A DNA stretch of 64,000 nucleotides from Physcomitrium patens (Eukaryota; Streptophyta; Bryopsida; Funariales; Funariaceae). The position numbers and the translations under genes were made by a program. Positions within the stretch are counted from its first letter, which is position 1. Each line of letters begins with the position of its first letter. The notes below the pieces were generated by a model that ran no database searches, had not been told where the DNA came from, and saw only the letters and a list, made by a program, of their open reading frames with translations. The stretch spans positions 6,275,396 through 6,339,395 of the forward strand of contig NC_037267.1 of NCBI RefSeq assembly GCF_000002425.4, given 5' to 3'. Positions 1 through 64,000 of the stretch are shown piece by piece.

Positions 1-1848
1 ATGTTCCATATCAATTGGCCATTTTTGCTTCTTATAAAGATCTTTAGACATGAGATTTATTTTAGAACCATGGTCGACTAAAGCAACTATTGGTTCTTCT
101 ATATCTCCTACTTTCACCAATACCTCAATAGTTGCCCTTGTCCAATGCTTTCGAGTATAATGGCTCAAAGTTTTTATTTCTTTATCAGTATAATCTTCGA
201 AACGTACTCGTTGATTATACCCATTCTTTTCATTTGTTGGTTGCTTGTAACCAATATCAACCTCTTCTTCTTTTTTATATATTCTTGCATCAATAGTATG
301 ACTCATTCCAGTTTCGCCCATTAATTGCCTCTTTCGCTTAATGCTGTCAATGATAACATCATGAAACTCCTTCTTTACAATTTCCAAAACTTCTTTCAAT
401 GTGAATTCCACCTTAGCATTTAATATACGTTCTTCCAGCACCCCTTTCAAATTTGTTGCCGCTTCAATGTCAGAAAGTAGCTTATAAGCAATTGATTTGC
501 CCTTATCTTTTATCTCCCTTATTTTTTCTTCCAATGATGCTGAGGTATCTTTTACACGCAATTCTTGTGAAGCTGCCTCCCGAGCCTTGTCTCCTCGAGT
601 TTGCCTCTTAAAAGAATTTCCTTCTCTAGTATCATCAAAATTTCCTCGTCTCTTTTCTTCCATCAAAGCTTCATGTTGGCTCTTAGCAATATATGCATGA
701 ACTGAAAGAGATTCAACAGGATCCTCCCAACCTGTTCTACCTCGTATTGTAGCTGCAGTTCTCAATAACGCTTCTCAAGGTAATTTCCCTTCTTGCATTG
801 TAGAAACGGCAGAAGCCCAAAATTCACTAGTTTCCGTACTTCCACCAATTTCATCATCTACTCTACCACCATAACTTGCACTTTCTCGTGCTGCTGTTTC
901 ATGCTCTTTTAAGTAATCTTGAACCAATGCTCTCATTCCTCTCTTACCAAAATTGGTTTGAAGAAGATCCTCTCTATTTTTCAATGCTATCTTCCTATCT
1001 TTCCAGCAAATAATTCCATGCCGTATGATATTATTAAATTCATTGCAATCTTTTCTAGTGTGTGAAGCGTCATCACACCAAATGCATCTTTGTACATATC
1101 CTTGTTTTGAAACATTCTTCGAATTGTTTGTAGAAGTATTCTCTTCAAGTCTTGCCAATTTGATTTGAAGATCTTGCATTCCTCGTATAATTTCTTCTAT
1201 TCTTATATATGCTTTCTTTGATAAGGATGTCAAAGGTTGAACTGTAGGCATTGTTGGTGGTGTTGTACGCACTGGAGCTTTGGGTGCTTGTACTGTTTTC
1301 TGAATATTTCTCCTATCCTTCCTCCTTTCTCTTTTTGTAAGCAACCCCACCGCATCTTCAACGTCCTTCCACTTCGTTGTCAATCCTTCATCTTCTTTTT
1401 TGTCTTCAAGAAGGAGTTCTAATTTCCCTTGCAATCCTCCATCAGCAGCTTGAAGAAATAGATCAACTTTGTTCGGCTCCAATGTCAATTTTTCTACCTT
1501 CGATAATTGAGAGTACTGCCTCTCAAATTCCCTTAGTAGCTCTGTTGCTTGAAAATTCTTATTGGGCCGTTCAATCCATTCCAGAAACAGCTTCTTAATA
1601 ACGCAATCAGCATCTTCCAAGAAATATTCGTCTTTCAATGCATGTGAAAAAACCTCCCATGAATTCCCATAACAATCCGTAATCGATGTAATGTGGTCTC
1701 TTATCTCCGGTATTGTGACAAGTCCAAATAGTGCAACCATTTTCTTCTCAGAAATACGATTTAATTCCATTTCACGAACATAACATCTTAAATACCTTGA
1801 AATATTCCTCCCATCAAATTGATCAATTTTATTGACCACTGCTTGCAA
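1..1848 (-). pseudogene. Family B gag-protease, one premature stop, cut by window edge
   Basis: The minus-strand frame opens at 1848 and runs to the left edge, broken only by a TGA at 775-777 after 357 codons. The N-terminal part reads as a retrotransposon capsid of the type seen in plant Ty3-like elements, with segments such as KIDQFDGRNISRYLR and FLQAADGGLQ. A CCHC zinc knuckle (CX2CX4HX4C, starting CIWCDDASH) near residue 256 would bind packaged RNA. Past the stop the same frame continues through a charged linker and reaches a retropepsin-like active site at about 70-110, reading ALVDHGSKINLMS, where the usual DSG or DTG is DHG. Gag forms the virus-like particle and the protease would mature it. 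Pol lies beyond the edge. A second gag copy is at 28047-28632. The family-level call is firm; the exact clade is not resolved. Confidence 0.8.
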
Positions 1849-2512
1849 TGCTTTGGTTGCTTAAGCTTCCTTTCGATCATTGCTTTGTTGTTGCTGCATT
1901 GACAATGAGAAGGCTTGAAACAAACTAGCAATAGACAGATCCATGTGTATACCTTGTCCTTTAGAAGAATCTCCACCAGAAACTCCTCCCAAAAATCCTT
2001 CAAAATTTTTATTTTTGTTTTCCATAAAATAAAGATAAAATCAACCGAAATCCAATACCTTCCACCTCAAGCTTTCATGTCGGAATCACCACTTTTGTCA
2101 TATTACGTGCTTTCTTGCTCGAAAATACGTCGGACGTCTGGCTGTAGAAGGTAGTATGGAGATTCGCCAATAGTCAAGCAGTCTATCAGTTTTTGACTGC
2201 TGAAATATAAACGACTGCAAGAATATACCGTAAATCTATACGGATGCCCTTCGACTGCTTGTTGAAGTCCTTTTTGCCCCAGCTGGTAGGTCTTTAGACG
2301 TTACAGAGAACCCCGAACAACCCAATCTGCTAATCTCCAATACCGCTTTGTACTTACAATCTTGTATCCATTGACTGTCTTGTTAGATTAATCCCAATAA
2401 ATTTCATTCACTTCGCATACTCAATCCTATAGACACCCTTTTAACTCTTCATCACAGACGTAAGCCGATTTCACAAAACAGTCAAGAGTAATCAAACCCA
2501 TTTCATTAAAAA
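1849..2512 (-). other. Family B 5' untranslated leader
   Basis: This stretch lies between the gag start and the presumed LTR edge of the minus-strand B element. It has no credible ORF. It is repeated with high similarity at about 28633-29276 upstream of the second B gag, which shows that it belongs to the element and not to the host. Confidence 0.6.
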
Positions 2513-2525
2513 ATCCCGATTCACC
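2513..2525 (-). promoter_or_regulatory. Candidate primer-binding site of family B
   Basis: On the minus strand this reads TGGTGAATCGGGA. It starts with the TGG expected to pair with a tRNA 3' CCA and sits just inside the LTR. The same motif lies at about 29278-29290 in the second B copy. The matching tRNA was not identified. Confidence 0.45.
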
Positions 2526-2744
2526 ATTACAACAATGACTTCAGCAACGATTGCTTCAGTCTTCTCAAAACTCTATGAAGAAGAAAAATCCAATTCTTCG
2601 TCTTTTCTTCCCCGACCCCGAAGCATGAAGCTCCTCTCTAATCCCCTTTGATCTTCAAAAACCTCCAATGAAACCGAACTAGTAACCTTGCAAAAAGCTT
2701 GAAGCTAGCTCTTCGATCCAACCCCCCCCCCCCCCGGTGATCTG

Positions 2745-2775
<31 letters not shown>

Positions 2776-3630
2776 AAAAACTTATTCTCCCCCTAAGCTT
2801 ATCCTCTGAATTTCTTCAATCTTCCGTCTTGGATCCAGAATTGGCTCCCATCGTCAGAGCTTAGATCCGAAATTGGATCCTGCCGTCAGAGCTTCCTCCT
2901 CCGTTTTTACCTTTAAAAAATCCATTTATCAAATATAACATTCCCTGAAACGACACAGAGAATAGGACAGCCTGAAACAGAATCGAAACCCCGTATTCGG
3001 GTCCACATTGAGTAGCCCGACCAATTTAGGTCTCATATTGGATAAGATGCCCGTAGTAACCTGGATGTTTGCGTAATTGGGTCAAATTGGTCTTCGCGTC
3101 AGATTGGTTGAGGCCCGTAGTAAGACCTGGGTTTTCCCGTAACTAGATCGCATTGGGTTGCTCGACCAAATCAGGTCTCATATTGGGTAAGATGCCCGTA
3201 GTAACCTGGATGTTCCCGTAATTACTCTACATTGGGTTGCCCGACCAATACAGGTCTCATATTGGGTAAGAGGACCCGTAGTAAGACCTAGATTTTCCCG
3301 TAAACAGATTGCATTGGGTTGCCCGACCAATTCAGGTCTCATATTGGATAAGAAGACCCGGATTGGATTCTCGAAATTGGATCCAATTGGCTCTTCGAAC
3401 CAGGCTCACCCGTCGCGTGAATTGGTCCTTTTCCTTCCTACTGACTCCCGTTATTGGAATCGAATGGAGCATTTCAGTATGCCCCGGCTGACTATAACGG
3501 GGTGACTGAACCTGACCACTCAGTATTTACACTGGAGTTGGTCGTTGCTCCCAATATTCGAGGTAACTGAATATTAATAAAAGTCCCCTTTCTTTATATT
3601 TTCACGGTATACTCGTGTTACAACACGACA
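2526..3630 (-). repeat. Family B LTR with internal tandem repeats
   Basis: This is the non-coding LTR of the minus-strand B element. Its outer end is clear: in element orientation it begins TGTCGTGTTGTAACACGAG at 3630 and abuts family C integrase sequence at 3631. Similar copies occupy about 9331-10183 and 29291-30233. Between about 3000 and 3370 the LTR holds several imperfect units of about 60-130 bp around the phrase CCGACCAATTCAGGTCTC, probably U3 repeats; this copy has more units than the other two. At 2727-2770 there is a C run followed by a long A run. The inner boundary at 2526 is approximate and rests on the primer site position. Confidence 0.65.
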
Positions 3631-4545
3631 CCATTCCGTTTGACCATCAGTTTGAGGATGAAAAATCGAAGAAAGCTTGATATCCACCTTCAGTATCTCA
3701 AAGAGAGATCTCTAAAATTTTGATACGAATTGGGTTCCTCGATCTGATACAATATCATCTCGTAGTCCATGATATCGATACACATTATCGAGAAAGAGTC
3801 TTGCTGTGACTTCACTGGACGATGTCTTCTTGCATGGGACGAAGTGCGCCATTTTTGTAACCCGATCTACCACGACAAAGATGCTATCAAATGAGTTCGA
3901 TGATGGCAGGTCCGTGATGAAGTCCATGGAAATTGAAGACCATAGTCGACGTGGAATCGGCAATGGCTGTAGAAGTCCAGAAGGGCAATGCCGAGGATTC
4001 TTGGATCTTGAACAGATGTCATAGGAGAGAAAAAAATCTTTCACATCCTTCTACATTTGGGGCCACCAAAAATCTCGAGAAATAAGCTCCAAGGTCTTGT
4101 TGAATCCAAAATGTCCCGCAGCTAGAAAATTGTGGCGAGATTGAAGAACTCGGAGTCGTGCTAGTCCCTTTGGGATATATAACCGCTTTTCAAAATATAA
4201 AAGATCTTCCTCCACCTTGAACTTGTCGTCATTGGCACGCTCTTTAATATCAATGGCTACTGAATCTTCAATGGTTACGACACGTACCTGATTCAGGAAG
4301 TCAGCATCAATTGGCATAATAGTAGCGCAAAGCTGAAATTGCTCTGGCTTCAACAATATCGTACATTGTTGATCAAACGTTGCTTCTTCAGCCTTTGGTA
4401 GAAGATACGATCTCCTCGATAAGACATCAGATGGTCCTTGCTGCTTTCCAGGTCGATAAGTGATAATAAAATCGAACCTAGATAGCAACATACTCCATCG
4501 AACTTGACGTCGATTAAGAACTCGAGCCGACATAGAATATTCCAA
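3631..4545 (-). pseudogene. C1 integrase and RNase H/integrase junction
   Basis: Frame fragments at 4545-4051 and 4044-3631 are in phase and are separated by a TAG that replaces the Trp of the WWPQMW segment. The higher fragment starts in the RNase H-to-integrase linker (YRPGKQQGPSDVLSRR) and includes the HHCC zinc-binding region. The lower one carries CSRSK, the MDFITDLP segment with the first catalytic Asp, and SDRGTQF with the second Asp. The D,D35E glutamate is nearly reached: the sequence stops at QTDGQTEW by the junction with the B LTR, so the C-terminal part and chromodomain are missing here. Integrase would insert element cDNA in the nucleus. Confidence 0.8.
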
Positions 4546-5642
4546 ATTCTTTGTGATCTGTATATACGGTCACTTAATGTGCAGCTCCTTTAAGAAAGTG
4601 ACGCCATTCTTGGAAAGAATCCACTATAGCAAGAAGTTCCTTATCGCGGATTTCATAATTGATTTCAACAGCAGAGAACTTTCGAGAATAGAATGCAACC
4701 AGATGGAGCTTCTTATCTTCTCCCATTTGTAAAAATACAGCTCCCAAAGCAAAATCCGAAGCATCAATTTCTAAATAGAAGGCCTTTGTAAAGTCTGGAT
4801 GTACCAAGATTGGAGCCGTAGTAAATGCGGTCTTTAGGTTTTGAAACGCCTTCTCCGCTAGAGGTCCCCATTCAAGCTTATCCTTGCATGTCAACCGAGT
4901 GAGAGGAGCAGCAACTTGAGAGTAATTCTTGATAAAGATCCGATAGAAGTTGGCAAAACCAAGAAAGCATTGTACATCTCTAACCGTCTTCGGAACCTCC
5001 CAGGACACGATTGCTTCCACCTTCTTGGGGTCCATCTTCAAGCCTTTCGTAGTCGCAACGAACTCCAAAAACTCTATTTCTATTTGGTGAAATAAATACT
5101 TTTCCAACTTGGCATATAGTCCTCGCTCGCATAGTTTCTCCAATACCAAACGAACGTATTTTTCATGCTCTTCCTCATTTTTGGAGAATATCAAAATATC
5201 ATCCAAATAGATGATAACAAAATCGTCAAGGTGCTCTCGAAAAATATCATTCATCATATGTTGAAAGACCGCTGAAGCATTGGTAAGACCAAAGGGCATG
5301 ACATTATATTCAAAATGGCCATACCTTGTACGGAACGCTGTCCTCCACTCATCTCCTTCCTTGATTCGTATGAGGTTGTAAGCTCCCCTTAGATCAATTT
5401 TTGTAAAGATCCTTGCACGTCTAAGTTGTTCTAAGAGACCAAAAATCAAAGATAACGGGTAATGCTTCTTCTTTGTTACCTTGTTGAGGCCTCGATAGTC
5501 CACACACATCCGCAACGAGCCATCTTTCTTCTTCACAAATAAGATGGATGCTCCAGCTGACGATTTTGAATGATGAATGAAGTTCTTGGCTAGATTCTCG
5601 TCGATGTACTTTCGCAACTCCGCCAACTCCATCTACGATAGA
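4546..5642 (-). pseudogene. C1 reverse transcriptase and RNase H
   Basis: An open stretch of 352 codons (5632-4574) covers most of the RT and RNase H domains. Visible landmarks are LFVKKKDGSLRMCVDYRGLN, FTKIDLRGAYN, the polymerase active site IIYLDDILIFS, and the RNase H start IDASDFALGAV. The RT motifs look intact, but a TAA and a 1-nt frame change near 4540-4575 separate this block from the integrase, and stops near 5633-5644 separate it from the protease part. The pol of this family closely resembles that of family A but is clearly a different lineage. Confidence 0.85.
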
Positions 5643-6365
5643 TTTTAGATTGGGCCAAAAGGCAGTTGTGCTCGTTCCATTAAGTCTACGACGCAATCAT
5701 ATGGTCTATGTTCCGGTAGCATATCGGCATTTTTCTTTTGAAATACATCTTTAAAATCCTTATATTGCTCCGGTATACTTGTTGTCGAGATCTTCTCCTC
5801 GGTAGTTGGAGCCGCATAAATGACATATGGTGTGCCTCCCTTAAACAATCTTATAAACGCTCTTGTTTCAATAAATAAAGATTTCTCTATTCGGGGTTTT
5901 CTACTAGGCTTGCTCTTGGGTGGTTTTGTGGGAAAGGTCATCTTCTGCAACTTCCAATCTATGGATGGGTTATGCTTTTGCAACCAGGAAAGACCAAGAA
6001 TAACAGGATTTGATGGATTTTAATAATATTGAAAATAATATGACTACTATGGTCCTTAAACGTCACTTCTATAGGTTCTGATTCATAGGTGACACTACCA
6101 GACAATAAAGGTCGTCCATCTATGACCTCAACGTGAACAGGTTGTGATTTTTGTACTAAAGGGATCTTATGACGCTTCGTAAATTCTTCGTCTAAGAAAC
6201 AAGTAGATGCTCTTGAATCTAATAATGCTAAGGTTCTCAGTTTTTGAGGGCCAATAAGCAAAGAGATTGTAAAACAAAGGGCAGGTTGAGCGGAAAGAAA
6301 GGAACCTGGTTGTTGTTGCGATATTTCACTGTCCAGCCGCACGGTTCCTATTGTGGCTGGGCATC
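5643..6365 (-). pseudogene. C1 protease and RT connection
   Basis: Two fragments, 6342-5959 and 5983-5645, are in different frames, so there is a frameshift near 5990-6020. The first carries the retropepsin-like region: LALLDSRAST replaces the expected DSGAS, a Gly-to-Arg change that should kill the active site. It is followed by the family motif VEVIDGRPL. The second fragment leads into the RT with the motif ILPEHRPYDC seen (slightly altered) in families A and C. Confidence 0.75.
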
Positions 6366-6413
6366 CTCGTTTTCCTGAATAAACACACCCCTAGTCTTGA
6401 TAGAACGTTGATT

Positions 6414-6840
6414 TTACTTCTTGGGGCAGTTTCCAACTTTGTGGCCTTCTTCAGCGCAATATAAGCATAGACCTTCCTCCATACGCTGCTTTTTTTCTTC
6501 TAGAGTAAGAGATTTGACACGTATCGCATCAATTTGCATGTCTTCTATCTCTGAATGTGAATTCACGTTGCTTGCTGACATAGTTGGGGTGTGGCGAACC
6601 ATATGTTGTCTTGAACATTGGTCTTGGTGACGTTGGAATAGGCGGTTATTGTACTTCACAGCTTGGCTAATAGCTTCGTTGAGCGTTTGCGGATCAGGAA
6701 GAGTTAACAGCAAATCCTTCACATCGTCCCTTAAATCCCAATAGAATTGACTCATCAACGCTTCTTCGTCCCTATTGATGTCGCATGCTAATTACCTGAA
6801 GTTCGATGCATAGACTGATGTAGAACGCATCCGTTGTCGT
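6414..6840 (-). pseudogene. C1 gag, C-terminal half with zinc knuckle
   Basis: The minus-strand frame 6758-6414 gives the C-terminal part of gag, ending in a CCHC knuckle CLYCAEEGHKVGNC followed by PKK. Upstream to 6840 the same protein can be followed with a stop near 6796. At 6840 it is cut by the 1251-bp insertion and resumes at 8092. It matches gag of family A over DPQTL..AI..AVK and the EDMQIDA segment. Confidence 0.8.
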
Positions 6841-8091
6841 TGTCGGGGTAGAGAGAGTTTGCCTCAAGAAAGTACTGGGCTTCTGGGTGTCACTAAATAC
6901 TCAATCAAGTTTGAAATATAAGGGTAACAATTTTATATATATAAACTCCTCTCCTTTGGAGCAATTACATCAATATACAAGCCTTAAAATCCAAAGAACA
7001 CCAAAATACTTGATAAGGTGTTATAAAAAACTTATATATCCTTATGAGGAAATTTTCCCGAAGTTCAACAGCTCATAACTTACGATCTAACCGTCTAAAC
7101 AACTCCAAATTTTACATGGAGTACTAATATATCTTTAGCAACTACCACACCAAAATTCAACCGTAAATTCGTCTTGGATCTTGTGATATCTTGAAAACCC
7201 TAACTGTAGCTTCAAACCCTAGCTTTTTTACACCCGTGTACAACGTCCTTCATATCGCACAAAGTAATTATTCAAATACTATGAAACTTTGATCTAAAGC
7301 TTCTTAACCCAATTACACACACTTGTGGAAATTTTGAGCCATAAATTCGTCCAGAAACTCAAGATATGGCTTCATCCATAAATAGCAACAAAACGATATA
7401 CTTACTGCCTTCAAATTACAAGTGCTGTCTTCAACGCCTCATAACTCCTTCACCCAATCTTAGAATTCACTATACAGTAAGTAGAATGTGTAGCCGAGAA
7501 AATGCTCCCTCCAAATCCAGTCGCCGATCTTCCGTTGCTCTCCGTATTCGTATGTGATGCCCAAAAGAAGTGACAGTAGGTACGAAATTAACACCTTATC
7601 TTTGAACATTCATATCTTTTCCATAAAAACTCGAAATCACACAAAATCTTCACCCAAATTATACCCAAAACCCTAAACCTTTTGACCCTAGCCTCAAAAG
7701 CTCGAATGGCCTCGAAAGAGGAACCCTAATTCCTAATATGGCCTCGGGCAGCCTCCTCAAAGCCCATTGGGCATGGTATTCGACCAATAGGGATGAAGTT
7801 CTTCACCCCTTGCCTTCATCCAACCATGCCTTACTTTCATCCTTCCCAATAAGCCTCCTTCTAGTTATATTTTCATCTTTTAACTCCTCCCTTCCTTTAA
7901 TCTTTATACTAACTATCTAAATCCTATATAATATAAACTCTATGATCAAACTAGATTAACTTCCAAATAATTTTTCTTATTTCAATTCATTTTAAATTAA
8001 CATACTAACTATTCTAACTCACATTAAGACTTATAAACATATTACATGTTTTCACTAATTTTTACATACTGTAAGTAATTACAGTACAACA
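6841..8091. mobile_element. Precise 1251-bp TG...CA insertion in C1 gag, likely a solo LTR
   Basis: The insert starts TGTCGGGGTAGAG at 6841 and ends GTACAACA at 8091. It is flanked by the 4-bp direct repeat TCGT (6837-6840 and 8092-8095). Removing the insert and one TCGT restores the gag reading frame across the junction. TG...CA ends, weakly inverted termini (TGTCG / TGTTG), a short target duplication and no coding capacity fit a solo LTR of another retrotransposon family, or a non-autonomous LTR element. The short ORFs inside it match nothing I know. There is no second copy in the window. Confidence 0.7.
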
Positions 8092-8628
8092 TCGTAGTGA
8101 CCGGATCTTTGTTGTAGCCCATCGAACCTTGTCGTGTTCACCAAATGCTTTCGCAAATGCCTCCAAAAAGGTTTCAAAGTTATTTAGTATGGACGATCGT
8201 TTCTCAAACAAAGGAGCAAACCATGATAGAACTTGTCTTGTAAGTAAGGTTCCAACAAGCCCAACACGTGACTCCTTCGTTGGATAGCGTTCGGATTGTA
8301 AAGCTGTTATTAACCTAATTTGGTTGACGAATCCTCGAAACTTGGAACGCGTACCATCGAACTTGTTTGGAAGGCTAACTCGGGGTTCCTTATCTTGTAG
8401 AACCAGCGGTGCTTGTCGAACTTGAGGTAAAGTTGCTTCTCCAAGTGTAGAAGTTTGAGGCTGGTGCAACCTAGATTGTGCCATCCCAGATGCTCCATCA
8501 TTATGAAGCCTTTCCACGACTCCCTCAATCTCTGCAGTTCTTTGCGATAACGTAGCGAGGGCATTCATAATAGCATCTAACTTAGACTCTGAACTTTCCG
8601 TCATACTAATGTCTTGACCCCCGACCAT
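8092..8628 (-). pseudogene. C1 gag, N-terminal half
   Basis: The frame opens at 8628 with MVGGQDISMTESSES, continues through a probable coiled segment, and reaches the chromovirus-type capsid motif PNKFDGTRSKFRGFVNQI and the region LVGTLLTRQVLSWFAPLFE. It stays readable up to the insertion point at 8092. The remainder of gag is at 6414-6840. The family A gag has the same order of motifs. Confidence 0.8.
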
Positions 8629-8872
8629 TCTAAGAGAAGGACAGAAATGACTCTACAAGAGGACAATATTGGTTTAGAGGAGGGTACTCCGTAACCTCTA
8701 AAATGCTTTAAGAGCTTCAAGAAAAGGGGTAATCCACTCTTTCCAAGAAGAATAAGACTCTAATATTTTAACAAAAGAAGTATCAATTTAGAGGAGGGTA
8801 ATCCGCAACCTTTAAAGTGCTAGTACACTTCCAAGTAGAGGGATAATCCACACTCTAACAAAGAAGAAACTA

Positions 8873-8883
8873 GCTCTGATATC
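8873..8883 (-). promoter_or_regulatory. tRNA-Met-like motif downstream of the C1 LTR
   Basis: In element orientation this reads GATATCAGAGC, which resembles the inner part of the usual plant initiator-Met primer site (TATCAGAGC) but lacks the leading TGG. It lies about 25 nt inside the LTR, as in family A. It may be a relic of a tRNA primer site; the sequence directly next to the LTR is a better self-primer candidate. Confidence 0.35.
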
Positions 8884-8908
8884 TGAGGTGAGTGAAGTCT
8901 CTACAAAC

Positions 8909-9203
8909 TGTCATGGACACAGAATACAGACTTGATATCTACTAAGAAGTTCAAGAAGAATTGGCAAGAACTAGATTAATCAGATGAATATAAGAACAAC
9001 ACCAGAGAGGTGAGCTAGAGCTCCAAGAGATGTGTTGTCGAGACTGAAGAACTCTTCAGCCTCGATTCCAATACATACTCCTATTTAGGAAGCTCTTCAA
9101 GCAACTTCTACCAACTAGAAAGCTTCTAGAAGGTTCCAGAGACTTGCTTCTAGAAGGTTCTAGAAACTTGTCTCTATAAGATTCAAGGACTATGTCCCTA
9201 ACA
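8909..9203 (-). repeat. Family C 5' LTR of C1
   Basis: A 295-bp LTR in minus orientation, ending in TGACA at its inner side (8909) and matching the 298-bp copy at 11041-11338 in length and content. It contains TTCTAGAA repeats near the element start, a CTAAATAGG-like TATA region, and a short inverted repeat (ACTGAAGAACTCTTCAG) just before the probable transcript start. Confidence 0.75.
9124..9165. promoter_or_regulatory. Heat-shock-element array in family C LTR
   Basis: TTC and GAA triplets alternate with exact 2-bp gaps: TTC 9124, GAA 9129, TTC 9134, then TTC 9148, GAA 9153, TTC 9158, GAA 9163. This is the classical nTTCnnGAAn arrangement bound by heat-shock factor trimers. The pattern recurs in the other C LTR at 11061-11097. 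Confidence 0.6.
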
Positions 9204-9328
9204 TCTTCTACCAACTAAGAAGCTTCTAGAAGATTCCAGAGACTTACTTCTAGAAGATTCTAGAAGCTTGTCTCTAGAAGGTTCTAGAAACTTGTCTCTA
9301 GAAGGTTCTAAGGACTATGTCCTTAACA
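9204..9328 (-). repeat. Partial second family C LTR
   Basis: This 125-bp stretch repeats the U3 end of the adjacent LTR, including further TTCTAGAA units and the terminal GGACTATGTCCTTAACA. It is a truncated tandem LTR piece, probably left by recombination or by a second insertion. Confidence 0.6.
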
Positions 9329-9330
9329 CT

Positions 9331-10183
9331 ATTCAGTAATGATTGCCTCAGTCTTTTCAAAATCCTATGAAGAAAAAAAAATCCAATTCTCTCTCTTTTT
9401 TCCCCGCTCCGAAGCATGAAGCTAGCTCTCTAATCCTTCAAAACTCCAAAAACTTATTCTCTCTCCCTTCATTTCTTAACCTATCCTCCCTTTTAACCCT
9501 AATTCTCCCCTCTCTCAAACCCTAGCCTCTGAATTTTCTTCAATCTTTCGTCTTGGATCCGAAATTGGCTCCCTGTCAATACTTTCTCCTTCGTTTTTAC
9601 CTTTAAAAGATCTTTTTACCAAAAACAATATTCCCTGAAATGGCACAGAGAACAAAATAGCCTGAAATAGAATTGAAACCCCATAATCGGGACCCCATTG
9701 AGTCGCCCGACCAATTCAAGTCTCATATTGGCTAAGAGGCCCATAATAAGACCTGGATGTTCCCGCAATTGGACTTGGGTTGCCCGACCAATTCAGGTCT
9801 CACATTGGGTAAGAGGTTCATAGTAAGATCTGGATGTTCTCGCAATTAGACTGCATTGGATTGCTCGACCAATTCAGATCTCATATTGGGTAAGAGGTCC
9901 ATAGGAAGACTTGGATTGGATGTCTTGAAATTGGATCTAATTGGCTCTTCGAACCTGGTTCACCCATCGTTGAATTGGTCCTTTCCCTTTCTACTGACTC
10001 CTATTATTGGAATCGAACGGAGCATTTCAGTATGCCCCGGCTGACTGTAACGGGGTGACTGACCTTGGCCTCCCAGTATTTGCACTGAAATTGGTCGTTG
10101 CTCCCAATATTCGAGGTAACTGAATATTAATAAAAGTCCTCTTTTTTTATATTTTCACGGTATACTCGTGTTACAATATGACA
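9331..10183 (-). repeat. Family B LTR, isolated copy
   Basis: This stretch matches the LTRs at 2526-3630 and 29291-30233, with the same order of landmarks: the GATTGCCTCAGTC start, the TCTTGGATCCGAAATTGGC segment, the CCGACCAATTCAGGTCTC repeats and the terminal TCGTGTTACAATATGACA. It carries no internal region. It separates C1 from C2, and no matching target duplication could be found because its left neighbour is an LTR of C1. Confidence 0.65.
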
Positions 10184-10503
10184 CCGTCTGAAATTACCGG
10201 CTTCCATGAAGGTACATGCAGTCTTTCATGTTTCTCTGTTGGAGCCTTATCGAGAGTTGTCTTTTCGTGAAAGAGTGCAAAGTCCGCCATCTAGTATTGA
10301 GATTGAGAACCATGAGAAATACGAGGTCAAAAAGGTGCTAGATTCATGACAAAGGTGGAGCAAGTTAAAATATCTTGTTCATTGGTGCGGCTACGACATT
10401 AATGAGTGAACGTGGGAGCCAACTGAAAACCTCGCCAATGTTCCACAAAAGATACAAGAATTTTATGAACAACATCCTCATAAACCTAAGTCGGTTAGAC
10501 AAT
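10184..10503 (+). pseudogene. C2 integrase C-terminus and chromodomain
   Basis: A plus-strand remnant of family C. It reads from the integrase tail (KVHAVFHVSLLEPY) into a chromodomain with YEVKKVLDS, LKYLVHWCGYDINE and TWEPTENLANV. Chromodomains tether the integrase complex to modified histone H3. Two in-frame TGA codons sit where family A has Arg codons (RRxR and ISERT), consistent with CGA-to-TGA change. The piece starts directly after the B LTR at 10184, so the rest of pol is absent. Confidence 0.8.
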
Positions 10504-10636
10504 AGCTTCTTTCTGAAACTTGCTCATCCTAGAATATAAAAAAAGGAGAGAGCACCACCAAAATTCGTAGTTGATGTAGTTATTTTCTCCAAGATAAAGT
10601 AGAATTTTTTCAATAGCCACAGTTTGGTCTTCTGAG

Positions 10637-10990
10637 ATGGATAGCTAAGAGATAGATATTATGCCAGTCAGATTATCTCAACCAACTAGCATACGAAGGC
10701 GACCCCGGGATGAAGAATCGCCTACACCACAACGACGACGAAGGATACCGAGTAACCGATCATTGGTGATTGTATTTGAGTTCGAGCCTATTTACGATAG
10801 TCAGTCAGAAGGCATGTTTGCAGGACAATTTCACAATGACGATACAAAAGTTCATGCTTGGTCAAAAGTCGAAGGCGTGGACTACTATCGTTGGCTTCAA
10901 GGGCCGATGAATCACTTACCTTGCGAACAACAGTTAGAGTTCATAGTTGACGTTATACAACAGATCTTCATTTTCTTGTGTTGGTACTGA
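10637..10990 (+). pseudogene. C2 third ORF downstream of pol
   Basis: An ORF of about 118 codons beginning ATGGATAGC at 10637, with a TAA at codon 4 (10646-10648) and then open to 10990. It is homologous to the post-pol ORF of family A at 49520-49942: both have an RLSQP segment followed by Arg-rich sequence near the N-terminus and a C-terminal block of the form xYRWLxGPxNxL..EQ..E. It lies between the chromodomain and the polypurine tract, where most Ty3 elements have nothing. I do not recognise the fold and propose no function. Confidence 0.65.
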
Positions 10991-11040
10991 TTAACAACAA
11001 TATTGCTTCTCAAAAACCTCGAAGCTAAAGGAGGGGGTGA

Positions 11041-11338
11041 TATTAGGGACACAGTCCTTAGAACCTTCTAGAGACAAGTTTCTAGAACATTCTAGAAGCA
11101 AGTCTCTGGAATCTTCTAGAAGCTTTTTATTTAGTAGAAGTTGCTTAAGAAGCTTCCTAAATAGGAGTACATATTAGCATCGAAGCTGAAGAGTTCTTCA
11201 GTCTTGACAACACATCTCTTGGAGCTCTACTTCACCTTTCTAGTATTATTCTTGTATTCATTTGCTTAATCTAGTTCATGCCTATTCTTCTTGAACTTCT
11301 TGTTAGATCTCGAGCTTACATTTCTATGTCCGTGATAC
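11041..11338 (+). repeat. Family C 3' LTR of C2
   Basis: The LTR follows a polypurine tract (AAAGGAGGGGG) at about 11026-11037. Its start is TATTAGGGACACAG instead of the TG seen in C1. Heat-shock-type triplets occur at 11061-11071 (GAA, TTC, GAG) and 11080-11097 (TTC, GAA, TTC, GAA), then near 11112-11123. The right end near 11338 is placed by comparison with C1 and no target duplication is evident. Confidence 0.65.
11061..11097. promoter_or_regulatory. Heat-shock-element array in C2 LTR
   Basis: Triplets at 11061 (GAA), 11066 (TTC), 11080 (TTC), 11085 (GAA), 11090 (TTC) and 11095 (GAA) form two blocks with the canonical 2-bp spacing. The copies in C1 and C2 are not identical but keep the spacing. 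Confidence 0.6.
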
Positions 11339-13823
11339 CAGTGTCAATGCCTCCACAAAAAGAACGAAATTTGGTTGCACAAAATGTCAACGCAACAAAA
11401 ATAATATAAAAAATTGAAGTATGAAGTCGCGTAGTGGCTCAAGGGATCGTTCTAGCTATTAAATTGGAGCGGATTCCAATTTGTTTTGCAGTAGAAGAAG
11501 AGAATGAAGCCCTTGTTACAATAAATATTAATTAGTTAGCGTTTCCACAAGGTCGATTGTCTAAAGGATTATGGCTTAAAAATGCTCTATTGAAGCATAT
11601 TTCATAAATATATTTTATGATACGAACATAAGATGTAGAGGATAGTGGCAAACGAAAATTATAGGCCACCAAAAAAGTAATATCAAAGCAGAATCAAAAA
11701 ATTGCAGAGAAAGAACGGATCTTCCAAGAAAATACGAAATCCAAGTTGACATTGGAGAGAAAATTTTTAAAGTAATAAGAAGCTTGGATGCAAGAAAAAA
11801 AAATACATATTACGGATTGTAAAAAGACAACTAGATGAATTGATTGAGACTTGCAAGATATGAGATTCAATAAGAGAAAAACTCAAATTCCAGTTATAAG
11901 TGGAATAAAAAAAGGCCAAGTTATTGACAATAATGAAAGCGGCATTTAGTAACCAATTTAAATGCAAAACAGAGAAGTTGAGGTCCGAAATCAAAGTTTT
12001 ATAAGCTAAGATGGCAAAATCGATAGAAAAATTAATCGCGAGCATCAATTGAAGATGTTCTAAAATAGATGAGTTAGCAGCAGCATTAGTTGAAACTTTG
12101 TGATGCCTAGATTTTAAAACCAGAGACTTTATTTTTGTATTATATAGATAAAATAGACTTATAATCCATAGAATAGTTAATTCAGGAGGACAAATGGTTA
12201 ATTTAGTTATTAAAAGTGGTTAATTATAGGATTATGATTTAAATCTGAGAATAAAAAGTAAGTGTATAGGAGTTATAGAAGTTAGTCTGAGTGCTAGACT
12301 ATAATTGTTATGGGTTGGGATAAGCTTTGTGCTATCTCTTATTTATTTTGTTGTTTTAGGTTTTGATCACTATGAAGTGAATTTTTAGAATAAATTAGAG
12401 ATTGATTTATAAGATATTGAGTATGTAATTGGAATATTATGTGATTGAATTATTATGAAAAGATATTGGGAGTTAGTTATTAAACTCTATGAAAGAAAGA
12501 TTATAGATGGAAGATTATGACTATTGATTATCGAGAGCTGTGTATTTTGAAGGAAGAAGTCTGTGATTATAGAAATTTTGAGAAGACAGTGTGAGAGTTG
12601 CAACTAGGTTTAGGGTTTTAGGATTTTGGATTTAGAAAGTGGAAAGCATTATAGTATTCTTTGATATTTTCTATGATTCATAATACGATTAATTATATGA
12701 CCCTAACAAGTAGAACTCATGTACTTAGTCTTTCCCTACGTTTGAATCTTCATATACATGTTTGTTCTAAAAAGAATTTGTAGAATAAGTACAATGATAA
12801 TTACAATCACTTAACAAAATGAAAGAAGATTAATCACAACAATTGACTTCACATTCAAATATACCATTTAAAATACTATTTATTAGAAGATGTATGAAAA
12901 TGTGAAGGTAAATTTTATCCTTCAATTTAAAATACAAGATGGCTTTAATTAAAAAATTCTTCTAATTGATGATATATAGTGGAAGTAGCAAAAATAAGAA
13001 CAAAAAAAATACAATACAAAACAAGTGAAACAAGTGCAATTAAGTAATTGTACACCACAAAATTGATTATAATTTATTTATTATATTTTTGCTTAGTAAA
13101 AAATAAAAGTAAAAAATTAAAAAATATATATTTTTAAATAGATAATTTTTTATCTTTTTAATGAAACAAAAAAAATATGAATCTAAATTACTATGGTTAA
13201 ATTATGATGGATTAAAGATTAAATATAAATAATAAAAAAATTATATCAATAATTTTTATCTTAAGAAAAACTTACTTAAGAGATGAAGAATTTGAACTTC
13301 ACTAAGATTCATATAGATGGATCTTTAAGAGAGGCCACAAAGCTTTAGTCCTATTTTCCTAACTACCTTCAAGATGCTAAAATTCATATAGGACTTACAC
13401 ATTTCTTTCTTACAATGACTACAATAGATAATGGTCCTCTTATTTTCTACTAATATAATCAATATTTTGCATTTTTAACTTTAACATAGTATTTAAAAAC
13501 ATCCAATTAGAGTTGACACCTTATGTGGCTTTCAAATCTTGTTCCATTTCTTCATAATAGCTTCTAAAGTGATAAAACTTATTTTTATCAAAGTCTTAAA
13601 AATTACTTTAAAAATTCTTAAATAATTTAAAATAAAATTAAAATAATATAAGTTTATTTTGATTTAAATTTTGATATATTTGTTGGAAAGATTCATCTTA
13701 TAAATTTTAAAATTTTATTAAAAAATAATCTTTTTAGGTAAATATTTGATTTTTTTAACATTATTTTATCTTATATTAATTACATCTTTTCATTTTATAG
13801 TTGCTTGTTATTTTATAAGAATA
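11339..13823. other. AT-rich gene-free stretch
   Basis: I find no coding region here. The sequence becomes strongly AT-rich after about 12000. The ORF at 11767-12048 is a low-complexity reading with no recognisable motif. The stretch ends at the Helitron 3' terminus at 13824. Confidence 0.6.
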
Positions 13824-13851
13824 CTAGCGGTTGGCGCTTGCTTTGCAACGC
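13824..13851 (-). terminator. Helitron 3' terminal hairpin and CTAG end
   Basis: The plus-strand text CTAGCGGTTGGCGCTTGC and the bases following it contain the inverted repeat described for Helitron rolling-circle termination, followed in element orientation by CTAG. A near copy of about 25 bp occurs at 24735-24765. Confidence 0.75.
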
Positions 13852-14259
13852 ATTAGTCCAACCATTTTAATGTAGTTCTTATATTACAAAATAGTTTAAA
13901 AGGAAGGTAACAACAATCTACATATATAAATATGTCTTCATGACCTAAGCATGAATTTTAAGAATGTAATATAATAGAATAGAGTAATAAATTTTAGAAA
14001 TAAAATGCATCTAAAGATACATGCATTGAAAAATATCCATTCATTGAATAGTGAAATTCAAGATGTAACCTTCTTCAATTGAATGGTAAGTTGTCTCAAT
14101 TGAGAAAATATAATTGAACACCAAAAGAATGCAATTGGATAGAAGGGGACGTCGCCAAAGCGTGCATGAACCTTAAACATGCAGAGTTTGAAACAAACTC
14201 TTAACTTTTCCATCCACCTGATTCAGGTGTAAATATTTATGGGAATTTATATGACAATG

Positions 14260-15915
14260 TCATGTAAAAACCTCATGATAAACAATGTTTTTAACCGTTC
14301 CCACGGCTTCATTGTTGTCATTGGCAACCTTAATGTTTGCAGGATGTCTACCACGAGACAATGCCACATATAATTGACCATGGCTAAATACTTCATTGCG
14401 AAGATAAATGCCAACTCGATCATATGATTGGCCCTGCGATTTGTTCATTGTCATGGCAAAAGCACCAGTGACAGGAAATTGTCTCCGATAAAGTGTGAAT
14501 AGCAAGCGGCTATCGTTGCAATGATGTGTGATTCTAGGAATCAATACCTCTTGGCTACGATAGCATCCTTCCACAATTTTACATAACAACACACTGGAAG
14601 ATACTTGCAAAAGACGCAAATGACTACCATTGCACAAACCTTTTGCCGGATTCAAGTTCCTTAGCAACATCAAATATTGGCCACATTTAAGACTTAATTG
14701 GTGAGGAGGCAAACCGCTCAATTGTAAAGAATTCAAAAACTCCACTGAGTAATGATGGGCATGTTCATCATTCTCGTGAATAAAATCAGCACTAAAACAT
14801 TGATGCACATCACCAAGTATACGATCGGTGATTTTTCGGTTGATTTCTTGGGCATCATCATTCCGGACAGCCAAAATGACGCGCTCAAAAAAATCAACTA
14901 GATCATCAAAAATAGCATCAATGAGACCATCTAAAGAATTTCCAGGAGCAACTAATCCTAGCGGTAAATCTACCTTTGGACCGGTTTTGCCCTCATCAAT
15001 ATCTAACAAAAATCGTTGAAAGTCCGGTTGACTTTGCAAACGCATGTTAGTGGTCAAATGAAAATGTTGCATTAGTGAAAATAGGTATGAATATCGCAAG
15101 CAAGCTTGAACAGTTTGCTTGCAACCTCCACGTACAACTATAGGCAAAGTTTGGCGAAAATCACTGCCATATAATACTACAACACCACCATTTGGACTAT
15201 CTATATTGCGTATATCTCGCAATGATCTGTCTATAGCTTCAAACATAAAACGATGCCCAGTACAAGCTTCATCAAGTACAATCAATTGTACTTCACGTAA
15301 GCTTTGACCTAATGGAGACTGGGCACTAATGTTACAAATTGATGCATCGTGCAATTGTAAAGGAATAGCAAGAGCTGAATGTGCCATTCGCCCTTCATTC
15401 AATAGGCATGCGGCAATTCCACTTGTTGCCATTGCCATACACTTGACATTACGACCACGAAGATAACCCAATATGGTGTTATACAAAAAGGTCTTACCTA
15501 TACCACCAGGACTATCTAAAAAGAAAAGCCGATCTGGAGAATCAGAATTTAAAACGGCAGTGGTCACCACATTAAAAACAATGTATTGTTCTTCATTGAG
15601 CCTACCTACATCCTCCTCTAGAAAAGTTATGTTTTGGTTATCAAAATCAATATTGTCATTGGAATCACCGCCAACATCAACAATGTTTGAATAACCAAAC
15701 TCATTCAATTCTTCAATATTAAAAAAATCTGTAAGATGTTTGTCTGATGATGAAAAATATTCTTCAATGGACAAAATTGCTTTACAATAGCGATTTTGAT
15801 CATTGCGCCAATCATCAGACATAGCATCAAGATGTGTCTTTAGTAAGCTAAGAGGATCTTGCGGTTGTCCAAACACAAGAAGTGTTGCAAACAATCGCCG
15901 AACTTGTTTAGGCAA
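14260..15915 (-). pseudogene. Helitron PIF1-type helicase domain
   Basis: An uninterrupted 551-codon C-terminal section of the RepHel protein. It shows a PIF1-like superfamily 1 helicase: NEEQYIVFN, Walker A in FLDSPGGIGKTFLYNTIL, Walker B in LIVLDEACTGH (most relatives have DEA-PM), DFRQTLPIV, the TTNMRLQ motif, and near the C-terminus FAMTMNKSQGQSYDRVGIYL and QLYVALSRGR. The domain looks catalytically intact. It would unwind DNA during rolling-circle transposition. It is in the same frame as the Rep part, separated from it by three nonsense codons between 15940 and 16227. Confidence 0.9.
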
Positions 15916-17295
15916 CGCAATGACAGTTGCCTCTTGCAGACAATTTTCCTATTCAGAATCATCTTGTAAAAGTCCTCTTGCAATATAAGCGGCCTTGTAC
16001 ATTAGATGCACTATATCATGAAAACAAAGTAGGTCCTCAAATGAAGTTGGTGCCTCGACATGAGTCAACAACAAACGTAAGTAAAATACTTCGGTACCTA
16101 TGGGAACCATGTTTATCCGACCAAAAACTTTTATCTTACGTACTCTTCTTTCTCACATGTTATTCTTCACATCCCACTTGTAATAGAGTGGAAGATCCAT
16201 GTAACGAAGAAGCATATAGTTGCCTTAATTGCCAGAAGCAATTAAGGCACGAATATGGCAATTAAGCTCAAAAAACTTGGTGAGTTTAGTCTCAGCATTT
16301 TGATCAATCACCAAGTGCAAAGATGTTCCTTCCTTAAAAGTAACATATTGCTGACCGGGAAGGTGAACAGGCAAACGACAAATACTATGGCTCTTATTAT
16401 TAGTTTCAAAATCAAAGAGCCTCCAACATGCTTCTTGGGCAGCCACATAACGACCCTCCAAGAAATCCTTAATCTCATCTACCACTTCATCTGTTTCTAC
16501 AACACCACGATTTGGACCTTTAAAAATATACTTGTGGAGGTATTTGACAATTTTTATAGAACTGCAAATTTCCACATTAATGTGACAATTAAACCGACCT
16601 ATCAAATATGGATTGTATGGCACAACCCATCGATTGTCTAAACGGACAATTTGTCCACGTACATGTTTCTTGATATATCGACCTTGATTTCGACGACGGT
16701 AAAAAACATGTCCGTCACCATCCACCTCAGTAGTATCTCGAGCTTGCATCGGATAGTTTTTTGTACATCTATCGTCTTCCATGCATGGACAATTGAGATT
16801 GTCCAAACCACATGGTCCATGCATCATGTGCTTGGCAACCGCGGCATACAATTGCGGTTGACTATCTAAATCGGGAATCTCCGCACATACTATCCTATCT
16901 ACAAGGTCACAGTCATTGACCTTGTCTTTCAACCAAAGAAGAATGTGTGCATGAGGAAGACCACGTTTTTGAAACTCAATAGTGTAACAAAAAGCAATTG
17001 TCTCTCCCATGACATTCTTCTTCGTAATCTCATCCATCAATGCTCTTAACTTGAGCTCAAAAACACGCACAACAATATCTGGATGATCAGGAGGACTTTG
17101 ACCTGGCTCAAGCTCATCAAGAATCTCAGGCCAGGTCGGATTACATGTCATTGTCACAAATAAATCGGGTTTTTCTAAAACTCTAACCAAAACCATACTA
17201 TCATGAAAGAATTTTTGCATGTATCGGGGGGAACCAATGAATGTTACAGGTAAGATAATGCGACGCCCAATGCATGCTCCATTGTCTTCGTGCAA
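15916..17295 (-). pseudogene. Helitron Rep (HUH) domain
   Basis: The 356-codon open stretch 17295-16225 carries the rolling-circle replication initiator: DLFVTMTCNPTWPEI, the metal-binding HUH motif in FQKRGLPHAHILLWL, a Cys-rich segment (CGLDNLNCPC), and the two-tyrosine region IVKYLHKYIFKG, whose Tyr residues would nick and join DNA. After a TAA at 16225-16227 the frame goes on with two more stops, near 16156 and 15951, to the helicase, and still shows the linker EAPTSFEDL. The nicking motifs look intact; the damage is nonsense codons only. Confidence 0.9.
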
Positions 17296-17310
17296 AGCAT
17301 CTACGACCCC

Positions 17311-18036
17311 CTAATAGCACTCTGCATGAAGTTCAGTTTGATGTTGCCTAATGAAAAGCAAATTTTCATGTTCTACACGTAAATACTGATCCACTACATA
17401 TTGCTGGAATAATCTACCAGCCTTATGTAATACATTAGATTTTGGGCGCTTTTGAAGCAAATATTGGACATATGACTTTAAAGTCACTCCAATATCTGCT
17501 TTAAAAGTTGGTGACCACCCACATCGCCCATCAGGAAACAACAAAGGATAGGATAAAGCATCGTAAGCAGAATGAATTTCTTTTATTCGTATTAAATCTC
17601 CACCACGTTGGTGAAGAATAATATCTCTACCAAAATTCATGTATTGTTCGTCAAGAAAAATAGCAGCAACCTCTGAAACTACTTGGCAATTATATCGATG
17701 GGGATGTTCACCAAAAGGAACCTCACCGGAGATACGAAGTCCCATGTTTTGTTCCCTTTGAAGAACATCACGCGAAGACTTAAAACCACGAACCAACGCA
17801 TTTATGGATTCTAAAACTTCTTGAATGTTGTTAACAACATCACGATGAAGATCATCAAAAATCTCCATACGACGATTTGTTTGTAAACTATCATCCAAGA
17901 AATAAATTTGTGCAAATCTAGCACCTTCGTCTAAATCGGGTTGTAAATTTCCAATGTGATGGCATAACTCTCCGTTCACACGAAAAGTATATACCCTTCT
18001 ACCTTCAACTTAGCCAGACTGAAACTTACTACGCAT
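17311..18036 (-). pseudogene. Helitron Rep N-terminal region, central piece
   Basis: The 222-codon open stretch 17979-17311 contains the conserved Helitron N-terminal features GELCHHIGNLQPD, a helix-rich region, DIILHQRGGDLIRIKEIHSAYDALSYPLLFPDGRCGW and YVQYLLQKR. It ends in a TAG at 17311-17313 just before the Rep domain, in the same frame. Upstream the frame passes a TAA near 18012 and is then cut by A1 at 18037. Confidence 0.85.
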
Positions 18037-18597
18037 TGTCAAGGACAAGAACTCGATGAAAAAACAATTCAGACAAGTGAGCCTTCAGTCAAAGAAAGGT
18101 AACAAAATATAAATAAACAAGTATGTATATTGAAAGAGAAACTGAGATGGCTATTGCCAAAAGACAAGAAAACTAGAGACCCTTGAAACTAGAGTGGAAG
18201 CAAGAAAGGACTTGACAAGAGTGAAGAAGCCTTCACTCTTGTCTCTACATATACTATCTAACTAGGGCCAACATGGCGACGTTCTATAGGACCTCCAATA
18301 TGTGTTGACTTTGTAGGACACATGCCTTGACTTACAAGGCAAGTTTTTCTACGTGTGCGCAACATAGTTAGCTTGATCTTCAAGCTAACAACATGTGTGG
18401 CACATGGCCAACTTGTTGACCACGTTTCTAATCCAAAAAATCAATTAAAGACACCTATGAAGTCAAAGCAGTGTCTAGGAAGTTTCTAGGAAGCTTCTAT
18501 ATTAAATATTATAGAATTAACTTACTTTTAACTACTTTTACTTACTTCTACCTATTTCTATATGTAATTATTAGCTTACGTGATTATGACCGTGACA
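18037..18597 (-). repeat. A1 3' LTR
   Basis: A 561-bp LTR in minus orientation, TG...CA ended, next to a G-rich polypurine tract (plus-strand run of C at 18601-18607). Within it the inverted repeat CTTCACTCTTGTC/GACAAGAGTGAAG lies at about 18211-18244. It is slightly different from the 5' LTR at 23522-24081. Confidence 0.9.
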
Positions 18598-18717
18598 TTA
18601 CCCCCCCTTCTAGAGACGAGTTCCACGAGGAGCGGTCATCATATGTTGAGAAAATCTATGATGCGACGAATTGTATTCGCCACATACTCTGATCTCTGTT
18701 CTCTTCGAAGATGATTT
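18598..18717 (-). pseudogene. A1 third-ORF remnant with deletion
   Basis: In element orientation the pol stop is followed at once by the last part of the third ORF (segment IFEENRDQ, reading out of phase, then FLNI-like end) and the polypurine tract. Compared with A2 (38556-38994) about 440 bp are gone, with a few A/T bases shared at the joint near 18710-18717. Confidence 0.6.
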
Positions 18718-20223
18718 TCATCTTGATTTTGATGGATGTCGTTGATGAAAAACTTTGACTTTAGCTAATGCATTTGCTAGATTCCTGGATGGCTTCTATG
18801 TGCGTTCACTAATATTATATCCACGCCAATGAACAAGATATTCCAGCTTATTTTGGCGCCGCCTTGAGTCTAATATCTCTTCCACCTCAAATTCTTCATT
18901 ATTATCTACTTTCATAGGAGGCGGTGGCATTTGTCTTCTTCCTTGTATATCCACTGTCTTATATGGTTCAAGAAGAGACACGTGGAATACAGGATGGATC
19001 CTCATTGACTCCGGTAGATGTAACCGATATGCAACTGGGTTGATTTGTTCAGAAAGAGAAAAGGGGTCAAGCCTACGATAGTCCAACTTGTCATAAGGTC
19101 GAGTAGTCTTGATATTGCGACGAAGTAGCCATACCTTATCATCCACGTTGAGTTGTAGTTGCTCCTTAGGATATAGATCTACGTTTATCTTTTGTCGTTC
19201 TTGAGCTTCCTTCAATTGCGTCTTCATTATTGCATGTAACTCTGACAACCGATTTGCCATATCTTCTGCTGTAGGATTATCAACTTTTGAAAAATCAAAA
19301 GTATCAAGTCGTAGATGATAGCCATAATTGGCAAAGAAAGGTGTTTGTTGCATGGAAGAATGTGCCGTATTATTATAAGCAAACTGTGCCAATGGCAGAA
19401 GGGTTGTCCAATCATCTTGTTGGTAGTTGATAGTACACCTTAAATATTGCTCCAAGACTTGGTTTACGCGCTCTGTTTGTCCATCAGTTTGAGGATGGAA
19501 AGCCGAAGATAGCTTTATGTCCACTTTTAAAATCTTGAAAAGGGTCCTCCAAAATCTTGACACAAATTGAATACCCCTATCCGATATGATATCTTTAGGT
19601 AATCCATGATAGCGATAGATATTATCAATGAAAAGCTTAGCTGTTTCTTCACCTATGATAGATTTTGTACATGGCACAAAATGTGCCATCTTGGTGAAAC
19701 GATCTACTATCACAAATATAGAATCATAAGATCTTGAGCTTGGAAGATCTGTGATGAAATCCATAGAAACAGAAGACCATGGTTGTTCTGGTATAGGTAA
19801 TGGCTGAAGAAGTCCATAAGGTCGATGACAAGGAATTTTTGATCTTGAATAAATATCACATGATTGTACAAAGTCTTTGACTGACTTCCACATTTGTGGC
19901 CACCAAAAATCTCTTGATATGAGTTCCAAAGTCTTATTATATCCAAAGTGCCCTGCTGCTAGAAAGTCATGACGTGCTTGAAGAACACGTAAATGTGCTT
20001 CTCCTTCTGGAACATATAGGCGTCTTTCAAAATATAATAGATTATTCTTGAACTCGAACTTCGAAGGATCATGAGACTTGAAAGAATTATTTTCGATATC
20101 ATAAACAAGAGGGTCTGAGGACATACTGGACTGGATTTGCTTAAGAAAAGTTGAATCAACAGTCAATGTTGATTTCATTGCTCGGAGATGAAATTGCTCC
20201 GGTTTCAAGAGGACCGTTCTTTG
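18718..20223 (-). pseudogene. A1 integrase and chromodomain
   Basis: The open stretch 20208-18796 (470 codons) holds the integrase: zinc-binding HHCC region, MDFITDLP, ISDRGIQF and QTDGQTERVNQ giving D,D35E, then the C-terminal domain and a chromodomain (FEVEEILDSRR, LEYLVHWRGYNISERT). A TAG at the chromodomain Trp ends the stretch; the frame goes on for about 25 codons to a TGA at 18718-18720. The catalytic residues are all present. Confidence 0.9.
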
Positions 20224-22206
20224 TTACTCAAAAATTGCATCTCCTTCTTTTGGTGCAAAATAAGAACGTCTAGATAGGGCATCAAACAAAGCTTGTTGTT
20301 TTTCTGGCCGATAAGTGATAATGAACTCGAATCTTAACAAAGACATACTCCAACGAGCTTGACGACGATTTAATACGCGTGCTGACATGAAATACTCGAG
20401 GTTCTTGTGATCTGTATACACAGTGACTGGACTAGAAGCGCCTTCTAGATAATGACGCCATTCTTGAAAGGAATCCACGATCGCAAGAAGTTTTTTATCG
20501 TGGATCTCATAATTGATCTCGGCTGTTGAGAATTTTCTTGAATGAAAAGCTATTGGATGAAGTTTGTCATCGGTTCTCATTTGTGATAAAACTACACCCA
20601 AGGCAAAATCTGATGCATCTGTTTCCATAAAAAATGCCTTGAAAAAGTCAACACGATATAAGACTGGTGCAGAGACAAACGATGTCTTCAAGGCTTCAAA
20701 TGCTGCTTCCGCTTCTTGATTCCATTGGAATTTATCTTTACTAGTCAAGCGTGTAAGTGGAGCTGCAACTCGTGAGAAAACTTTGATGAAGATCCGATAG
20801 TAATTAGCAAATCCCAAGAAACATTGGACATCTCTTACTGTCCTTGGAATCTTCCAATCCATGATTGTTTGGACTTTCTTAGAATCCATCATGAGACCAT
20901 CATTTGAAATGATGTATCCTAAAAAATCAACTTGAGTAGTGTGAAATACACACTTTTCCATCTTGGCGTACAATCCTGCATTTCTAAGTTTTTGTAATAT
21001 TTGACGAACATGTATTTTATATTCTTCGACGTTCTTAGAATAGATCAAGATATCGTCTAGATAGCAGACAACAAAATTGTCTAAGAATTCACGAAATACA
21101 TCATTCATGAGATGTTGAAAAGCAGTTGGTGCATTCGTGAGTCCAAAGGGCATGACATTATATTCGAAATGTCCATACCTGGTTCGAAACGCAGTCTTCC
21201 ATTCATCTCCTTCTTTGATCCGTACTAGATTATATGCTCTTTTTAGATCTATTTTTATATAGATCTTAGCTTGATTCAACTGGTCAAGGAGTCCTGATAT
21301 CAAAGGTAATGGATACCTGTTCTTGATTGTGATCTTGTTGAGTCTTCGATAATCAACACACATTCGTAAAGATCCATCTTTTTTCTTTACGAATAGAATT
21401 GGAGCTCCTGCTGGAGATTTTGAATGGCGTATGAAATTCTTCGCTAAATTCTCGTCAATATATGTCTTGAGTTCAGCCATCTCATCTTGCGATAAACTGT
21501 AAATTGATCCAAATGGTGGCTGAGTTCCTTCCTTGAGGTCGATTGAACAATCATATGGGCGATGCTCAGGAAGAATATCTGCATTCTTTTTCTCAAAAAC
21601 ATCTTCATACTCTTGATATTGACTTAGAATGCCACTTGAAGTCTTTACATTTTCAAAAATAGGTGCAACATAAATAGCAAAAGTTGATCCTTCTTTTGCT
21701 GCGTGTATAAATGCTTTTGCACCTATTAGTACGAGTTTTACTATAGTAGACTTATAATTTTTTACTTGGTTAGTAGAACTATTAATAACGCTTTGAGAAA
21801 AGTCAAGTTTATGCAAATTCCAATCTATTCGAGGATTATATTTTTCTATCCAGGATAAACCTAAAATAACTGGATTGGACGGGGATTTAATTATGTTAAA
21901 AGCTATGTAGCTATCATGACCGTCTATTGTTACTTTTATAGAATGAGTTTCATGAGTGACATCTCCAAAAGATAAGGGACGACCATCTATGACTTCTACA
22001 TGTACTGGTTTAGGTTTCTATGCAAAGGGTATTTTACGACTTTTAACAAATTGTTCATCTAAAAAACATGCTGAGGCTCCCGAATCTAATAAAGCAGAGG
22101 CTTTGTAATTCTTAGGTCCTAAATATAAGTCTATTATAAAACAAGGAGAGGGTTCTGAGGAGAAGATAGGACCTTCATTAGGAATTGTACAAGGTTCCAG
22201 CTGAAC
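20224..22206 (-). pseudogene. A1 protease, reverse transcriptase and RNase H
   Basis: The open stretch 21816-20224 (530 codons) carries the RT (LFVKKKDGSLRMCVDYRRLN, the active site CYLDDILIYS) and RNase H (METDASDFALG, INYEIHDKKLLAIVDSF). Upstream, the retropepsin-like region LLDSGASACFLDEQF is readable but interrupted by TAG at 22018-22020 and by other stops near 22140. The downstream stop replaces the first Gln of a QQ or QR pair that A3 retains (FEQQRTV). Confidence 0.9.
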
Positions 22207-22211
22207 GGTCC

Positions 22212-23311
22212 CTATTGTAGCTGGACGAATCCGTTTTCCGACATGTTGTCTTCTTTGACCGTTGTATCCCTCATTTTATAGTTGCGTCGTTTCTTTGGAC
22301 AATGTTGAGCAGTGTGCTTAGGTTCTCCGCAATATAAACATAATCCTTCTTGACGACGACGAATCTTTTTTTGCTCAGTTAGGGGTTTAAAACGTACCGC
22401 GTCAATTTGCATGTCTTCTAATTCTGAATGTACGTTTGGCAAAGATGTTGATGTTGCCATTGAGTAATAATGTTGAGGTTCCCGTGAATGATTCTTGGAT
22501 CGAAATTCGAAAAGTCGACTATCACATTTTACCGCAAAATCGATTGCTTGACTTAAAGTTTGAGGATCAAGTAAGTTGAGCATGAATTTCTTTACTTTGT
22601 ATTGCAATCCATAAACAAATTGACTGATGAGTGCAGCATCATCCCACTTGATGTCAATTGCAAGTTGTCAAAATTGTGAAGCATATATTGTTACTGAGCG
22701 ATTTTCTTGTCGCAAAATTCGGATCTTATTTGTTGGAACACGAGTTGCATCGTGTTCACCATACAAAATTGTGAAGCATATATTGTTACTGAGCGATTTT
22801 CTTGTCGCAAAATTCGGATCTTATTTGTTGCAACACGAGTTGCATCGTGTTCACCATACATAGATCGAAACTCTACCAAAAAAGCTTCCAAATTATCCAA
22901 TATTGAATTTCGTTGTTCAAGAAAAGACGAAAACCACGATAATGCAGAACCAGAAAGTAGAGTGCCAATAAACCTGACTTGTGATCCTAGAGTTGGATAG
23001 CTTTGCAGTTGAAGTTCAATTGCCAATTATACTTGATTGATGAACCCTCGAAACTTTGATCTCGTACCATCAAATTACTCGGGTAAGGCAATTCTTGGTT
23101 CTCTAGGGCTTTCAGCGTGTTGTACAATTGGAGAACGAACGTGATTTGTTGTAGATGTTGAAGCAGCTTCGATCATCTCTATATCTCCACTTTCTGCTAT
23201 TCTTGTTCTTTCATGTGTTGGTGAATTGAGTTGATGCATCGCAAGCATTAACTCCTTCATTTGCTCTTGCATTTGTGCCATTGTACTCTTCATTTCAACA
23301 AGCTCTGCCAT
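22212..23311 (-). pseudogene. A1 gag with internal 95-bp duplication
   Basis: Gag starts at 23311 (MAELVEMKSTMAQMQEQMKEL, a predicted coiled coil) and ends at 22212 with the CCHC knuckle CLYCGEPKHTAQHC. There are stops near 23075 and 23027, and a tandem duplication at 22669-22860 shifts the frame in the middle. The capsid core (FIGTLLSGSALSWFSSFLEQR) is clear. Pol follows in another frame, as in A3. Confidence 0.9.
22669..22860. repeat. 95-bp tandem duplication inside A1 gag
   Basis: The text starting CAAAATTGTGAAGCATATATT at 22669 repeats at 22764 and runs to about 22860 with one or two differences. A2 and A3 have it once, so the duplication arose in A1 after insertion or in its immediate source. 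Confidence 0.85.
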
Positions 23312-23521
23312 AATGATACTATGAAGAAAGATTTGTTTGATACTATCAAGACAAAAGAAAAAAAATGCTTGATAACAAAGAAGATACTAAGAACAATATC
23401 AGTTTAGAAGTGGATAATCCGCAAACTTCTAAAACGCTTATGTCTTGTCAAGAGAAAGGGGTAATCCACTCTTACTCAAGAAAAACAAAGCTCTGATATT
23501 GTAAGTGTACTCTTGTCAATC

Positions 23522-24081
23522 TGTCAAGGACAAGAACTCAATGGAAAAATAATTCAGAGAAGTGAGCCTTCACTCAAAGAAAGGTAACAAAATATAAATA
23601 AACAAGTATGTATATTGAAAGAGAAACTGGGATGGCTATTGCCACAAGACAAGAAACTAAAGACTCTTGAACCTAGACTAGAAGTAAGAAAGGAGTTGAC
23701 AAGAGTGAAGAAGCCTTCACTCTTGTCTCTACATATACTATCTAACTAGGGGCTACATGGCGACGTTCTATAGGACCTCCAATATGTGTTGACTTTGTAG
23801 GACACATGCCTTGACTTACAAGACAAGTTTTTCTACGTGTGGGCCACATAGTTAGCTTGATCTTCAAGCTAACAGCATGTGTGGCACATGGCCAACTTGT
23901 TGATCACGTTTCTAATCCAAAAAATCAATTAAAGACACCTATGAAGTCAAAGCAGTGTCTAGGAAGTTTCTAGGAAGCTTCTATATTAAATATTACAGAA
24001 TTAACTTACTTTTATCTACTTTTACTTACTTCTACCTATTTCTATATGTAATTATTAGCTTACATGATTATGGCCGTGACA
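23522..24081 (-). repeat. A1 5' LTR
   Basis: A 560-bp LTR next to the target repeat CGCAT at 24082. Inside the element, directly after the LTR, lies ATTGACAAGAGTACAC in element orientation, complementary to the R region of the same LTR. Confidence 0.9.
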
Positions 24082-24359
24082 CGCATACTTGTAAATGCAA
24101 AAGCTTGATTATACTTTCGAATGGATTTAAGGAACTCTCGAGATTTAGGTGTTGTGCCTATATAAAGCTCATTGAGCATTGGATGGACAATGGGGTGATT
24201 AACATGTTCATTGGCAATTTTGCCATTGTAACAACAAATGGTATTTTTTTCTTTTTTAAAACAAAAAGCCAAATATTTTGGACATTGGATGCACATTGAT
24301 CCAACACTATCAACATTGACATCTACAAAATTATCAATGGTAGACAAAGCACGAGCCAT
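24082..24359 (-). pseudogene. Helitron RepHel N-terminus
   Basis: The first 93 or so codons of the RepHel gene, from ATG at 24359 to the A1 insertion. It includes a Cys-rich start (CIQCPKYLAFCFKKE, then ICCYNGKI) typical of Helitron N-termini, and ends in the conserved FAFTSM segment, where A1 is inserted. In phase with 17979-14260 once A1 and one CGCAT are discounted: 4050 nt or about 1349 codons, a normal RepHel length. Confidence 0.85.
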
Positions 24360-24734
24360 TCTCTAGAAAGATGACAATATAATAAAAAAAGTGGAATTTA
24401 GGATAGGAGAATGAAGACCCTATCATAAATTCTAAACTCCTTAAAGATAAAAAGATATATCAATAAATAGGATTTAATGTAGGATAGAAGAAATCCTATC
24501 CTAAATCCTAAACTCCATAAAGATTGATAAAATTGATAAGAAAAAGTAGAGTTTAATGTAGAATAACAAAAATCCTAATGTGAATCCCAAACCATTTCAA
24601 AACTCACAAAAGTAAGGTTTTTGATAGTACCTTTGTAAGCTTGTGCTCTAAGAAAGTTGCACCTTTTGATGAAATTTCACTCCACTCTAAAAAGTTTACG
24701 TTCAATGCACTACACTTCAAAGAAAAAAAATAGA
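24360..24734 (-). other. Helitron 5' leader with subterminal repeats
   Basis: Non-coding DNA between the gene and the TC terminus. At 24391-24600 it has three imperfect copies, about 80-90 bp apart, of a motif like AATCCTATCCTAAATCCTAAACTCC followed by AAAGAT. Such repeats could be promoter or Rep-binding sites, which is a guess. Confidence 0.5.
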
Positions 24735-24765
24735 TTAGGTTGGCGCTTGCTTTGCAACACATTCG
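24735..24765 (-). mobile_element. 3' end of a second Helitron abutting the first
   Basis: The text TTAGGTTGGCGCTTGCTTTG at 24735 and the bases after it copy the terminal hairpin region at 13824-13851 in the same orientation. In minus orientation it ends CTAA at 24735, and the next bases are the TCTA start of the first Helitron. The rest of this second element would extend upward from 24735; its 5' end was not found. Confidence 0.6.
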
Positions 24766-25054
24766 TAGCCAAGAGGTATTGATCTAACACAAAAAAAACA
24801 TGCATGAAAACAAATGTGATGAACATATTCTCAAGCCATACTTTACCTCCAAAGTTTAGACTCTAAATTTTTTTTTTTGAAGACACTTAAAAATGTCAAT
24901 TTTTGAAAACTTTTGTCACAAATCATTTTCTTTCCTACTAAATGAAAATGCACTTAAAAAGTCCAAATCCGAAGTCGGAATTCAAAAATAATTAGTATTT
25001 TGGAAGATATTAACTCACTGTTAAATGAATTCTGCCCAAAATACAGTTTCATCC

Positions 25055-25165
25055 ACAGTGGATGAAAAATCACATAGTAGATGAAAACCATGCAGTGGAT
25101 GAAAAAATATAGTGGATGAAAAATCACGCAGTGGATGAAAAATTACAGCGGATGAAAAATTATTG
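25055..25165. repeat. Tandem repeat of about 20 bp, GTGGATGAAAAATCA-like
   Basis: Six to seven imperfect copies of (G)CAGTGGATGAAAAATCA with units of roughly 16-22 bp. There is no associated gene. Confidence 0.7.
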
Positions 25166-25435
25166 GGCAAAAAAAAATAAATAAAAGTTAAAAAAATAAA
25201 AGTAAAAGTTTTGGCGATGTGCACATCACAGAATAGCAGCTGCTCGTTTTTGAGTCCTTGATGTTTTTCGTTTTTTGTTTGGTTTTTTGCAACTAAAACC
25301 ACTAAATTTCAACTTGATTTTATGATTACCCAAAATCAAAAATTACCAAAAATTTCAATCTTTCAAAACCTTTCAATCTTTCACAATCTTGCAAAAATTG
25401 CAATCTCACCTCAAATTTCTTGAACAATCTCTACA

Positions 25436-25575
25436 ACTTGAACTTTGTAACTCCAACTCCAACTCCAACTTTGTATTCAAACCTCCAAGATCACATCAAC
25501 CAACTCCAACTCCAACTTCACAACTTACAACTTCCAACTTACAACTTTCAACTTACAACTCACAATTTACAACTC
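25436..25575. repeat. CCAACT / ACTTACAACTT low-complexity tract
   Basis: Short tandem repeats of CCAACT and AACTTACAACTTCC. The ORFs at 25389-25686 are products of this tract. Confidence 0.7.
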
Positions 25576-25779
25576 AATCTTGAAGTGCACAATCCAAAAA
25601 ATGTTTTGAACATCAAATTTGTAATCAAGAGCTTCAAAATTGTAATCAAGAGTTTCAAATTTGTTTTGGATAAGCTCAAATTGTAAAACATACTTTGGAT
25701 TGCACACATTCATAAACTCAACGTTCAAATTTAAAAACCGTGCAGTAATAAACGGAGCAGTCAACCGTGCAGTCAACAA

Positions 25780-25900
25780 ACGTAAAAGTAAAAGTAAAAG
25801 TCACAGCCATAGTAAAAGTAAAAGTCACAGTAAATGTAAAAGTAAAAATCATAATAAAGATAAAAGTAAAAAGTCACAGTAAAAGGAAAAGGAAAAAGAA
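25780..25900. repeat. AGTAAA-type minisatellite
   Basis: Repeats of AGTAAAAGTAAAAGTCACAG with variants. The Lys/Ser-rich ORF at 25661-25882 comes from this tract and is not a gene. Confidence 0.7.
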
Positions 25901-28046
25901 AAGTATAGTTGACTTTTGATAGGGCTTATGATTTTAGTAGTATGATAGAGTCATAGTAGAAATTTAGGAATATAGGCCAAAAATACATTTGAAGAAATTT
26001 TTTATTATATTAGACACATCAAGGATTATCTTTAAATAAGAATTTTAACTTCAATAAAATTACTACCTCTTTTCTTTATAATTACCTTTTTTATGGCCAA
26101 TCTCTAGGGGTTCAAACAATTTAATCACCTTTTTGTCTATTATATCCATCTTATTCATAGATTTAGTATACTTATAAGGATTTTTTTTTTTTAAATATTA
26201 ATTTTTTTAATTAAAAAAATTTAAAAACAAATAAATTAATAAGATTTTTTTTACCTTTTTTTTTAGAAGTTCTTGAAATATTAGATTGAAAAAAAATTCT
26301 TAAAAAATAAGAAATCAAGAGTTAAGATAAGAAACCTATAAAGAAAATGCAAAAAAAAAAACTTTATTTACTCTTTTCAATTAATTTTTATTTTAATATT
26401 TTTTAAGCTTTAAAAAATTAGAGTATAGAATAAGAAATTGAAGCAACAAACAAGAAATTGGAGCAAATTTATAAAAAATATTTGATGCTTTGAATTTATT
26501 AATTTTTTTAGAATTCCATACTTAAATTGACTAATATAATAATATCTATGTTGATTGTTTTTATTTCTCATCACAAGATGAAATCTTGTGCTATTACTGC
26601 AATACATCTTGTGCATCTTAAATAGACAAAAATAATTTTTAAATTCAAAAATGAAAAAATCTGAAAATTTGAATGATTAACTTTTTACAATATGCTTGTA
26701 ATGACGTGTACATGAATATACAAAATATCAATAGATCTATCCCATTAAAAAGAATCTTGTAAAAATATGTGCTTCCATAGTTAATGAGGCCTCACAAAAT
26801 AGGCAATCATAACATTCTTTTGTAAGTATTTTATTTCTTTCTTCACTTATATTTCATCAATTAAATCTTTTAAGATATATTTTTGTACCAAAAATCTAAT
26901 AAAATTGCAAAAAATCCATTTAAAAATTATTTACTTATTGTTACACTAAATGAGTGAATAGGTACAATTTTATTTATATTTATGCTTAATCCAATGTCAA
27001 CTTAAATGCTCACTGTAGCTTACAAGGTGGCAAAATTCAATTTTATCAAGGTTTTAAAATCTTCTTCTAAAAATTCTCAAATAATTTTAAATAAATTTTA
27101 AATAAATTTTAAAAAATCTTATAGTTTTTTTAATGCTAGTATCTATTTAAAGTTATAATTTTTTACCTTGATGATTTTTTATAGTAATAAAAACAATTTA
27201 AATCCTTTAAAAATATTATTTTTTATATAATTAATTATAAAGATATAAAGTTCTTTTTCATGATTCTTCTAACTACTAATTAATCATTGATAGGATTTTT
27301 GTAAGTAATACATATATATATAATAGGCCAATGAAGATATTAATTTTAGTAACTAATCCTTAAGACTTAATAATCAGTACAAATATTGAATGAACTAAGA
27401 TAATTACCTCTAAGTTTTATTAAGACTCTATTTTTATAACTTTTTTCCTAATACGACTTTTGTAACTTATAAATACTTTTAAATTCTAATAAATACTTAA
27501 ATCGTCAAAAAGAATTTATAATCTTAATATCTATATAATTAAATGACTTAAAATTATATTTTTAATCAATCATCTAATTAAGATGCATTAATGGAGCTCT
27601 TATGATTTTAAAAATAGTAGAACAAGATTTTTACCTTTGCTTATGAATATATTTTTTATTATATTTATTATTATATTAGAAATGAGTGACTTGATCACTA
27701 GATTACTATCATTATTAAAAATATTAATAAATATGAGTATGAGATCTTTCAAAATATATATATTAATAATATCAAGATGAATATTAAATACTATGATATA
27801 ATCATGAATGTTAATTATCTTAAAAACTTATTTATCTTGTATATTATAAAATGCTTTTATAAATTTATCTTGTATTTCATATGTAAAAAGCATCAAATTT
27901 TTTGAGGTCATAAGATGTACTTGTCAACATCAAAGAATACATTACATTCCTATCTAAATAGAAATGGCAATATACAAAATATATTCATCTTATTTCTATC
28001 AAAATTTGTATTGAATGCATTGTTTCTTATAGTACAAGAATCAAAC

Positions 28047-28632
28047 ATTTGGGTGCTTGTACTGTTTTCGGAATATTGCTCCTATCCTTCCTCCTTTCTT
28101 TTTTTGTAAGCAATCCCACCGCATCTTCAACGTTCTTCCACTTCGTTGTCAATCCTTCATCTTCTTCTTTGTCTTCAAGAAGGGGTTCTAATTTCTCTTG
28201 CAATTCTCCATCAGCAGCTTGAAGAAATAGATCAACTTTGTTCGGCTCCAATGTCAATTTTTCTACCTTCGATAATTGAGAGTACTGCCTCTCAAATTCC
28301 CTTAGTAGCTCTGTTGCTTGCAAATTCTTATTGGGCCATTCAATCCATCCCAGAAACAGCTTCTTAGTAACGCGATCAGCATCTTCCAAGAAATATTCGT
28401 CTTTCAATGCATGTGAAAAATCCTCTCATGAATTCCCACAACGATCTGTAATCGATGTAATGTGGTCTCTTATCTCCAGTATTGTGGCAAGTCCAAATAG
28501 TGCAACCATTTTCTTCTCAGAAACCCGATTTAATTCCATTTCACGAACATAACATCTTAAATACCTTGAAATATTCCTCCCATCAAATTGATCAATTTTA
28601 TTGACCACTGCTTGCAATGCTTTGGTTGCCAA
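28047..28632 (-). pseudogene. B2 gag fragment
   Basis: This matches codons of the B1 gag from its start (MATKALQAVVNKIDQFDGR) to about the knuckle-preceding Lys/Arg-rich segment. It contains one stop near 28424 between the open pieces 28632-28426 and 28407-28027. The start here is 5 codons further upstream than the ATG usable in B1, where a TAA is present at 1860-1862. Beyond 28047 the reading is no longer gag. Confidence 0.8.
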
Positions 28633-29277
28633 AGCTTCCTTTCGATCATTGCTTTGCTGTTGCTACATTGACAATGAGAAGGCTTGAAACAAACTAGCAA
28701 TAGACGGATCCATGTGCATACCTTGTCCTTTAGAAGACTCCCCACCAGAAACTTCTCCCAAAAATCCTTCAAAATTTATATTTTCGTTTTCCATAAAAAT
28801 AAAGATAAAATCAACCGAAATCTAATACCTTCTACCTCAAGCTTTCACGTCAGGTTCACCACTTATGTCGTATTACGTGCTTTCCTGCTCGAGAACGCGC
28901 CGGGCGTCTGGCTGTAGAAGGTAGTATGGAGATTCGCCGATAGTCAAGCAGTCTATCAGTTTTTGACTGCTGGAATATAAACGATTGCAACAATGTACCG
29001 TAAATCTATACTGATGCTCTTCGACTGCTTGTCGAAGTCTTTTTTTTGCCCCAGCCGATAGGTCTCTAGACGTTACAGAGAACCCCGAACAACCCAAACT
29101 GTTAATCTTCAATACCCCTTTGTACTTACGATCTTGTATCCACTGACTATCCTGTTAGATTAACCCAATAAATTTCATTCACTCCGCATACTCAATCCTA
29201 TAGACACCCCTTTAATCACAGACGTAACTCGATTTTATAAAACAGTCAAGAGTATTCAAACCCACTTCATTTAAAAA

Positions 29278-29290
29278 TCCCGATTCACCA
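29278..29290 (-). promoter_or_regulatory. Candidate primer-binding site of B2
   Basis: Same motif TGGTGAATCGGGA in minus orientation as in B1 at 2513-2525, adjacent to the LTR. Conservation in both copies supports it as a functional site of the family. Confidence 0.45.
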
Positions 29291-30233
29291 TTACAACACT
29301 AACTTCAGCAGCGATTGCCTCAGTCTTCCCAAAACTCTACGAAGAAGAAAAATCCAAATTCTATGTCTTTCCAAAACTCTACGAAGAAGAAAAATCCAAA
29401 TTCTATGTCTTTCCTTCCCCGACCCGAAGCATGAAGCTCCTCTCTCTAATTCCCTTGATCTTCCAAAAACCTCCAATAAAAACCGAACTAGTAACCTTGC
29501 AAAAGCTTGAAAACTTGCTCCCCCCGATTCCTCCGAAAAAAAACCTTCCTCCCTCAAAACTATATCCCTCCCTAACCTTATCCTCTGAATTTCTTCAATC
29601 TTCCGTCTTAGATCCGGAATTGGCTCCCACCTCAAGCTTGGATCCGAAATTGGCTCTCGCCGTCAAGCTTTCTCCTCCATTTTTACCTTTAAGAAATTCA
29701 TTTACTGAAAACAACATTCCCTGAAACGGCACAGAGAATAGGACAGCCTGAAACAGAATCGAACCCCGTAATCGGGACCACATTGAGTCGTCCGACCAAT
29801 TCAGGTCCTATATTGGAGAAGATGCCCGTAGTAACCTGGATGTTCTCGTAATTGGGTCAAATTGGTCCTCGCGTCAGATTGGCTAAGACCCGTAGTAAGA
29901 CCTGGATTTTCCGTAATTAGACTGCATTGGGTTGACCGGCCAATTCAGGTCTCATATTGGATAAGAGGACCCGGATTGGATTATCGAAATTTGATCCAAT
30001 TGGCTCCTCCAACCCGTCGTGTGAATTGGTCCTTCTCTTCCTACTGACTCCCGTTATTGGAATCGAACGGAGCATTTCAGTATGCTCCGGCTAACTGTAA
30101 CGGAGTGACTGAACCTGACCACTCAGTATTTGTACTGGAGTTGGTTGATGCTCATAATATTCGAGGTAACTGAATATTAATAAAATTCCCCTTTCTTTTT
30201 ATTTTCACTGTATATTCGTGTTACAACACGACA
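29291..30233 (-). repeat. B2 LTR
   Basis: Copy of the B LTR. It contains a recent 46-bp tandem duplication at about 29326-29415 (CTCTACGAAGAAGAAAAATC units) and fewer of the CCGACCAATTCAGGTC units than B1. It ends CGTGTTACAACACGACA at 30233. Confidence 0.7.
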
Positions 30234-30239
30234 ATGCCA

Positions 30240-30520
30240 CAAGTGCGTACACAAGATCTTAGGGGATGTCATCTTGGGAATGAGTTTTGCAAATGTGGAC
30301 TGCGACTTGAGTGTCACCAAGAGGACCATTAGCGCCGAGCACAAGATCAGAATTAACACTATGGCATGTATCCTCGCCTACCAATTTTCCATGTGCATTA
30401 TAGAGGGTCACACACTTCGTAATCCACAGACGCCGAGGAAGTCCTTCGCACTCGGGAATTGCAAAACTGATGGATTCAGCGTCCTCAAAATCATCCCCTG
30501 ATGAATGAGCCATGTATGCT
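30240..30520 (-). pseudogene. Unidentified coding fragment, cut by B2
   Basis: The minus-strand frame reads AHSSGDDFEDAESISFAIPE, then a compact segment with LWITKCVTLYNAHGKLVGED, and is still open when it meets the B LTR at 30233. Composition and alternation of charged and hydrophobic residues look like real protein, and the base composition is that of the host block. The upstream end near 30520 is a guess from a possible splice acceptor; beyond it lies non-coding DNA with palindromes. I do not recognise the family. Confidence 0.4.
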
Positions 30521-30631
30521 TTGTATTCCGAAGCGTTTACGAGTCCTCTTGACAAAAACAACCACTTCATTAAAATGATGAAAGAAACCTTAAGCCAACA
30601 TCCAGACACAAGAGGCAGTATTCATACTTAT

Positions 30632-31935
30632 CAGATCGAGTTGATCTGATTAGCGGACATGTATGGATGAGAAAAAATTGTACAAAGCAAAACGATGAAC
30701 CGCATTTCAGTGAATGCCAATTTTCGAATGGCAGTGTACATCTCCGCACTAATAAGAATACGTGACACGTACATCAGCTCGAGTCGAGCTAATAATGGAT
30801 GTTAGAATTCACTCACAAGGACGTACCCGACGTCTAATTAAACCAGCTCAACTGAAGTTGATTATGGATATTGGTTCTGCAATATGAGGGCGTAATAGAG
30901 CACTCAGAAAATCAGCTCGACTTGAGCTGATTCAGATTATCAGTTATTTAAAAGAGGACGAACTAGACCTCACACAGAATAAGCTCGATTCGACTTGATT
31001 CTGGATACTGGTCTTCAATAACGAGGACAAACTGGACCTGTCATTGAATCAGCTCGAATGAAGCTGATTCTAGCTGTTAGTTTTCTTTAACGAGGATGTT
31101 CTGGACCTCTCAGAGAATCAGCTTGACTCGATCTGATTCTAAACGTTTGTTTTCAGTATCGATGACGTAATACACCTCTCAGAGAATCAGCTCGACTCGA
31201 GCTGATTGTTGACATTAATACTTTTGAATGAAGATGTAATGGACGTCTCAGAGAATCAACTCGACTCGAGCTGATTTTAGATTTTTGAAAACAATAAAAA
31301 TGACGAACTGGACCATTCATAGAATCATCTCAACTTGAGCTCATTCTATACAAAAAAATTTAATAACAAGGACGCATAGGACCTTTCAGAAAATATGGAC
31401 CTCTTAAAGAATCAGCTCGGCTGGATCTGATTCTGAACGATTGTTTTTAGTACCGAGGATGTAAATTACCTCTCATAGAATCAGCTCGACTCGAGCTGAT
31501 TGTTGACCTTAATACTATTAAATGAAGACGCACACGACGTCTCTGAGAATCAGCTCGACTCGAGCTGATTCTAGATAACAGTTTTCAATAACAAGGACGT
31601 ATTGGACCAATCAAAAATTTTGGACCTCTCATAGAATCAGCTCGACTCGATCTGATTCTGAACGTTTGTTTTCAATATCGACGACGTAATACACCTCTCA
31701 GAGGATCAGCTCGACTCGAGCTGATTGTTGACATTAATACCTTTGAATGAAGACTTACTGGACGTCTCAGAGAATCAACTCGACTCGAGCTGATTTTAGG
31801 TGATTGTATTCAATAACAATGACGCAGTGGACCTTTCATAGAATCAGCTCTACTCCAAGTGATTCTTGACAATAGTTTTGAACAACGAAGACGTATTGGA
31901 CCTTTCACAAAATCAGCTCGAGTCGAGCTGATTTC
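30632..31935. repeat. Palindrome array 1, about 18 units, period near 67 bp
   Basis: Each unit has an odd palindrome: arm AATCAGCTCGA, one central base, then the reverse complement of the arm, with substitutions in some units. Units are mostly 65-70 bp apart, sometimes about 90. The DNA between them is semi-conserved (a GACGTA..GGAC.TCTCAGAG phrase before each palindrome) but otherwise varies. Clear palindromes start near 30912, 31117, 31186, 31253, 31480, 31546, 31636, 31704, 31771 and 31910. Confidence 0.9.
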
Positions 31936-33291
31936 CATAGCACATATTATAAATTATCAGAGAGACACAGTTATAAAGTGAGTCATCTGCACTATTACGG
32001 AATTGTATGGGTACGTGTTACTGTAGCAGGACAAGATTGTACCGAATTCTGGATGAACAGTACTATATTGAAAAAAAATGCCCCTCCGCATCATTAGGTC
32101 ATTGCAGGACCTCACTCGCCAAAAATGTAATAAACGAGAGCACAAAGAGAAGACTAATCCATACATTACTCTTGCTGGGGGATAACCGCAACAGCCCAAA
32201 CGGCTGGACATGAAGACGTACAAAACATAAGAAGAAAACCAACACAATGGGCAACATCGGAACCCGCTTCAATTCAGACATGGAAGCTCACCTAAAAATT
32301 GGAAATTGTAAGTACAGAGAATGAGAGCAAAATTAATTCTAGCGCTCGTGCATTATCAATCGTAAGTAGACAAACCAAGGGACGTTCAGAGGGCATACCA
32401 CTTGGACACTGGAGGTCGACTAAGCTGCCAAATCGAAGAACGTAGCTAGTGTGCGAGCAAAGAGGAATGCAAAACACAGGATTGACATCGGCAGAACTGA
32501 CTCTGCGGGAATGCAGTCAACACAGCCCACCTACCCTGGGCACGATGTTATCCACCGTCAATCCTCCACAGCAGATCTGAACCGTCCATTACAATAGACA
32601 GGGGCAATGCCAAGGATCCAGGCACGGTTCGATACTTGGATGTCGAGGGTATGTTGCTACGGGGCAGGACTCTGTGAAGAATTGATGCTGACAGGACATC
32701 AATCGGGATGTGGGATGCGGATTTCTAAAACGTTCATATTTCAAGTTCAATTTTGTATGCTACTTCATATATCAATTATCTTGCTATGACATTTTATTCT
32801 TTGATAAGTGATAAAATGATTATATGAAAGAAGGACAAGTGAATTACTTGTTCGTTTAATCCTTCATTGCAAATGTGTGCATACCTCTAAAAGTAAATAT
32901 GCTTCAGATATTTTATGTGTCGATATGTAATCATCTTAAATGCATAGCATTGACTATATTTATATGATTATGTGGTAAAAGAAAAACTAAAATAAAACAT
33001 ATTAAGTAATAGTCCTTGTATTATGCATATCTTGTATAAATTATTGCGCATGTCAATAATATCAACATTCGTTAAATTGAGTCTTTTCATAGTCTTAATT
33101 TAATAGTGATCTTATATCTGTAATTGATTTTTTGATTGATCTTATATTTTTAATTGAAATTTTTATTATAGATGGAAAAGTTATCCTCGACTTGAGATTA
33201 ATTTATAAAAAGAAAGGATAATTTAAAATAATAAAGGATAATTTATAAACATGATATGAATATATTATGGAATTTTGAAGTTTGTAGGTTA
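31936..33291. other. No gene recognised between array 1 and A2
   Basis: The first 800 bp keep the composition of the host block, the last 500 bp are AT-rich. ORFs of 60-96 codons on both strands (32007-32281, 32292-32477, 32607-32789) show no motif and overlap each other, so I do not call them. Confidence 0.5.
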
Positions 33292-33843
33292 TGTCATGGC
33301 CATAATCATGTAAGCTAATAATAACATATAGAAATAGGTAGAAGTAAGTAAAAGTAGATAAAAGTAAACTAATTCTATAATATTTAATATAAAAGCTTCC
33401 TAGAAACTTCCTAGACGCTGCTTTGACTTCATAGGTGTCTTTAATTGACTTTTTGGATTAGAAACGTGGTCAACAAGTTGGCCATGTGCCACACATGTTG
33501 TTAGCTTGAAGATCAAGCTAACTATGTGGCCCACACGTAGAAAAACTTGCCTTGTAAGTCAAGGCATGTGTCCTACAAAGTCAACACATATTGGAGGTCC
33601 TATAGAACGTCGGCACGTAGCCCTTAGTTAGATAGTATATATAGAGACAAGAGTGAAGGCTTCTTCACTCTTGTCAACTCCTTTCTTGCTTCTAGTCCAG
33701 GTTCAAGAGTCTTTAGTTTCTTGTCTTCTGGCAATAGCCATTCTAGTTTCCTTTTAATATATCTACTTGTTTATATTTTGACTTGTTATATCGAGATAGC
33801 CTTTTGGTGTATATTTTCCCTCATAGAGTCTTTGTCCTTGACA
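33292..33843 (+). repeat. A2 5' LTR
   Basis: Starts TGTCATGGCCATAATC, ends CCTTGACA. A TATA motif (TATATATA) near 33647 is followed by the inverted repeat GACAAGAGTGAAG / CTTCACTCTTGTC. The sequence after the LTR, ATTGACAAGAGTACAC, complements the right arm. Confidence 0.9.
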
Positions 33844-34055
33844 GATTGACAAGAGTACACTTACAATATCAGAGCTTTATTTTTTCTTGAGTAAGAGTGG
33901 ATTACTCCTTTCTCTTGACAAGACATAAGCATATTAGAAGTTTGCGGATTATCCACTTCTAAACTGATATTGTTCTTAGTATCTTCTTTATTATCAAGTC
34001 TTTCTTTTCTTTTGTCTTGAGCAATATCAAACAAATTTTTCTTCTTAGTGTCATT

Positions 34056-35061
34056 ATGGCAGAGCTTGTTAAAATGAAGAGTGCAATGGCACAAATGCAA
34101 GAGCAAATGAGGGAGTTAATGCTTGCGATGCATCAACTCAATTCACTAACACATGAAAGAACAAGAATAGCAGAAAGTGGAGATATAGAGATGATCGAAG
34201 CTGCTTCAACATCTACAACAAATCACGTTCCTTCTCCAATTGTACAACACACTATAAGCACTAGAGAACCAAGAATTACCTTACTTGAGAAATTTGATGG
34301 TACGAGATCAAAGTTTCGATGGTTCATCAATCAAGTATAATTGGCAATTGAACTTCAACCGCAAAGCTATCCAACTCTAGGATCACAAGTCAGGTTTATT
34401 GGCACTCTACTTTCTGGTTCTGCATTATCGTGGTTTTCGTCTTTTCTTGAACAACGAAATCTAATATTGGACAATTTGAAAGATTTTTTGGCAGAGTTTC
34501 GATCTATGTATGGTGAACACGATGCAACTCGTGTTGCAACAAATAAGATCCGAATTCTGCGACAAGAAAATCGCTCAGTAACAGTATATGCTTTACAATT
34601 TCGACAACTTGTAATTGACATCAAGTGGGATGATGCTGCACTCATCAGTCAATTTGTTTATGGATTGCAATACGAAGTAAAGAAATTGATGCTCAACTTA
34701 TCTGATCCTCAAACTTTGAGTCAAGCAATCGATTTTGCGGTAAAATGTGATAATCGAATTTTCGAATTTTGATCCGAGAATCATTCACGGGAACCTCAAC
34801 GTTATTACTCAATGGCAACATCAACATCTTTGCAAAATGTACATTCAGAATTAGAAGACATGCAAATTGACGCGGTACGTTTTAAACCCCTAACTGAGTA
34901 AAAAAAAGATTCGTCGTCGTCAAGAAGGATTATGTTTATATTACAGAGAACCTAAGCACACTGTTCAACATTGTCCAAAGAAACGACGCAACTATAAAAT
35001 GAGGGGTACGACGGTCAAAGAAGACAACATGTCGGAAAATGGATTCGTCCAGCTACAATAG
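34056..35061 (+). pseudogene. A2 gag
   Basis: Starts MAELVKMKSAMAQMQEQMRELM at 34056. TAA at 34338-34340 and TGA at 34770-34772 replace Gln and Arg codons kept in A3. An extra run of A near 34902-34910 shifts the frame shortly before the zinc knuckle, which here has a Tyr for its second Cys (CLYYREPKHTVQHC). The order of motifs is the same as in A3. Confidence 0.85.
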
Positions 35062-35066
35062 GGACC

Positions 35067-38000
35067 GTGCAGCTGGAACCTTGTACAATTCCTAATGAAG
35101 GTCCTATCCTCTCCTCAAAACCCTCTCCTTGTTTTATAATAGACTTATATTTAGGACCTAAGAATTACAAAGCCTCTGCTTTATTAGATTCGGGAGCCTC
35201 AGCATGTTTTTTAGATGAATAATTTGTTAAAAGTCGTAAAATATCTTTTGTACAGATACCTAAACCAATACATGTAGAAGTTATAGATGGTCGTCCCTTG
35301 TCTTCTGGAGATGTCACTCATGAAACTCATTCTATAAAAGTAACAATAGACGGTCATGATAGCTACATAGCTTTTAACATAATTAAATCCCCGTCCAATT
35401 CAGTTATTATAGATTTATCCTGGCTAGAAAAATATAACCCTCGAATAGATTGGAATTCGCGTAAACTTGACTTTTCCCAAAGCGTTATTAATAGTTCTAC
35501 TAACCAAGTAAAAAATTATAAGTCTAGTATAGTAAAACCCGTACTGATAGGTACAAAAGCATTTATACACACAGCAAAAGAAGGATCAACTTTTGCTATT
35601 TATACTGCACCTATTTCTGAAAACGTAAAGACTTCAAGTGGCATTCCAAGTCAATATCAGGAGTATCAAGACGTTTTTGAGAAAAAGAATGCAGATATTC
35701 TTCCTGAGCATCGCCCATATGATTGTTCAATCGACCTCAAGGAAGGAACTCAGCCACCATTTGGATCAATTTACAGTTTATCGCAAGATGAGATGGCTGA
35801 ACTCAAGACATATATTGACGAGAATTTAGCGAAGAATTTCATACGCCATTCAAAATCTCCAGCAGGAGCTCCAATTCTATTCGTAAAGAAAAAAGATGGA
35901 TCTTTACGAATGTGTGTTGATTATCGAAGACTCAACAAGATCACAATCAAGAACAGATATCCATTACCTTTGATATCAGAACTCCTTGACCAGTTGAATC
36001 AAGCTAAGATCTATATAAAAATAGATCTAAGAGGAGTATATAATCTAGTACGGATCAAAGAAGGAGATGAATGGAAGACTGCGTTTCGAACCAGGTATGG
36101 ACATTTTGAATATAATGTCATGCCCTTTGGACTCACGAATGCACCAGCTGCTTTTCAACATCTCATGAATGATGTATTTCGTGAATTCTTAGACAATTTT
36201 GTCGTCTGCTATCTAGACGATATCTTGATCTATTCTAAGAACGTCGAAGAATATGAAATATATGTTCGTCAAGTATTACAAAAACTTAGAGATGCAGGAT
36301 TGTACGCCAAGATGGAAAAGTGTGTATTTTACACTACTCAAGTTGACTTTTTAGGATACATCATTTCAAATGATGGTCTCATGATGGATTCTAAGAAAGT
36401 CCAAACAATCATGGATTGGAAGATTCCAAGGATAGTAAGAGATGTCCAATGTTTCTTGGGATTTGCCAATTACTATCAGATCTTCATCAAAGTTTTCTCA
36501 CGAGTTGCAGCTCCACTTACACGCTTGACTAGTAAAGATAAATTCCAATGGAATCAAGAAGCGGAAGCAGCATTTGAAGCCTTGAAGACATCGTTTGTCT
36601 CTGCACCAGTCTTATATCGTGTTGACTTTTCCAAGGTATTTCTTATGGAAACAAATGCATCAGATTTTGCCTTGGGTGCAGTTTTATCACAAGTGGGAAC
36701 CGATGACAAACTTCATCTGATAGCTTTTCATTCAAGAAAATTCTCAACAGTCGAGATCAATTATGAGATCCACGATAAAGAACTTCTTGCGATCGTGGAT
36801 TCCTTTCAAGAATGGCGTCATTATCTAGAAGGCGCTTCTAGTCTAGTCACTGTATATACAAATCACAAGAACCTCGAGTATTTCATGTCAGCACGCGTAT
36901 TGAATCGTCGTCAAGCTCGTTGGAGAATGTCTTTGTCAAGATTCGAGTTCATTATCACTTATCGGCCAGGAAAACAACAAGGTTTTTCTGATGCCCTATC
37001 TAGACGTTCTTATTTTGTACCAAAAGAAGGAGATGCAGTTTTTGAGCAACAAAAAACGGTCCTCTTGAAACCGGAGCAATTTCATCTCCGAGCAATGAAA
37101 TCAACATTGACTGTTGATTCAACTTTTCTCAAGCAAATCCAGTCTAGTATGTCCTCAGACCCTCTTGTTTATGATATCGAGAATAATTCTTCCAAGTCTC
37201 ATGATCCTTCTAAGTTCGAGTTCAAGAATAATCTATTATATTTTGAAGGATGCCTATATGTTCCAGAAGAAGAAGCACATTTACGTGTTCTTCAAGCACG
37301 TCATGACTTTCTAGCAGCAGGGCACTTTGGATATAATAAGACTTTGGAACTCATATCAAGAGATTTTTGGTGGCCACAAATGTGGAAGTCAGTCAAAGAC
37401 TTTGTACAATCATGTGATATTTATTCAAGATCAAAAATTCCTTGTCATCGACCTTATGGACTTCTTCAGCCATTACCTATACCAGAACAACCATGGTCTT
37501 CTGTTTCTATGGATTTCATCACAGATCTTCCAAGCTCAAGATCTTATGATTCTATATTTGTGATAGTAGATCGTTTCACCAAGATGGCACATTTTGTGCC
37601 ATGTACAAAATCTATCATAGGTGAAGAAACAGCTAAGCTTTTCATTGATAATATCTATCGCTATCATGGATTACCTAAAGATATCATGTCGGATAGGGGA
37701 ATTCAATTTGTGTCAAGATTTTGGAGGACCCTTTTCAAGATTTTAAAAGTGGACATAAAGCTATCTTCGGCTTTCCATCCTCAAACTGATGGACAAACAG
37801 AGCGCGTAAACCAAGTCTTGGAGCAATATTTAAGGTGTACTATCAACTACCAACAAGATGATTGGACAACCCTTCTGCCATTGGCACAGTTTGCTTATAA
37901 TAATACGGTACATTCTTCCATGCAACAAACACCTTTCTTTGCCAATTATGGCTATCATCCACGACTTGATACTTTTGATTTTTCAAAAGTTGATAATCCT

Positions 38001-38555
38001 ACAGCAGAAGATATGGCAAATCGGTTGTCAGAGTTACATGCAATAATGAAGACGCAATTGAAGGAAGCTCAAGAACGACAAAAGATAAACGCAGATCTAT
38101 ATCGTAAGGAGCAACCACAAATCAACGTGGGTGATAAGGTATGGCTACTTCGTCGCAATATCAAGACTACTCGACCTTGTGACAAGTTAGACTATCGTAG
38201 GCTTGGCCCCTTTTCTCTTTCTGAACAGATCAACCCAGTTGTATATCGGTTACATCTACCGGAGTCAATGAAGATCCATCCTCTATTTGATGTGTCTCTT
38301 CTTGAACCATATAAGACAGTGGATATACAAGGAAGAAGACAAATGCCACCGCCTCCTATAGAAGTAGATAATAACGAAGAATTTGAGGTAGAAGAGATAT
38401 TAGACTCAAGGCGGTATCGAAATAAGCTGGAATATCTTGTTCATTGGCGCGGATATGATATTAGTGAATGCACATGAGAGCCATCCAGGAATTTAGGAAA
38501 TGCATCAGCTAAAGTCAAAGTTTTTCATCAACGACATCCATCAAAACCAAGATGA
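35067..38555 (+). pseudogene. A2 pol polyprotein, two premature stops
   Basis: A 1059-codon open stretch (35298-38477) covers the end of the protease, RT (CYLDDILIYS), RNase H, integrase (HHCC, D,D35E) and most of the chromodomain. Upstream, the protease LLDSGASACFLDE is followed by TAA at 35221-35223, where A1 has Gln. The chromodomain is cut by TGA at 38475-38477 in place of its Trp. METDASDF of RNase H is METNASDF here, an Asp-to-Asn change at a catalytic position. The zinc-binding CDIC is CDIY, so the integrase N-terminal domain has lost one Cys. Confidence 0.9.
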
Positions 38556-38659
38556 AAATTTCTCTTATAAAAGAGACAAGATTGAGGCAAGATAACATTC
38601 AATTTTCTATCCTTGTTTGTAACTTCTTTGCATTTGTGACGCTAATCAGATAGAGAGCC

Positions 38660-39071
38660 AACAACTAGCGGATTCAACTCAAGAACCTTAGTTTGCTGAC
38701 CTGCCGGACACGACATTTCGATTGTCACAACCTTCAAGATGACGCAATCGAGATGAAGATCTTCAAGAACGACATGTTCTTCCTCGAACAGATGGTGAGA
38801 TACAACGCGTTTGATATCACGATTTGGGAAGGAACTCTCGATGTTTGGTGATTTTGCTAGAAGTAGGAACAACTCCTGATGGTTTCCGAATATTCTATTC
38901 GAAGGAAGTTACGAAGGCCTCAACAATGATCAAATAACTGGGTGGTCTTCCCGCCCTGGTATGGGACACTACCGATGGTTGAGAGGCCCTATCAATCATC
39001 TTCGAAGAGAACAGAGATCAGAGTATGTGGCGAATACAATTCATCGCATCATAGATTTTCTCAACATATGA
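38660..39071 (+). pseudogene. A2 third ORF, decayed
   Basis: Homologous to 49520-49942. The start codon is ATA instead of ATG, and several stops and frame changes follow. Segments such as ADLPD, RLSQPSR and DEDLQERHVLPRTDGEIQRV remain readable. This shows that the ORF is an old part of the family, and that it decays like gag and pol. Confidence 0.7.
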
Positions 39072-39112
39072 TGACCACTCCTCGTGGAACTCGTCTCTAG
39101 AAAGGGGGGTAA

Positions 39113-39664
39113 TGGCACGGCCATAATCATGTAAGCTAATAATTACATATAGAAATAGGTAGAAGTAAGTAAAAGTAGATAAAAGTAAGCTAATTCTATA
39201 ATATTTAATATAAAAGCTTCCTAGAAACTTCCTAGACGCTGCTTTGACTTCATAGGTGTCTTTAATTGACTTTTTGGATTAGAAACGTGGTCAACAAGTT
39301 GGCCATGTGCCACACATGTTGTTAGCTTGAAGATCAAGCTAACTATGTGGCCCACACGTAGAAAAACTTGCCTTGTGAGTCAAGGCATGTGTCCTACAAA
39401 GTCAACACATATTGGAGGTCCTATAGAACGTCGCCACGTAGCCCCTAGTTAGATAGTATATATAGAGACAAGAGTGAAGGCTTCTTCACTCTTGTCAACT
39501 CCTTTTTTGCTTCTAGTCCAGGTTCAAGAGTCTTTAGTTTCTTGTCTTGTGGCAATAGCCATTCCAGTTTTCTTTTAATATATCTACTTGTTTATATTTT
39601 GACTTGTTATATCGAGATAGCCTTTTTGTGTATATTTTCTCTCATCGAATCTTTGTCCTTGACA
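39113..39664 (+). repeat. A2 3' LTR
   Basis: Follows the polypurine tract AGAAAGGGGGG. Starts TGGCACGG (third base changed) and ends CCTTGACA. By eye it differs from the 5' LTR at a dozen or so positions at most, so A2 is older than A3. Confidence 0.9.
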
Positions 39665-39669
39665 GGTTA

Positions 39670-40420
39670 ATGTGAGTAGTATAAGTAATCCGTTGTCGTG
39701 GGATTAGTCACATTAGTCACATTAGTCACATTTGATTTGGGAACTTCAAAATTCTTTATTTTATTCATGTACTAAAAGTAAACTATTCATTAAACGTTCA
39801 AAATGAATGAATGTCTTGAATGTGATACTTGAGTAATTAATTATTATTTTTTTATTCACATTGATTCAAGTTTTGAGAATGAAATGGAAGAAAAGGTAGT
39901 ATTTGCAATGACATGAATGGTTTTTTGATTAAGAAATTGGAGTAGATGAAAAGGGTTGGAAAATTTAAAATAATCATGTATATTAAAATTATTCTTTTTA
40001 AAAAACTTTACATATACAACCAAATGCAATCCACTGATTGTATTAGTTCGACCTGCTAGTGTGAAGAATTGTTTTTATTTAAAGGCATGTTTTGTTTTCA
40101 TTCATTTTGATTTTGTTGTGAAATGTCAGAAAATGGTCATTATACACTTTCTGTACACACATTATAGGAATGATTTGAAACTGAGATTTTATAGAAAAGA
40201 ACGTCGTTTCTCTCCAACATTTCCCATCCTGTTTCCCAGCAATTCCTGATGAGTTTCCGTGAAAACGACGTCGAAGCTCTCGACGAGTTTCTGCCGAAAT
40301 CGCACAAGGGAGCACGGCCGGGGCACCTGAACGCATATGCTCAGGGTGGGGGTTAAACAACATTCCCGCCCACAAATTTTTCCTCTTTCTCTTTTTTGTT
40401 GCGCACATCGCTTCTAGTGC
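39670..40420. other. AT-rich stretch after A2, no gene seen
   Basis: Begins with three short AGTCACATT repeats at about 39704-39731. It then runs AT-rich with no supportable coding region. The opposing ORFs at 40061-40507 lack motifs. Confidence 0.5.
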
Positions 40421-40915
40421 ATTTTCTCTATGCTTCGTCACGTTGTCGTGACCCTCGCTTCTCTCCTCTGCTTTGCTGTTTCTCACTTCTTGTTTGTTGT
40501 TCCTCACTTCTCCTTTGCTGTTCCAGCTATTTTATTGCATTGTCAATCCCAGGTGACGAGGGCAGGAGCTTTTGACACCACAGAGAGCTGTTTTGATTCC
40601 CTTGTGCGTGACGCTGCCTACGTTCCTGTAAGTACTGACTTGTATTTATCTACGGTGTCAAATTCTTGCGTCTCTTCCTCTTCGTTTTCAATCACATTTG
40701 TGTTTGACGTTGTATTTCATTTATTAGTTGTGAAATTGATTTCCTTTACTACCTGGTGTCGTCTTGGATCTGTAGTGTCACGGTGCGCGGTTTTTGTATT
40801 CGTACAATAACGAATAGGGCAGAACAGGAGGACGTCCACGGCCGGGCGCACATTGCGTGAGGAATCACAGTTGCGCCCTTACGTCATCAGTATCTCGTAG
40901 ATCCAGTTCCCACAG
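40421..40915 (+). promoter_or_regulatory. Possible 5' region of the host-block gene
   Basis: Pyrimidine-rich DNA (repeats of CTCACTTCTCCTTTGCTG) with possible splice donors at about 40628 (CCTGTAAGTACTG) and 40917 (CACAGGTAATTC). This could be promoter, 5' UTR exons or small exons of the downstream gene. No motif proves it. Confidence 0.25.
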
Positions 40916-40949
40916 GTAATTCTCTACAAAATCAGTGTCGTTCCATTCA

Positions 40950-41645
40950 AGCCGAGCTGATTCAGGAGTTTCTTATTACCATACACATGGCAATAGAAAC
41001 TCTGACGTGGACGAAGATCAGCTCGACTCGGGCTGATTCGTGCGATCGCTCTGACCTGCCATCAGCTCGACTCGAGCTGATTCGTGCGATCGCTCTGACC
41101 TGCCATCAGCTCGACTCGAGCTGATTCGTGCGATTGCTCTGACCTGCCATCAGTTCGACTCGAGCTGATTTGTGCGATCGCTCTGACCTGCCATCAGCTC
41201 GACTCGAGCTGATTCATACAATCTCCCTGACCTGCCATCAGCTCAACTCGAGCTGATTCATGCAATCTCCCTTACCTGCAATCAGCTCGACTCGAGCTGA
41301 TTCATACAATCTCCCTTACTTGCCATCAGCTCGACTCGAGCTGATTCATACAATCTCCCTTACCTGCCATCAGCTCGACTCGAGCTGATTCATGCAATCT
41401 CCCTTACCAGCCATCAGCTGCACAAACTCTGAATCTTGCAATCGTTCGACCTACCATTAGCCAAACTCTAACTATATCTTGCGATAGCCCCGACATGTCA
41501 TCAGCTCGATTCGAGCTGATTCTTACGATAGCTTCGACATACTATCAGCTCGAATCGAGCTGATCCACGAGTTTCATTTCAATGAGCACGTAAAAGGAGG
41601 AATTCAGTCTTCGAATAAGATCAGCTCGATTCGAGCTGATTCGTT
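40950..41645. repeat. Palindrome array 2, period 44 bp
   Basis: About nine near-perfect tandem 44-bp units from 41019 to 41420: the palindrome followed by a 20-bp spacer (CGTGCGATCGCTCTGACCTG, shifting to CATACAATCTCCCTTACCTG in later units). Diverged units flank them on both sides (40957, 41503, 41545, 41621). The spacer differs from those of arrays 1 and 3 while the palindrome is the same. Confidence 0.95.
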
Positions 41646-41957
41646 CAATCGCATGAAGCTACATTTCCCTTCAAATATTCTGATTTAGTTTACGCACCGA
41701 AATATTATTGAGGCCAGAATAATTAGTCATAATCCAAACAAATTAAGTTAACTTCTCTTAAAAATTGCTGAATGCATATCCATTGCTACATTCACATAAG
41801 AATATAAAATGAACCATAATATTAGCATAAAAAATGACACCATTTTAATTAAATCTAATATAGAAAACTTATAATTCTAGCGTCATCATTGACGCATAAA
41901 CTCCATGTACCCCGAGTTCATTCTTCCCTCCGGTACAGAATCCTTTACAAAATTATT

Positions 41958-42195
41958 ACGCATAAGACCAAAGAATCAGATCGAGTCGATCTGATTTGAC
42001 GTGAAGAATGTATAGTAGATTTTCATGTTTCGGCATTAAAAACACATTAAGATGAATCATACAATTGGAAAACCTGACTAAAATCATAAATTCGTATTCG
42101 TAATCGTTGTTTTCCAAAATACTAACATTGGCCTACATAGAATACCCTACACAATACGAGGACCATAAATCAGCTCGAGTCGATCGGATTTCATA
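41958..42195. repeat. Isolated palindromes upstream of the ParB-like gene
   Basis: Two single copies near 41968 (variant with GATCGAGTCGATC core) and 42170. They are not in tandem. Confidence 0.75.
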
Positions 42196-42327
42196 TATAA
42201 GATTATTGTTCTTGTGTCCAATAATACATTTGATATAGTAAGAAGAGTTTAAAACGTTCATTGGAGTAACTGTGTCATTAAGTCGATGGGACATAATCTG
42301 ACATGTTTGCTTCTACGTCTGTTGCAG

Positions 42328-43771
42328 ATGGAGGACATCAAGGCATCATTGTCCATGTACTTGGATAAGCTCGACCAGCGTGCCAATGACGATGACGAGA
42401 CCGACCCGCAGTTGATTTATTGAACCTCGTGGAAGTTTTTTGACCCAGAGGAGCTCGAGGCATGGAGTCTAGCTATGATTCCATTCACGCACGACATCCA
42501 GTTTTTGTTCTAATTCAAGAAAAGCCAAGCATTCTTGAAGCTCACGACAGCAGAGCGGATAAAGGATGTCGAGTACTTAGACAGTGACATGATCCTGGTG
42601 AAGTGCGTAACTACCGGAGTTTTGATACATCCCACAGATGAATATCACTTCACAGTTCTCATACCCTCGAAGCGGATCCCCTTCAAAATGTCTCCCTTCC
42701 TCGAAAGCCTCGAGCCCACTGAATACAGCGGAGAGGTGAAGCAACTCGAGGCAAAAATTGACAGGGGGGACTACACTGAGAAGGACGGGTCCCCAGCTTT
42801 TGGCAAGCGGCTCTGCACCAAGATAAATTCACTTCTGCAAGATTTCTCCGTCATCAAAGGTAAACTAGAGGCGCAGAAACTATTAGCTGCCCCGCGGTCT
42901 GTCCGGAGAAAAGTTCGAGCAGTAGGTGGAAGTCAAGCATCGGTCGATACAGCAGCTCCTGCGCCTTCAAGCAGCCGGGGAAAAGCGAAGCCACGGTCTA
43001 GCTCTGCAGGGCGAGGATCGACGAGAAGTAGCCCCATTGCGCCTTCTGGAGATCGCCGAGCTGCTTCGGGCAGCTCCCCGGTGTCGAAGGTTCAACATCC
43101 GACCCTTGCCGATGCGATGACTGACGTTCCGTCATCGTATAAACCCTAGAGTAAGCCCGACTTCAAGCACATCACCGCAATGTACAAGAAGTTCTAGTCA
43201 GAGTGCGAAGATGCATACATCTTTGGGGTCAATACAAAGAAGGGCATCTCCATAGATAAACTCATTGATGCACCTACGGAGTTCAACATTCGATCGAAAG
43301 AAGACAAGCTCGTTGATGCAATGGTGGTGTATCTCATGAACCTGCCCGATCAAAAGACCCGGCAAACGGTATGTGTAATGCCCACGAACAGAACCTCAAA
43401 GCCGACAACGTGGGACGAGATCAAAGACGGAGAGTTTTTTGTCATCAACGGGCAGCACAGTGTTGCAGCCAGTAGGGACATAATCGACGAGAGTAACGTG
43501 GTTGATGACGATGTGAAGAGCGACTTCCACGTCTGGAGTTGCTTTATTGTATGGTCGAGTGATCCGGAGATACTGAGGTCCATATCAGCATACTACAATC
43601 GGATCAATCACTTTCAGATGATACAGCCGTCATGGGCGACCAACATCCTCGGAGCACGATCGGTTTGGGTGAGTATAGGATGCTCAAAGAATCCTTCCCA
43701 GATCACAGCCGCCGGCACGACAGCTGGGAGAAGAGCTTCGGACATTCAATGTAGAACGAAGGGATTCAAGG
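42328..43771 (+). pseudogene. Exon of ParB/DGQHR-like gene, decayed
   Basis: One frame runs from an ATG directly after an acceptor-like TTGCAG (42322-42327) to a donor-like AAG/GTAAGA at about 43771. It is broken by TGA 42421, TAA 42511, TAG 43147 and TAG 43195, each explained by C-to-T. The first 190 codons look like a folded domain (RIKDVEYLDSDMILVKC). A Ser/Arg-rich linker follows at 42895-43090. Then comes a segment with TTWDEIKDGEFFVINGQHS and, about 35 residues on, WSCFIVWSSDPEILRSISAY, which resembles the ParB/sulfiredoxin-like fold with its GxxR/DGQHR loop; here the Arg is Ser. Near 43668 two extra bases seem to shift the frame. The fold assignment is from motif reading only. Confidence 0.5.
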
Positions 43772-44051
43772 TAAGAGAATGAGATCGAGTCGATCTGATT
43801 TGTATTATGTGAATATCTTGACTTGGGATCAGATCGAGTCGATCTGATCTGAACGGTTCTACTTTCCATCACAGTCGAATTATTTTTGATGTGACGACAT
43901 TTCTCGAGTGACTTAATAGTCTGATATTATGAAGGCTTGTTCAGAGGATATCAGCTCGACTCGATCTGATTTGCTATTCTCCCTCTTTTGAATTGAATTC
44001 TTTGCTATGATTCAGAAAATAAATATTTAACTTCTTCTATTTGCTCGCAGG
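43772..44051 (+). other. Intron with three palindromes
   Basis: GTAAGA at the left end and a T-rich tract with TTTGCTCGCAG at the right end mark a spliceosomal intron. It contains palindrome copies near 43782, 43828 and 43950, the first about 10 bp after the donor. Confidence 0.6.
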
Positions 44052-44180
44052 CATTCGAGAAAGCAATGACTTTGAGGTTCTCATTGATTGACGTCAACAA
44101 GTCATTGAGAATTTCACGCACCAAGGGTGCAGAGGAGAAGCTTAAGCTCGTCAATGAGCTAAAGATCATCATTGCCCCGG
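44052..44180 (+). pseudogene. Next exon of the same gene, 5' part, cut by A3
   Basis: After the acceptor the reading is AFEKAMTLRFSLIDVNKSL, then a charged helix with KLKLVNELKIIIAP, where A3 is inserted in the target CCCGG. The exon resumes at 50514-50518 (duplicate) and 50519. Confidence 0.55.
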
Positions 44181-44480
44181 TGTCACGGACATACATATAA
44201 TTACCTATATGAATAGATAAAAGTATGTAAAAGTAGGTTAATTGTGTAATATCTTCTAGAGAAGCTTCTTAGAAGCTTCATAGACGCTGCTTTGACTTTA
44301 TAGGAGTCTATAGTTGACTTTTAGGTTAGAAACTTGGTCAACAAGTTAGCCATGTGCCACGCATGTTGGAAGCTTAAAGAACAAGCTAACTACGTGGTCC
44401 ATCCATAGAAAACTTGCCTTGCAAGCAAAGGCATGTGGCCTAGAAAGTCAACATATATTGGAGGTCTTATAGAACATCGC

Positions 44481-44510
44481 CACGTGGCTTCTAGTTAGAT
44501 AGTATATATA
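44481..44510 (+). promoter_or_regulatory. A3 LTR promoter: G-box and TATA box
   Basis: CACGTG (44481-44486) is the core bound by plant bZIP and bHLH factors, and TATATATA (44503-44510) lies 17 bp downstream. A transcript start about 25-35 bp after the TATA box would fall at about 44530-44540. In A2 the G-box is changed to CACGTA. Confidence 0.6.
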
Positions 44511-44533
44511 GAGGCAAGAGTGAAGCCCTCTTC

Positions 44534-44544
44534 ACTCTTGTCAA
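44534..44544 (+). promoter_or_regulatory. Putative self-primer at the mRNA 5' end
   Basis: ACTCTTGTCAA is the exact reverse complement of TTGACAAGAGT at 44713-44723, which starts 3 nt after the 5' LTR. It lies where transcription should begin. In fungal Tf1 and related sushi elements the first nucleotides of the mRNA fold back onto the primer site and are cut to prime reverse transcription. Confidence 0.55.
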
Positions 44545-44712
44545 CTCCTTTCTTGCTTCTAGTTTAGTTTCAAGGGTCTCTAGTTTTCTTGTATTTTGGC
44601 AATAGCCATTCCAGTTTCTTTCTTAATATACATATTTCTATTTTGTCCTATTTCTTTTTGAGAAAAGTCTCACTTACTCTTTAGCTTTCATCGAGTTCTT
44701 GTCCCTGACAGA

Positions 44713-44723
44713 TTGACAAGAGT
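44713..44723 (+). promoter_or_regulatory. Putative primer-binding site (self-primed)
   Basis: TTGACAAGAGT, conserved in A1 and A2. No TGG for a tRNA CCA end occurs next to the LTR. A partial initiator-Met-like word TATCAGAGC at 44734-44742 lacks the TGG too. Confidence 0.55.
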
Positions 44724-44922
44724 ACACTTACAATATCAGAGCTTTGTCTTTTCTTGATTAAGAGTGGATTACCCCTTTTTCTTGATAAGACATAAGCGCA
44801 TTAGAAGTTGCGGATTACCCTCTTTTAAACTGATATTGTTCTTAGTATTTTCTTTGTTATCAATTCCTCTCTTCTATTTGTTTTGAGCGTTGTTAGACAT
44901 CTTCTCTTTTCTAAGTGCTACT

Positions 44923-45930
44923 ATGGCAGAGCTTGTTGAAATGAAGAGTGCAATGGCACAGATGCAAGAACAATTGAGGGAGTTAATGCTTGCGATGCAT
45001 CAACTCAATTTACCACCACAAGGAGCAACAAGAATGGTAGGAAGTGAAGATATAGAGATGATTGGGGCTACTTCAACATCTGCACCAAACCATGTCCCTT
45101 CTCCCAGAATGGAACACCCTTCGAGTGTTAGAGAACCGAGAGTTGCCTTGCCCGAGAAGTTTGATGGTACCAGATCCAAGTTTTGAGGATTCATCAATCA
45201 GGTCCAACTAGTGATTGAACTTCAACCCCAGAGCTATCCAACTCCAGGGTCACAAGTAAGATTCATTGGTACACTTCTTTCAGGTTCAGCATTGTCATGG
45301 TTTTCATCTTTTCTTGAACGACGAGATCCAATATTGGATAATCTGGAGGCTTTTTTGGCGGAGTTTCGATCCATGTTTGGAGAACATGATGCAATTCGTG
45401 TTGCAACCAACAAGATCCATATTTTGCGACAAGGCAATCGATCAGTAACATTATATGCTTCGTAATTTCGACAACTTGCAACTGATATCAAGTGGGATGA
45501 TGCCGCACTTGTGAGTCAATTTCTCTACGGATTACAATATGAGGTAAAGAAATTGATGCTAAATTTACCTGATCCTCAAACATTGAGTCAAGCAATTGAC
45601 TTTGCTGTGAAGTGCGACAATCGACTTTTTGAATTTCGATCCGAGAGTCGCACAAGTGGGCCTCAACGTTACTACAATTCAATGGCAACACCGATGTCTC
45701 CTCAACACATACCTTCGGAAGTAGAGGATATGCAAATTGATGCGGTACGTTTCAAACCTCTTACTGAGCAAGAAAAGTCTCGTCGTCGACAAGAAGGATT
45801 GTGCTTATATTGTGGAGAACCTAAGCACACTGCTCAACATTGTCCAAAGAAGCGACGTAACTACAAAATAAGGAGTACGGCTGTCAAAGAAGACAGTATG
45901 TCGGAAAACGAGTACGTCCAGCTACAATAG
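44923..45930 (+). pseudogene. A3 gag, two nonsense codons
   Basis: The 335-codon frame starts MAELVEMKSAMAQMQEQLREL (likely coiled coil), goes through the capsid region PEKFDGTRSKF and FIGTLLSGSALSWFSSFLE, and ends with the knuckle CLYCGEPKHTAQHC, which binds RNA. TGA at 45184-45186 replaces Arg (A1 keeps it) and TAA at 45463-45465 replaces Gln. I chose the ATG at 44923 because the same start is used in all three copies. The frame is otherwise intact, so this copy would need gag from elsewhere. Confidence 0.95.
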
Positions 45931-45935
45931 GGACC

Positions 45936-48900
45936 GTGCGGCTGGAATCTTGTACAACTTCTAATAAAGGTCCTATCTTCTCCTCAAAACCATCGCCTTG
46001 TTTTATAATAAATGTGAGTTTAGGACCTAATAATTACAAAGCCTCTGCCTTGGTAGATTCAGGAGCCTCATCTTGTTTTTTAGATGAAGAATTTGCTAGA
46101 TGTCATAGAATATCATTAATACAAAAAACTAAACCTGTACGCGTAGAAGTCATAGATGGTCGTCCGTTGTCTTCTGGAGATGTAACTCACGAAACACTTC
46201 CTGTAGATGTAGTAATAAATGGTCATAGTAGTTGCGTAATTTTTAATATAATTAGATCTCCCTCTAATCCAGTAATTTTAGGCTTATCATGGTTAGAAAA
46301 GTATAATCCTCGAATAGATTGGATTTCTCGTAAACTCGATTTTCCTCAGAGCATTAGTAACAGTTCTATTAACCAAGTAAAAAACCATGAGTCTAGTATA
46401 GTAAAACTCACACCTATAGGTGCAAAAGCATTTATACACACAGCAAAAGAAGGATCAACTTTTGCTATTTATGCTGCACCTATTTCTGAAAGCGTAAAGA
46501 CTTCAAGTGGCATTCCAAGTCAATATCAGGATTATCAAGACGTTTTTGAGAAAAAGAATGCAGATATTCTTCCTGAGCATCGCCCATACGATTGTTCAAT
46601 CGATCTCAAGGAAGGAACTCAGCCACCATTTGGACCAATTTATAGTTTATCGCAAGATGAGTTGGCTGAACTCAAGACATATATTGACGAGAATTTAGCG
46701 AAGAATTTCATACGCCATTCAAAATCTCCAGCAGGAGCTCCAATTTTATTCGTAAAGAAAAAGGATGGATCTTTACGAATGTGTGTTGACTATCGAGGAC
46801 TCAACAAGATCACAATCAAGAACAGGTATCCATTACCTTTGATATCAGGACTCCTTGACCAGTTAAATCAAGCTAAGATCTATACAAAAATAGATCTAAG
46901 AGGAGCATATAATCTAGTACGGATCAAAGAAGGAGATGAATGGAAGACTGCGTTTCGAACCAGGTACGGGCATTTTGAATATAATGTCATGCCTTTTGGA
47001 CTCACGAATGCACCAGCTGCTTTTCAACATCTCATGAATGATGTATTTCGTGAATTCTTAGACAATTTTGTCGTCTGCTACCTAGACGATATCCTGATTT
47101 ATTCTAAGAATGTTGAAGAACATGAAATACATGTTCGTCAAGTATTACAAAAACTCAGAGATGCAGGATTGTACGCCAAGATGGAAAAGTGTGTATTTCA
47201 CACTATTCAAGTTGACTTTTTAGGATACATCATTTCAAATGATGGTCTTATGATGGATTCTAAGAAAGTCCAAACAATCATGAATTGGAAGATTCCAAAG
47301 ACTGTGAGAGATGTCCAATGTTTCTTGGGATTTGCCAATTACTATCGGATCTTCATCAAAGACTTCTCACGAGTTGCAGCTCCACTTACACGCTTGACTA
47401 GTAAAGATAAATTCCAATGGAATCAAGAAGCGGAAGCAGCATTTGAAGCCTTGAAGACATCGTTTGTCTCTGCACCAGTCTTATATCATGTTGATTTTTC
47501 CAAGGCATTTTTTATGGAAACAGACGCATCGGATTTTGCCTTGGGTGCAGTTTTATCACAAATGGGAACAGATGACAAACTTCATCCGATAGCTTTTCAT
47601 TCAAGAAAATTCTCAGCAGCCGAGATCAATTATGAGATCCACGATAAAGAACTTCTTGCAATCGTGGATTCCTTTCAAGAATGGCGTCATTATCTAGAAG
47701 GTGCTTCTAGTCCAGTCACTGTGTATACAGATCACAAGAACCTCGAGTATTTCATGTCAGCACGCGTGTTGAATCGTCGTCAAGCTCGTTGGAGTATGTC
47801 TTTGTCAAGATTCGACTTCATTATCACTTATCGGCCAGGAAAACAACAAGGTTTGTCCGATGCCCTATCTAGACATTCTTATTTTGCACCAAAAGAAGGA
47901 GATGCAGCTTTTGAGCAACAAAGAACGGTCCTCTTGAAACTGGAGCAATTTCATCTCCGAGCAGTGAAATCAACATTGACTGCTGATTCAACTTTTCTCA
48001 AGCAAATCCAGTCCAGTATGTCCTCAGACCCTCTTGTTCATGATATCAAGAATAATTCTTCCAAGTCTCATGATTCTTCTAAGTTCGAGTTCAAAAATAA
48101 TCTATTATATTTTGAAGGACGCCTATATGTTCCAGAAGGAAAAGCACGTTTGCGTGTTCTTCAAGCACGTCATGACTTTCCAGCAGTAGGGCACTTTGGA
48201 TATAATAAGACTCTGGAACTCATATCAAGAGATTTTTGGTGGCCACAAATGTGGAAGTCAGTCAAAGACTTTGTACAATCATGTGATATTTGTTCAAGAT
48301 CAAAAATTCCTCGACATCGACCTTACGGACTTCTTCAGCCATTACCTATACGAGAACAACCATGGTCTTCTGTTTCTATGGATTTCATCACAGATCTTCC
48401 AAACTCAAGATCTTATGATTCTATATTTGTGATAGTAGATCGTTTCACCAAGATGGCACATTTTGTGCCATGTACAAAATCTATCATAGGTGAAGAAACA
48501 GCTAAGCTTTTCATTGATAATATCTATCGCTATCATGGATTACCTAAAGATATCATATCGGATAGGGGAACTCAATTTGTGTCGAGATTTTGGAGGACTC
48601 TTTTCAAGATTTTAAAAGTGGACATAAAGCTATCTTCGGCTTTCCATCCTCAAACTGATGGACAAACAGAGCGCGTAAACCAAGTCTTGGAACAGTATTT
48701 AAGGTGTACCATCAACTACCAACAAGATGATTGGACAAACCTTCTGCCATTGGCAGAGTTTGCTTATAATAATACGGTACATTCCTCCACGCAACAAACA
48801 CCTTTCTTTGCCAATTATGGCTATCATCCACGACTTGATACTTTTGATTTTTCAAAAGTTGATAATCCTGCAGCAGAAGATATGGCAAATCGGTTGTCAG

Positions 48901-49424
48901 AGTTACATACAATAATGAAGGCGCAGTTGAAGAAAGCTCAAGAACGACAAAAAAAAAATGCAGATGTATATCGTAAAGAACAACCACAACTCAACGTGGG
49001 TGATAAGGTATGGCTACTTCGTCGCAATATCAAGACCACTCGACCTTGTGACAAATTGGACTATCGTAGGCTTGGCCCCTTTTTTGTTTCTGAACAGATC
49101 AACCCAGTTGCATATCGGTTACATCTACCGGAGTCAATGAAGATCCATCCTGTATTCCACGTGTCTCTTCTTGAACCATATAAGACAGTGGATATACAAG
49201 GAAGAAGAAAAATGCCACCGCCTCCTATAGAAGTAGATAATAATGAAGAATTTGAGGTGGAAGAGATATTAGACTCAAGGCGGTGCCGAAATAAGCTGGA
49301 ATATCTTGTTCATTGGTGCGGATATGATATTAGTGAGCGCACATGGGAGCCATCCAAGAATCTAGCAAATGCATCAGCTAAAGTCAAAGTTTTTCATCAA
49401 CGACATCCATCAAAACCAAGATGA
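45936..49424 (+). CDS. pol: A3 pol polyprotein: protease, RT, RNase H, integrase, chromodomain
   Basis: An intact 1162-codon frame. Protease active site DSG at residues 41-43; RT active site YLDD at 382-385 with FVKKKDGSLRMCVDYRGLN before it; RNase H start METDASDF near 527-534; integrase zinc site H746, H753, C783, C786; catalytic D816, D876 and E912 with exactly 35 residues between the last two; GPF-like C-terminal domain; and a chromodomain over about the last 57 residues (EEFEVEEILDSRR, WEPSKNLA). The polyprotein would be cut by its own protease, copy RNA into cDNA in particles and insert it in chromatin marked for the chromodomain. It starts 5 nt after the gag stop in the -1 frame. That frame is open back to 45861, so the real start could be by frameshift; GTG at 45936 is only the first start-like codon. 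Confidence 0.95.
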   Translation: MRLESCTTSNKGPIFSSKPSPCFIINVSLGPNNYKASALVDSGASSCFLDEEFARCHRISLIQKTKPVRVEVIDGRPLSSGDVTHETLPVDVVINGHSSCVIFNIIRSPSNPVILGLSWLEKYNPRIDWISRKLDFPQSISNSSINQVKNHESSIVKLTPIGAKAFIHTAKEGSTFAIYAAPISESVKTSSGIPSQYQDYQDVFEKKNADILPEHRPYDCSIDLKEGTQPPFGPIYSLSQDELAELKTYIDENLAKNFIRHSKSPAGAPILFVKKKDGSLRMCVDYRGLNKITIKNRYPLPLISGLLDQLNQAKIYTKIDLRGAYNLVRIKEGDEWKTAFRTRYGHFEYNVMPFGLTNAPAAFQHLMNDVFREFLDNFVVCYLDDILIYSKNVEEHEIHVRQVLQKLRDAGLYAKMEKCVFHTIQVDFLGYIISNDGLMMDSKKVQTIMNWKIPKTVRDVQCFLGFANYYRIFIKDFSRVAAPLTRLTSKDKFQWNQEAEAAFEALKTSFVSAPVLYHVDFSKAFFMETDASDFALGAVLSQMGTDDKLHPIAFHSRKFSAAEINYEIHDKELLAIVDSFQEWRHYLEGASSPVTVYTDHKNLEYFMSARVLNRRQARWSMSLSRFDFIITYRPGKQQGLSDALSRHSYFAPKEGDAAFEQQRTVLLKLEQFHLRAVKSTLTADSTFLKQIQSSMSSDPLVHDIKNNSSKSHDSSKFEFKNNLLYFEGRLYVPEGKARLRVLQARHDFPAVGHFGYNKTLELISRDFWWPQMWKSVKDFVQSCDICSRSKIPRHRPYGLLQPLPIREQPWSSVSMDFITDLPNSRSYDSIFVIVDRFTKMAHFVPCTKSIIGEETAKLFIDNIYRYHGLPKDIISDRGTQFVSRFWRTLFKILKVDIKLSSAFHPQTDGQTERVNQVLEQYLRCTINYQQDDWTNLLPLAEFAYNNTVHSSTQQTPFFANYGYHPRLDTFDFSKVDNPAAEDMANRLSELHTIMKAQLKKAQERQKKNADVYRKEQPQLNVGDKVWLLRRNIKTTRPCDKLDYRRLGPFFVSEQINPVAYRLHLPESMKIHPVFHVSLLEPYKTVDIQGRRKMPPPPIEVDNNEEFEVEEILDSRRCRNKLEYLVHWCGYDISERTWEPSKNLANASAKVKVFHQRHPSKPR

Positions 49425-49519
49425 AAACCTCTCTTATAAAAGAGACAAGATTGAGGCAAGATAACATTCAATTTCCTATCCTTGTTTATAAATTCTTTAC
49501 ATTTTGTGACGCTAATTAG

Positions 49520-49942
49520 ATGGAGAGCCAACAACCAGCGGATTCAACTCAAGAACCTTCGTTTGCTGACTTACCGGATGAGACATTGCGATTGTCACAA
49601 CCTTCAAGACGATGCAACCGAGATGAAGACCCTCAAGAACGACATGTTTTTCCTCGAATAGATGGTGAGATACAACGCGTTTGGTATCACGACCTTGGAA
49701 GAGATTCTCGATGTTTGGTGATATTATTGGAGATAAGAACGACTCCTGATGGTGTTTCAAATGTATTATTTGAAGGAAGTTATGAAGGCCTCAACAGTGA
49801 TCAAATAACAGGGTGGTCTTCTCGCCCTGGAATGGGACACTATCGATGGCTAAGAGGACCCATCAACTATCTTCGAAGAGAACAAAGATCAGAGTATGTA
49901 GCAAATACAATTCGCCGCATATTAGATTTTCTCAATATATAA
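49520..49942 (+). CDS. A3 third ORF downstream of pol, unknown function
   Basis: A complete 140-codon ORF beginning MESQQPADSTQEPSFADLPD 95 nt after the pol stop. The N-terminal third is acidic then Arg-rich (RLSQPSRRCNRDEDPQERH), the middle is a possible beta-rich domain (DSRCLVILLEIRTTPDG), and the C-terminus is a basic helix-like block (GHYRWLRGPINYLRREQRS). Homologues exist in A2, in a remnant in A1, and in family C at 10637-10990, all in the same place. No signal peptide or membrane segment is seen, so an envelope role is unlikely. I do not recognise it. Confidence 0.8.
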   Translation: MESQQPADSTQEPSFADLPDETLRLSQPSRRCNRDEDPQERHVFPRIDGEIQRVWYHDLGRDSRCLVILLEIRTTPDGVSNVLFEGSYEGLNSDQITGWSSRPGMGHYRWLRGPINYLRREQRSEYVANTIRRILDFLNI

Positions 49943-49969
49943 TCACCGCTCCTCGTGGAACTCGTCTCT

Positions 49970-49983
49970 AGAAGGGGGGGTAA
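49970..49983 (+). promoter_or_regulatory. A3 polypurine tract
   Basis: AGAAGGGGGGGTAA directly before the 3' LTR. It primes plus-strand DNA synthesis. It is also seen before the 3' LTR of A1 and A2. Confidence 0.85.
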
Positions 49984-50513
49984 TGTCACGGACATACATA
50001 TAATTACCTATATGAATAGATAAAAGTATGTAAAAGTAGGTTAATTGTGTAATATCTTCTAGAGAAGCTTCTTAGAAGCTTCATAGACGCTGCTTTGACT
50101 TTATAGGAGTCTATAGTTGACTTTTAGGTTAGAAACTTGGTCAACAAGTTAGCCATGTGCCACGCATATTGGAAGCTTAAAGAACAAGCTAACTACGTGG
50201 TCCATCCATAGAAAACTTGCCTTGCAAGCAAAGGCATGTGGTCTAGAAAGTCAACATATATTGGAGGTCTTATAGAACATCGCCACGTGGCTTCTAGTTA
50301 GATAGTATATATAGAGGCAAGAGTGAAGCCCTCTTCACTCTTGTCAACTCCTTTCTTGCTTCTAGTTTAGTTTCAAGGGTCTCTAGTTTTCTTGTATTTT
50401 GGCAATAGCCATTCCAGTTTCTTTCTTAATATACATATTTCTATTTTGTCCTATTTCTTTTTGAGAAAAGTCTCACTTACTCTTTAGCTTTCATCGAGTT
50501 CTTGTCCCTGACA
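49984..50513 (+). repeat. A3 3' LTR
   Basis: 530 bp, nearly identical to the 5' LTR. Differences noticed: CGCATG versus CGCATA near 50165 and GTGGCC versus GTGGTC near 50240. Both are single transitions. Confidence 0.95.
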
Positions 50514-51733
50514 CCCGGAGTCCATCTACAACCTCTGGAGTGAGGTTATTTCTAGTCCTGCCCACGGGGAGCTCTACAACCCCGACACCTCTATGAAATT
50601 CAACGAGAAAGAGAACTGGAAGCAGGAGAGTTGCATGCTCAGCCGCGAGTACTTCAAGTGGCTCGGCAACCTGAGCCTGAATGATCTGGAGAGACTCGCG
50701 AAACACCTTCTTAACCAATCTGGGGAGAAGCGAAAGTTCCCCTATCCAAAGGTGACGATTAAATCAATCTCGTCTGTGCTTGAGAGCTGCTATAGCACGA
50801 AGGACTGGGTCGAGAGGAGGAAGAAGAAGCAGCTAGTGAAGAAGGAGCTCGACAACATAGACCCAAGCTTGGAATTAATCAACGCGGAGGGCGACCTAAT
50901 TTATGAGAATTGGAAGGCATTCAAGACGGCTCGTAATATCACGAGTGCATCAATAAACGTCGTCCTTGAGCGGCCTGGAGAATCCTACTTTGCTGAAGCG
51001 AAGCAACTGAAGTCCAAGAACAAGACTTGTACGCAGATTTCTCCGGCCGCAGCAGAGTTCTTCAAAGTTTTCTTGAATCATAAGAACGGGTTCCAGGTGC
51101 CATACGCATGTGCCTATTACAAGACTTATGATGTGAGGACGAACACCTTCAGTAAGTGGAAAGACAACGCATGGAATAACGAGAGCGCTCGTGATATCGG
51201 GCTTGGAATCATCGACCTCCGAGAGCTTCCGGGGGTGGAAGATGATCTTATAGAACAAAACACCGTCCCTTATTTCCATCAAGTTCTTGCTGCTTTGGAA
51301 AAGAATAGAAGTCCATACTTCGCAGATGGAAAGAGGTGGCTCTTCATATCCAGTTGCGAGAGCCACAGACTGCAGACAATGGACTTTATCAACTCGCACG
51401 AGGCCTTCAAAGGCCTGCACATCGACTTTGCAGACTACATTCCTGCAAAGTTCGAGCAACTTGGAGATTCTTCAGTTGGACGAGTGCCAAGGAAGGTGAT
51501 CCTCACTTTCTTGCAAGATGTAGACGCCCGTGACCGTGTCGAGATCCGACCGAAATTTCTTCCTCCCGACACACCAATGTTTACCAAGCCTCACGGCTAC
51601 AACGAGTTGGAGTTTCGAGTATACAACACCGAACTACGAATGGAGTTCTATCTCTGGCTAGTCCGGAAGTTCTGTCGTCCAAGGGGGTCCATTTTTTCAC
51701 TATGGGGGGGAGGCAAGATCACTTGCGCGGTAA
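50514..51733 (+). pseudogene. Exon continued: amino-methyltransferase-like segment
   Basis: Open reading through the whole exon after the duplicated CCCGG, ending at a donor-like AATG/GTAGGT near 51733. The C-terminal half resembles the beta-class N6/N4 amino-methyltransferase order: a strand plus loop at the place of motif IV (IGLGIIDLRELPG, where DPPY would be), then KRWLFISSCESHRLQTMDFI, then a PHGYNELEF..ELRMEFYLWLVRKF helix, and at the end CRPRGSIFSLWGGGKITCA, matching motif I (LDPFxGSGTT) in spacing. The key residues are changed (DPPY to DLRE, DPF to SLW), so methyl transfer is doubtful. ParB-like plus methyltransferase fusions are known in phages and bacteria. The assignment is my reading of motifs and needs profile support. 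Confidence 0.45.
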
Positions 51734-51744
51734 TGGTAGGTACT

Positions 51745-52065
51745 CAATCAGCTCGAGTTGAGCTGATTTGCTTCTCAATCAGCTCGAGTGGATCTGATTT
51801 ACTTTTCAATCAGCTTGAGTCGAGCTGATTTTCTTCTCAATGAGCTCGAGTCGAGTTGATTTGCTTCTGAATCAGCTAGAGTCAAGCTGATTTTCTTCTG
51901 AATCAGCTCCAGTCGAGCTGATTTTTTTCTAAATCAGCTCGAGTCGAGCTGGTTTTCTTCTAAATCAGCTCGAGTCGAGCTGATTTTCTTCTAAATCAGT
52001 TCGAGTTGAGCTGAATTGCTTCTCAATCAGCTCGAGTCGATCTGATTTACTTCTCAATCACATTC
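51745..52065. repeat. Palindrome array 3, period 30 bp, inside an intron
   Basis: About ten units of the palindrome followed by a short TTCTTCT or TGCTTCTC spacer, giving a 30-bp period. Arms are mostly AATCAGCTCGA, with the central base G. The array starts about 10 bp after the donor at 51733 and ends about 50 bp before the acceptor near 52113. Confidence 0.95.
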
Positions 52066-52113
52066 ATTTCTTTTTTTCATATCCACTAAGCTGTCCGCGT
52101 GGCATTTCATGCA

Positions 52114-53194
52114 GATGAGTTCCGTGGATGTCTTTGCGGGCGGAGGGACTGGAGAGTCGGATCGGTGGGAAGAGATCTCTAGGAAAGCACTCACTCTTGA
52201 CAGAGATGACTTCCTTCCCAGTGGATACAAGGTGAGTGCGATATACAAGTCTATGGCCACCCCGCCCACACGGTCAAGAGTTGGAGCACGGCTCAGTGAC
52301 CGCTTTGAGTCTTCTCCATCAAAGAAGCGGAGGACAACACCAGTTGACGACGTCCTCGTTATATCTGATGAAGACGACAACAAAGGGGACAACCACGACT
52401 ATGACCCGGACGAGGAGAAGGAAGTCGACGAGAAGGTCAAAATCGATGACGACGACCTTCAAGAGTTGGATTCCATTCAGCCCAACGCCACATTACCTGA
52501 GCGGCGATCTTGGGTTATTCCGCAGTCAGCACAAGCATCTGATAATCCACCTTCCGGTGGAACTCCTGGTGCGTCATCTTCTCGGGGGCGGAGGAGGAAG
52601 AGGAAGGACATGGACTTTGTGGCTACCGTCATGGAGTCCATTTCGGCGATTTTGGCAGACAGCCAGCGGAGGCACGAGCAGCAGATTGCAGAAATCAACA
52701 CTCGACAAGATCGTGATCGTGCCGAGAGCATGAGATTGTTCGAGGAGTCCCGGAGGATGCACAAAGACACATCCCGCATGATGCTGCAGCAGCAGCAGAC
52801 AAATCTTCTCCTCTCTACATTCGTGAGGCTTAATCCCCAACTGCCAGACGCCCTTCCCGCCCCTCCTTCCTAGCCTCCGTCGCTGATGCTTGGGAATGCG
52901 CCATCTCGATCTGTTATGAGCGGATCCAGTAGTGGACATGCGGAAGCCACCAATCTTCCGCATTCAAGTGCTGTCAATGTCTCGGGCGAAGTGGCTCCTA
53001 CTACATCTCAACAACACAGTCCGACGTCTTCGGCAATCAATTTTTCAATCGGTGAAGTTTTCAGAGTAGAGGCAGCGTCAGTAGAACCACATTCCATGGA
53101 GCGCCCCACAAATCTAGAGGACGATACTCTAGAGATAGCGGTTGGCAGTGATCAATTAGCCTTTCCGGATCCAGATGCAGGTTTTGACACATAA
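52114..53194 (+). pseudogene. 3' exon: acidic, basic and coiled-coil nuclear-type tail
   Basis: After acceptor TTTCATGCAG the frame is open to 53194 except for TAG 52871-52873 (CAG to TAG). It has SSPSKKRRT (basic), then DDVLVISDEDDN, a typical SUMO-interacting motif, a long Asp/Glu/Lys stretch, RGRRRKRKD (a nuclear localisation type), a coiled coil of about 80 residues rich in Arg, Glu and Gln, and a Ser/Thr/Pro-rich end. It is most simply the C-terminus of the gene begun at 42328, but splicing was not verified. The tail is eukaryotic in style, in contrast to the prokaryote-like domains before it. Confidence 0.5.
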
Positions 53195-53413
53195 TCACTC
53201 GCTGTCAATTTTTTTTAGCTCGACTCGAGGTGATTTGTGTTATTGACTAGTGCGTCTAGAGTATAGTTGAATAGGCAAATTTTTTTTGATACGGAGTTCC
53301 TAATGGAACCAACCAGGGAGCTCAATACTTTTGATATGAATTTTGTACATTTTTACTCAATCAATGAGTTTCAAATACTTGAGGGGCTCATTTGCTTCTA
53401 CATTGAATCACAG
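53195..53413. other. Spacer or intron with one palindrome
   Basis: A degenerate palindrome copy is at about 53213-53236. The right end reads TCACAG, a plausible acceptor. Confidence 0.4.
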
Positions 53414-53574
53414 GTGATGAAATCCTTGCAACTTTGTCAGCTCCTTCTGCTTCTCCCTCTCCGCTGTTTTATCCCACCTCGATGGCATTCGTTGTTTCTG
53501 CCAAGTCGTTGCCTGAGTCGCGGACCGTGATCTCTGACAGTCAGTCCGAATCATTTGCCTCTTCAAAGCAAAAG
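53414..53574 (+). pseudogene. Candidate exon before the FCP1-like domain
   Basis: Bounded by CACAG and AAAAG/GTGTGT. It reads as Ser-rich protein (ATLSAPSASPSPLFYPTSM, then SDSQSESFASSKQK) and joins in phase to the exon at 53742. It may be a low-complexity N-terminus of the FCP1-like protein, or a link from the upstream gene. Confidence 0.4.
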
Positions 53575-53741
53575 GTGTGTTTCATTATCCCGTGTTCTAG
53601 GCTCCTCTGGTATGTGTGTCTTCCACGGTGCGCTTCTTTGTCTATGGCATGTAATTGTATGGTGCATTTCGGGATCGTCGCGCTCATTTGTAGTTAGTGA
53701 AAGGCATAATTGGCTCCTTATTGGGCCGTTTGTCTTAGCAG

Positions 53742-54542
53742 GTATCCGATCCTCCAGTTCGTAGTGAGGGGCCGTTGGAAGACCTTGGTCGTCCATTGAG
53801 GTCCATGGCGGTTGACAAGTGGCTGAACGTCGTTCTAGACCTCAATGGAATTCTCTGTGTTTGCGAGGATTGGAAGTCTAATCGAAGCACAAAGCAATAT
53901 AGCAACTCTTTGGCACCGCACTCAGCCACGATTGGCGCCATTGTGGAAATGAAAGCTGTCTACGTGCGGCCGAATTGTTTGAATTTTTTGGCGGAGCTAG
54001 GAAAAATAGCCAGGATTAGTGTATGGAGCTCTATGAAAAGTTCGAACATCCAGGGCATTGTAAATTACCTTTTTCCAAAAGAGATGTTGCCAGGCCTCGT
54101 ACTAGGGCAGGATTCGTGTACGACAATTCGATTCCGAGACTCCTCAGGACGATTGACCACCTTCATGGTTCCTGGAACGCATAAAGAGTTGTTCTTGAAA
54201 AATTTAGACACTCTATTCTCTGGTTATAAGGGAATCTTCAATTCAGAAAACACAATCATAGTGGACTACAGTCCTCTGAAGCACATCATGAACGATTCAA
54301 AGAATGTCTTGCTTCCAAACTCTTGGTCTAATGATGGGAACGGGAACCGGGACACATTCCTCCTCCGCACCTTGCTTCCTTAGTTTCAACGACTGCACCT
54401 TGCTCGTGACCAAGGGTTAAAGTTATTCCGAGAACATGGGCCAAACAGGATTGGACAAAAAATGTTGCACGATGAACGGAATCGCACTGAATATAACAAG
54501 GTCATGGAGCTAGTTCGAGGGTCTTCTCCTAATTATAATTAG
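53742..54542 (+). pseudogene. FCP1/HAD-like domain gene, degenerate active site
   Basis: The exon begins after TCTTAGCAG and runs to a TAG at 54540-54542, with one premature TAG at 54381-54383 (probably a Trp codon). It shows the FCP1/NLI-type HAD fold: WLNVVLDLNGILCV (motif I, DxDxT changed to DLNGI), AVYVRPNCLNFLAELGK, ARISVWSSM (motif II), a region with LFLKNLDTLF, and IIVDYSPLKH (motif IV, DDSP changed to DYSP). Real FCP1 phosphatases dephosphorylate the RNA polymerase II tail. Loss of two catalytic Asp residues argues for a pseudo-phosphatase or a decayed copy. The DLNG form occurs in a plant FCP1-like subfamily, so the change may predate the decay. Confidence 0.7.
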
Positions 54543-54923
54543 GACAGCCATGCACGCATGTATTGTAAGAGTACGTATCTCCGCAGAGGACTTTGATTCA
54601 GATCGAGTCGAGCTGATTTGTCAATGTATTGGATCAATGGACATTTGTTTACTTGTCATGGATGTGGAAATAGGAGTTGGAGGTCATGTGCAATTCTCTG
54701 ATGGATAGTATTGTATAGTGTTTCATGCAACGTGGTCGTGATGTACCATGTATCTTATTGCAACTATATTTCCAGTTCTTGATTTATGTGTTTACATCCA
54801 TGTCAGTACTTCACGATAGTACGAGAATGTTGTGGATGACAAGTACAAGTGTTTGTATGGATAGGTAATCAGATTTTTCGTTTCAAATTGTATTGATCTG
54901 AAATTTTTGATGGATTGAAACAG
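54543..54923. other. Spacer or intron with one palindrome
   Basis: A palindrome variant with GATCGAGTCGAGC core lies at about 54596-54619, 30 to 50 bp after a possible donor (TTGTAAGAG). The right end is GAAACAG. No coding region is seen. Confidence 0.45.
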
Positions 54924-55340
54924 GTCCGTCGATTGCAATGCGAAGTGTCTGCAGATTCCATCATGGACTACGGCCAGAACGTTCTTCTCAGCACAGGAAA
55001 CTTCCTTTGCTCTGCTCCTTCTGTCAATTCGACTATGGACTTCTCTAAGAAGCCTGTTGACGATGGGGTGGTGGATAGTCCTTTGGAGAAGAAAGTGCAG
55101 TTGTCTGACCTGGACAGGCCCTCTACACTGCGTACAATGGAAGTTGAGGCTCCGACCATGTCCCTATTAACTATTGTAAGATTGATGCAAAAAAAAGTGT
55201 ATGGAGATGCTAATTATGACAAAGTGTTGCCGAAAGTACCGGATTATCTTCGAGATGACAACCATGAGATACTTCGTAATGCAGCAAAGTCTACATCAGC
55301 ACAACAAGACATAAAATCCTTTCTACATTGCAATATTTGA
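54924..55340 (+). pseudogene. Unidentified exon-like ORF
   Basis: It follows an acceptor-like GAAACAG and is open for 138 codons to a TGA. Segments: VRRLQCEVSADSIMDYGQN, KKVQLSDLDRPSTLRTMEVE, LTIVRLMQKKVYGDANYDK. The composition fits the host block. It could be the last exon of the FCP1-like gene or of a different one. I do not recognise it. Confidence 0.4.
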
Positions 55341-55594
55341 AAAGGAAATGTGAGCCATGACTGGACTGATAGTTGATTATTTCTGAGGTTGTAGATGAGG
55401 TTTTCTAAGTTTGCAAATTATTTAGTAAGTTCTACACTCACGACATGTATATTTGGTGATTATTTGAAATAAAATTCTCTACATTTCAATTTGAATTCAT
55501 TGTACTCCACCAATTTTCAATGTTCCAGAAGGACCTCTACTTCATGCTTTTGGTTTTTAAACCTCCTCAACACTTTCAATTCACTGGAATTCTC
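55341..55594. other. AT-rich spacer, no feature seen
   Basis: The end of the host block. No palindrome or coding region here. Family D begins at about 55595. Confidence 0.5.
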
Positions 55595-56360
55595 TCAAAA
55601 TAATGAATATTGGGTTAGTAGTATTGGTAGTAACTTTATATGCAGTACGATATGTCCATAAAGCTGTGAACAACTTAGTATTCCAATCTGTTCCTGTTCT
55701 GAAACTATTTTTGTTAAGATGTTACATGAAATTCCATTAGTCTTTTCCATTTGTCCATTGGCTCTAGGATAATACGGTGTAGTCTTACGATATTTTATCT
55801 TGTATTTAGCTGTAAGTACTTCGATTGTACTATTTATAAAATGAATTCTTTCATCACTAACCAATTCTCATAGACAACCAAATCGTGTAATAATATTTTC
55901 ATTCAAAAAGGTTGCTACTATACTTACACTATCGATTTTTGTAGCTACAACTTCAGCCCATTTAGTTACGCAATCCATTGCTACCAATATATCATTTTTG
56001 TCTATTTCTCAAGGTTGGTGCAATTGGTCCCACAAAATCAATTCTCCATTTTTTAGAAGGTGCTTGAGTCAAAATTGGTACCAATGGCATTGCTGAAGTT
56101 CCAATAAGTTGACCCGTTCTCTGACATGGATCACAATGATGGATAAACTCGTAGGCATCTGCAAACATTTTTGGCCACCAATAACCAGTCTATAAAGCTT
56201 TATGAGCCATGTTGTTCTCTACAAAATATCCACCACAAGTGTCCAAGTGGCAACCTTCCAATATAGTACGCACTTCAGTCTGATAAATACAGCGTCGCAA
56301 AACTCCATCCTTACCTTGTTTATATAAAGCATCACCAATCATTGTATAAAATGCACATTT
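55595..56360 (-). pseudogene. Family D integrase remnants
   Basis: The open piece 55864-55595 has VSDERIHFINSTIEVL (second catalytic Asp region) and YYPRANGQMEKTNG, where the D,D35E Glu is seen in the QMEK segment. Between 55865 and 56360 the reading VATKIDSVSI, then H..C type sequence (CDPCQRTGQL) can be followed with several stops. Confidence 0.7.
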
Positions 56361-56372
56361 TAATATTAAGCA

Positions 56373-57023
56373 TCATTTAAGCTTTTCATTAAAATTGGGT
56401 GAGAAGGTTTGAAATGTTAAGTATTGAATTATTTCACTATACTTTGGAATAATTACATCTACCATAAACAGTTCCACATTGGATAGTGCATCGTTAATGG
56501 GTTCATTACCCAATATATTGGATAACCGAGATAAATGGTCCATAGTGGAATGTGATTTTTCTAGTCTTACGTGAATAATAAAGTCAAATTCCTGCAAGAG
56601 TAGAACCCATCGTGTAATACAACCACTCAATTGAGGCTTATTAATCATATATTTTAAAGCATCATAGTCGACATAGAAAATAAATTTATAACCAAGAAGA
56701 TAATGTCAAAATTTTTGTATGGAATAAATCATTTTCAATGCTTCTCTTTTGGTTGTTGTATAATTTCTTTTAGTTGCTACCAATTATCGACTTGTATAAT
56801 AAATAGGATGATCAAAACCCCGGTCATCTTTTTGGCTTAGCACAGAACCAATCGCCACATTAGATGCATCGACATAAACTTGGAATGGTTTTGTCCAACA
56901 AAGTGCCACCAATATTGGTGCTGAAACCAATTTTTGTTTCAATGTTTTGAATGCAATTGTACATTCCTTTGTCCAAAATGGATTGGTCCCATCAGTTGGT
57001 GGTTTCTGCAAGAGATTTGTCAA
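56373..57023 (-). pseudogene. Family D RNase H
   Basis: Piece 57023-56784 has FWTKECTIAFKTLKQKLVSAPILVA and VYVDASNVAIGSVLSQ, the RNase H start. Piece 56648-56373 has the end of RNase H and the LEKSHSTMDHLSRL linker. A stop and an altered start separate them. Confidence 0.75.
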
Positions 57024-57056
57024 GGGAAGGCATATAAATATAAATAGATAGATAAA

Positions 57057-57845
57057 TCACCGATAATAATTGACATGGCCAACAAATGCTCGAACACCCG
57101 TAACAGTATCTGGTTGCTTTAATTCTACTATAATCTTTATTTTATCCTGATCTGTAGTAATGCCTGCCATTGAAACTATATGATCCAACAATTTATCAAA
57201 AGACACACCAAATTGGTACTTTCTTGAATTTAAAAAAATTCCATATTTAGTACATTGATTCAAATATTGACCTAGACATTCTAAATGCCTGGCTCTCGTA
57301 CTAAATGTACAAAAATCATCTAGAAATAATTCCATTGAAATTTGTAAATAATCTTAGAATGCTTGCATCATTACCCTCTGAAATGTAGTTGGTACATTAC
57401 AAAGCACAAACGGCATAACCTTATAGGCAAAGGTCTCTCAATCCGTAGTAAAAGTAATTTTTAACTGGTCTTCTTTTACAATCTTAACTTGATTATAACC
57501 TGAGAATCCATCAAGAAATGAATAACATTCATGTCCAACGACAACATCCAATATACTATCCATGAATGGTAAAGAAAAATAATCCTTCTTGATAGCCACA
57601 TTTAATTTACGGAAACCTTGATAGATGCAAAATTTTCCATTTTTTTTTGGTACCATAACAATTGGTGAAATCCATTCATTGAAAGGAACATGATAGATAA
57701 ATCCAACTTCTAAGAGTTTATCTAGTTCTTCTTTTACTATAAGTGAGTATTTTGGATTAAGTCGATGTTTTCTTTGACATACTAGTGTAGCGTTCTCCTC
57801 CAATATAATTCGATGCTCACAAACTTCAGCTGGAATTTCTTTCAA
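57057..57845 (-). pseudogene. Family D reverse transcriptase
   Basis: Piece 57845-57438 covers the N-terminal RT with LLEVGFIYHVPFNEWISPIV, MVPKKNGKFCIYQGFRKLN and FLDGFSGYNQVKI. Piece 57335-57057 begins at MELFLDDFCTFS, the active site with FLDD replacing the common YLDD or YIDD. A short part between them (57336-57437) has stops. Confidence 0.8.
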
Positions 57846-58214
57846 ATCCGCATATGACTATGCAAAAGCAGTTTTATGCATTAAAAAGTAATCCATCCAA
57901 ATTTCTTTCTCCTTGCCTTTTATACTGTCGTAAATCTGAATGATTTGGGGAGCCTTTCCTATACCTAAATTAATTGGTTGACATCATGGAATTTCAAGAG
58001 TCTCTAGAATAATGTTTTACTCTATTCCATAATCTTTCATAAAATTTAACAAATTAGAACTTTTTAATTCCTGTTCCATAGTATTAATGTGATTAACATC
58101 CTGTCTATTCATCCAATATGCAGTCATATGATCAGAATCATTAATAACATCTGAAGGAACTAAGTACTCTCTCGGTCCCTTGCACTAGTATTTCATTTTA
58201 GTGTACTCAACAAC

Positions 58215-58430
58215 TTACCTTGTATCAGCATAAATTGAGTCAAGTGCACCAATTTCTTCTTTTATAGAGTCATCTTCACAATCCAACGTAAATTTTGAAT
58301 TGACAACATGAGTTTCTCCATCATATTGGACAAGATACATTTGAAGAACAATTTTATCATTACCTTTTTCAATTGTTAATGTACCATGGTCCCAGTCATT
58401 TTGACCTTTAGCTTGATACAACTACAATCG
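58215..58430 (-). pseudogene. Family D pro-RT connecting segment
   Basis: Reads YQAKGQNDWDHGTLTIEKG, matching the conserved LGRPWLxxA..DW...TLTI region of plant gypsy elements. No catalytic residues are located here. Confidence 0.65.
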
Positions 58431-58599
58431 CCCTAATAAACTTGGATATGACAATATAGACCTTCGCAATCAAAAAACAATATAATTAATTTTGTAGGTA
58501 ATTCCTACAATTACTGTATTAATACTTCGTAAAATATCCATAGGTTTAATTCAATTGGAGTCAACCATTCTCAAAACTTCTATAGTAGGTAATAAGTGA

Positions 58600-59030
58600 T
58601 CCAAATCCAACTCCTCTATTGTAGAGGCATTCATAAGATTTACACTAGATCCTCCATCTACTTACACTTTCAATAATAACACTCCATCAATTGAGACATC
58701 AATCGTTGGTTCACCCAGATCGGGATTCAAACTTACTTCTTGGATTTCTTTATTTTGAGATCTGCAACAAATTAATGAAGAATTCAAGATAGTTTGGTAC
58801 TCAAGTGCTACCGCAAATAGTTACTTCATAGAGATTGTGGGCTGTATGGTACCCAAATCTTGTAGAATATCATATGGTTCTGTATTAGTGGTAATTTCCA
58901 ATGTCCATTTTTTCTTCCCAGTCTTAGACACCGATGCAAGTAAATTAGTTTTCTCTATATTGGAAATTGCTAAAGCTAATGGAACTAATTTTGATGGAGC
59001 CTGTAAAATCAGTTCTTTCAACGGATAAGA
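58600..59030 (-). pseudogene. Family D protease and upstream gag-pro
   Basis: The minus-strand reading shows PTIDVSIDGVLLLKV, a TAA, then VDGGSSVNLMNA, the aspartic protease active site with DGG replacing DSG or DTG. Upstream, 59021-58821 is open with SKLVPLALAISNIEKTN. Confidence 0.7.
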
Positions 59031-59109
59031 TTATTCTTTCAATTGGGCTGACATTGGTTCTTTGGAATTCATGCCTCTGAGAGGATCTTTCAATGGAAAG
59101 GACGTTTTT

Positions 59110-59325
59110 CAAAACTGTGTATAGAATAGAACAGCTTGAAATGGAATCAAAGCCTCCGTAATCGATACTTCATTAGGGTGCACAACCGATTTAGGTCTTA
59201 TATTGAGTAAAGGACCCATGTTAGGACCTAGATTGGACGGCCCTGTAATTAGATCTAATTGGCCCTTTGCTTTAGGATCACTCAAATGTTGAATTGGTTC
59301 TTTTCCCTTTTGCTGATGTGAGCTC
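59110..59325 (-). repeat. Family B LTR scrap
   Basis: Matches 2950-3440 and 29730-30040 in order: AACAGCTTGAAATGGAATC, CCTCCGTAATCGATACTTCATT, ACCGATTTAGGTCTTATATTG and CTAATTGGCCC. It is more diverged than the other copies. Confidence 0.65.
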
Positions 59326-61504
59326 TCAATTATACTCTAAAATTTAAATTTTTGTTATTTTTCTATTTTATGATAATTAAATATATTAGATTAGGATTTA
59401 TATAAGTAGAATTTAGTTTTATAGAATTTTTAGGATTACAACCCTTCATGGTATAAATCATAGTCTAATTCCTTGAATTAGATTAATTAGGATTAAAGTG
59501 ATAAGAGTTAGAAAATTAGAATAACAACTTAGTTAATTTAATAATTTAGAGGTTGTTAGTCATTACTATAAGGGTTGAATAAAAGCCTATGAATGCATCT
59601 ATGATCATTCACATGATTTAGGAGTTGGAATTATAATTCTCTAAAATATTTAGGGAAGTTAGCAATGGTAATTTTAGATTTTCTTCCAAATTTGACAAAT
59701 TTAAGTGGCATGGTGGTTCTTCTACTTAATGGGAGTCTTTTTAATGCAATGGTGGTATCGGATTTACCTTGTGGAGTGAGAAAAATAAGATCAGCAACCT
59801 CTCCTTCAAAATACATGAGAAGCAATGAAATTCTCATTTTGAAGAATTTCACAAAAATTGCCAAGATCCTTGTAAGTAAAAACTTCCATGAAAATTATAA
59901 CTAAGCATGGATTGAGGCATGTGAGTAGTCCATCTTAGCTTAAAAAGGTGTTTTGAATACAATAGTGAAGTTAGATTTACAAAAAAAATACTTTCTTGAC
60001 CACTTACAAGAGCCATCGGCCTTGGTAATGAGATTGGCTCTTGGATGAATGAAGGCTATAGATCTAGATTAGGGATCTTAAAAATCAAGGGTGGAGATGT
60101 AGCCACCCTTCTACGAGCCTCCACTCAATTGTATAAGAGAGGCTTGGTTTTCTAAGCCCTCTCTATCTCCTCTTTTGGATGAAGGATAGAGCTATGCCAA
60201 AATTTGGCCAAAACCCCAATATTAATTTTATTTAGATTTTAATTCTCATTGTGAACTTTGAGATTTTGTATTTATGGATTTTGAATTGTGAAGGATGGTC
60301 ATTAAGTTTTAAAATATGTTTCATTGAGGTAGATATCTCCTCGGCCTTTCAAATACCCCAAGGGTTTCAAGGGCCTCGGATTTTCTTTAATCAGTCACTC
60401 AATTTCTGTTGTTTCAATGTGAGACTCTGAATAGTTGTAGCTTTTATTGTTACCTTTCCAACAAGATAAGACTTGCTTGATTTGGAGTAAGAGGGAATTT
60501 TTGGTGAATTTTTGAGTTTGAGGGAGTCGACTGCCTTTGCAATTTGAATCAATCGAGTTTGGAAAGGCATTTTTCAGTGCTTGGTGATTTGATTTATTTG
60601 AAATTTTTGGAGCATAAAGCTATATAAGCTGAGCTCTGAAAGGCACCAGTTTTGGTGAATTTGAAGAAAATCTGAATTTCTAGTGAATTTCTAAGTGAAG
60701 AGGGTTGGTCACCATGGTAGTTTGGATCACTCAACTTCAAGGGAGGAATTCTCACGATTGGATCATTAGATTACAACGAAGATTGTTGGATCAAAAGCAC
60801 CTTCAAGTCAAACTTGCAACAAACTAAGAATCATTCAAATTGAAGCCGATTACAAATTTTGGCAAATTTTGGAGTAGAAGGGGGTCGCTGCCTTCAATCC
60901 TTAGGTGTTGTCAAGGTACCTTCTCTTCCACCTCTCTCACTTTATTTTTACTATCATCTTCACAGTGAATTGTAAGCTCCACATTTCACTTTTTGGCTAA
61001 TAAATTTTAATTTTAACTTTTAACCTTTAATATTCTCATGTTAACTTTTAACTTTAATTTTTAACTTTTAACTTTTAAACTGAACTTTTAATTTAAACTT
61101 TTCTCTTAACCTTTAATCTTAACTTTTAATTTAATTTTTTTACATAACCTTTTAATTTTAACTTTTAACTTAAACTTTTAATTTTAACTTTTAACTTAAA
61201 CTTTTAATTTTAACTTTTAACTTAACCTTTTAATCTTAATTTTTTACTTAGCTTTTAATTCGAACTTAAGTTTTTATTCTTATAGTCAATTAATAGTAAT
61301 AACTTATTTAATTATTTTTATTATATTTTCAAAGTAAATTTCATTTAACATATTAATTTAATGTTGGTAATCATTGCTTGGAAGGCCTAAAACTAATTAA
61401 ATTTTTAATCTAAAGATTTAAATTAGTCTAACAATTACACAATTGGGAGCTCTCCAATTCCACCTCTTGGACTTGCTGTGTAGCATAGGTTTCATCAAGT
61501 GGTG
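59326..61504. other. AT-rich stretch without genes
   Basis: Opposing ORFs at 59631-59904 lack motifs. The part 61000-61265 is a simple repeat, listed separately. Nothing else is seen. Confidence 0.55.
61000..61265. repeat. AACTTTTAA-type minisatellite
   Basis: Repeats of TTTTAACTTTTAACTTAAAC with variable units. It has no coding potential. Confidence 0.8.
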
Positions 61505-61620
61505 AAATTTGGCCTCACGTTGAGCTTCTTTTAACTGCACCTTCATTGTTGCATGTAGCTCTGACAAATGATTTGTCAAATCTTTTGCCATAAGATTATA
61601 AGTTTTTAAAAAGTCAAGAC
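61505..61620 (-). pseudogene. Chromovirus pol scrap
   Basis: Minus-strand reading MAKDLTNHLSELHATMKVQL followed by KEAQ, matching MANRLSELHAIMKTQLKEAQ of the family A pol C-terminal region. Only about 30 codons are left. Confidence 0.65.
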
Positions 61621-62640
61621 TTTATTCGTAATTTTAGATTGATAATTACATAGATACTTTTAATTATTAGATTGAATAATTGTTAAAAATTCTAAAAATA
61701 GTAATTTAAAAATATTTATGATTTTTTTATTTTATTTAAATTCTCTTTTAGTATTAAAATTAGAATTTTAATAGAAATTTTTGATAGGTACTTTTAATTT
61801 CTAGATATTTATGGAAAGTAAAGTCGGGTTGATGATTAGCATGACTTCTTTTTGTCATTGAACCTGTACTTGTAGAAAGTGATGACCCTCATTAGGCAAA
61901 GTTGATCAATGCATGCTATCATACATGTTGCCTTTTATTTAGTCCATCTAATTTTTGTGGTATCCACATGATATATTTTAAAATTACTTGTACTTCTTTT
62001 GGCTTTGTTTTTCAATCTCTAAATTATAAATCAAGTCCAATTAATGGGTGACTCTACTATATTAAGATCGATATGAGATCTTAACTTGATAATTAATTAG
62101 ACCTTGTGCGTCACTTATTAAAAAAGTTTAATTATTGGGTGAATCCACTAATTTGAGATCGACACAAAATTTCATCTTAGTATATAATTAAACCATGTGC
62201 CTCATAATTTAAAGTCTATTAGTTTTATTTTAATCACCTATTAGGTCTTTTATCTTAAGGGAGTCATTGAAGAGCCATGTACCTATTTTTATGCCACCTA
62301 GAATTGAATCCAAGATAGTTTATCCTCTCCTTATTTGCCTTGTTTTGCGATCTGGATGCATTTTACAATCCAGATCATATATTGAATCTATAGTTTTAGA
62401 AATTCATGCATTAAAAGAATTTTGTGATAAGATGTCATAAGCTTCTATTGACATAGAGCATGATGGAGGGCATCATTCAGAGCCTTAAGTAGAGCCTTTA
62501 CCATTTCTAACTCAAAGGCCTAATGTAACCAATGAAGATAATCATAATTTCCAAGCCAATACCTAAATCAACTTGATGATGTTATCTAGGAGATTACTAA
62601 TTGAAGTATCTTTAGGATTATAAAGGGCATGAATTCTACC
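61621..62640. other. AT-rich stretch, no feature seen
   Basis: No gene can be supported. At 62040-62215 a phrase of about 100 bp (AATTA.TGGGTGA.TC.ACTA) occurs twice in tandem with mismatches. Confidence 0.5.
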
Positions 62641-63170
62641 TTATCTCTTAAGTTTTAGTGGACCTATCAATAAAGACCCAGTGGCCTACATAGAAAGGTT
62701 TGTAGAAGTGCTTATCACTAGTTTAGTAATCAATCATGGCTACTATTTAATATAGTTTTCAACAACCTTGACAGATTCTGTATATGCTTGGTATAGATCC
62801 CATGTAAAGGAGGCATTCACTAAATAGAAATAACTTATAGCAACATTTTTTCATTAATATAGGCTTGTAATTGGCCAACAACAAGCTCTTTTAGCCTTGA
62901 AAACTATTAGATAAGGTCCTTCAGAAGATATTACTAATTATGTGAGGTAATTTCAAGTAGTATGTACTTGATATGTTAATAAACTTTTAAATAAGGATAC
63001 CATAAGGTATTACTTTATTCAAGATTTTGCCATGCCTTCTACAATTTGGAATATTCTAAATATGAGACTTAAAGATTTAAAAGGTGTCATTCAAGTCGCT
63101 TTGGAAGTAGAGGTTATTGTTAGGAAAAATGATCGTAAGCTTTGAAGGACAAAAGAATCAATATCCTCCT
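62641..63170 (+). pseudogene. Plant gypsy-type gag relic
   Basis: Plus-strand reading with FSGPINKDPVAYIERFVEVL, then FSTTLTDSVYAWYRSH and a downstream helix-rich capsid part. The motif FxGxxDPVAxxxRF...TLTxxAxxWY is typical for plant Ty3/gypsy gag. At least five stops. It is opposite in orientation to family D, so it is a separate insertion or an inverted piece. Confidence 0.7.
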
Positions 63171-63549
63171 TTATATCTTTACAGTATTAACCTATAGAAT
63201 TCCATCAACTTCTAGCTTTAAGCTACTCACAACCTCTTACTTTTTCTTTGCCAATGAGCAATTCAATACTTTTAGCTATATAATCTCCACATGATGAAGT
63301 TCAAACTAAGACCTTTTATAATACTAGATTGGAGGAATTTAAAAGTGAAGTAAGGCAAAGCAATGAGGTGTTCAAAAATGAAATGATGAATACTATGAAA
63401 GCTATTAGTAAACAAATGGTAATAGTCAAAATCATCATCTTCTAATAATAGTTAAAACCAATCATAGAATATTACAAAGATTTATAACCTATACTCAAAA
63501 CCAAAACCAAAATCAACAGCCATATTCTTCTCAAGATGTTAGATATACA

Positions 63550-63894
63550 ATGGCTCAACTTAATGTATCTACTACATTAACCTTACTATCTCATCAATCC
63601 AACTTGATACTAGTAGACAATAAGGAGATCTTCAAGAATAATATATATTTACCTTCTATAGTTGTAACTAGAAGTATGAGTGCGAAAAAACCAATAGATT
63701 TAGTACCTCTTGAAGATGATGAAACATCTTTAGATACTTCAAAAGAATTCCCTAAGTTTGTAGAATTGACAAAAACTACTCAAGGGATAGTTAAACAACT
63801 AAAACACAACCAATCATCTTCTTTGATTCAATCTAATGAAGAAGAATATCAATTTGTAGATAAAAAGGGCCTTGGGCTTCTCATATCTTGTTAA
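63550..63894 (+). pseudogene. Probable gag-pro continuation, 114 codons
   Basis: An ORF with SIVVTRSMSAKKPIDLVPLE, then a Lys/Glu-rich segment. It follows the gag relic in the same orientation and could be the gag-protease linker of the same element. I see no active-site motif. It may continue past the window edge with stops. Confidence 0.4.
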
Positions 63895-64000
63895 AACATC
63901 TAATAATTATTAGATCCTTCAATCCTACAAAACCATATGGTTTATGGTGAGACCTTTGTAGGGTTAGAGCCAATGTTTCTTTTGGTCAATTGATTCAAGT

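What the first reader, a model, noticed from the sequence alone, without database searches (positions are those of the whole stretch)
30234..55500. A palindrome-marked locus, split by two retrotransposons, confined to one block
With A2 and A3 removed, the block is about 12.6 kb of host DNA. An odd palindrome (arm AATCAGCTCGA, one centre base, inverted arm) recurs dozens of times in it: array 1 (period about 67), array 2 (44), array 3 (30) and singles near 41968, 42170, 43782, 43828, 43950, 53213 and 54596. I saw none in the transposons or in the other 30 kb. Same palindrome, three different spacers and periods, means the palindrome is what is kept or spread, not one satellite monomer. The same block codes for a ParB-like/methyltransferase-like gene and an FCP1-like gene. 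This could be a domesticated or mobile gene system with its own binding sites.
Basis: partly seen in the sequence, partly recalled or inferred. Interest (0 to 1): 0.9.

Follow-up and report, generated by a model that had tools for sequence, protein, structure and literature searches.

The report
Moss transposon carrying its own palindromes
The block is one broken copy of a large jumping gene in a moss-like genome, which carries a bacterial-looking DNA-binding gene and dozens of copies of one short palindrome in its own non-coding parts, probably so that its protein can recognise its own copies.

Summary
The palindrome is real: 41 copies (up to 3 mismatches) in the window, all inside 30772-54618, none expected. 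The genome, probably the moss Physcomitrium patens, holds 711; reversed control 0. Seven fetched loci share one unit, mostly 15.3-16.9 kb and 95-97% alike, with 25-bp terminal inverted repeats and exact 4-bp target duplications in 6 of 7. So the locus is a truncated copy of a DNA transposon, 30236-55616.

One copy keeps a 975-aa ORF with DUF7869, the putative transposase. The cargo gene has a ParB fold and a beta-class DNA-methyltransferase fold with degenerate motifs; a NIF/FCP1-like phosphatase gene follows. Palindromes sit upstream of the transposase, upstream of the cargo gene and in its introns. Relatives of the gene keep them too: 8 in each of two contigs labelled cyanobacterial, outside coding exons, and as palindrome-derived peptides in exon read-through tails of 26 of 148 relatives.

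Best reading: the element's own ParB-MTase protein reads these sites, working like Arabidopsis VANDAL/VANC anti-silencing but unrelated to it. Binding and anti-silencing are inferred, not shown; 403 of the 711 sites were not placed.

The parts
30236..33294 (+). element piece 1 (element positions 2978-6037 of the C1 copy); the left 2977 bp are missing here
   Evidence: BLAST against the C1 and C11 copies, 96% identity
30236..30621 (-). remnant of the 5' end of the DUF7869 (putative transposase) gene
   Evidence: corresponds to element 2978-3363, the 5' part of the C11 ORF; element-to-window conversion is mine
30772..31933 (.). palindrome array 1, period 69, upstream of the putative transposase gene
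   Evidence: gap between aligned pieces; 1059-aa ORF inside
39664..44178 (+). element piece 2
41016..41641 (.). palindrome array 2, period 44, upstream of the cargo gene
41974..41996 (.). single palindrome upstream of exon 1, with a change on both arms that keeps it palindromic
42168..42190 (.). single palindrome upstream of exon 1
42328..43770 (+). cargo gene exon 1 (ParB/sulfiredoxin fold), with in-frame stops in this copy
   Evidence: read against P0048/P0050; fold (on the homologue P0003); boundaries are my reading
43778..43971 (.). three palindromes in intron 1 (43778-43800, about 43827-43849, 43949-43971)
44051..44178 (+). cargo gene exon 2, 5' part
   Evidence: gap between aligned pieces; 1162-aa ORF inside
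50514..55361 (+). element piece 3
50514..51739 (+). cargo gene exon 2, rest (beta-class DNA methyltransferase fold)
   Evidence: fold (on the homologue P0072)
51746..52047 (.). palindrome array 3, period 31, in intron 2
52115..53194 (+). cargo gene exon 3 (acidic, coiled-coil-like tail)
53213..53235 (.). single decayed palindrome after the cargo gene's stop
53414..53574 (+). small exon before the phosphatase exon
   Evidence: read against L001/L002; my reading
53742..54542 (+). FCP1/NIF-like phosphatase exon, with one in-frame stop in this copy
   Evidence: PF03031 in the L001 homologue
54596..54618 (.). single palindrome downstream of the phosphatase gene
55362..55616 (+). element right end
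   Evidence: 98% identical to the end of the C1 copy
55592..55616 (-). right terminal inverted repeat, 25 bp

Best explanation
The block is a truncated, decayed copy of a DNA transposon of about 15.6 kb with 25-bp terminal inverted repeats and 4-bp target-site duplications, present in several copies in a genome that is probably that of the moss Physcomitrium patens (all this shown, except the species, which is inferred). It encodes a DUF7869 protein, taken as the transposase (inferred), a large intron-split protein with a ParB/sulfiredoxin fold followed by a beta-class DNA-methyltransferase fold whose motifs look degenerate (folds predicted), and a NIF/FCP1-like phosphatase. The 23-bp palindromes are dyad-symmetric DNA sites for an element-encoded protein, most likely the ParB-MTase protein acting as a dimer that reads rather than methylates DNA (inferred). 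They lie upstream of the putative transposase gene, upstream of the cargo gene and in its introns, so bound protein would coat the element's own control regions and tell its own copies from the host genome. The likeliest purpose is to keep these regions open against host silencing, or to regulate the element's own genes, as VANC proteins do for Arabidopsis VANDAL elements (inferred by analogy).
Against: No binding, methylation or expression data. Foldseek's best ParB match is E 1.7e-3, none below 1e-3, and that model has pTM 0.43. The matched part is ParB's N-terminal domain; no site-binding helix-turn-helix was found. Copies in this genome look decayed, so present activity is doubtful. 403 of the 711 palindromes were not placed, because the list was cut and the machine stayed busy. 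L001 and L002 show neither terminal repeats nor the DUF7869 gene, so that the relatives are in transposons is inferred. VANC motifs diverge quickly, whereas this palindrome is kept over deep protein divergence. 0 of 68 phosphatase homologues show the peptides, which is expected if no intron follows but adds no support.
Confidence: 0.55

Rival explanations
1. Same transposon, but the palindromes are sites for its transposase (DUF7869 protein), needed for excision or for repressing its own gene, somewhat as TnpA of Spm/En uses many copies of a motif (recalled).
For: Array 1 lies directly upstream of the DUF7869 gene; several plant transposons have many transposase sites (recalled).
Against: The sites are internal and lie mostly in the cargo gene's introns and upstream region, not near the terminal repeats. 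In relatives they stay with the cargo gene; whether a DUF7869 gene is near is not known.
Confidence: 0.17
2. Same transposon, but the palindromes are promoter or enhancer elements that recruit a host transcription factor.
For: Upstream and intron position.
Against: The exact 21-base palindrome was found in only 2 genome contigs, both with this gene, though that collection is prokaryotic; only a few copies would be needed, not 34-43 per element; the symmetric 22 specified bases are long for one plant factor (general knowledge).
Confidence: 0.15
3. RNA hairpins in the introns that steer splicing or give small RNAs.
For: Palindromes lie in transcribed introns and a 10-bp stem with a 3-base loop could form.
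Against: At the five C/G pairs, changes that keep a G-U pair (37) are no more common than those that break it (38). Many copies lie upstream of the genes. The centre and sequence, not only pairing, are kept.
Confidence: 0.06
4. Neutral satellite spread by slippage and gene conversion inside the element.
For: Tandem arrays with unit number differing between copies; concerted units.
Against: Three arrays with unrelated spacers and periods share only the palindrome; arms better kept than spacers; kept in introns of relatives with dS near 1 and in tails of much more distant relatives.
Confidence: 0.05

Closest known systems
VANDAL21 / VANC21 anti-silencing system of Arabidopsis (PMC5735166, passages seen; PMC10398659, abstract and outline seen)
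   Same: A DNA transposon with motif arrays in its own non-coding parts, in introns of its accessory genes and upstream of its transposase gene, as tandem repeats whose number changes between copies.
   Different: Here the putative transposase is DUF7869, TSDs are 4 bp, the motif is a 23-bp palindrome and not a 9-base directional motif, the candidate reader has ParB and methyltransferase folds, and the motif is kept over deep divergence. Binding and loss of methylation are shown for VANC21, not here.
ParB/Noc/KorB and their palindromic sites
   Same: Predicted fold of exon 1; a dyad-symmetric site carried by the same replicon or element.
   Different: Eukaryotic, intron-split, fused to a methyltransferase fold; no helix-turn-helix found; the central motif reads NGQH, not the ParB arginine motif (recalled).
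Beta-class DNA N6A/N4C methyltransferases such as CcrM and M.MboIIA
   Same: Predicted fold of exon 2. CcrM's site GANTC (recalled) is the centre of the palindrome, which may be chance.
   Different: Catalytic and cofactor motifs look degenerate; probably a reader.
Spm/En with TnpA sites (recalled)
   Same: Many copies of one motif bound by an element protein.
   Different: Those sites are subterminal; these are internal.

Membership tests
TIR DNA transposon (class II) | terminal inverted repeats at shared ends | tested here: met
   25-bp TIRs in 7 of 7 fetched copies, 1-3 differences between the two ends; the window copy keeps the right one only
TIR DNA transposon (class II) | target-site duplication | tested here: met
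   exact 4-bp TSD in 6 of 7; CTAT/CCAT in the C15 copy
TIR DNA transposon (class II) | encoded transposase | tested here: inconclusive
   975-aa ORF with DUF7869, E 1.9e-42; that DUF7869 is a transposase is my inference, and no paper in the library holds the name
VANDAL (Mutator-like) with VANC | Mutator-like transposase and VANC homologue | tested here: not met
   Pfam gave DUF7869 only for the putative transposase and no VANC-type family for the cargo exons; 4-bp TSD against 9 bp in Mutator (recalled)
VANDAL (Mutator-like) with VANC | motif arrays in own non-coding parts | tested here: met
   compared with passages of PMC5735166
VANDAL (Mutator-like) with VANC | element protein binds the motif and removes silencing | not testable with these tools
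   needs binding and methylation data
ParB | ParB N-terminal fold | tested here: met
   [not shown]
ParB | site-binding helix-turn-helix domain | tested here: inconclusive
   the aligned range stops at residue 411 of the model; what follows in exon 1 is of low confidence
Beta-class DNA methyltransferase | fold | tested here: met
   [not shown]
Beta-class DNA methyltransferase | catalytic DPPY-type and FxGxG motifs (recalled) | tested here: not met
   in the likely motif IV, Pro-Pro is kept in about half to two thirds of 54 rows, and no aromatic residue is seen at the next place among the 51 rows shown (an invariant-like Trp follows it); motif I reads [FY]xGxK with K in 47 of 47. Placing the motifs is my reading
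NIF/FCP1-like phosphatase | PF03031 domain | tested here: met
   L001 homologue E 2.4e-14, 53.8 bits against cut-off 21.8; the window's own exon was not scanned

The most novel reading that the evidence does not exclude
A eukaryotic transposon uses a ParB-type clamp: the ParB-MTase protein loads at the palindromes, which act like parS sites placed in its own introns and promoters, spreads along the element and shields it from host silencing, a self-recognition system built of bacterial-type parts, conserved across mosses or wider and convergent with VANDAL/VANC. The centre of the palindrome being GANTC would then be a relic of a CcrM-type target.
Probability: 0.2. Interest if true: 0.9.

Novelty: new variant of a known kind. 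Interest (0 to 1): 0.7.

Why it matters
It makes convergence of anti-silencing systems testable, in what is probably a model plant with easy gene targeting, and it brings ParB and DNA-methyltransferase folds together in one eukaryotic transposon protein. The conserved, long and symmetric motif also gives a simple way to find such elements in other genomes.

Tried and rejected

Not done because the machine stayed busy: mapping the other 403 palindromes, counting terminal repeats, finding all copies of the genes, and testing whether the divergent P. patens paralogue P0132 sits in its own element with its own palindromes.
Full report
Observation. The palindrome AATCAGCTCGA-N-TCGAGCTGATT occurs 41 times at up to 3 mismatches in the window, all inside 30772-54618, against none in 100 shuffles. 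Tandem arrays have periods of 69, 44 and 31 bp. The arms are better conserved than the spacers in each array, and the three spacers look unrelated, so the palindrome is the kept part.

Genome. The window lies in a 470-Mb genome, G000, at C15:6275396-6339395. Two stretches of its cargo gene are 92% (204 residues) and 93% (166 residues) identical to a Physcomitrium patens protein, so the organism is probably that moss; this is inferred. The palindrome occurs 711 times in the genome at up to 3 mismatches, reversed control 0. The list was cut and showed perfect copies only; these fell in seven loci with the same inner layout. I fetched those seven. The 8 copies, the window's included, hold 308 of the 711 (34-41 each); the other 403 were not placed.

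A DNA transposon. All seven loci share one unit with sharp ends. The long aligned pieces are mostly 95-97% identical, single pieces between about 92% and 98%. The unit is 15,270-16,947 bp in six copies and 24,042 bp in one with further inserts. The ends are 25-bp inverted repeats that differ from each other at 1 to 3 places, and 6 of 7 copies have an exact 4-bp target-site duplication (AAAT, TTAT, CTAA, ATTA, TTTG, CTAA); the seventh has CTAT and CCAT. The window copy lacks the first 2977 bp, is split by inserts at 33295-39663 and 44179-50513, and keeps the right end, 55592-55616.

Genes. On the minus strand near the left end one copy keeps a 975-aa open frame (P0219) with DUF7869, E 1.9e-42; its place and size make it the likely transposase. 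The other five copies that I scanned have it broken. On the plus strand lie the intron-split cargo gene and a NIF/FCP1-like gene. In the window copy the cargo gene has in-frame stops and is split by insert 2. The same gene order, exon 1, exon 2, exon 3, phosphatase, is on L001, a 7.4-kb contig labelled cyanobacterial; L002 holds the three exons and ends at the next one. Because the genes are split by introns, both contigs are probably eukaryotic contamination.

Where the palindromes sit. In the C1 copy 43 palindromes (up to 4 mismatches) lie upstream of the putative transposase gene (17), upstream of the cargo gene (9 and 2), in intron 1 (3), in intron 2 (10), after exon 3 (1) and after the phosphatase gene (1); none is in a coding part as I read them. 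Unit numbers differ between copies: array 3 has 7 to 12 units in six copies.

Retention in relatives. A scan of 11.3 million genome contigs for the exact 21-base form found 2 contigs, and both encode this gene. All 16 palindromes of that assembly (up to 1 mismatch) lie on those 2 contigs: 8 in L001 and 8 in L002, each outside coding exons. L001 and L002 differ at dS 1.01, 0.84 and 1.14 for the three exons with dN/dS 0.14, 0.12 and 0.25, so the gene is under selection and the palindromes have outlived saturating neutral change. In prokaryote-style gene calls the exon runs on into the intron, so intronic palindromes appear as peptides. The strict motifs occur in 14 of 69 exon 1 homologues and 13 of 79 exon 2 homologues (shuffle means 0.17 and 0.18, maximum 3), and in 0 of 68 phosphatase homologues. 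One of the 27, P0106, lies inside the exon, so 26 are in tails; P0072 and P0073 are L001 and L002 themselves, and many of the rest are related, so these are not independent events. A wider motif gave 30 in tails (13,320 residues) and 3 elsewhere (47,870 residues); in 22 of 30 the two arms were compatible with a palindrome, shuffle mean 14.9, 13 of 5000 shuffles reaching it.

DNA or RNA. Among 110 distinct palindromes from six element copies and the window, changes at the five C/G pairs that keep a G-U pair (37) and those that break it (38) are equally common. This fits decay and selection on double-stranded DNA and gives no sign of an RNA hairpin.

Mechanism. The parts fit a self-recognition system: a symmetric DNA site in the element's own control regions and introns, and a candidate reader with two DNA-related folds encoded beside it. 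In Arabidopsis VANDAL21 the element's VANC21 protein binds YAGTATTAY in tandem repeats in introns of VANC21 and VANB21 and upstream of VANA21, and methylation is lost there (PMC5735166, passages; PMC10398659, abstract). The layout here is strikingly alike, with unrelated proteins and an unrelated motif. Binding, which protein binds, and anti-silencing are all inferred.

Verdict. The locus is one of several copies of a transposon. The ordinary part is the transposon itself. The unusual part is the deeply retained palindrome carried with a ParB-methyltransferase-fold gene.

Noticed in passing
window 9105-9310 and 11059-11123: Clusters of TTCTAGAA (10 in the window, 2.9 expected, 1 of 100 shuffles as many) resemble heat-shock elements (recalled); perhaps a heat-responsive retrotransposon, as ONSEN is in Arabidopsis (recalled).
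   Followed up: partly
L001, L002 (MAG AVDCRST_MAG81) and P0005 (MAG AVDCRST_MAG94): Contigs or proteins labelled cyanobacterial encode this gene, intron-split on L001 and L002; probably eukaryotic contamination of desert-crust MAGs.
   Followed up: partly
P0132 (P. patens protein): A divergent paralogue (44% to L001 exon 2 over 68% of the query), perhaps from a second element family in the same genome.
   Followed up: no
window, centres 18378, 23862, 33511, 39332: Another odd palindrome, unrelated (GTTAGCTTGAT-C-TTCAAGCTAAC and its reverse complement), 10 of 11 arm pairs, at places that may be paired LTRs of two inserts.
   Followed up: no
window 22669-22860: Tandem duplication of 95 bp, two copies, 98% alike.
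   Followed up: no
[not shown]
   Followed up: no
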